Assembly (NCBI GenBank): GCA_964019415.1 | Contig: OZ025885.1 | Location: 5,491,444-5,555,443, forward strand | Source: Ianthella basta | Taxonomy: Eukaryota; Porifera; Demospongiae; Verongiida; Ianthellidae | Length of the DNA stretch: 64,000 nt | Reading direction: 5' to 3' | Part shown: one piece after another, positions 1 through 64,000 of the stretch | Numbering within the stretch: the stretch's first letter is position 1 | Layout of the letters: every line of letters starts with the position of its first letter | Program-made: the position numbers and the translations under genes | The notes under the pieces: generated by a model | What the model was told of the DNA's origin: nothing | Seen by the model: only the letters and a program-made list of their open reading frames with translations | The model's database searches: none

Positions 1-159
1 GTGTGTGTGTGTGCGTGCGTGCGTGCATGCGCACGTGTGTGTGTACGCATGTAGTTGGGTGCATACGTATGTTGGTGGGTGTTTAGGTAGTACTGTATTG
101 TGTCAAATAACGTAGTGCTCCTATTCACAGCCATTTCCTCCTCCCTTCCTTCCCTTTAG

Positions 160-388
160 ATGACCTGCCCATGCGTGGCTTCATTGGTCATCTGGAAGAA
201 GGGTCCTTTTTGCCCCATCGGCACCAGATTGGTCTGTGGAACAAGCTGCATTTTACATTCACTTACAATGAGAACCAGGTAAGCTCTCTCTCATCTTTGG
301 AGACACACAGACAGGCAGACTGTAGCACAGTGTCACATATAAGCACATTCAGGCACTGTACCTTTGCACATGCATGCACACACACGCA

Positions 389-462
<74 letters not shown>

Positions 463-3400
463 TGCATCATCAGTACACAGAGAACACTTGTGATGGTGTC
501 CAGTCAAGAGTACATGCATATGTGTACGTATCATCCCGTACAGTAATCTAGCCACGTATATAAGTAGCAGAGATAGACAAGGTAACTCACAACATGCAGT
601 ACCTTCATACTGTAACACTCAACACTCACACGCACGTCGCCTCGCCTACTCTCCGCTGGTGGTCTGTTCTGACAGGTGATATCAGCCAACGTGACCACCA
701 AAGGCTACGTTCCTTTTGACCTCACTGACGCTAAGGCTCCCTTGGACATCTCCTTCGCTTACAGTGCCGAATGGTTCCCCACAAAGTAAGACTGGGTGGC
801 ATTCTCTGTAGGTAGTAATATAGTGTCTCAGAGTGATCCATACTACTGTTGTATGTGCATGTGTTTGATCAATGTGCGTACAATACATGTATGTAGCAAA
901 GGTATTGCTGTCCTATTTGTTCGCTCATGTTAAGCACCTCCCCCCTCCCTCCTCTTTGCCATGTCTCCTGCAGGATAGCATATAGTGATCGTGAGAAGCT
1001 CCTGGAGACCTTCTTCCCAAAAGAGCTCGAGATTCACTGGCTCTCGATTGTCAACTCCATTGTTCTAGTCATCCTTCTCCTCGGCTTCATTGTTCTCATT
1101 CTGGTAAGAGGAGGGGGGGGGGGGGGGGGAGGGACAGGGAGGGAGTGAGGACAGAATGTAGACTTCAGTTTTGTAGCTGCTTCTTCCTCTGCCCCGCCAC
1201 TCACCATAAGTGCAGTAGTTACACACACACACATGTTGTAGATGTATACGTATGTTTATACCCTCTGATTTCAAACCCATGCACATGTACATTAACATAC
1301 ATGTCTGTATGTTAACAGTGCAGTAGAATACGTACAAGATGGATCACTACACTGTATGTGTGTGGATGTAAGGACTGATTAGATGTGTGTGCTTGGGGTG
1401 CATGGACTAGTCAATGCCAGCGCCTCATTGGGGGGTAGCCCTGCAGGCCCAGACTGGGTGGGAAGCAGCTGTGTGGTAGTTTGCATTACTTGTACAGTAC
1501 ATGAATCACTTTTCAGCATTCACTGGCTTCTGTTGTTTGTCTTGTTCATAATACGCACACCCCATCCCAAATCACCCCAAGTACCTTCTTTGTGTAGACT
1601 CGTGTATTGAGGAATGACTTTGCAAGATACAATCTTGCCACTGACTCAGAGATGGATGACTTTGGTGAGTGAACTGCCCAAGCCCATGTTCACATTCAAA
1701 CCCTCACAACATTGTTGTACGTATGATTGCCCATTTCTTTCTCCCATCATTTCTTCTGTCCCTCCCAACCCCTCCCTTTCCTCTTCCCCCCATCTCTCGC
1801 CCCTCTCTTCTTCCCCCTCCTTTTGACTCCATCACTCTTCCACTCCACGTTTCTCACTACAGAACAAGATGATTTTGGCTGGAAGTTGATCCACACAGAT
1901 GTCTTTAGGTTCCCTTCTTCAAAGGCTCTACTTAGCTCCATCCTTGGTAAGGACTGCATAAACTCATTCAAACAAGCACCAGCACACAGTTGTCTTTAGT
2001 ACTCTTTGCTCATTTACACTCGCTGGTATTTTCCCTTGCTGTATGCGATCATGCAGGTGTTGGAACGCAGTTTTTGTCTCTTTCACTATTTATACTGGTT
2101 TTGGCTATTTTGGGTTTCTTCAATGTGCATAGGTGAGGTGTGGGTGGGTGTGAGTGTGTGGATGTGTGTGGGTGTGGATGTGGATGTGTGGGTGTGGGTG
2201 TGAGTGTGTGGATGTGTGCGGGTGTGGATGTGGATGTGTGAGTGTGTGGATGTGTGCGGGTGTGGGGGGGTGGGGGGGTGGGTGTGGATGTGTGTGGGTG
2301 TGGATGTGGATGGGTGTGGGTGTGGGTGTGGCTGTATTGTCTGAACTTTGTGGTCATTGCTGTGCTACATAATTATGTTGATGCATGAGCTTCCTGTTCT
2401 CTGCTCCGGCATTCCCCTACACAGACACCACGCAATGAACTCAGCAGCTGTTTTGCTCTATGCATTCACGTCAGGTGAGCTCAAGTGCCGTGCACACAAG
2501 TTACAGCATCTCTTGAAGTGACTGTGGAAGACACCATCTCATAAGAACTTGCTGTATCTGATTCACAGTGAATGCTGCTAGAATGGTGCTACACCATTAT
2601 TCACTTCCTGTTTATCTACTGTAATCTTCTTGTTTATCCACTTCCTGTTTATCTACTTCCTGTTTATCTACTTCCTGTTTCACTTTCCGCCAGGTATTGC
2701 TGGCTATGTGTCCAGCAGGTTCTACCGCCAGATTGGTGGCACTAACTGGGTCTGGAACATCGTCCTCACAGCCAGCCTCTTTGCAGGTCAGTGGGTATAC
2801 AGTACACCTTCATAATAGAGGCATCTGCGTTAACTACACCAAGTGATGGTGGGTTGGTCACACATTGGAAGTGGCTTCTATTGATGACTTCCATGCAGAT
2901 TTGTTTAATGCACATCCAATCCTGATTGCCGTTTCTAGTGTTACGGTATTTTAAGTTCATGCATGAAATGCTGTCATGTGTACTAAATGCTCCCCATCCT
3001 CTGTCTTGTCTCCTTCCTCTCCCTCCCCTCCCTTTCCCTTATCTCCTCATTTGTTCTCTACTCTCACTCAACACACAGTGCCCTTCTTCCTCACGTGGAG
3101 TGTAGTGAACACTGTGGCCTGGTCCTACCGCTCAACACAGGCTCTACCCTTCACTACTGTGATACTTATCCTCTTCATTTGGCTCATTAGTGAGTAGATA
3201 CAATACGTTATATGGTGCCTGAAACACACTCATATACACACAGCACACACGTATACATACATACACATAAATACATACATACACTTATATACGTACGTAC
3301 ATCAGATACGTACACACACAATGCATGGGATGTGGTGTACTGTTTCTGTCCATTGTACTGTACTGTACGTATGTGTACAAATGCCTGATCCCGAATTCAG

Positions 3401-5214
3401 CAACCTGTTGCATTGTCCCAAAAGTATGTAGTGTTTTGTGTGATACATGTGTTACTTGATGCAGTCTTTATGATTTCAATGCCATGTTTGTACCACACCT
3501 TGCCATTCCACATCACATACGTAACATCACATTACAGCACATCGCGTTACATCATTTTACATCACGTTACATCACATCGCATTATATCCCATAACACCAC
3601 ATTGCAGCATATCGTGTTACTGTAAATCATTTGTCATCATGTTACATCTCATTACACCACAGTTGGCTTCCCATTGACCATATTTGGAGGTATCTTTGGC
3701 AAGAATATGGCGAGCGCTTTCGATGCCCCCTGCAGAACAAAGAACATTGCAAGAGAAATACCTCCTGTCCCTTGGTGGGTGCAGTCCTGTGTGTTAAGGG
3801 GCAGGGCACAATTTTAGTATGTGTTTCCTTTGCATCATCCGGCCTGTTCTCAAACTGCTGTAAATGTTCCATGTTTGTGGCCTTGGAAGAAATGCCTTTT
3901 GCTAGGCTGTTTGTTGCTTTGCACTTGTACTCTCCTCATCATCGCTACTACTATATACATATGTACATACCTGTCCCTCCCTATCGCCCTCCTCCTCCAT
4001 TCTCTCACATTCTCCCCTCTTCCTGCCCCTCCCCTACCCTCCCCTCCCCTCTGCTGCCCTCCCCTCCCCTCACACAGGTACAAGAGTCTGCCAATGCACT
4101 TGGTAGCTGGTGGTTTTCTGCCCTTCAGGTGAGAAGAGACGATCTCTGTTTTGATCCAGGCTGTTTGAGTGATAGTGGGTATAATACAAGCTTAATAATT
4201 GAAGTAATATATGTAACTAAATGAATGCTGATAACGTATTGTTCTTTTATTAACTCCCTACCCCACGCATGCACACACCTCACACACGCACACACATGCG
4301 CATACACACGCACACGCCTCACTCACACACGCGCATACACACACATGCACACAGTGCCATCTCTGTGGAGTTGTACTACATCTTCTCCACTGTGTGGGGC
4401 CGGGAGACCTACACCTTGTATGGCATCCTCTTGGTTGTGTACTTCATCCTGATCAGTGTCACCATCTGCACCTCCATCATGTTGACCTACTTCCAGCTCT
4501 CTGCAGAGGACTACAGGTGGTGGTGGAGGGCGGTGATGTCAGCCGGGTAAGTTGTGTGTGATTCCACAAACAGCTGTAGCTCATCTTCAGCTACATACAA
4601 GTGAACTGGTGATAATGTATGAATTAACAGGTGTTGCCACAATTCATGTACAAAATGCGGGAAATCACAGCTTATTGATCATTTCAACCATAAATGACTT
4701 TGTCAGCTACACACAAATGTGAAGTACTGAGTGTCAGATCACCATATATACGTAATTAACCAATGATGTCTCCTGCACCTAAAATTGGCATTTGATGATA
4801 CAAGTCCGCACACATATGTGCATACACACAGTGTTGTATCTGCAATGTAGCACTGGTCATGTACACATTACATAGGCAGTTGTAAGAGCATGTTCCTTGG
4901 ATATACGTCGCCCTCCCCCCCCCCCCCCCCCACACACACACTCTGCATGTGTACTCCATAGTCTCCTCAACACCCATCCTCATCAACCACCCTCTCCTCC
5001 CATCTCCCACAGATCTGCTTCATTGTTCATATTTGGCTACGCTGTCTTCTACTTCTACAAGCGCTCTCACATGTACGGCATGCTCCAGACCATGGAGTAC
5101 TTTGGCTACACAATGCTGGTCTGCTACATCTTCTTCCTCACACTTGGGACAGTGTCATTCTTCTCTTCTCTCAAGTTTGTCCGTTACATCTACCAAAACA
5201 TCAAAATGGACTAA
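160..5214 (+). CDS. TM9SF1: Transmembrane 9 superfamily member 1 (3' exons; 5' end outside window)
   Basis: Nine-pass TM9 (nonaspanin) protein of endosome/Golgi membranes; the family is linked to membrane-protein sorting and autophagy. Thirteen exons can be joined in frame with GT-AG junctions: 160-278, 676-785, 974-1103, 1598-1664, 1863-1946, 2057-2132, 2425-2474, 2694-2786, 3079-3189, 3663-3774, 4078-4128, 4355-4546, 5013-5214 (stop TAA). The first exons give the lumenal part ([12 protein letters not shown]), then come the first membrane segment, a cytosolic linker ([22 protein letters not shown]) that matches TM9SF1 rather than TM9SF2/3/4, and the multi-pass core ([30 protein letters not shown]). 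The C-terminus is [12 protein letters not shown], with the KxD-type ending usual in the family. The reading frame is unbroken, so it is probably functional. The signal peptide and early lumenal exons must lie upstream of base 1. Subfamily assignment is from remembered family motifs; membership of TM9SF is very secure. Confidence 0.93.
386..459. repeat. (CA)n microsatellite in TM9SF1 intron
   Basis: Nearly pure CA dinucleotide run within the intron between the first two visible exons. It produces long His/Thr or Cys/Val reading frames that are not genes. Another impure TG run opens the window (1-50). Confidence 0.95.
2147..2335. repeat. GTGTGG-rich imperfect minisatellite in TM9SF1 intron
   Basis: Imperfect repeats of GTGTGGATGTG/GGTGTG units occupy most of the intron between the exons ending at 2132 and starting at 2425. 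The G-rich strand is the sense strand. No coding potential is supported. Confidence 0.85.
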
Positions 5215-5660
5215 CGTCTTCATGGTAACAACCATCATTGCTGTAGTTTTTGATCAATTGCATCACTATATTATAGTGCTGTGTATGGCTGTATCTGGAG
5301 AGGTGGTGTGGTTTCACTATTAAGTGTGTTTATAATACTGAGTATAGTGAGCTGTTGCATGGAACCTATCACTTACTGATGATCAGCTTCTTGTCGTCCA
5401 GCCCAATATCTGTAATGTCTTCAAGTCAAGCCACTGTTTGTTAGTATAAGACAGACTGTCTGCTATTAGCAGCTGTGGGGGTCACCAGCTGTTTCTTGTA
5501 TTAAGTATACACAATAATGACCGTAAACAAGTATTTGTACGAGTTGTACAGCAAACAGCTGCTATGACCAGCAGCTGCTAAATATGATTTTAACATCTTA
5601 CATGCAGCAGATGGTGTTTACAATACACATTTACAGTATGTAGTATGTAGTAAGTTATTT
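5215..5660. other. TM9SF1 3' flank and start of a duplicated non-coding block
   Basis: The first part is probably TM9SF1 3' UTR; I see no clear AATAAA. From about 5450 the sequence (CTGCTATTAGCAGC, GACCGTAAACAAGT, GATTTTAACATCTTACATGC) recurs at about 10990-11195. This is the outer end of the duplicated segment that carries the collagen-like gene. No gene seen. Confidence 0.6.
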
Positions 5661-6343
5661 ACCAAAAATAAGCGCCTGCAATTTGAATTTTAGTGCATCT
5701 TGCTGGGGAGCTGCGTTGAACTGGTGGTGATCTCACTGTAGGACAAGGCTGAAGTCGCTTCATATCCTCTCCACGCCGCCCCAGTAGTACTTTCGAGTGC
5801 TGTGCAATGGTGTCGCCGACTTCTGTTCCTGCGCACTCTCAGACCAGGAACATTCAGTGCGTGCGCAGATCTGTGGCCGCAGTACCCAACAAAATGAGTG
5901 ACGCACAATTACGCGGAGACGTCACGAAGGCTTTGACGCTTTGCTTTGGCTCAGCTGGATTGCACATGCTGGAAAGCTTGGCTCAGCCCACAACAGAAGC
6001 AAAGCGGTGAGCAATGGATGCGATGTATTGGCGCCGATTGCGTGTCGACTCGTTTCCCAGGAGTAGAAGCATCCTTGTTGAGAGTGTGTACATTTGCACG
6101 CTCCTCTTTCATGAGCTACCCAATTCTCCAGAAGTTGGTACATGAAACTTCATGGCTAAATTGATTCTTGTGACCTTTCCGCTCTTTGTTTACTTCACTG
6201 AGGTGTTGGTTGACCACAATATAGGTGTTAAGGGGCGCTCAAAGGTGTTAGTGGTTTTCGCACAATTTACTGCACTGCAGTATTCTTCTACTGCATCAGC
6301 GATGTCTTTGAAGTATGAGGTCATCATTTGGTAAGTCAAATTT
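5661..6343. other. About 0.68-kb insertion relative to the paralogous copy, with possible exon
   Basis: The paralogous block near 11195 runs straight from the GTATGTAG-type sequence into TTTATACTGT, while here about 680 bases intervene. The inserted piece is richer in CpG than its surroundings (5760-5960). It contains a short ORF whose in-frame Met at 5893 (MSDAQLRGDVTK...) runs into a consensus donor, AAGCG|GTGAGC, at about 6007. A second donor-like site, ATTTG|GTAAGT, is near 6331. It could be a promoter plus first exon of an unrecognised gene, or a non-autonomous transposon. No terminal repeats or target-site duplication are obvious to me. Confidence 0.4.
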
Positions 6344-6997
6344 ATACTGTCTGCGTGCATATGCCACTATATTCTTGCACTTATGTACATACATAGTATG
6401 AAAGGCTTGCATTGTGTACTTTGCCTTAAATAGAAGAGCACATTTTGACTTTGACTGACATGTATTCTCAATGTCCTATTTGCTAGTGCATGGAATGTGT
6501 GCGTTGCAAGAGCACTCACTCACTTGCAAAGTACAGTAAGTGTTATGTGTTATGTTCAATTACGAAATGAGTTTTCACGGTCTACTATTGGTGTATTAGT
6601 GTACTGTTCACACTGATGCACCAAGTGCAAAGAAATCACCACCATGGAAAAGCTTTCTGAAATGGAATGGCTCAATCCGTTAGGGCAAACTCGTCACATT
6701 GACACTAGCAGTGTGAATCGTCATCTTTGTTCAATTTTTCACACTGGTAGTTCGTTCGATCTGTATCATGCTGGCTCAGGACATTGTCACACTGTACTTC
6801 ATCCTTTTCAACAGCTACATCAATATATTACAAATAAGAGTGTGATGTGTAATGACACTACAGTATCTCTGTTTATTAGCTTAAAAGCTACGTAGCTCTA
6901 TAGTAGCTAGATTCTGCAACTACGCTACTACAGTAAAGTATACTAGCAGTTACTGTGTACAATCTATTGCATGGGTATGGATGAGTATGACTGTTCT

Positions 6998-8158
6998 TCA
7001 GTAGAGGTAAATTTCAAGCTGATCAACTCCAACGTCTTCATCTGATCCCCTGTGAAAGCACCACCTCACTTCGATGTTGTCATTCACTTCCTGGCTCAAC
7101 GTAGCAGTAAACCATGGCCCACCGCGATCACAACAGGTGCTCTGACTTGCACATCCTTGTGAGTCCCACAGGGGGTCATCTAGGTACCATTGAAATTGAG
7201 TCGGTCCAGTACTTCCTGATTCGCAGAAGTAATTCTCTCCCATGAATGGAGGTGCAGCCTCACCGGGATAGGGAACAGCACACGGACAGTTGTGGCCTTC
7301 ATTTACATCTTTTGAACGCCCTGCAGCAAAGGTCCAGATGTGGCTTCGCGGATGCCCATATGTTATGGATAGGCCATCTACATAGTAACCATCTACCGTT
7401 GTCTGACCGCCAGCATGATAATCAGCAAACCCTTCTTGTATACCATAATGGTAGCCACGAACTCTACCACAGACCTTGGTATAGGGAAGCATGTGTGTAG
7501 GAAAAGTGACTGAATTACAGCCGTTGTCAACACGTGCTGCCCTGCACATACGCTTTGAGGACTGCATGGTGAAAGTCAGATTCTCAGGACACGTTTGCAG
7601 CGGGTCTGTCATGTCGATATATGCTACCCGTGTCCAACCTCCAGTGATGTCTCCGCACTTGGTTGTGCTCATCTGGCAGTACACTTGAATAGCCCCTCCT
7701 GTGGCAGTCCTGATCAAGTAGTTCCCAGATGGAGCAGTGGGATCACACTCATAGATCTCCCTGCATGAGGTAGCCGGGTAGTCTACTGAAGTCCCATTGC
7801 ACTGGACCCTTCGGTCACCTTGGAGGTCAGATGCATTGCAGCAATTCAACATGCTTATTTCATCTCTGACCTCCTCCAGAATATCTTCCTTTATCTGTTG
7901 TTTGCTGTCACATGTCAGTATGCCGGGTGCTCCAGGAAGACCGTCACGCCCGTCACGCCCAGGAGGTCCAGCAACACCGTCATTTCCATCACGGCCATGT
8001 ATTCCATCACGCCCTGGCTGTCCGTCTTTGCCATCTCTCCCCGGCAATCCAGGTGTACAAGACGATATAGCGGAAGGGCAAGTAGTGGCTGCTTCCATTC
8101 CAATGATAACAGCGGCAGACATGACAGCTGCAAAGAGTTTGACTGTGAGGGGATTCAT
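6998..8158 (-). CDS. Secreted collagen-like protein with fibrinogen-related C-terminal domain
   Basis: Single-exon ORF of 386 aa. Residues 1-25 form a signal peptide (hydrophobic AAVMSAAVIIG). Residues 37-79 are 14 uninterrupted Gly-X-Y triplets (GLPGRDGKD...). Residues 85-107 look like a short coiled-coil neck ending in Cys-Cys. From about 132 a FReD/intelectin-like start follows (CREIYECDP, GAIQVYCQM, GGWTRVAYIDMTDP), then a Cys-rich remainder with a hydrophobic LEIYLY end. The layout resembles ficolin/intelectin-type extracellular lectins. The C-terminal half is an invertebrate variant lacking the classic FReD end, so ligand and role are unknown. It is the intact member of three paralogs here (others at 11874-13011 and 18247-19260). 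The 3' flank (6343-6997) is conserved with that of the second copy, showing that the duplication included flanking DNA. A structural collagen is less likely given the short triple helix. Confidence 0.8.
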   Translation of the reverse strand: MNPLTVKLFAAVMSAAVIIGMEAATTCPSAISSCTPGLPGRDGKDGQPGRDGIHGRDGNDGVAGPPGRDGRDGLPGAPGILTCDSKQQIKEDILEEVRDEISMLNCCNASDLQGDRRVQCNGTSVDYPATSCREIYECDPTAPSGNYLIRTATGGAIQVYCQMSTTKCGDITGGWTRVAYIDMTDPLQTCPENLTFTMQSSKRMCRAARVDNGCNSVTFPTHMLPYTKVCGRVRGYHYGIQEGFADYHAGGQTTVDGYYVDGLSITYGHPRSHIWTFAAGRSKDVNEGHNCPCAVPYPGEAAPPFMGENYFCESGSTGPTQFQWYLDDPLWDSQGCASQSTCCDRGGPWFTATLSQEVNDNIEVRWCFHRGSDEDVGVDQLEIYLY

Positions 8159-8455
8159 ATTCTTCTATTTCTTCCTTATCCTCTCTGGTCCCTTCAGAGT
8201 GCGTATAAGAACTGCAGTCAAACTTAGGTATGCTTCTACCGTTCACTGCAGCCCAATCCAGAGTACATCTACACTGCACATGCACACTGCGCAGTGCCCT
8301 TTAACCAGAGTGCTGGAATGTGCAGCCATGCAGTGCCTTCCTGTCCGCCTAGCAGATCAAATACCAGCTGCTGTGTTGGCATCTGCATTCACCTCTTAAT
8401 TGGTATCAGTCATGTGTACATAGATGTTGTTGTACAAACTACAAATCTGTACTTG

Positions 8456-8602
8456 ATAGAATAGAGATTCATTGTTGTGCGTCATGTTCTGTTTTGTACT
8501 CTTGTGCAACTGAAGAAGGCCCTTTTGGGGCTGAAACGTTTTGCCTGTTGGTCAAAATTGTACCACATGTTTAATAACGCTCAACAAATTCCCCTTTATG
8601 AA
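8456..8602 (+). mobile_element. 147-bp insertion with 13-bp target-site duplication and hammerhead core
   Basis: The 13-mer AAATCTGTACTTG flanks the element at 8443-8455 and 8603-8615. The homologous upstream regions of the other two collagen-like copies (near 13365 and 19614) contain one copy of the site (CAATCTGTACTTGCTTCC) and no insert, so this is a clean filled/empty-site comparison. Inside lies a hammerhead-like core. Size, flanking duplication and ribozyme fit a Penelope-like-element terminal fragment or a small retrozyme; which one cannot be decided here. Confidence 0.7.
8506..8544 (+). ncRNA. Type I hammerhead ribozyme-like motif
   Basis: Core order is right. Stem I strand GCAA is at 8506-8509, CTGAAGA (matching CUGANGA) at 8510-8516 and a stem II hairpin at 8517-8532 (AGGCCC, TTTT loop, GGGGCT; one G-G mismatch). 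GAAA is at 8533-8536, then a minimal ACGT stem III and T as the cleavage-site H position, then stem I partner TTGC at 8541-8544. Very short stem III is typical of Penelope-like-element and retrozyme hammerheads, which act as dimers. The mismatch in stem II suggests an aged copy. Confidence 0.6.
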
Positions 8603-8865
8603 AATCTGTACTTGTTTCCTGTGTGTGGTATGTTGTGCACCTTTGTACATGAACCAGCTGCAAGATATACAAGTATGTGTATGCAGGTGAATATAAATAT
8701 TATGTTGGAGCTTATGGTGCTAATAGGACACTAGCTAGCGCTGTACTGATGCTGTATTATTACAATGCCTGAAATCCAGATGACTGGAGCATTCTCTCTC
8801 ACACACAAGATGTACATGCACACGTATATATACTACACACAAATGCACACATGTATACACACACA

Positions 8866-8996
<131 letters not shown>

Positions 8997-8999
8997 CCT

Positions 9000-9485
9000 G
9001 TTATAGGTATAGCGACTGCAAGTGAACTAGTGACTATTCCTAATTCAGGCCCATTCGCCATGCTTGTGAAGACTGTGACTGTGCACATATGTAGAAAATG
9101 AGGATCAACTTGTGCAGAAGACAGGCAGTCATGAGTCAAAATATTTACAAAGTGGGTATTGACATTGATCTGACAACCACTTTAATCGACTGTAACACTA
9201 AAGCTTAAGTGATACCTGAGTTGCTTCTTGCTGTATGACGGAAGGTGACTATATACCGGCCAATGTCTACCTCTATTTGCACCAAAGCCAAATCCACAAT
9301 AATCCAGCATTTCAGTAATTTACACTATGCAATGAAATTGAATTATAGTGCTAGAATGTGCAGCCGTGCAGTGACCTCTTGACTGTGTAACATTACACTG
9401 TGCATTGGCTTGGGAATACTTCAGCTATGTATTTGTATATAATAGAACTGCTGCAGTGGTACTATTCCATCTAGCGCAAAATTCG
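9000..9485. other. Non-coding spacer
   Basis: No ORF, family match or structural RNA recognised. A short stretch (GTGCTAGAATGTGCAGCC) echoes the repeated upstream region of the collagen-like genes. Confidence 0.5.
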
Positions 9486-9722
9486 AATTCCATGAGGGTA
9501 GTTTCCCATCATGCGTTAATACAAATTCCATGAGGGTAGTTTCCCATCATGCGCTAATACAAATTCCATGAGGGTAGTTTCCCATCATGCGCTAATACAA
9601 ATTCCATGAGGGTAGTTTCCCATCATGCGTTAATACAAATTCCATGAGGGTAGTTTCCCATCATGCGCTAATACAAATTCCATGAGGGTAGTTTCCCATC
9701 ATGCACTAATATGAATTCCACA
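9486..9722. repeat. 38-bp tandem minisatellite, about 6 copies
   Basis: The unit starts AATTCCATGAGGGTAGTTTC and ends CGCTAATACA; copies start at 9486, 9524, 9562 and onward with exact 38-bp spacing. Variation is limited to a C/T in GCG(C/T)TAATAC until the last, degenerate copy (CCACAAGGGTTC). There are no unique spacers, so it is not a CRISPR array. Confidence 0.95.
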
Positions 9723-10101
9723 AGGGTTCTGTAGCCAGTCCTATCTCACAGGAGAGTCATTCAGTAGGCTTCCTACTAGCATTATCATGCAAATACATAC
9801 ATGTGTCCTAATTCCAATTGATAGATAGACGGTGAAAAGCAAGCAGTGATGATGCGAGCCTTGTAAAGTGTAGAACTCGAGTGCGGCCATCTTGAATTGC
9901 CTGAAAGATATAATTGTACTCCATTACAAACATGAAGCCATACGAATACCTACAAGTGAAAACAATAATTTATAGGACCTATTTTAGCAAGAAAAATCAC
10001 TTCATATTTCAGTACGGCTTCTCCTCCGCTACCGCACAATATTGAGAAGTTGAGGCTAGAAGCAAGATTTCTAGCTATATTTTATGTACACACACATACG
10101 A

Positions 10102-10102
<1 letters not shown>

Positions 10103-10179
<77 letters not shown>
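10103..10179. repeat. (CA)n microsatellite
   Basis: Pure CA run of about 77 bp; the ORFs over it are low-complexity artefacts. Confidence 0.95.
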
Positions 10180-10182
<3 letters not shown>

Positions 10183-10379
10183 TGCACACACACAGCACAC
10201 AAAGCACATCCATACCCACAGAAACAGACACACCCATAGCACCTCCTTTGAAAGCACAGTATAAACTGAGTTTCATGAAGTCTGCAGACAACACTGTGTA
10301 CAATGTGGAACAATATTATACTCTGCAGGAGAGCAGGGTAAATCATGGTGTGTACAGCTTTCAAACAAAGACTTGATAT

Positions 10380-11873
10380 TTAAGACAGTCTTTCATGGCT
10401 TAATGATTTGGTAGATAGTGGCCCAGGTTCCTGGTCAGATCTGAATTTCTGAGCTGGCCGAAGTTTCATTCTACATCTCCAGATGTGATGGTCAAGAGTG
10501 TATTGCAGGTACACAGCAAAGCTCCTTCCATGAAGGTGGTCGTTTGCTGGTATGCTTCAGCTGTTATATGTGTATTAACGGGAGAACATAACGTTGTATG
10601 TGAATGAGCAAGGAACACCGCATTCATCTCTGAACAGTGCAATTGAATCCTCTTCAATAACTGACGGCACTATGTCCTCACTCAGTCAGTGTTGAATTGA
10701 ATTGGAAGCATCAGTAATTTGACTGCAGTGAGCTGTTATGTGTGCAGCTCTGGTTTGAATGGAGTGAATTAGGGCTATATTGTAATCTTGCATTTTGCAC
10801 GCCAACGCACACGGAATCTGCGGGATCCTCAACAATGACTATCCCATAGAATAAGTGCATACAACCCCCACCTGGAATTCAGTATGGAAGGTCGTGTGAT
10901 GCATGTGTGCACAATAGATGTTGCCAGCTAGTGTAAATAGTACAGTGTTGGTGCATGAGAAACAGTGTTCTTTAAACTACATGGATGTAGGGGCGTTGTC
11001 TTGTCTGCTATTAGCAGCAGTGGGTCACCAGTTGTAGCTGCTTCTTGTATTAAAGTACACAATATGACCGTAAACAAGTGTTTGTACAGGTTGTACAGTA
11101 AACAGCTGCTAACTATGGCCAGCAGCTGCTAAATATGATTTTAACATCTTACATGCAGCTGATGGCATTTACAGTACACATTACAGTATGTAGTATTTCA
11201 TATTTATACTGTTTGTGTGCATATGTTACTATGGCCTTTGCACTTATGTACATACATAGCATGAAAGGCTTGCATTGTGTACTTTGCCTTGAATGGAAGA
11301 GCACATTCCACCTTCCCCTGTGTTCTCAATGTCCTATCTGCTACTGTTTATTACAAGATGCAGTATGAACTGCATGGAATGTGTGTGTTGCAAGAACATT
11401 CACTCACAAAGTACAGTAAGTGCTACGTAGCAGATTTTTGCAATCAGGAAACAAGTCTACATGTCTACTATTTAGTGTATTAGTGTACTGTTCACACTGA
11501 TGCACCAAGTGCAAAGAAGTTGCCACCATGGAAAGGCTTTCTAAAACAGAATGGGTTGATCCAAGATGGCGAAATTCAACACATACGTAGCTTTGTGAAT
11601 CGTTATCTTTGTTCAATTTTTCATACTGGTAGTTTGGTCTGTATCATGCTGGCTCATGACATTGTACATTACAGCGTACTTCACCCTTTCAACAGCTACA
11701 TCCATACAGTACACACAAGAGTGTGATGTGTAATGACACTACAGTATCTCTGTTTGTTAGCTTAACAGCTAGCTCTATCATAGCTAAATGCTGAAACTAT
11801 GTACACTACAGTAAAGTACTAGCAGTTACTGTGTATAATCTATTGCATGGGTATGGATGAGCATGACTGTTCT
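10380..11873. other. Non-coding spacer built of duplicated blocks
   Basis: 10650-10800 contains a block (TGACGGCACTATGTCCTCAC ... GAATTAGGGCTAT) that recurs at 13740-13890 and 19995-20140, and more weakly near 15110. 10990-11195 repeats 5450-5655. 11200-11873 repeats the 3' flank of the first collagen-like gene. No gene supported. Confidence 0.6.
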
Positions 11874-13011
11874 TCAGTAGAGGTAAATTTCAAGCTGATC
11901 GACTCCAACATCTTCATCTGATCCCGTGTGAAAGCACCACCTCACTTCGACGTTGTCATTCACTTCCTGGCTCAATGTAGCAGTAAACCACGGCCCACCG
12001 CGATCACAACAGGTGCTCTGACTTGCACATCCTTGTGAGTCCCACAGGGGGTCATCTAGGTACCATCGAATTTGACGTGGTCCAGTACTTCCTGATTCGC
12101 AGAAGTAATTCTCTCCTATGAATGGAGGTGCAGCTTCACCGGGATAGGGAACAGCACACGGACAGTTGTGGCCTTCATTTGCATCTTTTGAACGCCCAAC
12201 AGCAAAGGTCCAGATGTGGCTTCGCGGATGTCCATATGTTATGGATAGGCCATCTACATAGTGATCATTTACAGTGGTCTGACCGCTAATGTGATAATCA
12301 AGGAACCCTTCCTGTATACCGTAATGGTAGCCACGAACTCTACCACAGACCTTGGTATAGGGAAGCATGTGTGTAGGAAACATGACTGAATTGCAGCCAT
12401 TGTCAACACGTGCCGCCCTGCACATACGCTTTGAGGACTGGATGGTGAAAGTCAGATTCTCAGGACACGTTTGCAGCGGGTCTGTCATGTCGATATATGC
12501 TACTCGTGTCCAACCTCCAGTGATGTCTCCGCACTTGGTTGTGCTCATCTGGCAGTACACTTGAATAGCCCCTCCTGTGGCAGTCTTGATCAAGTAGTTC
12601 CCAGATGGAGCAGTGGGATCACACTCATAGATCTCCCTGCATGAGGTAGCCAGGTAGTCTACTGAAGTCCCATTGCACTGTACCCTTTGGTTGCCATGGA
12701 GGTCAGATGCATTGCAGCAATTCAACATGCTTATTTCATCTCTGACCTCCTCCAGAATATCTTCCTTTATCTGTTGTTTGCTGTCACATGTCAGTATGCC
12801 GGGTGTCCCAGGAAGACCGTCCAGCAACACCGTCATTTCCATCACGGCCATGTATTCCATCATGCCCTGGCTGTCCGTCTTTGCCATCTCTCCCCGGCAA
12901 TCCAGGTGTACAAGACGATATAGCGGCAGGGCAAGTAGTGGCTGCTTCCATTTCAATGATAACAGCAGCAGACGTGACAGCTGCAAAGAGTTTGACTGTG
13001 AGGGGATTCAT
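11874..13011 (-). pseudogene. Collagen-like/FReD-like paralog 2, frameshifted by a 23-bp deletion
   Basis: Start and signal peptide align with the intact gene from ATG at 13011 (MNPLTVKLFAAVTSAAV). Relative to it, 23 bases are missing between 12820 and 12821, in the middle of the Gly-X-Y region. This shifts the frame and ends translation shortly after (DTRHTDM). The entire C-terminal domain downstream stays open and closely matches the intact copy, so the damage is recent or the region is still used. An alternative start in the other frame (12986) gives a 370-aa ORF with a Leu-rich but atypical N-terminus (MQLSRLLLLSLKW), so a rescued protein is conceivable though unlikely. Confidence 0.8.
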
Positions 13012-14038
13012 ATTCTTCTATTTCTTCCTTATTCTCTCTGGTCTCTTTTGTATACGTATAGGAACTGTGCTGAAATGCTTGGCTTTCACTTCAAGTCCCC
13101 TTAATTGTTAATTCCTTCAGAGCTGTAAGCTACCAACGAACTTAACTCTACTTCTACTGTTCACTACAGCCCAATCCAGGGTATACCTACACTGCACATG
13201 CACACTGCACAGTGCCCTTTAACCAGAGTGCTGGAATGCACAGCCATACAGTGCCTTCCTGTCAGCGTATATGTAGCAGAACCAACACCATCTGCTATGT
13301 ATCATCTTGGCATGTGCATTTGCCACCAAATTGGTCATTTGTAGCTGTTGTTGTACAAACTACAATCTGTACTTGCTTCCTGTGTCTACATGTTGTGTAC
13401 TTTTGTACATGAACCAGCTACAAGAAATGCAAACTACATGTGTGCAGGTGAATAAAATATTTTATTATCATGTTGGAGCAAATAAGGTTAGTTAGGGCTA
13501 ATGAGGCACTAGCTAGTGATATACTGATAGTATTACAATGCCTGAAATCCAGAGAACTAGAACATTCTCTCTCACACACACACACATATTTACATGCACA
13601 CAAAGGCACACATATTGTACATACACGTATACGTACATACTGAGAGGGAAGATGGGAGTTCATAGGGACTAGACAATGATTCCTGAAAATCAATCTCCAC
13701 AAATTAAAGTGAGCTAGTTTGTCAACTGAATCTCCTTCAGTAACTGACGGCACTATGTCCTCACTCAATCAGTGTTGAATCGAATTGGAAGCATCAGTAA
13801 TTTGACTGCAGTGAGCTGTTGTGTGTGCAGCTCTGGTTTGAATGGAGTTAATTAGGGCTATTGTAATCTTGCATTTTGTACACCAACACACGCGGAATAC
13901 CAACAACAGGTGCACAAAACGCATCACAACACACACAGAAAACTGAGCATTGCATAAACACAAAGTCATATAAATCATTAAACAATGAAAGGCACAACAT
14001 CTACTGCATTTATGCACATGCATATACGTATACAGAAC
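13012..14038. other. Upstream region of collagen-like copy 2; dispersed repeat block
   Basis: The proximal part is conserved with the 5' flanks of the other two collagen-like copies, including GTTGTTGTACAAACTACAA and a GAACCAGCTRCAAGA segment, so it probably contains the promoter; no TATA box was assigned. 13740-14030 is a block shared with 10650-10800 and 19995-20300. No independent gene seen. Confidence 0.55.
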
Positions 14039-14690
14039 AGAAATAAGGACACCTCTCTAATGAGGACAGTGCCTGTTGTCCCAGCTACATAGAGATGTGT
14101 ACAAACTACCTGTGAAATAAGGACACCTCTCTAATAAGGACAGTGCCTACTGTCCCAGCTACATAGAGAGATGTGTACAAAACTACCTCTGAAATATGGA
14201 CACCTCTATAATGAGGACAGTGCCTACTGTCCCAGCTACATAGAGATGTGTACAAAACTACCTCTGAAATAAGGACACCTCTCTAATGAGAACAGTGCCT
14301 ACTGTCCCAGCTACATAGAGATGTGTACGAACTACCTGTGAAATAAGGACAGCTCTCTAATGAGAACAGTGCCTACTGTCCCAGTTGGATAGAGACATGT
14401 ACAAAACTACCTGTGAAATAAGGACGCCTCTATAATGAAAACAGTGCCTACTGTCCTAGCTGCATAGAGACATGTACAAAACTACCTGTGAAATAAGGAC
14501 GCCTCTATAATGAGAACAGTGCCTACTGTCCTAGCTGGATAGAGACATGTACAAAACTACCTGTGAAATAAGGACACCTCTCTAATGAGGACAGTACCTA
14601 CTGTTCCAGCTACATAGAAGCGTGTACAAAATTGCCTCTGAAATGAGGACACCTCTCTAATAAGGACGCCCACTACTTGCTACTGTCTCA
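14039..14690. repeat. About 75-bp tandem array, 8-9 copies (unit 1)
   Basis: The unit includes AAATAAGGACACCTCTCTAA, GAACAGTGCCTACTGTCC and AGATGTGTACAAAACTACC. Copies vary by point changes and small indels. The AGGACACCTCTCTAATGAGGACAGT core resembles ends of TA-flanked mariner-type MITEs such as 35121-35304, hinting that the array grew from a transposon piece. Confidence 0.9.
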
Positions 14691-15567
14691 TACAACTGTC
14701 CCAAAGGTGTACAGAGTGGAGAAGTTTAATCATAATAATCATATGTTATCCCTCATTATTGGTATAGTGTGCGTATTTTGGATGAATGAATGAACATTCA
14801 ATAGAGAAACTGCTCATGCCCCTTTGATTTACTCAAAGCATTGCACGCAATCATGCATGATTGTGATTAAGCATTAGTGCTTGTATTAGTAGGACTGTAA
14901 CTCAATCACATATAATACCAGTATTAGTGGTTCATACATCAATCAACGAATACAAAATCATTTTATACCAATGAATACTTCATTCATACCATTTCCTAAG
15001 CTGATCCCATTCAGTAATTGAGGTCTTAATAGATTTATTAGCTATTGACTTGATCCTCAATTATGAGCATCTGTCCCTGCTTGTGTATAGCATGTGGAGC
15101 TTGTGATTTGAATAGAGTGAATAGGGCTATTATAATCTTGCACTGGACACACCAACCCAAACAGACTTGTGGGTTCCGAAAGTGACTAGTGTTATGTGCT
15201 ATCTCACCAGGTAACGGTAGGCGGATCATGACTGTGATGCATAGCACTGTGCATTCAAATGATGGAAACTTATTTGTGGTCAATTATCAGTTACTGAGGG
15301 CAGAAATTACACCTACAGTTCTATTGAAAGCTATGAATGGTATGAATGGTTTAATGGAGACTGTGTATGGGAAAACGTTTGGTACAATATAACTTATACA
15401 TTTTATGTAGTATATATAAAAGTTCTTATAAGTTTGTATAATATAATTGTAGTATACCAGTAATATACAATCATGTGCTTGGCCAATGCATGAATACCAC
15501 AGTGTTGCCCCTAATTACACTGGTAATGCCTGCTAATTATTGCCCATCGATGTCACTCACATCACTC
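14691..15567. other. Non-coding spacer between 75-bp array and small ORF
   Basis: AT-rich sequence duplicated at 20936-21869. 15090-15180 resembles the GAATGGAGTGAATTAGGGCT block seen elsewhere. The copies differ near 15375/21640, where unit 2 has a short CTGTACAGTACAGTACAGTG expansion. No gene supported. Confidence 0.55.
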
Positions 15568-15834
15568 TCAATCTGAATCAGCTGTATACGTGAACACAGC
15601 ATCGGCACGTGCACTATAGGGTAAGGACGTCATACCTTTGTACAGGCACCAGGCAATCTTCCATTGCACAGCACAACTCACAGGAAACAAGGCAGCTATA
15701 AAGCTCTTGACAGTCAGCTCTGCAGTCACCCTTGATCCCAGAACAGGTACAAGAGCGCTGACAAAAGAACCTATGAAGGTGATTGCAAGAGATAGCAAGG
15801 CTTGACAAACAGACAGTAACAGTAGCTGGTACAC
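15568..15834 (-). CDS. Small hydrophobic ORF, hypothetical
   Basis: 88-aa ORF that starts MYQLLLLSVCQALLSLAITF, with one or two hydrophobic stretches within residues 4-52 and a polar C-terminus (ARADAVFTYTADSD). It is divergent from the deaminase-like gene that starts about 100 bp away. The duplicate at 21870-22136 differs by one residue (L5Q) and a silent change. No family recognised. It may be a chance ORF kept open only because the duplication is young. Confidence 0.3.
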   Translation of the reverse strand: MYQLLLLSVCQALLSLAITFIGSFVSALVPVLGSRVTAELTVKSFIAALFPVSCAVQWKIAWCLYKGMTSLPYSARADAVFTYTADSD

Positions 15835-15930
15835 AATATCACACTGTAGCTGTCCAATGGAATCTTCGTGAATAGAAATTTTACAAATACTGTATACTTC
15901 ATATATAATGATATATGTATATTGCTATAG

Positions 15931-16659
15931 ATGGACAGCAAATTGCTGTGGCTGCCTCTGCTACTGCTGGTGATTGCAGCCACTGCTGGTACAACAAATG
16001 GAGAGTATACATCTACTATGGTCAGAGATATTGTACGCGAAAGGATAATGAAGAACAAATGTTTTGCTTGCTATCCAAAGATGCAGGCATCCTTCTCTCA
16101 GTACGCTGTGATGATGATTTTGCCAGAGCCACCACTTCAAACCTCAAGTGCTATTAAACTCTTTCCAGATCCTCACAAAGTGAGCAACGTCAACAATGAG
16201 TACGTAGTGTCTCCAAGGAGTGACATTGCTGTCAATTACCTGGTGTCTCGCAGTTTTAACTTTTATGATGGGATGGGACGAAAACAAGTTCGCAATGCAG
16301 AGCCTGAGCTTATGAAGCGCATGGGCAGTCTTCTGTTCAATTGGTGGAAGAAATTTCCAAAAGAGAAACAGTATCCTACTATTCTTCTTTACACAAAGCA
16401 GACGCCCTGTTCCAGTTGCACTCGACAGATCATCCAGTACAGAAATAATAAGAATAAATATCCGTTTATTCTTGCCTGGACAGATGAGATTGGTTATAGC
16501 AGGAAGGACTATAACCGAAATAACAACAACCGCCAGCTTATGAGTAAAGCGGGGATCTACGTTGTACAAGTGGATGAACCAGCCAATTATGGTAATATTC
16601 AGGCGGGTTGCAAGAACTATTGGAATACAGCAACCTATGGAACAAGAATAGATGTGTAG
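15931..16659 (+). CDS. Secreted AID/APOBEC-like deaminase paralog with His-to-Asn at the zinc site
   Basis: 242 aa in one exon. Signal peptide 1-24 (LLWLPLLLLVIAATAG). The strand SQYAVMMILP (56-65) matches QYAVLxLLP of the other paralogs. NYLVSR (102-107) aligns with the NYAVAR segment. The catalytic motif reads N122-A123-E124 (codon AAT at 16294) where all intact relatives have H-[AT]-E. The second motif, T158-P159-C160-x2-C163 inside LLYTKQTPCSSC, is intact. One of three zinc ligands is therefore replaced, so it is probably inactive as a classical deaminase, although a binding or altered-metal role is possible. It lacks the C-terminal QCxEDD module and is closest in layout to the gene at 42927-43559. 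An AG precedes the ATG directly (TATAG|ATG), suggesting a 5' UTR exon upstream. Most likely SNAD-type; another secreted deaminase-fold family is the alternative. Confidence 0.8.
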   Translation: MDSKLLWLPLLLLVIAATAGTTNGEYTSTMVRDIVRERIMKNKCFACYPKMQASFSQYAVMMILPEPPLQTSSAIKLFPDPHKVSNVNNEYVVSPRSDIAVNYLVSRSFNFYDGMGRKQVRNAEPELMKRMGSLLFNWWKKFPKEKQYPTILLYTKQTPCSSCTRQIIQYRNNKNKYPFILAWTDEIGYSRKDYNRNNNNRQLMSKAGIYVVQVDEPANYGNIQAGCKNYWNTATYGTRIDV

Positions 16660-17049
16660 ACCAATGGAACACCTGCAAACAGCAACTACTACGTGGAGCA
16701 GATTTAGGTCATAGTTTGTATACATTACTTATGTCATATGTAGCTTCACCATTTGATTAGCTCATAATTACAAACAGCATTGAAGCTGTAAGTCATAGCA
16801 CTAGAGGACTGTGTAGGCTGCTCCAGTGTCAAATTTATGCAGGCTTATATTGGCAATACTTGTGTGATTGCGAAGTGCAGAGGTGATTGCTCCACACGCA
16901 TGCTTTAGCACTGTATTGTACCAATTAAAGCTTCTTCTAGAATGCATGAGTCACTGCATTCAAAATATACCACATGAAAGACCTACTAGCTATTGTATTG
17001 ACAGAATTTCTGTCCTGATTCCTACTACTACTACTACTACTACACACAC

Positions 17050-17326
17050 ACACACGCACACATGTGTGCTCACCCAGCATATTCTGAATGCATGGTGAGT
17101 GGTGTAATTCCGAATATATGGACTTGGTATTAACCTAAACAATTTGTTAGCTGGGAGTAAAAATAGGACTCCATACTGACTTCGACCCTCTTCATGGAAG
17201 GTCTAAAATGGCATGACCATACATACTCACCACGATACTGTTGATTTCTTGATCATTGTACGCTCCTTCGGTGACGATGGCTGTTAGTGCAACCAGCAAC
17301 CATGCACATAGCAACTTATTCATTAT
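17050..17326 (-). pseudogene. Deaminase relic, N-terminal half only (unit 1)
   Basis: Reading down from 17326, an ATG opens a clear family signal peptide and first helix (MNKLLCAWLLVALTAIVTEG, then AYNDQEINSIV). After a frame break, EGRSQYGVLFLLPANK and RLIPSPYIRN follow, aligning with EGHTQYGVLMLLP and QLIPTPGT of the gene at 54578-55255. The sequence then dissolves into CA and TAC microsatellite before the HxE region. No catalytic half is found nearby. A GTGAGT directly after EINSIV could act as a splice donor. Confidence 0.75.
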
Positions 17327-18246
17327 CTTCTGCACAAGAGGAAGTAGCAAACGAGTTTGTTGCATGGTAAGAGCATTTCTCTTGGGCCAATTACCGTGTA
17401 TAAAATATTACACTTACTTGCTTTCTGGTACACGATTGGCCGTATATAGATCTGGTTACACAGACTCCCATTAGTCGACAAGCTCAATTTGCTGTGAATA
17501 GTGATATTGTTGACACTGTTGTAGGCCCTTCTTGCAGTAGTATACCATAGGACAGCGCTGAAGTGTGGTACAGGTCACACTATATATACTGTTTGCTCTT
17601 TCCTTGTTACCACGCATGAATACTCTCCCTGAATACAGTTATTGCATAATCCAATGGAGCTGGGAAGACAGTTACTTAATCTCATTTTTGTGTGTTATTA
17701 TGCATGCATGACATCAACAGCAATAAATGTACAGCAAAACACATAGTAATACATCCATACACATTGAGATGTATATGGACTTATATACAACTTATGTGCA
17801 TATTTTTGTATGAATGGTAGAATAGGATATAGGATAGGAAAGCTATATTAATCTGGGGTAGCTGTTGCCCTGTACAGAGGCTACTATTCTAGACACCCAG
17901 TGCAACACAATACATAATATGCATGCAATAATAGTTATCATGCGTGACATTGTACATAATTCATACTGCATGTGTATAGATAAATTGAGTGGGGGTATAT
18001 AAGTACACCTTAAGGCTTCTAATTTTAACAAGTACTAATTGTAGCAAATTTTGTGAACAGTGCAAAACTTGCAAGAATAATAACCACAAAAATTCTTGTA
18101 TATTATGCTAAAAATTCATTCACAAGACCAGCAATATTCTCTCTGACTTACATTGATAGACACAGTTAAGTAACCAAGAGGTTGGGTGCAGTTATACTAT
18201 ATGTTACATATGTAAATTAAAAATTTTGTACTTGCATATTATAATG
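17327..18246. other. Non-coding end of duplication unit 1
   Basis: Duplicated at about 23629-24540. AT-rich with several short runs; no gene recognised. Its last bases (CTTGCATATTATAAT) abut the collagen-like fragment at the unit junction. Confidence 0.5.
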
Positions 18247-19260
18247 ACTTGCACATCCTTGTGAGTCCCACAGGGGGTCATCTAGGTACCATCGAATTTG
18301 ACATGGTCCAGTACTTCCTGATTCGCAGAAGTAATTCTCTCCTATGAATGGAGGTGCAGCTTCGCCAGGATAGGGAACAGCACACGGACAGTTTCGGCCT
18401 TCATTGGCATCTTTTGAATGCCCTGCAGCAAATGTCCAGATGTGGCTTCGCAGATGTCCATATGTTATGGATAGGCCATCTACATAGTAACCATCTACAG
18501 TGGCCTGACCGCTAACGTGATAATCAAGGAACCCTTCCTGTATACCATAATGGTAGCCACGAACTCTACCACAGACCTTGGTATAGGGAAGCATGTGTGT
18601 AGGAAAAGTGACTGAATTACAGCCATTGTCAACACGTGCAGCCCTGCACATACGCTTTGAGGACTGGATGGTGAAAGTCAGATTCTCAGGACACGTTTGC
18701 AGCGGGTCTGTCATGTCGATATATGCTACCCGTGTCCAACCTCCAGTGATGTCTCCGCACTTGGTTGTGCTCATCTGGCAGTACACTTGAATAGCCCCTC
18801 CTGTGGCAGTCCTGATCAAGTAGTTCCCAGATGGAGTGGTGGGATCACACTCGTAGATCTCCCTGCATGAGGTAGCCGGGTAGTCTACTGAAGTCCCATT
18901 GCACTGAACCCTTCAGTCACCTTGGAGGTCAGATGCATTGCAGCAATTCAACATGCTTATTTCATCTCTGACCTCCTCCAGAATATCTTCCTTTAGCTGT
19001 TGTTTGCTGTCACATGTCAGTATGCCGGGTGTTCCAGGAAGACCGTCACGCCCATTACGTCCAGGAGGTCCAGCAACACCGTCATTTCCATCATGGCCAT
19101 GTATTCCATCACGCCCTGGCTGTCCGTCTTTGCCGTCTCTCCCTGGCATTCCAGGTGTACAAGACGATATAGCAGCAGGGCAAGTAGTAGCTGCTTCCAT
19201 TCCAATGATAACAGCGGCAGACATGACAGCTGCAAAGAGTTTGCCTGTGAGGGGATTCAT
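18247..19260 (-). pseudogene. Collagen-like/FReD-like paralog 3, nonsense-mutated and 3'-truncated
   Basis: From ATG at 19260 the signal peptide, 14 Gly-X-Y triplets and neck are intact. The first Arg codon of the DRRVQCNG segment is then TGA (18913-18915). The downstream domain stays open and near-identical to copy 1 up to WDSQGCAS, where homology stops at 18247. That stop is the join between the two tandem-duplication units, so the truncation was created by the duplication breakpoint itself. Confidence 0.88.
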
Positions 19261-20307
19261 ATTCTTCTATTTCTTCTATACTCTCTCTGGTCTCTTTTGT
19301 ATATGTATAGGAACTGTGTTCAAGTGCTTGGCTTTCACTTCAAGTCCCCTTAATTGTTAGTTCCTTCAGAGCTGTAAGCTACCAACGAACTTAACTCTAC
19401 TTCTACTGTTCACTACACCCCAATCCAGGGTATGCCTACACTGCACATGCATACTGCACAGTGCCCTTTAACCACAGTGCTGGAATGTGCAGCCATGCAG
19501 TGCCTTCCTGTCAGCGTATATGTAGCAGAACCAACACCATCTGCTATGTATCATCTTGGCATGTGCATTTGCCACCAAATTGGTCATTTGTAGCTGTTGT
19601 TGTACAAACTACAATCTGTACTTGCTTCCTGTGTGTACATGTTGTGTACTTTTGTACATGAACCAGCTACAAGAAATGCAAACTACATGTGTGCAGGTGA
19701 ATAAAATATTTTATTATCATGTTGGAGCGAATAAGGTTAGTTAGGGCTAATGAGGCACTAGCTAGTGATATACTGATACTATTACAATGCCTGAAATCCA
19801 GAGAACTAGAACATTCTCTCTCACACACACACACATATGTACATGCACACAAATGCACACATGTGCAAAGGCACACATATTGTACATACACGTATACATA
19901 CTGAGAGGGAAGATGGGAGTTCATAGGGACTAGACAATGATTACTGAAAATCAATCTCCACAAATTAAAGTGAGCTAGTTTGTCAACTGAATTCCTTCAG
20001 TAACTGACGGCACTATGTCCTCACTCAATCAGTGTTGAATCGAATTGGAAGCATCAGTAATTTGACTGCAGTGAGCTGTTGTGTGTGCAGCTCTGGTTTA
20101 AATGGAGTTAATTAGGGCTATTGTAATCTTGCATTTTGTACACCAACACACGCGGAATACCAACAACAGGTGCACAGGTGCACAAAACGCATCACAACAC
20201 ACACAGAAAACTGAGCATTGCATAAACACAAAGTCATATAAATCATTAAACAATGAAAGGCACAACATCTACTGCATTTATGCACATGCATATACGTATA
20301 CAGAACA
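19261..20307. other. Upstream region of collagen-like copy 3 (duplicate of 13012-14038)
   Basis: Same content as the unit-1 region, with a short extra ATGTGCAAAGGCACACAT-type piece near 19860. No gene seen. Confidence 0.55.
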
Positions 20308-20935
20308 GAAATAAGGACACCTCTCTAATGAGGACAGTGCCTGTTGTCCCAGCTACATAGAGATGTGTACAAACTACCTGTGAAATAAGGACACCTCTCT
20401 AATAAGGACAGTGCCTACTGTCCCAGCTACATAGAGAGATGTGTACAAAACTACCTCTGAAATATGGACACCTCTATAATGAGGACAGTGCCTACTGTCC
20501 CAGCTACGTAGAGATGTGTACAAAACTACCTCTGAAATAAGGACGCCTCTCTAATGAGAACAGTGCCTACTGTCCCAGCTACATAGAGATGTGTACGAGC
20601 TACCTGTGAAATAAGGACAGCTCTCTAATGAGAACAGTGCCTACTGTCCCAGTTGGATAGACATGTACAAAACTACCTGTGAAATAAGGACGCCTCTATA
20701 ATGAGAACAGTGCCTACTGTCCTAGCTGCATAGAGACATGTACAAAACTACCTGTGAAATAAGGACACCTCTATAATGAGAACAGTGCCTACTGTCCTAG
20801 CTGGATAGAGACATGTACAAAACTACCTGTGAAATAGGGACACCTCTCTAATGAGGACAGTACCTACTGTTCCAGCTACATAGAAGCGTGTACAAAATTG
20901 CCTCTGAAATGAGGACACCTTTCTAATAAGGACGC
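20308..20935. repeat. About 75-bp tandem array (unit 2)
   Basis: Duplicate of the array at 14039-14690, with the same copy order, point differences and a small internal deletion (AGTTGGATAGACATG for AGTTGGATAGAGACATG). Confidence 0.9.
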
Positions 20936-21869
20936 CCACTACTTGCTACTGTCTCATACAACTGTCCCAATGGTGTACAGAGTGGAGAAGTTTAGTCATA
21001 ATAATCATATGTTATCCCTCATTATTGGTATAGTGTGCGTATTTTGGATGAATGAATGAACATTCAATAGAGAAACTGCTCATGCCCCTTTGATTTACTC
21101 AAAGCATTGCACGCAATCATGCATGATTGTGATTAAGCATTAGTGCTTGTATTAGTAGGACTGTAACTCAATCACATATAATACCAGTATTAGTGGTTCA
21201 TACATCAATCAACGAGTACAAAATCATTTTATACCAATGAATACTTCATTCATACCATTTCCTAAGCTGATCCCATTCAGTAATTGAGGTCTTAATAGAT
21301 TTATTAGCTATGACTTGATCCTCAATTATGAGCATCTGTCCCTGCTTGTGTATAGCATGTGGAGCTTGTGATTTGAATGGAGTGAATAGGGCTATTATAA
21401 TCTTGCACTGGACACACCAACCCAAACGGACTTGTGGGCTCCGAAAGTGACTAGTGTTATGGTGCTATCTCACCAGGTAACGGTAGGCGGATCATGACTG
21501 TGATGCATAGCACTGTGCATTCAAATGATGGAAACTTATTTGTGGTCAATTATCAGTTACTGAGGGCAGAAATTACACCTACAGTTCTATTGAAAGCTAT
21601 GAATGGTATGAATGGTTTAATGGAGACTGTGTATGGGGAACTGTACAGTACAGTACAGTGTACAGTGTACATGTACACGTACAGTACAATATTACTTATA
21701 CATTTTATGTAATATATATAAAAGTTCTTATAAGTTTGTATAATATAATTGTAGTATACCAGTAATATACAATCATGTGCTTGGCCAATACATGAATACC
21801 ACAGTGTTGCCCCTAATTACACTGGTAATGCCTGCTAATTATTGCCCATCGATGTCACTCACATCACTC
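20936..21869. other. Non-coding spacer (duplicate of 14691-15567)
   Basis: No gene seen; the CTGTACAGTACAGTACAGTG-type expansion near 21640-21690 is specific to this copy. Confidence 0.5.
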
Positions 21870-22136
21870 TCAATCTGAATCAGCTGTATACGTGAACACA
21901 GCATCGGCACGTGCACTATAGGGTAAGGACGTCATACCTTTGTACAGGCACCAGGCAATCTTCCATTGCACAGCACAACTCACAGGGAACAAGGCAGCTA
22001 TAAAGCTCTTGACAGTCAGCTCTGCAGTCACCCTTGATCCCAGAACAGGTACAAGAGCGCTGACAAAAGAACCTATGAAGGTGATTGCAAGAGATAGCAA
22101 GGCTTGACAAACAGACAGTAATTGTAGCTGGTACAC
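21870..22136 (-). CDS. Small hydrophobic ORF, hypothetical (duplicate)
   Basis: Duplicate of 15568-15834: 88 aa, starts MYQLQLLSVCQALLSLAITF. Same divergent placement upstream of the deaminase-like gene. Function unknown; possibly fortuitous. Confidence 0.28.
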   Translation of the reverse strand: MYQLQLLSVCQALLSLAITFIGSFVSALVPVLGSRVTAELTVKSFIAALFPVSCAVQWKIAWCLYKGMTSLPYSARADAVFTYTADSD

Positions 22137-22232
22137 AATATCACACTGTAGCTGTCCAATGGAATCTTTGTGAATAGAAATTTTACAAATACTGTATACT
22201 TCATATATAATGATATATGTATATTGCTATAG

Positions 22233-22961
22233 ATGGACAGCAAATTGCTGTGGCTGCCTCTGCTACTGCTGGTGATTGCAGCCACTGCTGGTACAACAAA
22301 TGGAGAGTATACATCTACTATGGTCAGAGATATTGTACGCGAAAGGATAATGAAGAACAAATGTTTTGCTTGCTATCCAAAGATGCAGGCATCCTTCTCT
22401 CAGTACGCTGTGATGATGATTTTGCCAGAGCCACCACTTAAAACCTCAAGTGCTATTAAACTCTTTCCAGATCCTCACAAAGTGAGCAACGTCAACAATG
22501 AGTACGTAGTGTCTCCAAGGAGTGACATTGCTGTCAATTACCTGGTGTCTCGCAGTTTTAACTTTTATGATGGGATGGGACAAAAACAAGTTCGCAATGC
22601 AGAGCCTGAGCTTATGAAGCGCATGGGCAGTCTTCTGTTCAATTGGTGGAAGAAATTTCCAAAAGAGAAACAGTATCCTACTATTCTTCTTTACACAAAG
22701 CAGACGCCCTGTTCCAGTTGCACTCGACAGATCATTCAGTACAGAAATAATAAGAATAAATATCCGTTTATTCTTGCCTGGACAGATGAGATTGGTTATA
22801 GCAGGAAGGACTATAACCGAAATAACAACAACCGCCAGCTTATGAGTAAAGCGGGGATCTACGTTGTACAAGTGGATGAACCAGCCAATTATGGTAATAT
22901 TCGGGCGGGTTGCAAGAACTATTGGAATACAGCAACCTATGGAACAAGAATAGATGTGTAG
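22233..22961 (+). CDS. Secreted AID/APOBEC-like deaminase paralog with His-to-Asn (duplicate)
   Basis: 242 aa; tandem twin of 15931-16659. It differs at three residues (Q70K, R117Q, Q217R approximately) and at one silent site that I can see. It keeps the signal peptide, N122-A-E in place of H-x-E, and TPCSSC. That the same Asn is in both copies means the change predates the duplication; it is not a sequencing error in one copy. The complete reading frame in both suggests that the protein is retained despite the lost ligand, or that too little time has passed for decay. Confidence 0.8.
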   Translation: MDSKLLWLPLLLLVIAATAGTTNGEYTSTMVRDIVRERIMKNKCFACYPKMQASFSQYAVMMILPEPPLKTSSAIKLFPDPHKVSNVNNEYVVSPRSDIAVNYLVSRSFNFYDGMGQKQVRNAEPELMKRMGSLLFNWWKKFPKEKQYPTILLYTKQTPCSSCTRQIIQYRNNKNKYPFILAWTDEIGYSRKDYNRNNNNRQLMSKAGIYVVQVDEPANYGNIRAGCKNYWNTATYGTRIDV

Positions 22962-23349
22962 ACCAATGGAACACCTGCAAACAGCAACTACTACGTGGAG
23001 CAGATTTAGGTCATAGTTTGTATACATTACTTATGTCATATGTAGCTTCACCATTTGATTAGCTCATAATTACAAACAGCATTGAAGCTGTAAGTCATAG
23101 CACTAGAGGACTGTGTAGGCTGCTCCAGTGTCAAATTTATGCAGGCTTATATTGGCAATACTTGTGTGATTGCGAAGGGCAGAGGTGATTGCTCCACACG
23201 CATGCTTTAGCACTGTATTGTACCAATTAAAGCTTCTTCTAGAATGCATGAGTCACTGCATTCAAAATATACCACATGAAAGACCTACTAGCTATTGTAT
23301 TGACAGAATTTCTGTCCTGATTCCTACTACTACTACTACTACTACTACA

Positions 23350-23628
23350 CACACACACGCACACATGTGTGCTCACCCAGCATATTCTGAATGCATGGTG
23401 AGTGGTGTAATTCCGAATATATGGACTTGGTATTAACCTAAACAATTTGTTAGCTGGGAGTAAAAATAGGACTCCATACTGACTTCGACCCTCTTCATGG
23501 AAGGTCTAAAATGGCATGACCATACATACTCACCACGATACTGTTGATTTCTTGATCATTGTACGCTCCTTTGGTGACGATTGCTGTTAGTGCAACCAGC
23601 AACCATGCACATAGCAACTTATTCATTA
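23350..23628 (-). pseudogene. Deaminase relic, N-terminal half only (unit 2)
   Basis: Duplicate of the relic at 17050-17326, with TKG for TEG in the signal-peptide end. The same internal frame break and the same collapse into TAC/CA microsatellite are present. Confidence 0.73.
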
Positions 23629-24540
23629 TCTTCTGCACAAGAGGAAGTAGCAAACGAGTTTGTTGCATGGTAAGAGCATTTCTCTTGGGCCAATTACCGT
23701 GTATAAAATATTACACTTACTTGCTTTCTGGTACACGATTGGCCGTATATAGATCTGGTTACACAGACTCCCATTAGTCGACAAGCTCAATTTGCTGTGA
23801 ATAGTGATATTGTTGACACTGTTGTAGGCCCTTCTTGCAGTAGTATACCATAGGACAGCGCTGAAGTGTGGTACAGGTCACACTATATATACTGTTTGCT
23901 CTTTCCTTGTTACCACGCATGAATACTCTCCCTGAATACAGTTATTGCATAATCCAATGGAGCTGGGAAGACAGTTATTTAATCTCATTTTTGTGTGATA
24001 TTATGTATGCATGACATCAACAGAAATAAATGTACAGCAAAATCACATAATATAGTAATACATCCATACACATTGACATGCATAAGGACTTATATACAAC
24101 TTATGTGCATATTTTTGTATGAATGGTAGAATAGGATATAGGATAGGAAAGCTTTATTATTGTGGGAAGCCTGTAGCCATGTACAGAGGCTACTATTCTA
24201 GGCACCCAGTACAACACAATACATAATATGCATACAATAATAGTTATCATGCACAACATTGTATATAATTCATACTGCACGTGTATAGATAAATTGAGTG
24301 GGGGTATATAAGTACACCTTAAGGCTTCTAATTTTAACAGGTGCTAATTATTGTAGAAAATTTTGTGAACAGTGCAAAATTGCAAGAATAATAAACACAA
24401 AATATTCTTGTATATTATGCTAAAATTCATTCACAAGACCAGCAATATTCTCTCTGACTTACATTGATAGACCCAGTTAGGTAACCAAGAGGTTGGGTGC
24501 AGTTATATGTTGCATATGTAAAATTAGAATTTTGCACTTG

Positions 24541-25000
24541 CATATATTATAATATAATAATATTACGTCAGCATGAACATTTTATAATCATGTACACATA
24601 TAATATACACATGCACACACTGCTGTATGTGCATGCGTGTTTGGTTACTGTATATATATGTACTAATCATCACTGTATTCTATGCCTTATCTGCATATGT
24701 ACACAATGCACATGTTAATGTCATCATTACGCACAAAGCGTGTACCTCATGATCAAAAGCGCATAATTGTTATCATCACTCAATTTTACACACATACACA
24801 CATACAATAAAGCAAATATTAAACTGCTACTGCTAAACTATATTATAACTGATTGATGAGCTGATGTGAACTAAGATTCTGAACGGTAAGTTGATACACT
24901 ACTAGTGTGCAATGTAGGAAACACTGTTAATCCAAAAATGGCAGTTTGACACACCTTATCTAACAGGATGCTGCAATCTACAAAACTACCTGCATCAATG
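24541..25000. other. Non-coding spacer downstream of the 25001-25678 deaminase
   Basis: AT-rich; marks the outer edge of the tandem duplication. The part next to 25000 is the 3' UTR side of the minus-strand deaminase. Nothing else recognised. Confidence 0.5.
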
Positions 25001-25678
25001 TTAACGGTTAAGTATGGTTGAAGGCCAGCGCAGCCGATACCTGTTTGGATGGCGGAAACATGGTACAGAGTCATCCTCCCTGCATTGCTTTGGTTCACCT
25101 GGTTCGTTCACACACATCACAATCATACCAAGCTTCCTCAGACCATTCCTAGTCTTGCAGTTAATCTCGAGATTCATATAGCCATTCACAATGTTTGTTG
25201 AATATGTGACAAAAACTTGCATTTTTGGAAATTTCTGCCAGGCAGCATTAAATGAGTTTATAATGGCTTGAGTGCAACCAGCACAGGGGGTACCTCTGGT
25301 GTACAGGACAACTGCTGGAGGAGTTGTCCATACGTAGTGATTCAGGATATTGAGGAGTTTATCTAGGACCAGCTTCTCTGTGTGCCTACGTCTTCCTGCA
25401 GCATCTGTTGCTTGAGCATCAGGTCTGGCTACGACATAGTTGTTGCCTACCAGCAGATGCCCCACCATGATCCTTGGTGGCTGTGGGTCCAGTTGATCTC
25501 TATTAGTGGGTAGCACCATTAGAACAGCATACTGCCGACCAGGATTCTGCTGGTCCCCATGAAACTGGGAAATGATGGTGTTTGCCACAATCCTTCGAAT
25601 TTCTTCTGCGGTATACACTGCATTGGCAATAGTAGAAATTGCCTGCACTGTAAGCAGCATCCACAGCCACCTGTTCAT
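25001..25678 (-). CDS. Secreted AID/APOBEC-like (SNAD-type) deaminase
   Basis: 225 aa from the Met preceded by CAGGAGAGA, the conserved start context of this cluster; an upstream in-frame Met at 25723 is less likely. Signal peptide 1-20 (LWMLLTVQAISTIANA). RQYAVLMVLP (49-57), VGNNYVVAR (77-85), H99-T-E101, then LYTRGTPCAGC with P131-C132-x2-C135. These are the zinc His, the proton-shuttle Glu and the two zinc Cys of the deaminase fold. The C-terminal part has INCKTRN, VMCVNEP and the QCREDDSVPCFRH module. Expected chemistry is cytidine-to-uridine deamination on single-stranded nucleic acid, outside the cell or in the secretory route; the substrate is not shown. It opens the run of minus-strand paralogs. 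Confidence 0.85.
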   Translation of the reverse strand: MNRWLWMLLTVQAISTIANAVYTAEEIRRIVANTIISQFHGDQQNPGRQYAVLMVLPTNRDQLDPQPPRIMVGHLLVGNNYVVARPDAQATDAAGRRRHTEKLVLDKLLNILNHYVWTTPPAVVLYTRGTPCAGCTQAIINSFNAAWQKFPKMQVFVTYSTNIVNGYMNLEINCKTRNGLRKLGMIVMCVNEPGEPKQCREDDSVPCFRHPNRYRLRWPSTILNR

Positions 25679-26237
25679 TCTCTCCTGCGTGGTAGGGAAG
25701 GACACACATAGAGAATTAACCACTGTATAATTATATATAGTGCTGGAAATGTCTCATACTGTATAATTATACTGGACCAGCTGACTATACCCATATATGT
25801 ACATAGCTTGACAACCACACTTACGATGTTACTGCTCTGTTAAGGAATGGTAGCAATCTGCACCAACTGAAGGAGAATGAGTCGGCCGGCTCTGAGCACT
25901 TTAAATACTTTCCTCTCTCTCTCTCTCTAAAGCTACAGTACATGATGTCATCAATCATTTTCCTACATAGTATTGTCCAAGCTTGAAGTTGAATGCTATA
26001 CAATTCAATAGGGTGCAGTTTGCTGAATGACCATAGAGTACATCAGTCTGTATGGCAGCACTTTCCTTTACTTGACTCTTGTGGCCAGTGGCTATACTGT
26101 TTACAATACTGCATAAGCCAAATAAAGTATTGGAAAGGTAAATTCATGTACACATGCTTTGATTCATGCTTACAGCATATGTATATATTCTACATTCTCA
26201 ATACTTTGTTCATGTGATCAATTAAACCCATACCAAA
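25679..26237. other. Upstream region of the 25001-25678 deaminase
   Basis: Likely holds the 5' UTR exon and promoter. A CTCTCT run lies near 25910-25930. No other gene seen. Confidence 0.45.
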
Positions 26238-26523
<286 letters not shown>

Positions 26524-26966
26524 AGCACCTACCCTTGATATATACACAGAGACACACAATAAAGTGGAATAATGCACTGTGCATTTCAACTTTCTTCAAT
26601 ATGCAACACAGTAAGGCAATATTACCAGCTCGAGTTCCAGTCCAGTATTTATCTGACATCATTATGGCGTATACGTTACCAGTATATAACATTATGGAGG
26701 AATGGTTTGAGTACATGAGTGGAGGGCCTTACCTTCTAATGTTATAGTCAAGGTTCATGTGCTATTCACTTGTGCAAACCATACAATGTTTGGCTGAATA
26801 GTTCAATACCTGCCTAGAGATGAATGCTGTCGACAATAGTGAATGCAGTACATATTCAGAGCGTAGGATGTTTCCAACTGGAATCAAACATAGTATGTGT
26901 GTGTACAACTAACCACACAATGCCATCTTCCCAGTCACAATTTAGTAATGTCCTAGTGGGATAGTA

Positions 26967-27340
26967 GGTACACATACGATCCTGAGGTGCATTTGGTTAA
27001 GTGGCATCATCAGGCAGCAACATTTGAATGTATCCATGGATTAGGTGTAGTATAGCGCTGGACATGCTGGTCACATGGTATATTATCATCCTCAATTAAT
27101 GCACTGATTCTGCACATGTTCGGTACTTGCTTCATACTGTTCCCTCAGACATGTTACCTGAAAGGCTCTCATACGGTTTCTGCTGGCACAGTTAACTGTG
27201 GGGGTCATGTAAGGAGTTTGCATGTTTGTGGAATAGACAACAAAGAACTACTCCACCCTCCCCTGGAACTGTTCTTTAAATGGCATCAGTGCAGCAACCA
27301 AATGGCATTCCCCTGATATAAAGGCGAATGCTATGCAATG
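26967..27340 (-). pseudogene. Deaminase relic, C-terminal half with mutated zinc Cys
   Basis: Closely matches the 3' half of the gene at 35928-36683, including its 3' flank (ACACATACGATCCTGAGG). Reading inward, the catalytic motif codes RGMPFGCC where the relatives have RGTPCGGC, so the first zinc Cys is Phe. Small indels break the frame. Homology fades at about 27340, before the HxE region, and no 5' half is present. Confidence 0.75.
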
Positions 27341-28191
27341 AGCTTATACTGCAGTACATCAATATGCAAACATGTGTGCTAATATATATCTAGGATCAAC
27401 AGTATGTAGCTGCGTATAGCAGTACTTGATTTGCTCTCACTACTGCTACTTTCACTGCAGGAGTGCCCATGCTCACTTTGACAGGCTTACCTGCTCTTGG
27501 GAATCAAGCACAGGCTGAATACATAACCATATCCATAATGGCATAGGCTTGAGATCTTTGCATGTGTGCAATCACTGGATTTAATTCTGTTATATCCGCT
27601 CATTGTTGTGCTATCATATAATAATTATATTACCCACAAAGATTAGTATTTAGCCTATAGCTTGAATGATAATTATATATTGAGCTAATTCAAGAGGGTA
27701 CAGGGTGGGGGTTCAAGGGTCTTAGCTGCCATTGGAAGAGTACAAGTTGTTACACAGTGGAAGCCATATACAGTATAACAGATAGGTAGTGATAATCTAT
27801 AGCATTGTACTGATGAATACAGAACCATACTTCTGTCTTTAGAGAATCATTATGTATGTTCTTGGTTTTTAGTTAAAGCTTTAATTTGCATGCATGACAA
27901 TGTATATACACAGCTTGGACAGCATGCAAAATCTACTGAACCATATGTGACAAATGAAAGTTGTCATTTCACAGATTAAACAAGATTTAACAGACAATCG
28001 ATCAAATGACAAGTTTTTAATGACTGTGACAAATACCATTCACAAATGACAGATACAATCTCAATGAGCTATACAGGTGCACATAGCTACTGTTTAATGA
28101 GATGGTACGGAAAGTAATGAAGCTTAAGTTAGTCTGGGAGCTACATATAACATTATAGTCACAACTCTATACACACCACATTGCACCAACT
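27341..28191. other. Non-coding spacer downstream of the 28192-28824 deaminase
   Basis: AT-rich, several short direct repeats (ACAAATGACA family near 27950-28050). No ORF or relic recognised. Confidence 0.5.
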
Positions 28192-28824
28192 CTATAGTTC
28201 CTCATGTTGGCCACATGGTTTGGTATCATCTTCTCTGCATTGCTTTGAATTTTCTGGCACACAATAGACTTCTACATCGTAGTTATCTCGCAGATAGTTT
28301 CTGTTCTCACAGTTAATTGAGCGGGTCATATGCCTGTTAACCATATTTGTTGAATAAGCAACAATGAACTGCCTGGACCTGTCTGGATAAAGCTCTTGTC
28401 GCTTATCGGCAATAACATCAGTACAGTAAGGACATGGAGTTCCTCTGGTGTAAAGAAGAACAGCAGGAGGTTCTACACCAAATTTCATTATGTAATTATT
28501 TATCAGAGTCTGGAGGTGGCTGAGCAGTTGTGTCTCTGTGTGTTGTCCAAAGCGGGTCCGAGATACAGCATAGTTGGTGCCTACAGCAACGTCTGCATTG
28601 TATCGATTGCGCATCACTTCCTTTTCATTAGGGTCTAAGACAACATTGTGATCAGCAGGCAGAACCATTAGAACACCGTACTGGCGCTCATCATTTCTTG
28701 GAAAGTTAGAAAACCTCATTGCTAATCCTACCACAATGTCGGATATCTGTGCTTGAGTGTACTGAGCATCCGCAGTGTTGGAAATTAGTGATATTAGCAG
28801 CAGCAGCCATGGACATCTGTTCAT
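28192..28824 (-). CDS. Secreted AID/APOBEC-like (SNAD-type) deaminase
   Basis: 210 aa. The start is preceded by GCAGGAGAGA. Signal peptide 1-20 (PWLLLLISLISNTADA). RQYGVLMVLPADH (47-59), VGTNYAVSR (81-89), H95-T-E97, LLYTRGTPCPYC with P130-C131-x2-C134, FIVAYSTNMVNRHM, INCENRN, then QCREDDTKPCGQH near the end. All catalytic residues are present. It is among the shortest full members, lacking the long insert before NYAV that the 32156, 35928 and 39285 genes carry. Probably an active nucleic-acid cytidine deaminase; substrate unknown. Confidence 0.86.
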   Translation of the reverse strand: MNRCPWLLLLISLISNTADAQYTQAQISDIVVGLAMRFSNFPRNDERQYGVLMVLPADHNVVLDPNEKEVMRNRYNADVAVGTNYAVSRTRFGQHTETQLLSHLQTLINNYIMKFGVEPPAVLLYTRGTPCPYCTDVIADKRQELYPDRSRQFIVAYSTNMVNRHMTRSINCENRNYLRDNYDVEVYCVPENSKQCREDDTKPCGQHEEL

Positions 28825-29565
28825 TCTCTCCTGCAGTGGTAGACAAGGAAGTCTTCATAGAAAAAACTTCTGGTTACCAAGTGCATAAAGCTTTCCAAAT
28901 AGTGAAACTATTCAAACTGTATGAACTAATTTGTTTAACAGTGAACAAGCACAAAACAGCTAGAAATATCAGGATTACATAGCTGGTGTAAGATATATAA
29001 GATTTGTGAAAGTTGAAGATCATCAGAGCCATATATTCTGAAGTTATACTTCCAATAGAGGCTGGATCTGAATTGATTCCAGTTCTCAAATCTACACATG
29101 GGTCTTAAACTATCAGTTCGACAGTGGAGATAATGGTGTAATCCATCACAATGTGACTCGGGGAAAAGGGCATCACTGAGGTCCATATTGCATTGCAAAT
29201 GTGGTGATCTCTCACAACGGTAGCACTCAGATCAACACGCACCTCTAGAAAGACAGTGTGTAAATATCGATGGGTATATATTCATAGTACCTCACATTTA
29301 GCATGCCCATCCAATGTAGGAATCAAGGTAATGAGAAGGTATTTTCAGTACAAATATTTATAGAATCGAAGCCAGACTTAAATAGAGGCTCAGTCAAAAT
29401 TAATGCCTGGAAGGGAATTGTAGCCCATGCAGGCTTGTATTTGAACAAATACTTGCAGTACAGTGTGTATCTACAGGGTGATTATGATGAATTTTGGTCT
29501 AACACCAGACAGGTTGAAGGTAAGCTTTATTTCTCTGTATAACATAGTCATGAATTAGGCTAAAG
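28825..29565. other. Upstream region of the 28192-28824 deaminase
   Basis: Expected 5' UTR exon/promoter; no TATA assigned. 29300-29530 contains a plus-strand 79-aa ORF without recognisable similarity. No supported gene. Confidence 0.4.
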
Positions 29566-29850
29566 TTAAAGAAGAGCTGTAGGAAGATTTGGCTCTAAAT
29601 ACCACACTACATTAAAATGTTTGGCCGGGTTGGAGTCACTAGCTACTTTACTGTGTGTTGTCAAAACTGGCTTCAGGATTAAGCGTATTATAGTTGTTGT
29701 CTGACTCTCTGGGTTGAACACTGCATGGTGATCAGCTAGTAGGACCATTAGAACGGCATGCCTAAGTGATTTTATGTGAACGAGGTGGGACATGTACAGT
29801 TATGAAACCATTAGCTACTAATCCCATCACAATGGTGAATCTCCCCATTG
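29566..29850 (-). pseudogene. Deaminase relic, degenerate N-terminal region
   Basis: RHAVLMVLLADHHAVFNPES aligns with RQYGVLMVLPADHNVVLDPN of the 28192-28824 gene. The segment before it shows a decayed IVMGL helix equivalent, separated by a frame break. No HxE or PCxxC remains. Confidence 0.65.
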
Positions 29851-31545
29851 CTTAGGCAAGGCAACTAGCTTGTGATCGTTCTCACATACGTACAGAGTAA
29901 GATAACAGTAAGTGAAGCTAAGTTATAGTTCCGAACACACGCAATGCATTGGCCAGGAATTACCTAAACAGCTAGCTAGCAAGGCGCCACATGTATGGCT
30001 TCAAAGCTCGCCCTAACCCGCTGCGTGAGTTCCTTTTGAGACTCACCAGTTTAAAGTAACAATGGACTATTCAAGACACCCAATTCTTCGTTGTAGAAAC
30101 GGCTTAAAACCACCATTTAACTAAACTGATGACGAATACCGTTAACCTTTAACTAGACACGTGCACCCTTATGTTTATGCAAATTGGCACACCCTCAAAT
30201 CACTCAGCTGGCTTGCGTAACGGTGGGTCATCTCGCTAAAGGTCGTCGGTTAGTCGGCCGTAACGTACTCGTGTCTCTGTCATTGGTGTATACAAGTATC
30301 TTGCTTCTCTGCCAGCAGACGTAACTACAGGCTCCTTCACGGCAGGAACGCTAGGATTTCTGACGACGACAGATCGCTAGCTAGCTAGATGACCAGTTCT
30401 GTGTCGCAGAATGGAACGACGATCGAAGATACATCGCTGTCAACAATAGCAATCGATTTCAATACCATTAGATGAAAACTAAATATCAGTAATTATATTC
30501 TAGCTATATAGTTAGCTACTTATCAAAGGAATGGCATGTTGAACATAGAAATGTCGGAAATTCAGTAATATTAACAATTGACACACTTTTGTCTATATGG
30601 ATACATCACTTACCCCTTTATATCAGTCACTGGTATGTCACTGAGGGTGAAAATCAAATGCTAGCAATGAAGGTAAACATACACACAGTAGTTACGCTGG
30701 CGCCACACAGTGTGATGTCATCTGCCCTTTAGTGCATATAGTGTTCTAGACACCTTGTCGTGGATACAGTTGATGTGGGAGTCCATGCATGGATGCTCAC
30801 CCACATAAAGCTATGCATGTACTCCTGGAAGCTTGAAATATGACATTGCAGTCAGTGACCATTGTGAAATAGATTAAGAGTAGAAGGAGTCTGCTATGAG
30901 CATGACGTTAGGTCACACTTAAATTCATAGTCATACTGATATTCATGAATTTAATTTAGAACCCATACAACTGTTTCATGTGGTGTGCACAGGAGCATTA
31001 ATTGCTTATAAATCATGCTCTCCGGATATCTAAGGGACACAATGATACAATATACCATAAATTATGTGGGACTGTATATTGTTGCTATTTCTTATATAAC
31101 ATGCAAATGCAAATGTCATACAGGACTGTATAAGAGCTAGAGGTTAGCTATATAAACAGAGCTGTAAATGGAGCTCCGACAAGGATGGTTGTTAGGTTGA
31201 GTATTGGCATAATTAATGGGTGGATGGGACATTATACGTTTAGACTTTATTGTATTTAGGAGTCTGCTAGCCAGGAAGATATTCATGAAAGTGCCTCGTT
31301 CAGGTTTGATCGGATCATGTCCACATCACTTCCTATTATAGTTAGTGAGGGTAGAGTGTGGAGGCTTAGAGCTCACTTCTCCTCTACACTCATCGTCATT
31401 AGTTATAGCTTGGACTAAAATACTCTATACTAGCAATCCTTGGTTGGTGCATAAAAATTATGACATCCCAACTGAATGATCATGAATTTGGTGTGCATGT
31501 GTGTGTGTGTGTATGTATGTGTGCGTTTGTGTACATGTGAGTGTG

Positions 31546-31548
<3 letters not shown>
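29851..31548. other. Non-coding spacer
   Basis: 30000-30450 has more CpG than its surroundings (ACCCGCTGCG, GGTCGTCGGTTAGTCGGCCG, GACGACGACAGATCG) and might be a promoter or transposon piece. No ORF or repeat partner identified. The rest is AT-rich with nothing recognised. Confidence 0.4.

Positions 31549-31624
<76 letters not shown>
31549..31624. repeat. (TG)n microsatellite
   Basis: Pure TG run preceded by an impure TG/TATG stretch from 31497. Confidence 0.95.
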
Positions 31625-31626
<2 letters not shown>

Positions 31627-31689
31627 CTTGCATGTGTGCTTGTGCACTTATTCATAGTGGACTCCTGCAATTATGCATACTATAATACA

Positions 31690-32155
31690 TAGTCCACAAT
31701 GCATATGATGACGCTGATCCTATTGGCTAGTAATTACATGCGATCAAAAGTGGTGTAGGTCACTCCATCTCCACACATGCTGATCGAGACATGCGCCATA
31801 TATGGAAACACAGTATGTAACAAGAATGCCTTTAACATAATATAGCTTACACTGATTGATGCAAGCCATATGCATGCATGTATTCCACTTTGTTTACACA
31901 CTCAGAACCTTATTATAACTAAGCAATACAAACACAAATACAAAGTAGTTGTAACAAGAATGAGCAAATAAATGGGAGTACGTTAAATTGAAGAGTTTTC
32001 ACTATTATAATAACTGTCTCAAATGAAAGTTACTCAATAATTTTAATGATCACCAATGACCCTATATGCATATTTATGAACACAGACATTGTTAATTAAT
32101 TGTTTAATGAGGTACGTATTTGATCCAGAGTTGAGGTTGGTGCCAAGTGCCATCA
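31690..32155. other. 3' flank of the 32156-32899 deaminase, shared with two other genes
   Basis: Pieces such as CATATGATGAC...CTATTGGCTAG and GAATGAGCAAATAAATGG recur downstream of the 35928 and 39285 genes, showing that three whole transcription units were duplicated with flanks. Confidence 0.6.
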
Positions 32156-32899
32156 TCAGGCAGCAACACTTGAATGTGCCCATGGACTAGCTGTAGTATA
32201 GCGCTGGTCATGCTGGTCACACGGTACTTGAAAATCATCTTCCATGCACTGACTCTGTCCAGCACTTGCATCATATTGTTCCCTCAGGCATATTACCTGA
32301 ACCTGTGCTTCCCTCATATGGTTTCTGTTCTCACAGTTACCACTGGGAGTCATGTACCTGTTTTGCATGTTTACTGAATAGACAACAACAAACTGATCCA
32401 CCCTGCCCTGGAACTGTTCTCTTGCTGCAATTATGGCATTAGTACAGTCACCACATGGCGTTCCTCTGGTGTAAAGGAGAATACTAGGAAGGCCATTCGG
32501 TCGCACAAGTCGGTTTAACTTATCAAGCATCCCACCCAGTAACGTTTGATCTAGAAGCCGAGTTTCTGTGTGTTGCCCATCAGCAACTCTAGCTATGGCA
32601 TAGTTTATGCCTACGAGAACATTGCCTCCATTTCGTTTGAGATGATCATTAAATGTAATATAGTCACCTCTAGCATCACGCCTCCCTGGAAATGGTATTA
32701 GCCATATACGATCTGGGTTAGCGTGAGTCCGTTTATTGGGTGGAAGCAGCACCAGGACACCGTACTGCCATCCCGGTTGTGCAAATCTCCACATCGGCAT
32801 TGCAAGCTGCAACACAAGTTGATTAATCTCATGAACATCATAGATTCCTTCAACACTTGTAGAGGTTAGTGCCACCACAGCCAGTATCCAAAGCCACAT
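32156..32899 (-). CDS. Secreted AID/APOBEC-like (SNAD-type) deaminase, long-insert subgroup
   Basis: 247 aa. Starts MWLWILAVVALTSTSVEG, a classic signal peptide. WQYGVLVLLPPNKRTH is followed by an insert of about 35 aa (PDRIWLIPFPG, DARGDY, HLKRNGGN), then VGINYAIAR, H110-T-E112, and LLYTRGTPCGDC with P148-C149-x2-C152. The C-terminal SGNCENRN and QCMEDDFQVPCDQH module is present and the tail ends RYTTASPWAHSSVAA. Nearest paralogs are 35928-36683 and 39285-40013. All catalytic positions are intact. Extracellular or secretory-route nucleic-acid deamination is inferred from the family. Confidence 0.86.
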   Translation of the reverse strand: MWLWILAVVALTSTSVEGIYDVHEINQLVLQLAMPMWRFAQPGWQYGVLVLLPPNKRTHANPDRIWLIPFPGRRDARGDYITFNDHLKRNGGNVLVGINYAIARVADGQHTETRLLDQTLLGGMLDKLNRLVRPNGLPSILLYTRGTPCGDCTNAIIAAREQFQGRVDQFVVVYSVNMQNRYMTPSGNCENRNHMREAQVQVICLREQYDASAGQSQCMEDDFQVPCDQHDQRYTTASPWAHSSVAA

Positions 32900-33456
32900 T
32901 CTCTCCTACAAGTGAATTAATGCATACGTGGAAGCATAAAAAATGGATATTGTCATATATATATATATATATATATATACTGGTTTAATTCTTAACGGTG
33001 ATTACTTACTTAAATTGGTCTTGTCTGCGAACTTACCTATATAGATTCTGCCCTGTATCCAGTATATAATCCTGTGTCAGAATGGAGAGGTAACCAGTAC
33101 AATGCAACACAGCTAAACAGGAATTTGAGCAAGTCTGCAATGTTGACTGGACATGTACTAAATATATTGGCAGTTCTTTCCTGCTATAAAATATGATTGT
33201 ATAGTAATTACTGAATAGCCTTCCAGAATAGCTATTTATGGGTCATTGTACAATGCATATGGTAGTGGGAAGTATAGGGCATAATTCAATTGCAATTGTC
33301 AATGACATGCATGACACATGTAATAGCAAGTGTTGTGCAATTTATGCAACGGTCATGTATGTAATGTTTATGGGAGTGTGCAAGAATCTACTGAAGCACA
33401 TGTGCTTAACGCTCAACCATCCCTCCCTAATGAACACATATATACACATGCTCTTG

Positions 33457-33462
<6 letters not shown>
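32900..33462. other. Upstream region of the 32156-32899 deaminase
   Basis: A TA dinucleotide run at about 32955-32980 and a segment GAGCAAGTCTGCAATGTTGA are shared in form with the upstream regions of the 35928 and 39285 genes (GGATCAAGTCTGTAGTGTTG, GGATCAAGCCTGCATTGTTG). It is probably a promoter-proximal conserved block. Confidence 0.45.

Positions 33463-33525
<63 letters not shown>
33463..33525. repeat. (CA)n microsatellite
   Basis: Pure CA run. The equivalent position upstream of the 35928 gene holds no long run, while that of the 39285 gene has a (TG)n run (40637-40777). Confidence 0.93.
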
Positions 33526-33531
<6 letters not shown>

Positions 33532-33963
33532 TGCATAATTCATCAAAATACACAAACATGTATACACATACACACAGAATTGGCACAGCTGAAAGCCTTC
33601 ATACCATCTCGACATATCTAGCTATACTTTCATCCCTTAGTACTGCCTGCACGGCCATTAGAAGGCTCTTTCTTTCTTCCTTGTCAGCACCTGTCATGGA
33701 TGCTATATAGATTTAGCGCACCATGCATGCTCTCTTCACTAGACAGAAATAATTAACTGACCGTTGTTAGCTACGTATATACATACTGTGTACACTTTGT
33801 CATGGGTCATCAAATGTCCCTTTTCTTGGCCTGCAGCATCTATCCACACTGATGTTATATCATCATTTTCTTCAAAGAACAAACAAAAAGGGATTATTGG
33901 CAGTGTAGAAAACTGTAACAAGCAATGTTAGCTCAACTAATGCCATGCCTTGTCCCTGCAACG

Positions 33964-34042
33964 ATGTAAAGGCAGTGGACATTGACCACAGAGGAGAGAG
34001 GGCGCCCTTACTCCTTTGTGGTGGATGTTACTGCTCTTACAT
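33964..34042. repeat. Imperfect foldback (hairpin) element, copy 1
   Basis: Arms ATGTAAAGGCAGTGGACATT and the reverse complement of its right end (ATGTAAGAGCAGTAACATCC) pair across about 79 bp. The relative at 37593-37670 is better preserved. They lie at equivalent places in two duplicated deaminase units. Confidence 0.7.
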
Positions 34043-34180
34043 ATGGCATGGGTATATAGTCTATATAACCATGGTTACTTGTTGTGTAATAATGGGAGTC
34101 AGTGTGCATAATTATGTACAATGTACATAGCTACTATACAGCGCAGATAAGGTCTTTGGCACATGTATATACAGCTATTA

Positions 34181-34390
34181 ATGTCTTTCAAGTGTGCATT
34201 AAGTGCATTGTATTCCATTCAAACATACAGGTGTTTATTCAGTGGTTTTGCTCAACATTCAGTAATTTGGACTTCCCTGCATTCAGTTTACAAATGCTAA
34301 TTTTTTACGGCAAGAGCCTCAATATTCCTATTCACTATTCAAACCAACAGTGTTGACATGCTGTACTAGCTTTGTGTGCTCCAAGCCACT
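34181..34390. repeat. Dispersed repeat with CATTCAGTCCAACAGTGTGG motif
   Basis: Diverged member of a family also at 37735-37995, 38535-38830, 41240-41480 and 50050-50290. The shared order is TTCAGTGG...GCTCATTCAGT, AATGCTAATTTTT, CCATTCACCATTCAGTCCAA. No coding capacity. Confidence 0.65.
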
Positions 34391-34835
34391 AGCACATGCA
34401 TTCAGTCCCATCATGTACTAGGGATGCTAGAGCTGGATAGGTGTGCACATACGCATACATCAATGCTTCATATTGGTATCAGTTTGGAAATATCTCTCGA
34501 ACGTCTGTACAGAAACACAAGCTTTCAGCTGTCTGCTTTAATTTGGTACATTTTATATCTCATCTGTATGCTTCTGTACATGTGTGTCCATCTACTGTAG
34601 ATTACATAGATATAGGGTTTCCACACATGCATATATACAGCTTTTGAAGTAATGCATAACCAAAATTAAAGATGATAAGAGTTTACTTGGAATCTTATAC
34701 AAGCCATCTAAGTACATAGCTACCCAGGACACAGCTAAGCCTGATGGTATGTATGTTGTGTACAGTGGGAGGACCTTCTCAAACTAAGCATGTCATTTGT
34801 GCATTTTAATTGTACCATTAGGTACTTTGTGTTTC

Positions 34836-35053
34836 AGGGGATGCCGTATTCCCCAGTGAAGTTCACTGGGGCACCAGATGCCCAATGTTTGCAGGGGATG
34901 CCGTATTCCCCGGTGAAGTTCACTGGGGCACCAGATGCCCCAATGTTTGCAGGGGATGCAGCATTCCCCGGTGAAATTCACTGGGGCACCAGAAGCCCAA
35001 TGTTTGCAGGGGATGGGCACCAGATGCCCAATGTTTGCAGGAGATGCCGTACG
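34836..35053. repeat. About 57-bp tandem repeat with internal palindromes
   Basis: Units start CAGGGGATGCCGTATTCCCC at 34836, 34892, 34950 and 35007 (last ones partial). Each full unit carries a near-perfect palindrome (CCCAGTGAAGTTCACTGGG) and a second small one (GGGCACCAGATGCCC). Confidence 0.9.
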
Positions 35054-35120
35054 TGGAGGTGAAGACCAAGTGTACATTTACTCACTACTTGGTATTATTA
35101 CTGTATGTATAAATGTGATA

Positions 35121-35304
35121 CAGTAAAAACTGTCTAAGATAGCCACCTCAGAGCCAGTTCTAACTGATTTTAATAGAGAGGTGGCAGTTCTATATACAGA
35201 GGTAGATTGTACTGTTTTAGTGCTATTTGAGGCCAGTACATGAGACGGACTGTTTTAGAGAGGTAGCTGCCTAACACAGTGGCCCTCTTAGACAGGTTCC
35301 ACTG
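35121..35304. mobile_element. Mariner/pogo-type MITE (184 bp, TA-flanked)
   Basis: Termini CAGTAAAAACTGTCTAAGAT and, reversed, CAGTGGAACCTGTCTAAGAG form inverted repeats, and both ends are flanked by TA. The CAGT(G)GAACCTGTCTAAG terminus and TA target are those of Tc1/mariner-superfamily (pogo/Tigger-like) MITEs. No transposase inside. A second, more worn copy is at 44110-44290. Confidence 0.75.
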
Positions 35305-35927
35305 TATTAATGTTAGTGCCAGCCCTACATGTGTTATACATACTCCACAATTAATGCATATGATGACCTTAACCCTATTAGCTAGCATTAATTATGTAAT
35401 CCAAAGTGGTGTATGTATGTATATATGCATGTACCTCCCTTATCCATGCATGCAGACATTCACATCTAGACATATGCACACACCTGCCGTATGCAAGCAC
35501 ATGTTGTAAAAAGAGTATTGTTCACATAATAGCCTACACTGATGGATGCCAGCCATATGCAAGCATTTCAAAATGTTTACACACTGCATTTAATACAAAA
35601 ACTATATTAAATTAACAGTCAAAGCAAAAGTAGCTGTATACTAATAAGAAAGTGTAAAAATAGTGGGAATTAATGAAGAGTGTAAACTATAACTGTCTGA
35701 AATTGTAAGTTTCTACCCAGTTATGTAACCTACACACACTTCAGAAAAAACAAATTTCAAACTTGAAAAGTGTGACACATAAATCAAATCTAATCATTGT
35801 TCAATTAAGGGTCACTGATGGCCTGAATATATATTATGCCTATATGTGAACACATACATTGTTAAGTATATAATGGTTTTGTGAAGTACACATACGATCC
35901 TGAGGTGCATTTGGTTGAGTGCCATCA
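35305..35927. other. 3' flank of the 35928-36683 deaminase
   Basis: Duplicated relative to 31690-32155 and 38880-39284; no gene. Confidence 0.5.
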
Positions 35928-36683
35928 TCAGGCAACAACATTTGAACGTATCCATGGATTAGGTGTAGTGTAGCGCTGGACATGCTCCTCACATGGTACA
36001 CTATCGTCCTCAATGCACTGATTCTGCACATGTCCAGCACTTGCATCATACTGTTCCCTCAGACATGTTACCTGAATATTCCTGGCCCTCATACGGTTTC
36101 TGTTCCCACAGTTACTTGTGGGGGTCATTCGGCTATGGCGTGATTGCATGTTTGTGGAATAGACAACAAAGAACTGATCCACCCTCCCATGAAATTGTTG
36201 TCTTGCTGCAATAATGGCATTGGTGCAGCCACCACATGGCGTTCCCCTGGTGTATAGGAGAATGCTAGGCAGGCCACTCGGATGCACTAATCTATATAAT
36301 TTATTCAGCATCCCATTCAGGAACTGGTAGTCTAGAAGCTGTGTTTCCGCGTGTTGTCTATTATTAACTCTAGCTATGGCATAGTTTATGCCTTCAAGAA
36401 GGTTGCCTCCATTTTGTTTCATATGATCATCAAAGGTAACATAATCACCTCTGGCATCGCGGTCCCCTGGAGATGGTATTAGCCATATACGATCTGGGTT
36501 AACATGTGTCCGCTTATTAGGTGGAAGCAGCACCAAGACAGCATACTGCCATCCTACTGGTCGTGCAAATCTCCACATTGGCATTACTTTCTGTATCACG
36601 ATTTGATTAATCTCATGAACATCATAGATTCCTTTCACACTTGTAGAGGTTAGTGCCACCACAGCCAGTATCCAAAGCCACAT
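35928..36683 (-). CDS. Secreted AID/APOBEC-like (SNAD-type) deaminase, long-insert subgroup
   Basis: 251 aa from the Met of MWLWILAVVALTSTSVKG. The ORF is open 10 codons further upstream, but the cluster-conserved start is preferred. WQYAVLVLLPPNKRTH, the DRIWLIPSPG insert, EGINYAIAR, H111-A-E113, and LLYTRGTPCGGC with P149-C150-x2-C153. C-terminal SNCGNRN and QCIEDDSVPCEEH, tail RYTTPNPWIRSNVVA. Very similar to 32156-32899. It is the source-like relative of the relic at 26967-27340. Presumed active secreted deaminase. Confidence 0.86.
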   Translation of the reverse strand: MWLWILAVVALTSTSVKGIYDVHEINQIVIQKVMPMWRFARPVGWQYAVLVLLPPNKRTHVNPDRIWLIPSPGDRDARGDYVTFDDHMKQNGGNLLEGINYAIARVNNRQHAETQLLDYQFLNGMLNKLYRLVHPSGLPSILLYTRGTPCGGCTNAIIAARQQFHGRVDQFFVVYSTNMQSRHSRMTPTSNCGNRNRMRARNIQVTCLREQYDASAGHVQNQCIEDDSVPCEEHVQRYTTPNPWIRSNVVA

Positions 36684-37592
36684 TCTCTTCAACAAGGGCA
36701 CTCTGTGAAGCATAAAATTTATGGAATGTTTAAAATCTGGTTTACATACAATTATACACTTAAATTTGTCTTGCTGTGCTAGTACATGTGCTCCTCAACT
36801 CACATGAATCTGCTCTGTAACCAATTTGTAAACCTGCTTCTGAACAGGAAGTATATATAACCAGTATAATATACAGTTAGGCAATAGTTGGATCAAGTCT
36901 GTAGTGTTGATTGCACAAAATATATATTGGCTACTCTTTTCCTACTAACGAAACATGTATTATTGAATAGCTTTTCAGAATTGCTATTTATGGGTCATTT
37001 GTACAATGGTAGTGGGAAGTATATATGGGGCATAATAATTTATATGCACATGTACTATAGCTTGGATGTGTGGAGATGGTATGAATGCTTTCACCTGTGC
37101 CCATTCTGTGTGTATGTGTGGTTGCATGTGTATTTGTAAATAGTGTGGAGTGCGTGTATGCACGAACATGTTTGTGTGCTCCTGCAGATTCTTGCACACT
37201 CCCATAACTTGACCGTGTAAACAATTAATGCACAGCACTTGTTACAGTCATCTCTCAGTACTGCCTATACATCACCTTTATATACCAATCTGACCAGTAA
37301 AATCTTTGTTCCTCCCTTCTAAACACCATGACAGCTTCTGTAATACACCTGTAGATATATGGAGCACCACATGCAGCTTCTCTCTTCACTAACTTTTAAC
37401 TGACGGTTATGCTACATACTGTATGTGTAACTTTGTGTCAAATGTACTCTCTCTGGGCTTGCAACATCCACCCACACCGATGTTATATTGTAGATTTCGT
37501 CAAAGAATTGATGAAGGTTAGCTTTTGGCACAGTAGAAAGGTGCAACAAGCATTCATAGTTAGACTAACCCCACGCTTTGTCCTCTCTAAGG
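36684..37592. other. Upstream region of the 35928-36683 deaminase
   Basis: Carries the shared GGATCAAGTCTGTAGTGTTG block and TCCTGCAGATTCTTGCACAC, which recurs near 49316. No gene seen. Confidence 0.45.
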
Positions 37593-37670
37593 ATGTAAGG
37601 GCAGTGGGCATCCACCACAGAGGTGTGAGAGTGCTCACATCTCTGTGGTGGAAGTCCACTGCTCTTACAT
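37593..37670. repeat. Foldback (hairpin) element, copy 2
   Basis: 78-bp near-palindrome: left arm ATGTAAGGGCAGTGGGCATC + CACCACAGAGGTGTGAG, right arm the reverse complement with about five mismatches, loop of a few bases. It could be a MITE; no target-site duplication recognised. Confidence 0.85.
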
Positions 37671-37734
37671 AAGACATGGGGTAATCTAACCACTGTTACC
37701 CGATATATATACATATGTTAAAGTGGTCAGTGTG

Positions 37735-37995
37735 CACATACATGCAATGGTACAGACATACTCCATTCAAGCACACATTGTGCTTATTCAGTGGATTTTG
37801 CTCATTCAGTGAGTCGGAACATTCTTGTATTCTATTCACAAAAATGAATGCTAATTTTTATGGGCAACATGCAGCCACAATGTTCCCATTCACCATTCAG
37901 TCCAACAGTGTGGTCATGCACCAGTATACTTGTGTGTGCTTCAGCCATTCAGTGAAATTTGTATTGTTCATGTGCATGCAATGGATGCTGAAGTA
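37735..37995. repeat. Dispersed repeat (CATTCAGTCCAACAGTGTGG family)
   Basis: Well preserved member; nearly the same sequence is at 38535-38830. See 34181-34390. Confidence 0.75.
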
Positions 37996-38329
37996 GGAAA
38001 AATGCATACATAGTACTTGTAATAGTAATGTATAAATACCATAATAATGTTAGTGTTAAATCAGACACATGTATGAGCTGTCAATTGCAAAAGAATCTCT
38101 TTCACTCTGAGCAAGTGACTCATGTACCTACATGCATGAGAGAACGTGCAGAATCGCAGTTGCGAGCTGTGATAGGACAGCTCAGCACACAGCACAGCAT
38201 ATTACTGTTATTAATCTGCCATTAACCAGTAATGTGCGACTGAATTAAAACAATGTTGCAAACTAAGCATAATTTGTGATGATGTGTTATTCTTATAATT
38301 TCCATTAAAAACAAATGAATATTAGAAAT

Positions 38330-38425
38330 ATCGTTCAAAAGATATCTTGAGTACACTCTGTAATAGTCTTTTAGCATTTGTGGCGGGAGACTAAAAAGTT
38401 TAGAGTCTTGTATCAACAAGTGTAT
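38330..38425 (-). pseudogene. Deaminase relic, central fragment
   Basis: Encodes a decayed version of the region between HxE and PCxxC of the 54578-55255 gene: LPPQMLKDYYRVYSRY against LLPEMLNGYYREYSRY. The position of HTE reads QDSK. Only about 95 bp remain, embedded between two dispersed repeats. Confidence 0.65.
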
Positions 38426-38534
38426 GTATAATTTATGGTTATAATTAAAGTTATAATATAGTTTTTATGTATGTGGGCAACATACATGAAGCAATAATAT
38501 TATATAATAATATTATATATGCCCTTTATACACA

Positions 38535-38830
38535 TGTTAAGGTGGTCAGTGTGTACTTGTTATACGTACATACAATGGCACAGACATACTCCATTCAAGC
38601 ACACATGTGCTCATTCAGTGGTTATTGCTCATTCAGTGAAGCGGAACATCCTTGTATTTCTATTTACAAAAATGAATGCTAATTTCTACAGCAACATGCA
38701 GCCATGTTCCCATTCACCATTCAGTCCAACAGTGTGGTCATGCACCAGCATAGTTGTGTGTGCTTCAGCCATTCAGTACAATTTGTATTGTTCATGTGCA
38801 TGCAATGAATGCTGAAGTTGGAAAAGTGCA
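38535..38830. repeat. Dispersed repeat (CATTCAGTCCAACAGTGTGG family)
   Basis: Near-duplicate of 37735-37995 in direct orientation. The pair brackets the 38330-38425 relic. Confidence 0.75.
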
Positions 38831-39284
38831 TACATAGTACTTGTAATAGTACTGTATAAATATATACCGTAATAATGTTAGTGTTAATTCAGACACATCA
38901 TTGTACCATCCATGCATTTCACATTGCTTACATACTGCAATTACCTCAAGAACTTATCATTATTAAATAATACAAAAAAAGTAGTAACAGGAATGAAATA
39001 ATGAATGGAAGTTAAAGTATGAAAGGTAATGAAACTGTCTGAATGGTATATATGTTGCATATGCACACACTCTATGAAAAGCAGTTATTCAAATTCAAAA
39101 GTTTAATCAACTCATTTTTGTGCATTGGACACTAATGACCTATACGTACATATGAGCAAACATTGGTTAAGCTCGGTATACAAGATAAAATCTTGAGGTA
39201 TTATTCATCCTGATTTTGAAATGTATGCATTTATGATTCCTGTACTTACACCAAGTGCATTTGGTTGACTAACGCTTGGCAACA
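38831..39284. other. 3' flank of the 39285-40013 deaminase
   Basis: Shares GTAGTAACAGGAATGAAATA-type sequence with the 3' flanks of two paralogs; no gene. Confidence 0.5.
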
Positions 39285-40013
39285 TTACCAAGGACGTGAC
39301 CTTTTCTTTGGACTTGGGGTAGAAAAGTTCTTGATATGTTCATTACAATTTATTTTATCATTCTCTATGCACTGGTGCTGTCTAGCTCCACCATACTGCT
39401 CAGCCACACACATTACCCGTATGTAAGTGCTCCGCAGACGGTTTCTTTGCAAACAGTTGATGTAGGGGTTCATATAGTCCTGATTATCCCAGTTGAATGA
39501 ATAGGTGATAACAAGCTGATCCATGCTATTGTACATCTTTCGGAATGTAGAGATAATGGCTTCAGTGCAACCTTTACATGGAGTTAATCTGGTGTAAAGG
39601 AGAACCGTAGGCTGAACACCGTATTTGTGAATCAGGTTTAGCATGCGAGGCAGTTCAGAGAGAAGCAGCGTTTCAGTGTGCTGTGATTTGTCCTCACTGA
39701 GACGAGCTACAGCATAGTTCAGGCCTACTAGGACAGTTCCTCCATGTTTTAACAGTCGCTGATCATAATGGGTGTATTCACCTTTATTATCACGAACACC
39801 CGGAGATGGCACTAAATGTATTCCTTCTCTGCCCTGATGCGTCCGTTTACCAGCTGGAAGCAGCAACAAGACAGCATATTGCGATCCATGTTTTGGAAAG
39901 TTCCAAAATGGCATAGCAAGTTCCACCACTATTTTGCGGATCTCATCATCCATGTACAGTCCTTCAGTACTTGTAGATGTTAGCACAACCACCATCAGTA
40001 TCCAAAGCCACAT
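39285..40013 (-). CDS. Secreted AID/APOBEC-like (SNAD-type) deaminase, long-insert subgroup
   Basis: 242 aa from the Met preceded by CAGGAGAGA (an in-frame upstream Met at 40091 is not favoured). Signal peptide MWLWILMVVVLTSTSTEG. SQYAVLLLLPAGKRTH, insert IHLVPSPGVR and KGEYTHYD, VGLNYAVAR, H112-T-E114, then LLYTRLTPCKGC with P145-C146-x2-C149 (Leu replaces Gly before TPC). C-terminal module slightly changed: INCLQRN and QCIENDKINCNEH. Catalytic residues complete. The basic tail PKKRSRPW is unlike its neighbours. Confidence 0.86.
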   Translation of the reverse strand: MWLWILMVVVLTSTSTEGLYMDDEIRKIVVELAMPFWNFPKHGSQYAVLLLLPAGKRTHQGREGIHLVPSPGVRDNKGEYTHYDQRLLKHGGTVLVGLNYAVARLSEDKSQHTETLLLSELPRMLNLIHKYGVQPTVLLYTRLTPCKGCTEAIISTFRKMYNSMDQLVITYSFNWDNQDYMNPYINCLQRNRLRSTYIRVMCVAEQYGGARQHQCIENDKINCNEHIKNFSTPSPKKRSRPW

Positions 40014-40636
40014 TCTCTCCTGCATAATAGAACAGTGAAACATGGCAGTACAAGATGTACTTCTTAGGTTACAATAATAACTTATATACAATTCATAACA
40101 GAATGAGTAATCTATTGGAAGTTATGAGAGGTTAGCAAATTGGCAGAAACTCCACATTAGACTGTTGGTTCGGCTGATAGCAGTTTTGTTCTGTTGAGCT
40201 GCTACTACCCTTAAATTATTCAGAGATGCAACTAACTCATTGCCATTTTAACAGCACTTACTTTCTTGAAGGGTCTTGTCTTGCCAATGTGCACGTGTTT
40301 GCATAGAATCACATATATCTGCTCTGCTCTTGTAGGACCGTGGCCTGCACAGCTTTATAAGCAAGAGTTGGATCAAGCCTGCATTGTTGCCTTGGCTAAA
40401 TATAGTTATTTATATGCAATACATATTTTTATGTACAGTATACTAGTCACTCTTTCCCTGTATACTATACAGAATAACATAATTGTACATGATGAATAGC
40501 CTATCTGAATAGCTATGTATGGGCCATTGTACAATTAGCAGTGCTAGGAAGTAATGTATACATGTTCATTGGGAAGTGTCATGGATGTGTGTGTGCATGT
40601 GTGTGTGTGGTGTGTGTGTGTGTGTGTGCATGCGTG
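40014..40636. other. Upstream region of the 39285-40013 deaminase
   Basis: Contains GGATCAAGCCTGCATTGTTG, the block common to three deaminase upstream regions. No gene seen. Confidence 0.45.
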
Positions 40637-40779
<143 letters not shown>

Positions 40780-40979
40780 ATAAACATGTTTGTGTGCTGC
40801 AGTAGATTATTGTAGCTTCCTGTCCTTATTACATTTGTGTGAATATTGTGCATAATGTGAATATCACTGTATTTCCATTTTACATACAACCACTACCCCA
40901 GTGTTTGAACTAGTATCATGCCATATACACAGTGTATGCTGGTGTTGCAAGGAGATTCCCACCACCATGCATGCATGCC

Positions 40980-42515
40980 GTACAAGTTGCAGAAGGGCTG
41001 ATCATTATGAGTCCAAGTGGAGTGTTTGCACCAAGTGGCAGAAGGAATAGCACAACCAGAGCAAGATGTGTTTACACACATAATAATACTGTTCAAGTGC
41101 ACATGGATAGTACAGGTGGCCATTGTAGCCACTGTACATGTATTATTTTATTATTTTTATTTTTATTGTACATACAGTCAGATTATTGGTACAGTTTCAG
41201 TATACTGATGCATTGTATATATGTATAACTTATAATATAAGGTATACACAGGTTTGTCTTTTCAGTGGTTCTTACTCACTCAGTAAGTTGGAACATCCTA
41301 GCTTGCATTGACAACGTCAATACTAATTCTTCACAGCAAAAGCCACACAATTCCCATTCACCATTCAGTCCAATAGTGTGGAAGTGCATCAGTAGTTGTG
41401 TGTGGTCCAAGCCATTCATTGGCAATTTATACTGTTTGTGCACAATCGACACTGGAGGTAATTACATATAATAGCAAGGTGTATACATGTTCTACTACTT
41501 GCTGTATTACTGCATAAATGCCATATTAATGTTATAGTGTACATTGAAATGCATTGAAAGTCAGCTCACTCAAATTGAATTATTCCTCATACCATGTCAC
41601 TGTTGTGGGTCATGCATGAAAGTGGCAACTTAATATTTTGCATGTAATTTGCAATTTAGTATTTTACTTGCGAAAGTGCATGTGTGTGGATATAATACTA
41701 GGGCATGCATTAAAATGCAACCAGCCTCGCTTGAATGTATGTAGCTAGCTATTTCAGTAAAGTACAGTCCATGAGCCAGGGCAAGTACATTTTGGGCAAT
41801 AGAACTGTAATCTGCTTTCACTGGCTGGCAGAAAGAAGAGATAGCAAGCCAGACGAAGCACTGGATGGCAGCTGGGCAATCAACACCTACATATTTGGAG
41901 TTGCGCAAGGAAGCCCGTCCGTGCTGTGCTAACACAGTGCTTGTTATCACTTCATCCGAGTGAACAGTGAAAGTGTTCCCGGCCACGCGGGACAAATGAC
42001 GTCAGCCAATATGGCGGAATCGCCAACAGGCGTGTAGCCCTCGCTGAAGCAATGGGCGACGTTAACAACAATCTGAACGCAGTGCACATCGATGAAGTGG
42101 AGTGCTGAGCAGTTTCGTGGCCGATGGTGGCCAAGTAGAGCGTTTTGTTGTCGTGAGCGCCTGCAGAGAACACCGGGCTATTGCGCAATCTAGGTGTCTC
42201 GAGTTGACTGGGACATACATACATATATACAAACGGGGGTCGATAACGCATCACGATTACTTGCCTCAACTTTCGGCTCGGCAATTATAGCCATTATGCA
42301 TAGTGCAGTTTATATGGGGAAGGATTAATTGCCACATACACTATAAACCATTGAGAAGTCTGGATTACATGCAACTAAAATTTAATACCACCAGTCCTAG
42401 TACTTTGTAACAGTTGCTTTAAATCCTGGCTCCATCCAGCAAGTGTCTTGTGTACGTGCACCTTTCAAAGAGGAACAGCCCATGTGCAATGTGCGTATAT
42501 ATATGTTACAGTGTA
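40980..42515. repeat. Segmental duplication, copy 1 (partner 49370-50753)
   Basis: Shared landmarks in order: GTTGCAGAAGGGCTGA, CCAAGTGGCAGAAGG, GTGCACATGGATAGTACAGG, CCATTCACCATTCAGTCCAA, ATTATGCATAGTGCAGTT, GTGTACGTGCACCTTTCAAA. This copy lacks the Helitron of its partner (site at 41074/41075) and carries its own insert at about 41698-42285. Confidence 0.85.
41698..42285. other. About 590-bp insert absent from the paralogous copy
   Basis: The partner joins GGATATAATA directly to TTATAGCCATTATG at about 50541. Here about 590 bp intervene, starting CTAGGGCATGCATT and ending TTTCGGCTCGGCA. The right half is CpG-richer (GGCCACGCGGGAC, GACGTCAGCCAATATGGCGG, the last including a CCAAT box). It may be a promoter-bearing piece or a transposon; a deletion in the partner is equally possible. 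No inverted ends seen. Confidence 0.45.
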
Positions 42516-42926
42516 AATTTAGGGCTTGCCGAAGGCGGGGGCATTGCAGCTATAGCTAGTAGCTATACAATAAACAGCACTAATGTCCCTCATTACTTAA
42601 TACCTCAAGAATTCTTTAGAATTTCTGCAACTCAATTGCTGACTCAAATTAGATATAGATGTATGCGTAGCAAAACAACTACTATAGAGAGTGTGCATGC
42701 TCTTAGATGGAATATACTAATATTATTCCCCCCAAGTACATTGGTGAAAAGTGATGATAGTATTACATACAGTATATTACTGTTGCAAACATAATGCACA
42801 TAGTTTTTTGCAATTAATATAATAATACAGTTGACTGGCGCAAGCTACTGTGAGGAATTCTTGTATTAGCATGCTGCATGTACAATCAAGCCCCAAGTTG
42901 TATAGCCTTCCTTCGCAATGATATTG
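42516..42926. other. 3' flank of the 42927-43559 deaminase
   Basis: AT-rich; a 114-aa plus-strand ORF here has no recognisable similarity and is not called. Confidence 0.4.
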
Positions 42927-43559
42927 CTATGGGATTTGAAGAACCCTTACTCCACCTTTCTCAAGGAGCTGTCTGTTAGCTTCATTTTTAGGAATGCTCA
43001 TATATCCAGGAGTGTCGGTGTCCTCTGCATAGGTTACTGCAAAATCTACCATCTGTGGGTTCTGTACCCATTCCCCGACACCATAAAGTATTCCTGCAAT
43101 CTCATGTGTGCAACTTGGGCATGGAGTGAAATGGGTATGTATAAGCACCATTCTAGGTGGGTAGTCATAATGCATAATATAGTTGTTCCAGAGGAATTTT
43201 AGTTTGTGGAGGAGTTGATATTCAGCATGTCCGTTAAACTTCCTTCGTCTATTTGGTTTGGCAACTAAATAGTTCTCAGCTAAATCAATATTCGGCTGAA
43301 CATACACTGCTGGCTGTCTTATAATATTATCTCCCACACGTGGATCTGGGTGTAACATGTTCACAACATCTGTATTTCCATTCTCAAAGTCAGTAGGAGA
43401 TATGAAGACCATGACTGCAAACTGAGCAGCACCTTGGTTGGGAAAATCCTGGAAGGCGTTCTCTAATTGTCGTCCAATGTTTTTGATCTCATCATCTGTG
43501 TAGGCTGCATCATTGGTGGTAGCTGCCGTTAAGGCAACGAGGATCAAGACCTTTATCAT
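42927..43559 (-). CDS. Secreted AID/APOBEC-like (SNAD-type) deaminase, short-tail subgroup
   Basis: 210 aa. Signal peptide 1-18 (MIKVLILVALTAATTNDA). AQFAVMVFISP, HPDPRVGDN, AENYLVAKPN, H111-A-E113, and MVLIHTHFTPCPSC with P146-C147-x2-C150. It lacks the C-terminal QCxEDD module and ends GVRVLQIP. Layout and the DP(R/H) region are closest to the Asn-mutated pair at 15931 and 22233. It is therefore the catalytically intact reference for that subgroup and shows the ancestral residue was His. Confidence 0.84.
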   Translation of the reverse strand: MIKVLILVALTAATTNDAAYTDDEIKNIGRQLENAFQDFPNQGAAQFAVMVFISPTDFENGNTDVVNMLHPDPRVGDNIIRQPAVYVQPNIDLAENYLVAKPNRRRKFNGHAEYQLLHKLKFLWNNYIMHYDYPPRMVLIHTHFTPCPSCTHEIAGILYGVGEWVQNPQMVDFAVTYAEDTDTPGYMSIPKNEANRQLLEKGGVRVLQIP

Positions 43560-44109
43560 CCTTCTCTGTCTCTACAATAAGTGTTGCAAATGTGAAAATA
43601 ACAAACTTAAGTATTATTTTGTTCATATATACACCTCAGCCACTACGTTACTGTAAAAATACATTGGTCTGCAGCTGTAAGGTTTAATCTAGTTTACTGA
43701 TGCCATTTCATAGTATTTACAACTGGTTTGCAACTTACATTTCCGAAGGTTCATCAATGGTTGCAGAGTATAGCCGTGTTCTCCCTACAGGAGTAGCAGA
43801 CTAGTGACCGAATGCCATGCACTTGTATAAGACTGATTCACCTGCGGTGTGGAAATGTTTAAATACCTTTGTCCTTTCCTAGAACATTGGAAAGCGTGAA
43901 TCATCTTGAAAACCAAAGTTGCTAGCCTTGCTTTGAGGCAAGCTTAAGCATGTGTAGCCTATGCCTAGCTTTGGATCGAGGCATATAATATAGTATAGAT
44001 AAATTATGTGTTATTATACATGCAGTCTTCCTAGTTAGACTTACTAACATGTTCTTGCCAATATGTTGAAATGTCATTTGCTGTATATGCCACCTAGCCG
44101 AAATTATTA
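43560..44109. other. Upstream region of the 42927-43559 deaminase
   Basis: Probable promoter/5' UTR. The sequence before the ATG (TCTACAATAAG on the plus strand) differs from the GAGAGA context of the other subgroup. No gene. Confidence 0.4.
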
Positions 44110-44290
44110 TAAAACCAGTCTAAGATGGTCACTGAGTTAGGCAGCCACCTCTCTAGACCAGCCAGCCTCCCTGGCCCCAAATGGCACGCTAAAGCATTGC
44201 TAGGTATAGCTATGTAGAGCAGTCACCTCTCTATATACAGGACAGTTATAGAACTGGTCCACAGACGGTTGTCTTACACAGGTTTCATTG
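44110..44290. mobile_element. Mariner/pogo-type MITE, worn copy
   Basis: Internal and terminal similarity to 35121-35304: CCAGTCTAAGATGGTCACTG at the left, TCTTACACAGGTTTCATTG|TA at the right, and GAGTTAGGCAGCCACCTCTC inside. The left terminal CAGT is degraded. Confidence 0.6.
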
Positions 44291-45230
44291 TATTAAATTA
44301 TAGTTATGCTTGTATCTTGGCATATATAGGTATAGGGTGTACAGGCATCATGCAATCAGCCACACCATCACCACCCCCACCCCATCCCCACTTTGACTGC
44401 CTTCAGTTTGCTAAGACTGTGTCAAGACCATGTAAACATGTTGCAGTACAGTAACTATTATGCACGCATAATTATATAGCTACATATCCTACAAATTGTC
44501 CCTTCAGAACAATTCACAACAGCAGGAAAATGCCTTATCTGTACTCTTGAAGTAAATATGAACAGTAGATTTGCAGAAGGGTGCATGTGTGTAACAGTAT
44601 TCACCTAGATCAATGAGCTCAAGTGTAGCTTGTGAATGTGGCCCAGGAGCAGCTGTACTACATCTATACATGTACATTAAGTATATCTGTTGGCAATACA
44701 TTCTCCCATAAGCTATACCAGTGCAATGTACCAGCCAGTGAAACTGCACCACTGAGAAATGTACACTTCTTGATCAATGCACATTTTACCTGTTAATTGA
44801 AGAAGCTTGTCCAGCTAGGTTTCATCCGGCCTGAGAGAACTACCAGTTTTACCTGTTAATGTGTTGGTTACTCCATGAGAAGGTACTTGCCTGTACAGCT
44901 TTAAGTTTGAAACATAAAGTGCAGCATCATACTACCACAAAATTTATATGTGTAACAGTGGTTCATGAAATGGCCCATAGCTATAGCTAACCTCCATGGA
45001 TGATGTCACCTTACATGTGCACTCCATGTATCTATGCATATGTATATGTTACGTATGTTATATATGTATTCATGAATGTATTTATGCATGATGTGTTTGT
45101 GAGTGAAAGGGTATAAATATGTGAGTGTGTGTACACGTGTGCAGCACATTGAAGATGTGTCATTATATAGCTGTTTACAGTGGGCACTGCAGAACATCCT
45201 GCTTACCAGCTAGCTACGTATTTGTTACCT
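44291..45230. other. Non-coding spacer
   Basis: Nothing recognised beyond TATG-rich stretches near 45030-45120. Confidence 0.5.
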
Positions 45231-45690
45231 GAATGCTATTTGTATGTGCACACAGAAAGACTTTCCATTCATTATTCAGTCTGTCAGAGTAACCAAACAC
45301 TTTGAATACTGGCATTGTGTATTCAGTCGGCCAATGTAGGAATTGTTTAGCTAGTCGGTACAATGCATGAGCAGAGGTCTATACAGAGGATTGCATAATG
45401 GGTGTTCTTGGTACGTCACTGGACTCTAGTATTCACAGAGCTATACCAAGCCTCCATGGACTTGTGTACATGTCTTACTTCTACAGCTAAAACTTCAAGC
45501 TCTTGCTCCTATATTGGGAATCCTCAAGCCTCAGTGAAGCAGCCCTGTGCTATATTCTGTATACTACAATCCCAGGGTTTTTAATACTCATACTGTAGAA
45601 TTGTATTGCTACAAGAATTGATGCCCCTTCCACTATGACAAAATGTCCACTATTCCCACATGTAGGCATATCCATCTCCCTCTGCACTGT
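45231..45690. repeat. Direct repeat left of the adenylate kinase gene
   Basis: Diverged copy of 48300-48790: GGCATTGTGTATTCAGTCGG, AATTGTTTAGCTAGTCGG, GGGAATCCTCAAGCCTCA, ATCCCAGGGTTTTTAAT and CCCACATGTAGGCATA occur in the same order in both. Its first part resembles the CATTCAGTCC dispersed family. Confidence 0.75.
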
Positions 45691-46547
45691 ATAGAGTTAT
45701 ATGATGAATAGCTAGCTATAGGTGAAATATACATATACGCATGGGGCAACAGCATAGCTATGAATATTATTATAGCTAATTCTAGCCATAACACGTGTAG
45801 AAACATGGCCGACAGTAAACCGCGCGGATTTCGTGCCATTTTCCTGGGTCCTCCTGGGGCTGGCAAGGGAACCCAGATAAAACCATCATTAGCGTGATAG
45901 CGAGATGCACCTTTTAATCCTGATCCCTTAGTTATGACATTTAATGTATTTAAATGCAGCTTAATGCGATGCGCATACCATACGTGTATGCGTAGCTACA
46001 TCTGTATGTACACTGTGATGGTAACCTCTGTGTTTTCGGCTGTCGTAAGTGGCATAGTTCTCGTGCTGCACAAGAAATGTGTGTAGAGCGTGTTTTAGTG
46101 CTGTTCTGTTCTTATTCTATGGTGCTCTACTATGCAGGCACCCAAAGTAGTGCAGAAGTATTGTGTGTGTCATCTGTCTATAGGTGGGTTGGAGGAGTGT
46201 GTATGTGTGTGTGTGTGTGTGTGCGTGCGTGCGTGTGCGTGTGTGTGCGTGTGTGTGCCCGTGTGTGCCTGTGTGTGCCTGTGTGTGTGTATATATGTAC
46301 TTCCTCGCTCAACCTTCCCTCACTCCTTCATCCTACGTAACTGCCCCACCTTCTCCCCTCACTGCCCCACCCTCTCCCCTCACTGCCGTACCCTCTCCTC
46401 TCACTGCCCCAACTTCTCCCCTCACTGCCCCACCCTCTCCCTCACTGCCCATCCCCTCATAAGGTGACATGCTGCGTGCTGTGGTGGCATCTGGCTCTGC
46501 TCTGGGACAGCGAATCAAGCAAGTCATGGACGCGGGGAAGGTGAGCA

Positions 46548-46750
46548 GGAAAGGAGGAGGAGGGAAGATAGAGAGGAGGAGGGAGGGCTGATGGAGAGAA
46601 GGAGGGAGGGAAGATGGAGATGAGGAGGGAGGGCTGACAGAGAGGAGGAGGGAGGGAAGATGGAGAAGAGGAGGGAGGGCTGACAGAGAGGAGGAGGGAG
46701 GGAAGAGGAGAGGAGGAAAGAGGGAAGATGCAGAGGAGGAGGGAGGGGGA
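46548..46750. repeat. Purine-rich GGAGGGAGGG minisatellite in AK2 intron
   Basis: Imperfect AGGAGGAGGGAGGGCTGACAG units on the plus strand, asymmetric purine tract; no coding content. Confidence 0.85.
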
Positions 46751-47115
46751 TAGAGCACTAGCTGAGCTCCTCTTGCAAGTACAGTTGTGTCTGATTTGGT
46801 ATTTGCGCACATCTTGTTGAGTAGCTGGTTCTATCAGCCGTATCCCTGTACTGTACAGTGTATACACATACTCCACTTCGTGCCCTTTGAACAGTTGGAG
46901 TGTGCCTTAGGTGGAGTGCACATTGTGTGGGTTAGCATTGTGTGTGAGTGTGTAAGGGTGTATAGGTAGTTGGGTGAGTGTGTACTGCAAAGTGAGTTGT
47001 GAAGGGTGTTTGCACATGTATGTATGTAAGTTGTATGTATGGCCATACTGTATGTGTGCTATTGCTAGTGTGTTCTGTTCTGTTTTCTGCTGTCCCCCTC
47101 CCTCTGTGTGCATAG

Positions 47116-47268
<153 letters not shown>

Positions 47269-47333
47269 TGACAGTGTAGTGTGTTTGTGTCTATAGTGAC
47301 ACTGGATGTGACAGTGGACTGGATGTGTATGCA

Positions 47334-47381
<48 letters not shown>

Positions 47382-47523
47382 TGTGTGTGTTCCTCCATGC
47401 CTTTGGTCTGTAGCTTGATGCCATCTTGGTGAAGAGAAAGGAGAAACTCGATTCTGTTGTGGAGTTTGGGATTGATGATAAACTGCTTGTGAAGAGGATC
47501 ACAGGTCGGTTAGGGGAAACAAC

Positions 47524-47630
<107 letters not shown>

Positions 47631-48299
47631 CACCTTAATCAAGTGCTGTTTGCACTCCACCCTCTGCAACTGTATACATCACCTGGAGGTATAGTGTAAG
47701 TGCATTAACTGTGTGTACTTCATGTGGCCCCGCCCCTGCCCCGCCCCCTGCAGCCTCATTCACACCCCCAGTGAGAGGACCTACCACAAGCTCTTCAACC
47801 CACCCAAACAACCTATGAAGGATGATGTAAGTGAACCCAGTGTACTGTATGTACGTATATGTACCTGTAGCCGTCTGCATGTGCATGCTAAATACAGTAT
47901 GCATTTTGTACACCCTAACTGCAGACCCATGTTCACAATCATCTTCTTTGTTTTGCTTTTCACCCTTGTGTCTCCCTCCTCACCCTTCGGACTGTCATCT
48001 TCCCTCACTTCCCCATCCCTACACCTCCCTCCCTCTTCATCCCTCCTCACCCAACCTGTCCACACTATACAAATTTTTATTGTTGTGTGTGTGTGTGTCA
48101 CTGTGTGCGTCATTCCCCCCCTCCCCCCCCCCCCCCCCCCAGGTGACAGGAGATCCTCTCTCCCATCGTTCAGATGACAACGAAGCTAGCCCCTACCCAT
48201 ACATGTGTATGTGTGCAAAATTTGATAGTTGCTCAAAAGTAGGTGTTTGTAGCTGTTAATAGCTGGAAATTTTGTTGCTGTTGGAACACTCTGGTAGTA

Positions 48300-48790
48300 T
48301 TCAACACATGAATGCTCATTTGTATGCATAATGAAACACTCCATTCACTATTCAGCCTGTTCGAGTAGCCAAACTCTATGAATGCAGCATTGTGTATTCA
48401 GTCACTCAGTGTAGGAGTTGTTTAGCTAGTGCTTACAATGCATAAGCGGAAATCTATTCAGAGGATTGTATAGTGGGTTTTCTTAGAACATCATTGGTTT
48501 GTTGCACTCAAAGAGCTACAAAGCCTCACTCTCTACTTGGGCTTGACTCTCACTCCTCCAACAAAAATCTTGGGTTCTCACTCCAGATCTGGGATTGGGA
48601 ATCCTTGAGCCTCAATGAAGCAGTTATATACAGCAATTACTATAATTATACAGCAACACCAATCCCAGGATTGTAAATTCTCATGCTATATTATTATAGG
48701 ATTGTAGTGCTGCAAGATCCCACTATCACTGTGACATGTCCTCTACTCCCATACGTAGGCATACTTGTTCCTACTCTGCATTTGCACAGC
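48300..48790. repeat. Direct repeat right of the adenylate kinase gene
   Basis: Partner of 45231-45690, same orientation. It begins about 40 bp after the truncated AK2 frame ends. Confidence 0.75.
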
Positions 48791-49369
48791 ATACGTTAAC
48801 AAATAGGTGGTGCATATGTATGGTTCTCAATGTCTCTTTTCAAAAATTGTTATTCCCTCAGACAGCAGCATGTTTCTGGCGCAAATGTTACCACAGACAG
48901 TCAATATAATTATGGTGAGATGCTAGCTACCATATCTCGCCCCTGCATGGAGATCGAACTCTTCGCCTTAATTGGCAGCTATGCATTCAACTCAAGTAGC
49001 TAGCTAGCTTCGTAGCTGCCTGTAGCTGCCCAACTGTTAACATGGCCCTCTGTGGTCACAGGTCAATTATTGTACAACAAACAAAATGCTGTAACTTATA
49101 AAGTTTTGCCTGCATGGAGCACTAACATTCAGTTGGGAGGTGGCTTGCATGTGCTAACTGTTTCAAGTTGAATGACACAGGGACAACCATGAAGAATGCA
49201 TTCTATATACAATCAGCTGCAGCTTTCATCTGTGCCCTTTTTATGTGCATGTGTGGTTGTGTATTTGTGAATAGTGTGGAGTGTGTGTGTGTGCACAAAC
49301 ATGTTTGTATGCTCCTGCAGATTCCTGTACACTCCCATAACTTGACTGTTGTATACAATGCACAGCACA
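48791..49369. other. Non-coding spacer with weak tRNA-like segment
   Basis: On the minus strand near 48940-49000 a GAGTTCGATCTCC box, like a tRNA T-arm/B box, is preceded by a possible anticodon-like arm, suggesting a tRNA-derived SINE remnant. It does not fold convincingly as a tRNA, so no tRNA is called. Confidence 0.3.
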
Positions 49370-50753
49370 TGCAAGTTGCAGAAGGGCTGAACATTATGAG
49401 TGCAAGTGGAGTGTTTGCACCAAGTGGCAGAAGGGATAGCACAACCAGAGCAGGATGTGTTTATCCTACTATAATTCACGGGATCTAGAATTTTTATGTA
49501 TGTTTGTTCAGCCATAAAATCTGTGCCTTCCCGGGAATCAGCTTGAGACGCTCCGTGCCAGTTGAGGGACTCAGGGGCCATGTTCTTAGCGGGTGCCGTT
49601 CACCTAGCTGTGTTGCGGCCGAAGAGCGAGACGTCCTTCGTCAATTCTCCGCGGGTCGACACGCCATTTTTGACATTATCGATGGGCCCTTCCACACCTG
49701 GTCATTGGCGTGCTTGATACGAGGCATGCCAGTTAAGGGATTGGGGGGACATGAGCTTAGAGGGGTGCAGTTCACCTAGCTGCCCTGCCCAGAATGTGAC
49801 ATCACATCCAGCCGACGTGGGCTGAGCGCGCGGAGAGACCCGCCCGAAGGGCGGGTATGTCCGCTAGTATACATAATAATACCGTTCAAGTGCACATGGA
49901 TAGTACAGGTGGCCATATTAGCCACTGTACATGTATTATTTTTATTATATTTATTTATATTGTATGTACAGTCATATTATTGGTACAGTTTCAGTATACT
50001 GATGCATTGTATAATTATGTGCATGCATAACTTATAATATAAGGTACACATAGGTTTGTCGACGTCTTTTCAGTGGTCTTTACTCACTCAGTAAGTCGGA
50101 ACATCCTTCCATTGACAATGTTAATGCTAATTTTTTCACAGAAACAGCCACACAATTCCCATTCACCATTCAGTCCAACAGTGTGGACATGCATCAGTAG
50201 TTGTGTGTACTCCAAGCCATTCAGTGGCAATTTATACTGTTTGTACACAATCCACACTGAAGGTAATTATATAAATAGCAAAGTGTATGCATGTTCTACT
50301 ACTGGCTGTATTACTGGATAAATGCCATATTAATGTCATAGTGTACATTGAAATGCATTGAAAGTCAGCTCACTCAAATCAAATCATGTACATTCGTCTA
50401 CGTATCTAGTGCATGCTGTTCCTCGTACCATGTAACTGTTGTGAGTCATGCATGAAAGTGGCAATTTAACATTTTGCATGTAATTATTTGCAATTTAATA
50501 TTTTAATTGCGAATATGCATGTGTGTGGATATAATATTATAGCCATTATGCATAGTGCAGTTCATATGGGAAAGAATTAATTGCCACATACACTATAAAC
50601 CATAGAGAAGTCTGGATTACATGCAACTAAATACCACTAATCCTAGTACTTTGTTGCTTTACATCCTGGCTCCATCCTGCAAGTGACTTGTGTACGTGCA
50701 CCTTTCAAAGAGGAACAGTCCACGTGCAATGTGCATATGTTACAGTGTACTGC
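49370..50753. repeat. Segmental duplication, copy 2 (partner 40980-42515)
   Basis: Interrupted by the Helitron at 49464-49867 and lacking the 590-bp insert of copy 1. No gene. Confidence 0.85.
49464..49867 (+). mobile_element. Non-autonomous Helitron (404 bp)
   Basis: Begins TCCTACTATAATTCACGG and ends with hairpin ACCCGCCCGAAGGGCGGGT, seven bases, then CTAG. It sits exactly between A and T (TTTA|TC...CTAG|TATACATA). The paralogous segment at 41061-41095 has the empty site (GTGTTTACACACATAATAAT). 5' TC, 3' hairpin plus CTRR, A-T target and no duplication are the defining Helitron marks. An internal near-direct repeat is present (GTGCCAGTTGAGGGACTCAG and TGCCAGTTAAGGGATTGGGG). No Rep/helicase ORF. 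Confidence 0.88.
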
Positions 50754-51544
50754 AGAAGTCAAAGCTTATACATACAGCAATGAATGACGTTAAAACACAT
50801 GAATAGTAGTGGGAAAAGAATATCTTTATAGAGCTAGGACATACAAGCTGTGTATTCTGAGTATAGATATGCACCCAGAAAGACCACCAGCACAAGTTGT
50901 AGTTGTCTCGTCTAATGACTATGGGAAATTCAAGTAAATTCCGAACTAAAATTGTAATACACGAAGCTAGTCTGATGTATATAGCCATTCCACTTTGAGT
51001 GCATTGAATACAATACAATATGTTCTATGGACATGTATGAATGAAGAAATATTGTAAATGCTTTAGTTATCCCCACAGATATACGATTCTACATCAAGGT
51101 CTTCATTCTTCTATGTTCAGGGTACTAACCATCCTTCACATCCATCAGTGCCCCATATTGACATTGATGATCATGAGCCCTAAAACAGCTGTCTGCAGCT
51201 GGCTCTTCCATCTTGGATAGATGACTAAGAGGGAAGGTGATCACAACGGCCGGGGCTCTATCCCCCAGCCTCCCTAATACACCAATGTTGGTGTAGCAGG
51301 CTGGTTGTGCATAATTTCCGATGAATGGGAAATTTTCCTCTCTTCAACAGTAAGTTAATGCTTAATTAACTGGTACACACTGTAGAAGGAGCAGTTTTCA
51401 AACTGAAAGGCATGGCACAATCTTTTCTAATACATATCTACAATACGTAATCAGTTGCATACCAATATTCAATGTGAATGCAATGTTAATGGTTCAGTGA
51501 AGTACGTATACACATGTTCCTGAGGTACTTTAGCTGCTTAGCTA
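50754..51544. other. Non-coding spacer
   Basis: 50815-50900 (GTATTCTGAGTATAGATATG, AAAGACCACCAGCACAAGTT) recurs at 53140-53210, again showing duplicated deaminase-unit flanks. No gene seen. Confidence 0.5.
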
Positions 51545-51948
51545 CACCCTTGGACTAGCTGTAGTGTAGCGCTGGTCGTGCTGTTCACACGCTACATAAT
51601 AATCATCCTCAATGCACTGATACTGTACATGACCAACACCTACAGCATACTGCTCCTTCAGTAATGTAGTGCTTATTATAAGTAGTATAATAATCCATTG
51701 CCGTCTGAATTCAGAGTCCCTGGAATTGGTAGAAGCTGTATTATATAACCTTTACTTGGAAGTAGCCTTAGAACACCATACTGAGTATGGCTTTTGGTCC
51801 AAAATAGCATTGCATGATGCACCACAATACCTTGTGTATCTTGGATTGTGTACCATCTTTCAGTGGCAGTAAGCACAGCCAACAGAGCACCAACAACAAC
51901 ACATACACACTGTAATCCAGATCTCTGTATATGCACAGATGGCAGCAT
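51545..51948 (-). pseudogene. Deaminase relic with the catalytic core deleted
   Basis: The N-terminal part (GWYTIKDIQ-like ERWYTIQDTQGIVVHHAM, TQYGVLRLLP, LLPIPGTLNSDGNG) matches the 54578-55255 gene closely. At TATAATAAGCA (about 51683) the sequence jumps to the C-terminal part (EQYAVGVGHVQYQCIEDD..., ACEQHDQRYTTA). The HxE and PCxxC coding region is cleanly missing and the join shifts the frame. Confidence 0.85.
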
Positions 51949-52734
51949 TAATCATCTTTCAAATTTGAAGCATTTAGGAATACACTGCATATATATATAT
52001 GTAGTACATAGCTAGAGTCAGCCACCAACACTTTAAAACCACTATTATACGTTAATATGTACAGTACGTGTTACTGTTCATTTCATTATACACAATACAG
52101 TGCATGCTCAAGTATAATAATTATTCCTTATTGTACACCTGTTTGTGTTGAAGGTAGTACGGTTTAGAGGCTATGTCTGTTGTAATTGCCAGTCATCTTC
52201 GCCTAGATCCCAGCAATCTTAAATATTAAATATTATCTTAAGATGGTGACAAGAGTGACGCCCTGCCAAGTGTACCATCAGAATTCTACACATCAATGTC
52301 TCTACCTATCTCAAGTATAAGCTACCATTAGGCATACATGTGTTGTTGCTGTACACATATATAAGTACAGCATGCATGCAGTGTGAGCATGCACCCATAG
52401 CATGAATGCTTTCATTATAAAAGGAACTATTTATTCGAGAATAATTTTCTGGAAACTGACATGTTTGTGTTCATAGACCCTTGGCCTTCATGTTTCAGCC
52501 CATTGTTTGATATATACCAACAGCCCTTCTATGCTATATATGTACGTAATATATATCAAGTTCTTAAAGGGAACAAAATACAAATTCCGCACACAGTCCT
52601 AAAACCACACTTAGTTGTTCTAAAATGGTATATTTTATTTCACACACTATGCATACTACCTAAATGAATACCTTACAATGAGACACATAAACTTTGATGA
52701 TGATGTACATGTATTTCTGAGTTCCATAATGAAT
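51949..52734. other. Upstream region of the core-deleted relic; paralog of 56807-60350 flanks
   Basis: GCTAGAGTCAGCCACCAACA (near 52012) recurs at 56812, and TGTACACCTGTTTGTGTTGA (near 52132) recurs at 60097. The sequence between the two landmarks here is about 100 bp (ending ATAATAATTATTCCTTATTG), while in the other copy it is interrupted by the retrotransposon cluster. No gene. Confidence 0.6.
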
Positions 52735-52862
52735 TAATTAAGATGAGGCATGACATTGCACCGCTAGAATCAGCCATGATTTGGAACGCACTGTGGTGTG
52801 TTATCGTTGTAGTACATTGATTTGCTTTGATATATCCATTTTCATGTTTCGTTGTGCACGAA
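52735..52862 (-). pseudogene. Deaminase relic, extreme C-terminus
   Basis: Homologous to the 3' end of the partial gene at 60387-60733 (CACCGCTAGAATCAGCCATG against CACTGTTAGAATCAGCCATC). The decoded piece retains a worn NDNTPQCVPNHG end resembling the QCxEDDxxxCxxH module. Homology stops where the next Helitron-like element begins. Confidence 0.55.
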
Positions 52863-52865
52863 CTC

Positions 52866-53125
52866 CTCCTTCAATTTTTCACCTATCTTCGCCAAATGTG
52901 GAAGAGTATATCACGGCAATACGGGGGGTGACCTAAGGTGGTTAGCGCCTTCGACGCTGGACTCCTTTGGACGAAATGGATTAACATAAGTAAATTCTGT
53001 ACGTACGGAGTTTACGGAGCGAGTCTACGGAATGCTTCCAATTAAATGGACGCTTCTGATTGGCTAATGGCTCTAATTTCAAACAATATGCTGGGAACCC
53101 ACCCGAAGGGCGAGCATTCAGCTAG
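52866..53125 (+). mobile_element. Helitron-like element, family 2, copy 1
   Basis: The 3' end has hairpin CCCACCCGAAGGGCGAG, then CATTCAG-type spacer and CTAG, followed by T. About 180 bp are shared, inverted, with 54002-54180. The 5' TC end is uncertain (a TCCTCCTTCAATTTTTC at 52864 is a candidate). An internal GGTTAGCGCCTTCGACGCTG stretch near 52940 looks tRNA-A-box-like. Confidence 0.65.
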
Positions 53126-54001
53126 TTTTTATAAAGGACATATAAGCTGTGCAGTATGTGCATTCTGAGTATAAATATATACACACAGAAAGACCACCAG
53201 CACAAGTTGCAGGGTACGTGTAGTTATATGGTCTAATGGCTATGGGACACAGTATGACCTACAGACATATGTGGGTGCAGAAACTATTAATAATAATGCT
53301 TTAGTTAGGAATATAATCATACAGCAAGATCTTCTTTATAATAATATTATTATATTTATGTGAATTATAAGGTGAACTTATGACTATACCAAAATTGGTG
53401 CAGTATACATAGACATTGCTCTTTAGTCAGAGCATCCTCCAACTCTTAGCATGGTTCAAAGATTCACTACATTAAATTGGCTCATGAACTCTAGGTGGAC
53501 ATGTATACAAATGCTCTGTTGATATTTCCTGCATGTAGTGGCCAATGGTCTCTCAATTAGAATATCCACATATTAAACATTAATGTTGTATGGCAATACT
53601 TAATTCCCATTGTTACTCAGTCCACCGGGTCATAAGGTGATGTGTACTCATTGGTATTCAGTTGGTATTTAGTTGCTCTGTGGTTTTGATGGATATAAAT
53701 AATTAATGATTATAGTTATTGATTTTCAGGGAATAGATGAAAGCATTTGCTTGGAATGCATTCCGAGCAAGCAAATCGTGCAGTTCAACTTGAGGAGCAA
53801 TGGTCACCAAACAAGAGGCAGGTTGGAAACTATCAATGGTAATGAATATCATTATAAATACCGTTGTACTGTATGCACACATGTGGAAAACATGATGCAT
53901 GGCTAACAGCAAACCATGGGTGCAGAAATTATGTCAGGTCCAATCACCACTTGCAGCAGCTAATAATACATCCAAGCTTTTGAATGAGTGGATTCTTATA
54001 A
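53126..54001. other. Non-coding spacer
   Basis: Begins with a block shared with 50815-50900. A short inverted pair (GCTTGGAATGCATTCCGAGC) is at about 53750. No gene supported. Confidence 0.5.
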
Positions 54002-54180
54002 CTAGCTGAATGCCCGCCCTTCGGGTGGGTTCCCAGCATATCGTTTGAAAGTTGAGCGTTTAACCAATCAGAAATGCCCATTTAATTGGGAGCATTCCGT
54101 AGACTCGTTCCGTAAAACTCCGTGCGCATAGAACTTATTTATGTTAATCCATTTCGTCTAAAGGAATCTGCTGGCTGCCT
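54002..54180 (-). mobile_element. Helitron-like element, family 2, copy 2 (5'-truncated)
   Basis: Reverse complement ends ...GGGAACCCACCCGAAGGGCG, then GGCATTCAGCTAG, then T. Matches 52966-53125 with point changes; it lacks the 5' part. Confidence 0.7.
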
Positions 54181-54577
54181 TCACATAAAGCCAATTATGT
54201 AACTCAACTATTTGCATTTGCATAGCATACACTCTTCCCAAGCATGCTCTGTAGCCATCAGTGGTATGTGTCTAGTCAAGAGGATGCATGCACAATTACG
54301 TGTGTATAAATACGTATACATGACCAAAATACTGGCAATTATTTGAAAGGTCAAAACGTGTACATGCAATCAAGAGAATCTCAGTAAGCTCAAAATCTTA
54401 CAGGGAATTCTATTACAAATTGAACACAGTCATGCAGAATATAATAATGCGCCTAGTTGCATGTCCAAAAATGGAGTTTTGCACGCCATACATTAGATGG
54501 AGGCATAATTAACAATCTAGTGAGTACATCATCTTAATCATGTGTGAAGTGTGGTCCAGAAACGCCTGCTGCTGATT

Positions 54578-55255
54578 CTACCAGCCAAATTCTTTTCTAT
54601 GCAAGTTGCACTCTACCTTGTAATCGTCTTCAATGCACTGCTTCTTTCTATACTGCTCCTTAACACAAACTACTCCTATTTTGCGGTGCCGCAGATATTT
54701 CCTATTCTCGCAATTAATTGTAAGGTTCTGATATCTATTAACCATGTTTGTGGTATAAGCAACAACAAACTGGCCTACAGGGTAGATTTTATACCCAGCA
54801 TGATTTATAGCTCTAGTACAGTCAGTACATGGAGTTCCTCTGGTGTACAAAAGAACGGCTGGAGGATATCTTGAGTATTCTCTGTAATAGCCATTTAGCA
54901 TTTCTGGCAGGAGACGAAGAAGTTGTGTCTCTGTATGTTTATCTCCTCTTTCACTGGTCCTGGCCGCAGCGTAATTGAAGCCTACAATTGTATCTCTTGT
55001 AATGTTCTGCTTATTATAAGTAGTATATCCATTGCCATGCGAATTCAGAGTCCCTGGAGTTGGTATGAGCTGTATTTTCCCTGCGCCTGGAAGCAGCATT
55101 AGGACACCATATTGAGTATGGCCTTCTCTTCGAAAGGTCCAAAATGGCATTGCATGGTGCACCACAATACTTTGAATATCTTTGATTGTGTACCATCCTT
55201 CAGTGCTGACAGCAGTAAGAACAGCCAACAGTAGCACCGGCAACCACTTGCTCAT
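54578..55255 (-). CDS. Secreted AID/APOBEC-like (SNAD-type) deaminase
   Basis: 225 aa from the Met in CAGGAGAGAATGAGC context. Signal peptide 1-20 (WLPVLLLAVLTAVSTEG). TQYGVLMLLPGAG (48-60), QLIPTPGTLN (62-71), VGFNYAAAR (91-99), H107-T-E109, and LLYTRGTPCTDC with P142-C143-x2-C146. C-terminal INCENRK, VVCVKEQ and QCIEDDYKVECNLH. All catalytic and module residues are present. It is the intact relative of relics at 17050, 23350, 38330 and 51545, so this subgroup has been copied and lost repeatedly. Presumed active; substrate unknown. Confidence 0.87.
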   Translation of the reverse strand: MSKWLPVLLLAVLTAVSTEGWYTIKDIQSIVVHHAMPFWTFRREGHTQYGVLMLLPGAGKIQLIPTPGTLNSHGNGYTTYNKQNITRDTIVGFNYAAARTSERGDKHTETQLLRLLPEMLNGYYREYSRYPPAVLLYTRGTPCTDCTRAINHAGYKIYPVGQFVVAYTTNMVNRYQNLTINCENRKYLRHRKIGVVCVKEQYRKKQCIEDDYKVECNLHRKEFGW

Positions 55256-55871
55256 TCTCTCCTGCACGTAGCTAGATGTTAAATGGATGGGCAAGACGGT
55301 AGGAACATCTATACCTACTTCATTATCCCTCCTACCCTTTTTAGTATCATTTCAATATTTTGATACCAACTTACTGAATTGTCGTAGCTCAGACGAAAGT
55401 GCGACTCTAGGCGTGCCTGGTATCGATCGAAATCTCAATCCCGTAGAATTCGGCTGCAGAGTAAGACCCTGCCTATTAAGCATCTCCGTGGACCTGCCAA
55501 CGTATAACTTCGGATACTTTCCTTAATTTGTTAACAAAAAGTTAACAAAAAGGCCGACAGCTGAAAATGCCCTTGTATGCAGAAATGATACAAGTCTTTT
55601 AGGGAGATGACTCTGCTTCTAATGCCGTTAGTGAGCTTGAATATGACGTGCTTGAGAGTTGTACTAGTTTTAATTGTTAGTAAGCCTTGTATCTGCAAAT
55701 CTCGGCTGTATATGGTTTGCAAACTTTTCAGAAGCGTAACTCACCATTGACCGTTGAGTTTGCATTGTGTTTAGTATTATTAGAAAGAGGAACGCCAGAT
55801 CTATCCATCGCTTTAAATGAAATACCTCCACACTAGTATACAAGACCTACGAAAATTCAGAAATTTACCTT
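55256..55871. other. Upstream region of the 54578-55255 deaminase
   Basis: Likely promoter/5' UTR exon. Contains two AGTTAACAAAAAG-type repeats (55530-55555). No gene. Confidence 0.4.
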
Positions 55872-56806
55872 CCACCGTATAGCGCAAAGGTTTCGCGGAA
55901 GAAAATTTTCGCGAATTTCGTAGATAGATCACGATTCGCGCGAAAATACCCCCCCGAATATTTTGTATCAACCCTATACTTATACATTAATTGGTGAACT
56001 TAGATGATGGCATAGCTACTTGCCTGTAACTATACACCGCAGCAAATCTAGCCTAGCTGTGCATGTTAAGAAGGCACAGTGCCTCGTGCCCCTGATCTCA
56101 TCGCCGAGTGATTACTGCTACAGGTGCCACTCTCAAGTTTTCAACTGTTACGGATGAGGCTGTGATCGATGTCTCTGTAGTGACGGTACGGCTACTTCAT
56201 GCGCCCTGGTTAAGTGCTACCGAAGCCAAACAGTTCGCTTTAATCAGTAGTAACAGGCGTACACCATTGTAGCTGCCAATGAAGCGGTGAAGAAGGTCAT
56301 CAGCACCGATGCGGGCAAAGAAGATAGCTATTGCTTGCAGTTGACGACGCGGAGCGTACAAAGACTTTACGGTGGGGTATAATTTTCGGACCGGCCGGGC
56401 CAGGCCAATACATTAGATAAGGGCTGTGTGGTGGATCAGAAAGCTGCTACTCACACTTTCGCCCTTTGTATCGACTTGTCTGCTCCAGCTTGGCTTTCTC
56501 TGTTCTTCGTACGACTCTCCAGATGGAAAGAAAAAGCTCGTGTAGTGGGAAAAGGGAAGCAGAGCAAGGTATAACAGCACCTGTGTTTTGGGAAGTGAGC
56601 TGGATAAGTGTGTTAGTCAATTCGAGATCATACGTAAGATCCAAACGCGCTTCATTGTGATCGTTGCGGTACACTGCCATTCTATAGGGGGCGTAGCTTA
56701 CCTACATCTCACAAAATGCGAAAATGTTTCCGCGAAAATTACAGTTTGAACCAAAATTTGAAGATTCGCAAAAATATTCCCCGCGAATATTTTGCGCTAT
56801 ATGGTA
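55872..56806. mobile_element. 935-bp TIR element, non-autonomous DNA transposon
   Basis: Left end CCACCGTATAGCGCAAAGGT followed by TTCGCGGAAGAAAATTTTCG. The right end read in reverse is CTACCATATAGCGCAAAATA followed by TTCGCGGGGAATATTTTTGC. The TIRs are about 28 bp with more short TTTTCGCG(A/G)A motifs inside both ends. The interior is GC-richer and has no transposase. Flanking sequence continues at 56807 with the GCTAGAGTCAGCCACCAATA block known from 52012, supporting the right boundary. No superfamily is assigned because no target-site duplication was confirmed. Confidence 0.7.
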
Positions 56807-57171
56807 GCTAGCTAGAGTCAGCCACCAATACTTCAAAACCATTATTTTAATAATATATATACATAGAGTGACTCTGCACTCACACGTACATGTACAATGT
56901 CATTGCTCATTTCACTACACAATTCAGTGCTCATGTATAGCTAGCTACTGTTGTTATTATTATTTATTTATTATTATTATTATGAGTGTACGTAAGTGCT
57001 TTACATTGTAATAAAATACAATAATAGATTAACCACAATAATAATATCACATATACAGATTCTGACACACAGTGCTTAAACACTAAATAGTGCTAAAAGT
57101 ACAGTACACCCTAAATAAGCATGCATGCAAAATGCTAAAACAGAATCGTCAGAGATCAAAACTGATGTCAA

Positions 57172-57202
<31 letters not shown>
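56807..57202. other. Deaminase-unit flank ending in ATT microsatellites
   Basis: Includes TTATTATTATTATTATGAG (56957-56985) and (ATT)n at 57173-57202. The block 57057-57142 (CAGATTCTGACACACAGTGC...) recurs at 58850-58925, showing local duplication of the retroelement landing site. Confidence 0.6.
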
Positions 57203-57204
<2 letters not shown>

Positions 57205-57544
57205 AAAATAGTTTTTAAAAGAGCCGTCGTCTCACCAGTACTTGCTCCAGCGACTTTCAGTGGCCATCCAGCAGGGCAACTCAGCAGCCATCCAAGGAAC
57301 CGCCCTGGGAAGCCCAACCATGGACTTCCCTTGCATGTGACAGTTTAGCTGCTATGGTGATTTCTGCATGCTTATTTATCTAGCCTCTCTTATGTAATGT
57401 TAGAATGTGCATATATTTTGAATATTATTAATAATATTTAATTGAATTGATTTGATTATATTTGATTTATTTGTTCAGTAAGTTTGTTCAATTAATGTAA
57501 TGTGTATCTGTGTCTTTGTCTTATAATAATAACTATCATTATTA

Positions 57545-57579
<35 letters not shown>

Positions 57580-57580
57580 G
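57203..57580 (+). mobile_element. Non-LTR retrotransposon 3' fragment (plus strand)
   Basis: Coding end YLLQRLSVAIQQGNSAA...FPCM with TGA at 57338-57340, then a 3' UTR (TTGAATTGATTTGATTATAT, ATGTAATGTGTATCTGTGTC) ending in (ATT)n at about 57540-57580. It lies tail to tail with the minus-strand copy that follows. Confidence 0.8.
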
Positions 57581-57584
57581 TACA

Positions 57585-58648
57585 ATACAGTGGTGATAAA
57601 ACATAATGTGTAAAGGGTCACTTTATTATAATAGTAATAATAAATGATAATAATGATAATTATGATTATAAGACAAAAAGACACAGATACGCATTACATT
57701 AATTGGACAATCATACTGATGAATTAAATCAAATAAAATCAATCAAATCAATTCAATTAAATCAATCAATCAATCAATAGACTGGAGTCCTGGCAGCTCC
57801 AACGTGCTCTGCACAGAGGCAGAGTTCCCCATCTGGATAGCCACGGATAGTCGCTGGAGCAGGTACGTAAAAGACTGAGGCTCCCCTGTGGTTGTCTTCA
57901 GCCTGCGGCCTAGGTTTCGGAGGAAACTCAATGAATCTGGACCAATTGTGCCGCAGGTTTCCACTGCAATGGGCTGGAATACATAGGACCTGTCAAGGTG
58001 GGCGTACTTGCTCTGCTTGTTCTTCTCTGCTGTGGCTGCAGCCCCTCCCGCTTCCCTGGATGATCCCCGAATGCGGGAGTCACAAAAGGAGTCCACGCAT
58101 GTTGCGTCCCACACGAGGAATTTTCCCTCCGTCCATGGAATGAGGGTAACACCATCTGGGCGCTTCCCATCAGCTCTGTAAAGGCCAGATGGTTCAAGTC
58201 TGCTGGGGATGTTGGCTGAAGCTAACGAGTGGTAGATGGTGTTATTCAGCATCTGATGACGGGGGATTCTGCCTTGGCTCATCCTGCAGCTCAGACCATG
58301 AAGGCCGAGCTTGTCGACAGGTCCTCCACAGAAGCTGCAGGAGTGGGGTAGGCATATGGAGGCGCCCACTCTGAGACCAATGGCAATACGGATAGCCTCG
58401 TTGGGCATGCGAAGACCCAGTGAGGAGATAGGTGGTGCGTTCAACCATGCTCCAGACTCGAATGACCCGGCACCAAGCAGCCGTGATCTTGAGATCTCAT
58501 TGGTGCAGTGCTCCCGAAGGGTGTCAAATGTGTGCTGGACTACGGGCCAGTCCCAGGATTTCTGGCGATTTACGGCAGAAGGGACCGGTGTGTCTTCAGG
58601 CAGTGCCTGTTTCCATTTAGACAGAGCCAGGTCCCCCCAGGTCCCAGG
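57585..58648 (-). pseudogene. 5'-truncated non-LTR retrotransposon: CCHC knuckle plus restriction-like endonuclease
   Basis: The open frame runs from 58648 (TWGDLALSKWKQALPEDTPV...) to the stop at 57770. A zinc knuckle CSFCGGPVDKLGLHGLSC is followed by RADGKRPDG and FLVWDATCVDSF, the PD-(D/E)XK-type restriction-like endonuclease core found C-terminal to the RT in RLE-class non-LTR elements. It ends QRLSVAIQMGNSASVQ. Its upstream edge continues where the RT of the element at 61901 would run off the window. Bounded by ATT repeats on both sides. Confidence 0.82.
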
Positions 58649-58942
58649 TTATCATTATTATAATTTATTATTATTCTTTTAACAGTTTTTAAAAGAAATA
58701 TTATTATTATTATAATATATATTATATTATAATAATTATATACAATATTATAATAATATTATTTGATGATGATGATTGCTGATGATGACTAGGCTGCATG
58801 TTCATATTATTTTATTATTATTATTCTTATTATTATAATACCACAGATTCTGACACACAATACTTAAACACTAAATAATGTTAAAAGTACATTACACCCT
58901 AAATGAGCATGCATGCAAAATGCTAATTATTATTATTATTAT

Positions 58943-58984
<42 letters not shown>

Positions 58985-58995
58985 TCTTATGATTA

Positions 58996-59026
<31 letters not shown>
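58649..59026. repeat. ATT/TTA and poly-T low-complexity block
   Basis: (ATT)n runs at 58655-58675, 58812-58835, 58926-58946 and 58997-59026, with a T run at 58946-58981. Between them lies the second copy of the CAGATTCTGACACACA block. Confidence 0.85.
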
Positions 59027-59028
<2 letters not shown>

Positions 59029-60039
59029 CAGTAGTGATAAAACATAATATGGGAAGGGTCACTTTATTATAATAGTAATAATAAATGATAATAATGATAA
59101 TTATTATTATAAGACAAAGGGACACAGATACGCATTACAATAATTGAACAATCATACTGATAAATTAAATTAAATTAAATCAATCAAATCAATTCAATTA
59201 AATCAATCAATCAATCAATAGACTGGAGTCCTGGCAGCTCCAAAGTGCTCTGCACAGAGGCAGAGTTCCCCATCTGGATAGCCACAGATAGTCGCTGGAG
59301 CAGGTAGGCGAAAGACTGAGGCTCCCCTGTGGTTGCCTTCAGCCTGCGGCCTAGGTTTCGGAGGAAACTCAATGAATCTGGACCTATTGTGCCGCAGGTT
59401 TCCACTGCAATAGGCTGGAATACATAGGACCTGTCAAGGTGGGCGTACTTGCTCTGCTTGTTCTTCTCTGCTGCAGCTGCAGCCCCTCCCGCTTCCCTGG
59501 ACGACCCCCGAATGCGGGAGTCACAAAAGGAGTCCACGCATGTTGCGTCCCACACGAGGAACTTTCCCTCCGTCCATGGGATGAGGGTAACACCATCTGG
59601 GCGCTTCCCATCAGCTCTGTGAAGGCCAGATGGTTCAAGTCTGCTGGGGATGTTGGCTGAAGCTAACGAGTGGTAGATGGTGTTATTCAGCATCTGATGG
59701 CGAGGGATTCTGCCTTGGCTCATCCTGCAGCTCAGACCATGAAGGCCGAGCTTGTCGACAGGTCCTCCGCAGAAGCTGCAGGAGTGGGGTAGGCATATGG
59801 AGGCGCCCACTCTGAGACCAATGGCAATACGGATAGCCTCGTTGGGCATGCGAAGACCCAGTGAGGAGATAGGTGGTGCGTTCAACCATGCCCCAGACTC
59901 GAATGAGCCGGCACCAAGCAGCCGTGATGTTGAGATCTCATTGGTGCAGTGCTCCAGAAGGGTGTCGAATGTGTGCTGGACTACAGGCCCGTCCCAGGAT
60001 TTCTGGCGATTTACGGCAGAAGGGACCGGTGTGTCTTCA

Positions 60040-60040
<1 letters not shown>
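59027..60040 (-). pseudogene. 5'-truncated non-LTR retrotransposon, second minus-strand copy
   Basis: About 1.0 kb, near-identical to 57585-58648 and shorter at the 5' edge (starts in EDTPVPSAVNRQKSWDGP). Same CCHC and endonuclease motifs; stop at 59211. The 5' edge meets (ATT)n at 60041-60098, the 3' edge meets (ATT)n at 58997-59026. It reads open across the whole fragment. Confidence 0.82.

Positions 60041-60098
<58 letters not shown>
60041..60098. repeat. (ATT)n microsatellite at retroelement boundary
   Basis: About 58 bp of pure ATT between the truncated retroelement and the deaminase-unit flank that starts ACACCTGTTCATGTTGATGG. Confidence 0.95.
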
Positions 60099-60099
<1 letters not shown>

Positions 60100-60386
60100 C
60101 ACCTGTTCATGTTGATGGTGGTACAGTTCAGAAGCTATGTCTGTTCTACTTACCACAGTCATTTGTGAATTCCACACACGATGCTTTAAAGTTAACACAC
60201 TCAGTTGTTCTATAATGGAACATTTTACTTCACACAGTATGCATACATTGGATCCTACTACTTAAAATAATGAAGACCTTATTGTATATGTTCTAGTGAG
60301 ACACAAACTTTAATCAATTGATGATGCACATCTAATGCTGAGTTCCTTGAAAAATTAAGGTGAGGTACGACAATGCACTGTTAGAA

Positions 60387-60733
60387 TCAGCCATCATTTG
60401 TAGTACATTGATTCCTTTTGATATAACCATTTCGATAATGTTTCTGCACGCAGATCACTTGCACATAAGCACGCAAAAAGTTTCTGTTTTTAGTTTTTAC
60501 AGTTAAGTATGGGGTCATATAGTCATTTACCATTTCTGTTGAATAAGTGACAACAATATGGTGCCATGAATATGCATTGCTGGTAAAAGCAATGCCATCA
60601 GTACATCCAGTACAAGGGGTTCCCCTGGTGTAGAGGAGGATGGCAGCTGGCGGTTGCCCAAATGCCTTAAAGTATGTTGCCATTAGAGGGGTCAGTTGAC
60701 CTAGAAGGAGTCTAGTTACTGTGCATTTGCATG
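60387..60733 (-). pseudogene. Partial deaminase, C-terminal half with damaged HxE
   Basis: From MATYFKAFGQPPAAILLYTR the frame holds GTPCTGC (both zinc Cys), HIVVTYSTEMVNDYMTPY, NRNFLRAYVQVICV and QCTTNDG, where the C-terminal module is cut short. Upstream in frame TRLLLGQLTPL aligns with TETRLL..., but the His-x-Glu codons read TGC ACA GTA, consistent with a 2-bp loss and Glu to Val. No signal-peptide half is found upstream (60734-61300). Confidence 0.75.
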
Positions 60734-61708
60734 GGGACTTTCAGTCGGAAAATCTCCTATTGTTCTTACCAGAACACTTCCAACTTATGACAACAATGCT
60801 TCAATTCACTATTCAATCCAACATGGTAGCACGGTTGAGTGTATTGAAGTCAATCCTAAATGAAAGTAGTTGTTCTGCGCTTTCAATGGAGAGTGAAATC
60901 AGAAGAGGGTGCTACAATGCTCAAGCTGTACAGGTATACGTATCCATCACACACACATACACACGCGCACACACACATATATACATATGTGCTCATACAC
61001 ATTCATTCACTCACTCACAAGCACAAACACACACTCACAATATTCATAATATTATGAACACTCATACACACTCGGTTGCTCACACACATGCATGCACACA
61101 CACTCCCTCACATAAACAGACACACAGAACACACACAAAATATTATTGGCTGCTAGCTATAGTACTGTACATGGTTGCAATTGTTGCAAGTTTGCATGCG
61201 TGGTCCTGGCACTGTGAAAAATGTTCAAAACAAGTGTGCAACACAGGAGGGTATCAGCCAACAGAACTGAGTATTTTGTACTAGTAGCATGACAGAGTCT
61301 ACACTCTACCATGCAGTATGACAGCTATACATGAACACCACGTGCTCCTGCCTTGATGAGTTCATGTAGGCATGCATAGTTGCCATTGGGTGCATGAGTC
61401 TAGTGTTAACGTATATAGCCAACAGAATACAGCATGGGAGCTGAGTACATGTTCACGTCCTTGTCTCATGTCTCTGACCAAAGATCCAATCAATATTACC
61501 TGAGCCATTAATCCATAGCAATATGACTGTAGGCCACATTGTGTACAGTGGATAGGAATTACCTCAAATGTAGGTGTGTAGTGCTCTTTACAGTTTGCAT
61601 TGCTGTGCATTGCAGTCAGAATCTTCCAATAGTTATTCATCACCTGAATGCTCATTGTGTGCACAACACAAAGAAATTGATCATTCCATTCACTATTATT
61701 ATTATTAT
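60734..61708. other. Non-coding spacer with CA-rich tract
   Basis: 60780-60860 matches the dispersed CATTCACTATTCAATCCAAC family. 60945-61140 is CA-rich low complexity. (ATT)n at 61694-61708 immediately precedes the intact retrotransposon's T-rich leader. Confidence 0.55.
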
Positions 61709-61900
61709 ACACATTTTTTTATTTTTTTTTTATTTTTTTATTTTTTTATTTATTGAATCATTTACAGATGTCCACGATGTCCATGGACATCGATGGTACG
61801 TGTGGAAAAATGGCGGACTGATCGAAGTTATCGGGCAAGTTTGAGCGTCTCTCCCCCCAGCGATTGTGGAGCCTAAAGTGATTGTCAACACATTTTGACG

Positions 61901-64000
61901 ATGTCCATTGATGATGGTAGATTGGAGCTGGGGAGCAGAGTAGGTCAGCAACAAGAGGAAACCAACACCCTGATGGACCCCTCCCGCGCTCCTTGCGCCG
62001 TGTGCAAACGATTAATGCCTGTAACGAGAACCGGATTGATTCGTGTCCATGGCCCTTTGGACAATCGATGCGACGGTTCTCGGGTACCCCCTGGAAGTCT
62101 GCCGAGTGACAGTGACTGCGGAAACAGCCAAATCCTGCCCCCTCTAGTTTCAGACGCCCCCCCGTCTCCCCAAGGCGCGCTCTCTCCTCCCAAACTAGCG
62201 GCGCGGACGATCAAGAAGATACCACGTGCTGCGCGAGAACTGGCAGCGAAGAAATTGGCTGGGATTCTGGGACAGGTAGTTGCTAGCAACGACCTGGCCT
62301 CATGGGACCGACTCCTGCACTTTGGCAGTCGCTGCCTCCGTGTCCTTCCCAGAGGTGGTAGCAATTACAACACAGTCAAGGCATTCAAGAAGCAGATAGA
62401 AGATGAACTCGACCCTGCCCCACCCCATCCAGGTAGACAACAAGGTAGGAAAGCACAGAAGTGCAGTGCAGTGGAATCGCTGGCTGCTCGGGTGACTGCC
62501 AAGCTTGAGGAAGGAGACTTCGCCGGTGCCATCAGGCTGGTATGTTCTGAGGACACCATAGCAGACAGAAGCGAGGCAACCCTCAATGCTTTGCGAGGGA
62601 AACACCCAGCCCCTCATCCAGATACCCAGATCTGCCCGGCACCCCTGGAGACAAGTTGTACCCTTTCCGTGTCTGAGGAAGAAGTGTCCCAAGCGGTTCG
62701 CTCTTTCCCCAATGGATCAGCCGGTGGGCCTGATGGTCTGAGACCCCAACACCTGAGGGACCTGACTGGACTGTCAGCGGGGGTGGGAGGGCCACTTTTG
62801 CTCAGAGCTCTTACACGTTTCACCAACCTAATTTTAGCAGGCAAGACCCCTGAGACAGTCCGTCCACTCTTCTTTGGTGCAAATTTGGTAGCCCTGGAGA
62901 AGAAGGGGGGCGGAGTCAGACCCATTGCCGTGGGCTGTACACTTCGTCGTCTGGCTGCTAAAGCTGCTGCAGCGCGTGTCAAGAGCCCAATGAGGTCACT
63001 CCTTGCCCCGCGTCAGTTGGGATATGGGACCCCTCGGGGGGCAGAAGTCGCAGTGCATGCTGCTCGCACCTACCTTGACAACCTCCCTCTGGATCATGTA
63101 CTTCTCAAGTTGGACTTCTCAAATGCCTTTAACAGTGTCCGCCGAGACAAGATGTTAATCCAGGTCAGTGAATTGGCTCCAGAGCTTCTTCCTTTTGTGC
63201 ACTCTGCATACTCTGCACCATCCACCCTCCTTTGGGGGGAAACCCCCTTACAGTCTTCTGAAGGAGTGCAGCAAGGGGACCCACTAGGCCCACTTTTGTT
63301 CTGTCTTGCTATCCATCCACTAATAGAAAAGCTCACTTCTGAGTTCGTTGTTTTCTATCTGGATGATGGCTCACTTGGTGGCAGAGTTGGGGAGGTCCTT
63401 CGGGATCTCCAGACAGTGGAGGGTGCAGCGGAGGAGCTGGGGCTCCAGTTGAACAGAGGAAAGTCAGAGGTCATTGGACACAACTCTGCCTCCCTGGAAC
63501 CCTTACTGGCTGCAGCCCCAGAGCTGAAAGTAACCAGCCCAGAGCAAGCTACCCTCCTCGGCTCTGCTGTGGGGAATGTGGAGTCTGTATCCAGAACCAT
63601 ACAGGAGAAGACTGAGATGCTTGGGGTCATGGGGAACAGACTGCAGTACCTCCATGCCCATGATGCCATCCTCCTCCTTCGCCACGCCTTAGCTATTCCT
63701 AAGCTGCTTTACACCCTTCGCACTTCTCCTTGTTTTGCCTCTCCGGAGCTTGTGGCCTATGACAACATGCTAAGGGCCATCACTAGCAGTGTCACCAACA
63801 CCCACTTTGGAGAACAGGATTCATCCTGGACACAGGCCTCCCTTCCGGTGAAGCATGGCGGCCTGGGCATCCGGAGCGCAGTGCAGCTTGCACCTTCCGC
63901 CTTCTTGGCTTCTGCAGCTGCCTCCTCTAATCTTGTTTGCCAAATCCTTCCAGACCGCCTGGCAGGCACCCTGGACACTGCTAGGGAGGAGGCCCTGGCT
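61901..64000 (+). CDS. Non-LTR retrotransposon reverse transcriptase (runs off window end)
   Basis: Open for 700 codons without a stop from ATG at 61901 (the last upstream in-frame stop is TAA at 61874). N-terminal zinc finger C32-x2-C35, H50, C57 (APCAVCKRLMP...RVHGPLDNRC). The RT palm follows: GPDGLRPQHL, LDFSNAFN (catalytic Asp405), GVQQGDPLGPLLF (from 456) and FYLDDGSLGG (Y486-L-D-D, catalytic). Then come thumb-like sequence and LPVKHGGLGIRSA. The next expected part, seen in the truncated copies at 57585 and 59027, is a CCHC knuckle and a restriction-like endonuclease. Reverse transcribes its own RNA by target-primed integration. The intact frame suggests recent activity. The leader begins after (ATT)n at 61694-61708. 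Confidence 0.92.
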   Translation, partial: MSIDDGRLELGSRVGQQQEETNTLMDPSRAPCAVCKRLMPVTRTGLIRVHGPLDNRCDGSRVPPGSLPSDSDCGNSQILPPLVSDAPPSPQGALSPPKLAARTIKKIPRAARELAAKKLAGILGQVVASNDLASWDRLLHFGSRCLRVLPRGGSNYNTVKAFKKQIEDELDPAPPHPGRQQGRKAQKCSAVESLAARVTAKLEEGDFAGAIRLVCSEDTIADRSEATLNALRGKHPAPHPDTQICPAPLETSCTLSVSEEEVSQAVRSFPNGSAGGPDGLRPQHLRDLTGLSAGVGGPLLLRALTRFTNLILAGKTPETVRPLFFGANLVALEKKGGGVRPIAVGCTLRRLAAKAAAARVKSPMRSLLAPRQLGYGTPRGAEVAVHAARTYLDNLPLDHVLLKLDFSNAFNSVRRDKMLIQVSELAPELLPFVHSAYSAPSTLLWGETPLQSSEGVQQGDPLGPLLFCLAIHPLIEKLTSEFVVFYLDDGSLGGRVGEVLRDLQTVEGAAEELGLQLNRGKSEVIGHNSASLEPLLAAAPELKVTSPEQATLLGSAVGNVESVSRTIQEKTEMLGVMGNRLQYLHAHDAILLLRHALAIPKLLYTLRTSPCFASPELVAYDNMLRAITSSVTNTHFGEQDSSWTQASLPVKHGGLGIRSAVQLAPSAFLASAAASSNLVCQILPDRLAGTLDTAREEALA

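Follow-up and report, generated by a model that had tools for sequence, protein, structure and literature searches.

The deaminase-like gene cluster

The window analysed here, a stretch of 64,000 nucleotides from contig OZ025885.1 of the sponge Ianthella basta, contains nine intact, mutually similar open reading frames (D1–D9), two on the forward strand and seven on the reverse strand. The forward-strand genes are D1 (15931..16659), encoding a protein of 242 amino acids (aa), and D2 (22233..22961), a near-identical copy of D1. On the reverse strand lie D3 (25001..25678; 225 aa), D4 (28192..28824; 210 aa), D5 (32156..32899; 247 aa), D6 (35928..36683; 251 aa), D7 (39285..40013; 242 aa), D8 (42927..43559; 210 aa) and D9 (54578..55255; 225 aa). 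For four of these an ATG start was adopted within a longer frame, namely 25678 in D3 (frame open to 25723, with GTG), 36683 in D6 (the second Met; open to 36713), 40013 in D7 (open to 40091) and 55255 in D9 (open to 55294). A tenth intact cluster gene, D10, is located just beyond the window (65407–66072 in window numbering), and two intact relatives, E1 and E2, are found on another contig (C5), so that 12 intact genes were found in total. An earlier note had recognized the nine window genes, all of which are present where it placed them; its list was incomplete, missing D10, the C5 pair and the decayed copies described below. The expansion that it proposed is supported as a tandem family, and is larger than first noted.

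All pairwise BLASTP matches among the nine window proteins have E values ≤ 1e-5, and judged from these comparisons the homology among the nine frames is far above chance. The strong divergence between neighbours that had been pointed out is uneven: D1 and D2 share 98.8% amino-acid identity and D5 and D6 75%, whereas the remaining pairs share about 24–47%. D8 groups with E1 and E2. No Rfam matches were obtained in the window.

In addition to the intact genes, the window holds five clear decayed deaminase copies and one weak one, all on the reverse strand. The copy at 17080..17335 consists of the N-terminal part only and contains a stop and a frame change; the copy at 23383..23638 is its duplicate. 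A C-terminal part resembling D5 and D6, again with a stop and a frame change, is found at 27013..27313, while 51545..51885 retains N- and C-terminal pieces with the middle gone. The 5'-truncated copy at 60390..60734 is close to D10, its similarity beginning past the position of the HxE motif, and a possible remnant at 38342..38407 is a weak match of 22 aa (E about 0.008–0.009). Two tandem blocks of ~6.3 kb span 12019..24461 (about 12.0–18.1 and 18.2–24.5 kb). Each block comprises one intact deaminase gene (D1 or D2), one decayed copy and a copy of a collagen-like gene; D2 derives from this segmental duplication.

The genes had been described as single-exon, which holds for the coding region; a 5'-UTR intron is possible and is weakly suggested by the sequence upstream of the start codons. 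All 12 genes have a YAG trinucleotide at a distance of 0–19 nt upstream of the ATG, as do 49.6% of the 3355 ATGs in the window, with the nearest YAG exactly 6 nt from the ATG in 7/12 genes versus 3.3% of ATGs, and a YAG preceded by at least 11 pyrimidines in 20 positions in 9/12 genes versus 19.6% of ATGs, the genes in these counts being paralogues and hence not independent. Donor-like sites occur 110–310 nt upstream in 10 of 11 genes (none in D4; D2 left out) versus 62% of random places. Spread of the family as retrogenes is at most weakly disfavoured by these acceptor- and donor-like sites.

Signal peptide, zinc motif and predicted fold

The signal peptide that the earlier note saw in the nine window proteins is borne out by simple rules, applied without a trained predictor: all nine have a signal-peptide-like N-terminus, and in all 12 family proteins a hydrophobic N-terminal stretch is followed by Ala or Gly at one aligned site (−1) before a conserved Tyr. 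The precursor would consist of a signal peptide of about 18–26 aa and a single deaminase domain. The TPCxxC motif is present in 9/9 window proteins (TPCSSC in D1, TPCAGC in D3, TPCPYC in D4, TPCGDC in D5, TPCGGC in D6, TPCKGC in D7, TPCPSC in D8 and TPCTDC in D9). HxE is found in seven of the nine, as HTE in D3, D4, D5, D7 and D9 and as HAE in D6 and D8, with NAE in D1 and D2, in agreement with the Asn noted earlier in two genes. Across the family, HxE is kept in 10/12 and PCxxC in 12/12 proteins, with 29–35 residues between the Glu and the Pro. The NYxV segment stands in part: NY is present in 9/9, the full NYxV in 6/9 (NYAI in D5 and D6, NYAA in D9). Four conserved C-terminal Cys residues occur in seven of the 12 proteins (in the window, D3–D7 and D9), none in D8, E1 and E2, and one in D1 and D2; where present, they would likely form extracellular disulfides.

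AlphaFold2 models were made for D5, the first structure predicted, and for D1. In VIA-align searches with either model, all 50 matches listed belong by title to the deaminase superfamily, with APOBEC3 first. Both HxE and PCxxC are positioned at the starts of core helices in the predicted secondary structure of the models, and the putative zinc site of D5 would be composed of His110, Cys149 and Cys152. Furthermore, deaminase models rank first in Pfam for 11 of the 12 proteins, next to non-deaminase chance matches (E 0.08–0.42). The deaminase fold is thereby supported at the level of prediction, and the reading of the motifs as artefact or chance is ruled out by this fold evidence together with the strong homology. 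The genes very probably encode a family of secreted deaminase-fold proteins.

D1 and D2 have NxE in place of the HxE of the zinc-dependent nucleotide deaminase superfamily, and their frames are intact; since the zinc-binding His is absent, their catalysis is probably lost or changed. Such genes, two of the nine in the window, would suit a family of mostly non-enzymatic secreted proteins that bind nucleic acid or act as decoys on a deaminase scaffold. Their frames are still open, and the coding sequence has changed less than the flanks in the same aligned block (4/729 versus 35/2040 sites, Fisher p = 0.026). However, the retention of HxE in ten and of PCxxC in all 12 proteins argues against this explanation, and the dN/dS of 0.79 between D1 and D2 is uninformative because it rests on only four changes (one synonymous, three nonsynonymous). 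We consider a mainly non-enzymatic family quite unlikely.

Relation to known deaminases

The earlier note matched the genes to the SNAD branch of secreted deaminases, of which SNAD4 has been placed in sponges by published papers. The signal-peptide-like N-terminus, the deaminase fold with its zinc motif in 10/12 proteins, the gene expansion and the sponge host agree with that assignment, as does the C-terminal Cys cluster, by which SNADs are reportedly marked, in the seven proteins that have it; SNAD1 is the top Pfam model for D8 (E = 6.3e-4) and E1, in both cases below threshold. However, the Pfam scores of all 12 proteins stay below the SNAD and APOBEC cut-offs, five do not have the cluster, and D1 and D2 do not have the zinc His. 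Matches to SNAD4 near 1e-3 are non-discriminating, because part of the probable dCMP deaminase encoded in the same genome gives E = 0.0016. The best Pfam match of D7 is NAD1 (E = 1.2e-4), and NCBIfam models gave six weak unrelated matches for the 12 members (best E 0.0095). The proteins are therefore described as a deaminase-fold family that resembles SNADs and may be SNAD-like in function, and are not assigned to SNAD.

Genome-wide, the SNAD models gave no match over the cut-off (PF18750) and none at E ≤ 10 (PF18744), searches in which the cluster itself was unlisted. As a candidate for a classic AID/APOBEC elsewhere, a single APOBEC_N match on contig C21 (E 0.006) was rejected; it contains two internal stops, and its middle shows nothing deaminase-like in three forward frames inspected by eye. 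Silicatein was sought as a sponge marker; the same genome has 45 peptidase-C1 matches, and 30 loci scanned for the silicatein motif all lack it. The mitochondrial contig points to a demosponge. The C-terminal part of E2 with its Gly/Pro-rich tail gave weak matches on contigs C2, C4, C8, C11 and C15.

Among solved structures, the best matches listed are AID/APOBEC proteins. For the D5 model, APOBEC/AID entries come on top and make up 48 of the 50 VIA-align matches listed, the 24 Foldseek matches at E ≤ 0.001 are without exception APOBEC/AID, and the predicted models have the beta4-helix-beta5 order. Unlike these enzymes, the sponge proteins carry a predicted secretion signal and no SWS motif before PCxxC (0/12 in the alignment), and identity in the D5 structural alignments listed is 8–16%. 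The SWS motif is tied to polynucleotide deamination in classic AID/APOBECs according to PMC8201067. The superfamily fold and zinc motif are also shared with dCMP deaminase, RibD and cytosine deaminase, from which the cluster differs in that the probable dCMP deaminase is a separate gene on contig C19 (52.3 bits for one of its ORFs versus a cut-off of 25) and the family proteins score below the cut-off. Alternatively, the family could consist of secreted deaminases acting on free nucleosides, nucleotides or bases, in feeding on or salvage from filtered bacteria rather than nucleic-acid editing. The structural ranking of D5 speaks against such a role, as does the strong divergence of the paralogues, which we infer to be unusual for a housekeeping enzyme, making a salvage function rather unlikely.

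Animal deaminases have been proposed to derive from bacterial toxins or effectors (PMC8201067 and PMC12419801), and the bacterial toxin deaminases (Toxin-deaminase, XOO_2897-deam and MafB19-deam) belong to the same superfamily. Both this proposed ancestry and the best Pfam matches of D3 and D4, to Toxin-deaminase and XOO_2897-deam below cut-off, would fit toxin-like deaminases of bacterial polymorphic-toxin descent, capable of entering bacteria or other competitors and poisoning them. The sponge genes differ in residing in an animal genome and having a predicted signal peptide, and no toxin trafficking domain was matched by Pfam in the 12 proteins. In addition, no close relatives were found in viral contigs (query A1), GTDB genome contigs (A2 and A4) or plasmids (D8 only), searches that detect mostly near relatives; a bacterial or viral origin via close relatives was accordingly discarded. 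A toxin-like function is unlikely.

A possible role in extracellular immunity

The preferred reading is that of tandem secreted deaminases acting on foreign single-stranded nucleic acid, a mechanism that as a whole we put forward tentatively, somewhat short of calling it probable. Most likely the proteins would enter the mesohyl, vesicles or phagosomes after secretion and there act by deaminating the cytosines of single-stranded foreign nucleic acid; the His and the two Cys residues would coordinate zinc, and the Glu would move the proton. A function in mutagenic immunity, as the earlier note expected, may be inferred; the missing zinc His in two of the nine window genes and the missing SWS motif count against its mutagenic part. 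For SNADs themselves, a 2024 abstract (PMC11004436) states that no catalytic activity or substrate is known.

Inactive ADAT3 pairs with ADAT2. By analogy, D1 and D2 could serve as partners, sensors or decoys for the zinc-competent paralogues in a two-part secreted editing system, a proposal that we regard as highly improbable. If true, sponges would possess diversified extracellular nucleic-acid deaminases directed against microbes and viruses.

The cluster is in keeping with a type of immune enzyme in animals that is still poorly understood. Its 10 intact genes, a recent His-less duplicate pair and eight His-keeping paralogues, provide natural comparison pairs, and comparing such paralogues in an early-branching animal lineage would bear on the age and role of the secreted deaminase branch.

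Members of the family and their probable deaminase fold

The nine deaminase-like ORFs proposed in the earlier note, D1 to D9 (at 15931, 22233, 25001, 28192, 32156, 35928, 39285, 42927 and 54578), are all real and homologous, every pairwise BLASTP match having E <= 1e-5. The strong divergence ascribed to them holds for most pairs, which are about 24-47% identical, but not for D1/D2 (98.8%) or D5/D6 (75%). As had been noted, the zinc-site motif TPCxxC occurs in 9/9 ORFs and HxE in 7/9, with NAE in its place in D1 and D2, whereas only NY of the proposed NYxV segment is common to all nine, the full motif being found in 6/9. Relatives were sought by genome searches with D5, D8, D1 and D10 as queries and by tblastn of the nine proteins against the window, its flanks and two other regions. 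These searches recovered a tenth intact gene, D10 (HTE, TPCTGC), at L034:1392-2054, shortly beyond the right-hand edge of the window, two intact relatives on contig C5, E1 and E2 (HAE, TPCxxC and a Gly/Pro-rich tail), decayed copies at 17080, 23383, 27013, 51545 and 60390, and a weak match at 38342 that may be a further decayed copy. The intact genes number at least 12, large-family counts by this search being lower bounds. The C-terminal tail of E1 and E2 is Gly/Pro/Arg-rich with RPGTGG-type repeats and is longer in E2 (L037:4463-7445, C5); Lys/Arg are abundant in both proteins (45 and 42) compared to Asp/Glu (22 and 21).

A deaminase model ranked first in the HMM search for 11/12 proteins, although the Pfam cut-off was reached by none. 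The best matches, all below cut-off, were SNAD1 for E1 (5.8e-5) and D8 (6.3e-4), NAD1 for D7 (1.2e-4) and for D1 and D2 (0.0015), XOO_2897-deam for D4 (2.8e-4) and D9 (0.036), Toxin-deaminase for D3 (3.6e-4), dCMP_cyt_deam_1 for D6 (0.0015) and D5 (0.007), and SNAD4 for E2 (0.029), while D10 gave no Pfam match at E<=1. With 24,736 models searched, chance would not place a deaminase model on top in 11/12. The control was an ORF from the probable dCMP deaminase encoded in this genome, which matched dCMP_cyt_deam_1 at 5.8e-14 and SNAD4 at 0.0016; SNAD4 E-values around 1e-3 are thus not discriminating. A PDB profile search returned 21 matches, all to deaminases and none significant (best 0.1), and an NCBIfam profile search gave no deaminase match.

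The claimed signal peptide is borne out by simple rules. In 12/12 proteins a 10-residue stretch within the first 25 residues exceeds in hydrophobicity every stretch starting after residue 30 (with a narrow margin in D3, 1.87 vs 1.68), and A or G directly precedes one aligned site. Four C-terminal cysteines are present in 7/12 (D3-D7, D9, D10), one in D1/D2 and none in D8, E1 and E2. The evidence for a family of secreted proteins with a deaminase fold is good.

Gene structure and other loci of the genome

As claimed, the coding region is contained in one exon, and the upstream sequence suggests that a 5'-UTR intron is possible. YAG lies 0-19 nt upstream of the ATG in 12/12 genes, compared to about half of window ATGs, and reads YAG-GAGAGA-ATG in D3, D4, D5, D7 and D9. 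Two features are more conspicuous: the exact 6-nt distance is seen in 7/12 genes vs 3.3% of window ATGs, and a pyrimidine-rich stretch precedes YAG in 9/12 vs 19.6%, these counts coming from paralogues and hence not being independent. A donor-like AAGTGAGT is common to E1 and E2 (205 and 213 nt upstream), and donor-like sites occur 110-310 nt upstream in 10/11 genes scored vs 62% of random places.

Elsewhere in the genome, a Pfam search located COX1 on contig C96 (21,233 bases), where it can be read with TGA=Trp. Within the 19,000 bases of this contig that were analysed there are an atp9 ORF, recognized by eye, and 17 tRNA predictions, two labelled SeC in the bacterial-code run. Mitochondrial atp9, the TGA=Trp code and many tRNAs are typical of demosponges, which suggests a demosponge host. 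No silicatein was found among 30 peptidase-C1-like loci scanned for the silicatein motif. In peptidase C1-like proteins on contig C6 (L040, L042) the CGSCW active-site stretch is replaced by GEIGDS and GETGSY, and by sequence these are possibly non-peptidase paralogues.

Duplication and divergence

D1 and D2 lie in a tandem duplication of ~6.3 kb, each block of which also has a copy of a collagen-like gene and a decayed copy of a deaminase gene. The coding sequences of D1 and D2 differ at 4/729 sites, compared to 35/2040 for the flanks within that aligned block (p=0.026) and 114/5393 for all aligned flanks, minisatellite included (p=0.002). Three of the coding differences are nonsynonymous and one is synonymous, too few for a verdict. 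The minisatellite (~75 bp units; 14094-14767 and 20362-21033) differs in copy arrangement between the blocks. Tandem collagen-like genes on the minus strand adjoin D1/D2 at 6998-8158, 11874-12986 and 18217-18819; the first has a Collagen domain (Pfam, E 3.2e-9), its match to the fibrillar-collagen C-terminal model staying below threshold, and the N-terminus of the other two is seemingly altered or cut short. Near-identical ORFs at 57770-58444 and 59211-60110, and the related L034:211-855, resemble retroelement remnants by eye and lie near D10 and the truncated copy at 60390; a Pfam scan of the first gave nothing at E<=1.

In a tree of the 12 proteins, midpoint-rooted and with a program warning that long branches meet, D1, D2, D8, E1 and E2 split from D3-D7, D9 and D10 (support 100/99), and D8 groups with the C5 pair (88/84). 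NG86 estimates (own script) gave dS 0.40 and dN 0.145 for D5/D6, a ratio of 0.36; the ratios for D5/D7, D6/D7 and E1/E2 were 0.57, 0.46 and 0.77, and the remaining pairs except D1/D2 had dS >1.4 or were not computable. Amino-acid changes between D5 and D6 are densest in the HxE loop (4/7), beta5 (4/7), helix 4 (5/13) and helix 1 (7/20), and the strand leading to PC is unchanged (0/11); the counts are small and the segment limits were set by us from the predicted structure of D5.

Relation to SNADs and possible immune role

The primary description of SNADs, the secreted branch of AID/APOBEC-like deaminases, is reportedly that of Krishnan et al. 2018. Assignment of the family to this branch, proposed in the earlier note, is plausible from sequence and goes no further, because no member reaches the Pfam SNAD cut-off and the C-terminal cysteine cluster, reported as a mark of SNADs, is split among members (7/12). 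Published accounts describe SNADs as secreted and without known activity, report SNAD4 from sponges, and record that upon carp infection some SNAD1 genes rise and others fall (PMC11004436, PMC8201067); carp snad1 expression is also the subject of PMC13402138. The accessible parts of PMC13428168, PMC13337447 and PMC12419801 add nothing further on sponge SNADs, and no publication describing such a cluster was found among titles and abstract starts in a collection that leaves most subscription journals outside its coverage. Loss of the His in D1/D2 and the missing SWS motif are real objections to a mutagenic immune role, which by analogy would nevertheless be our best guess for the function of this family.
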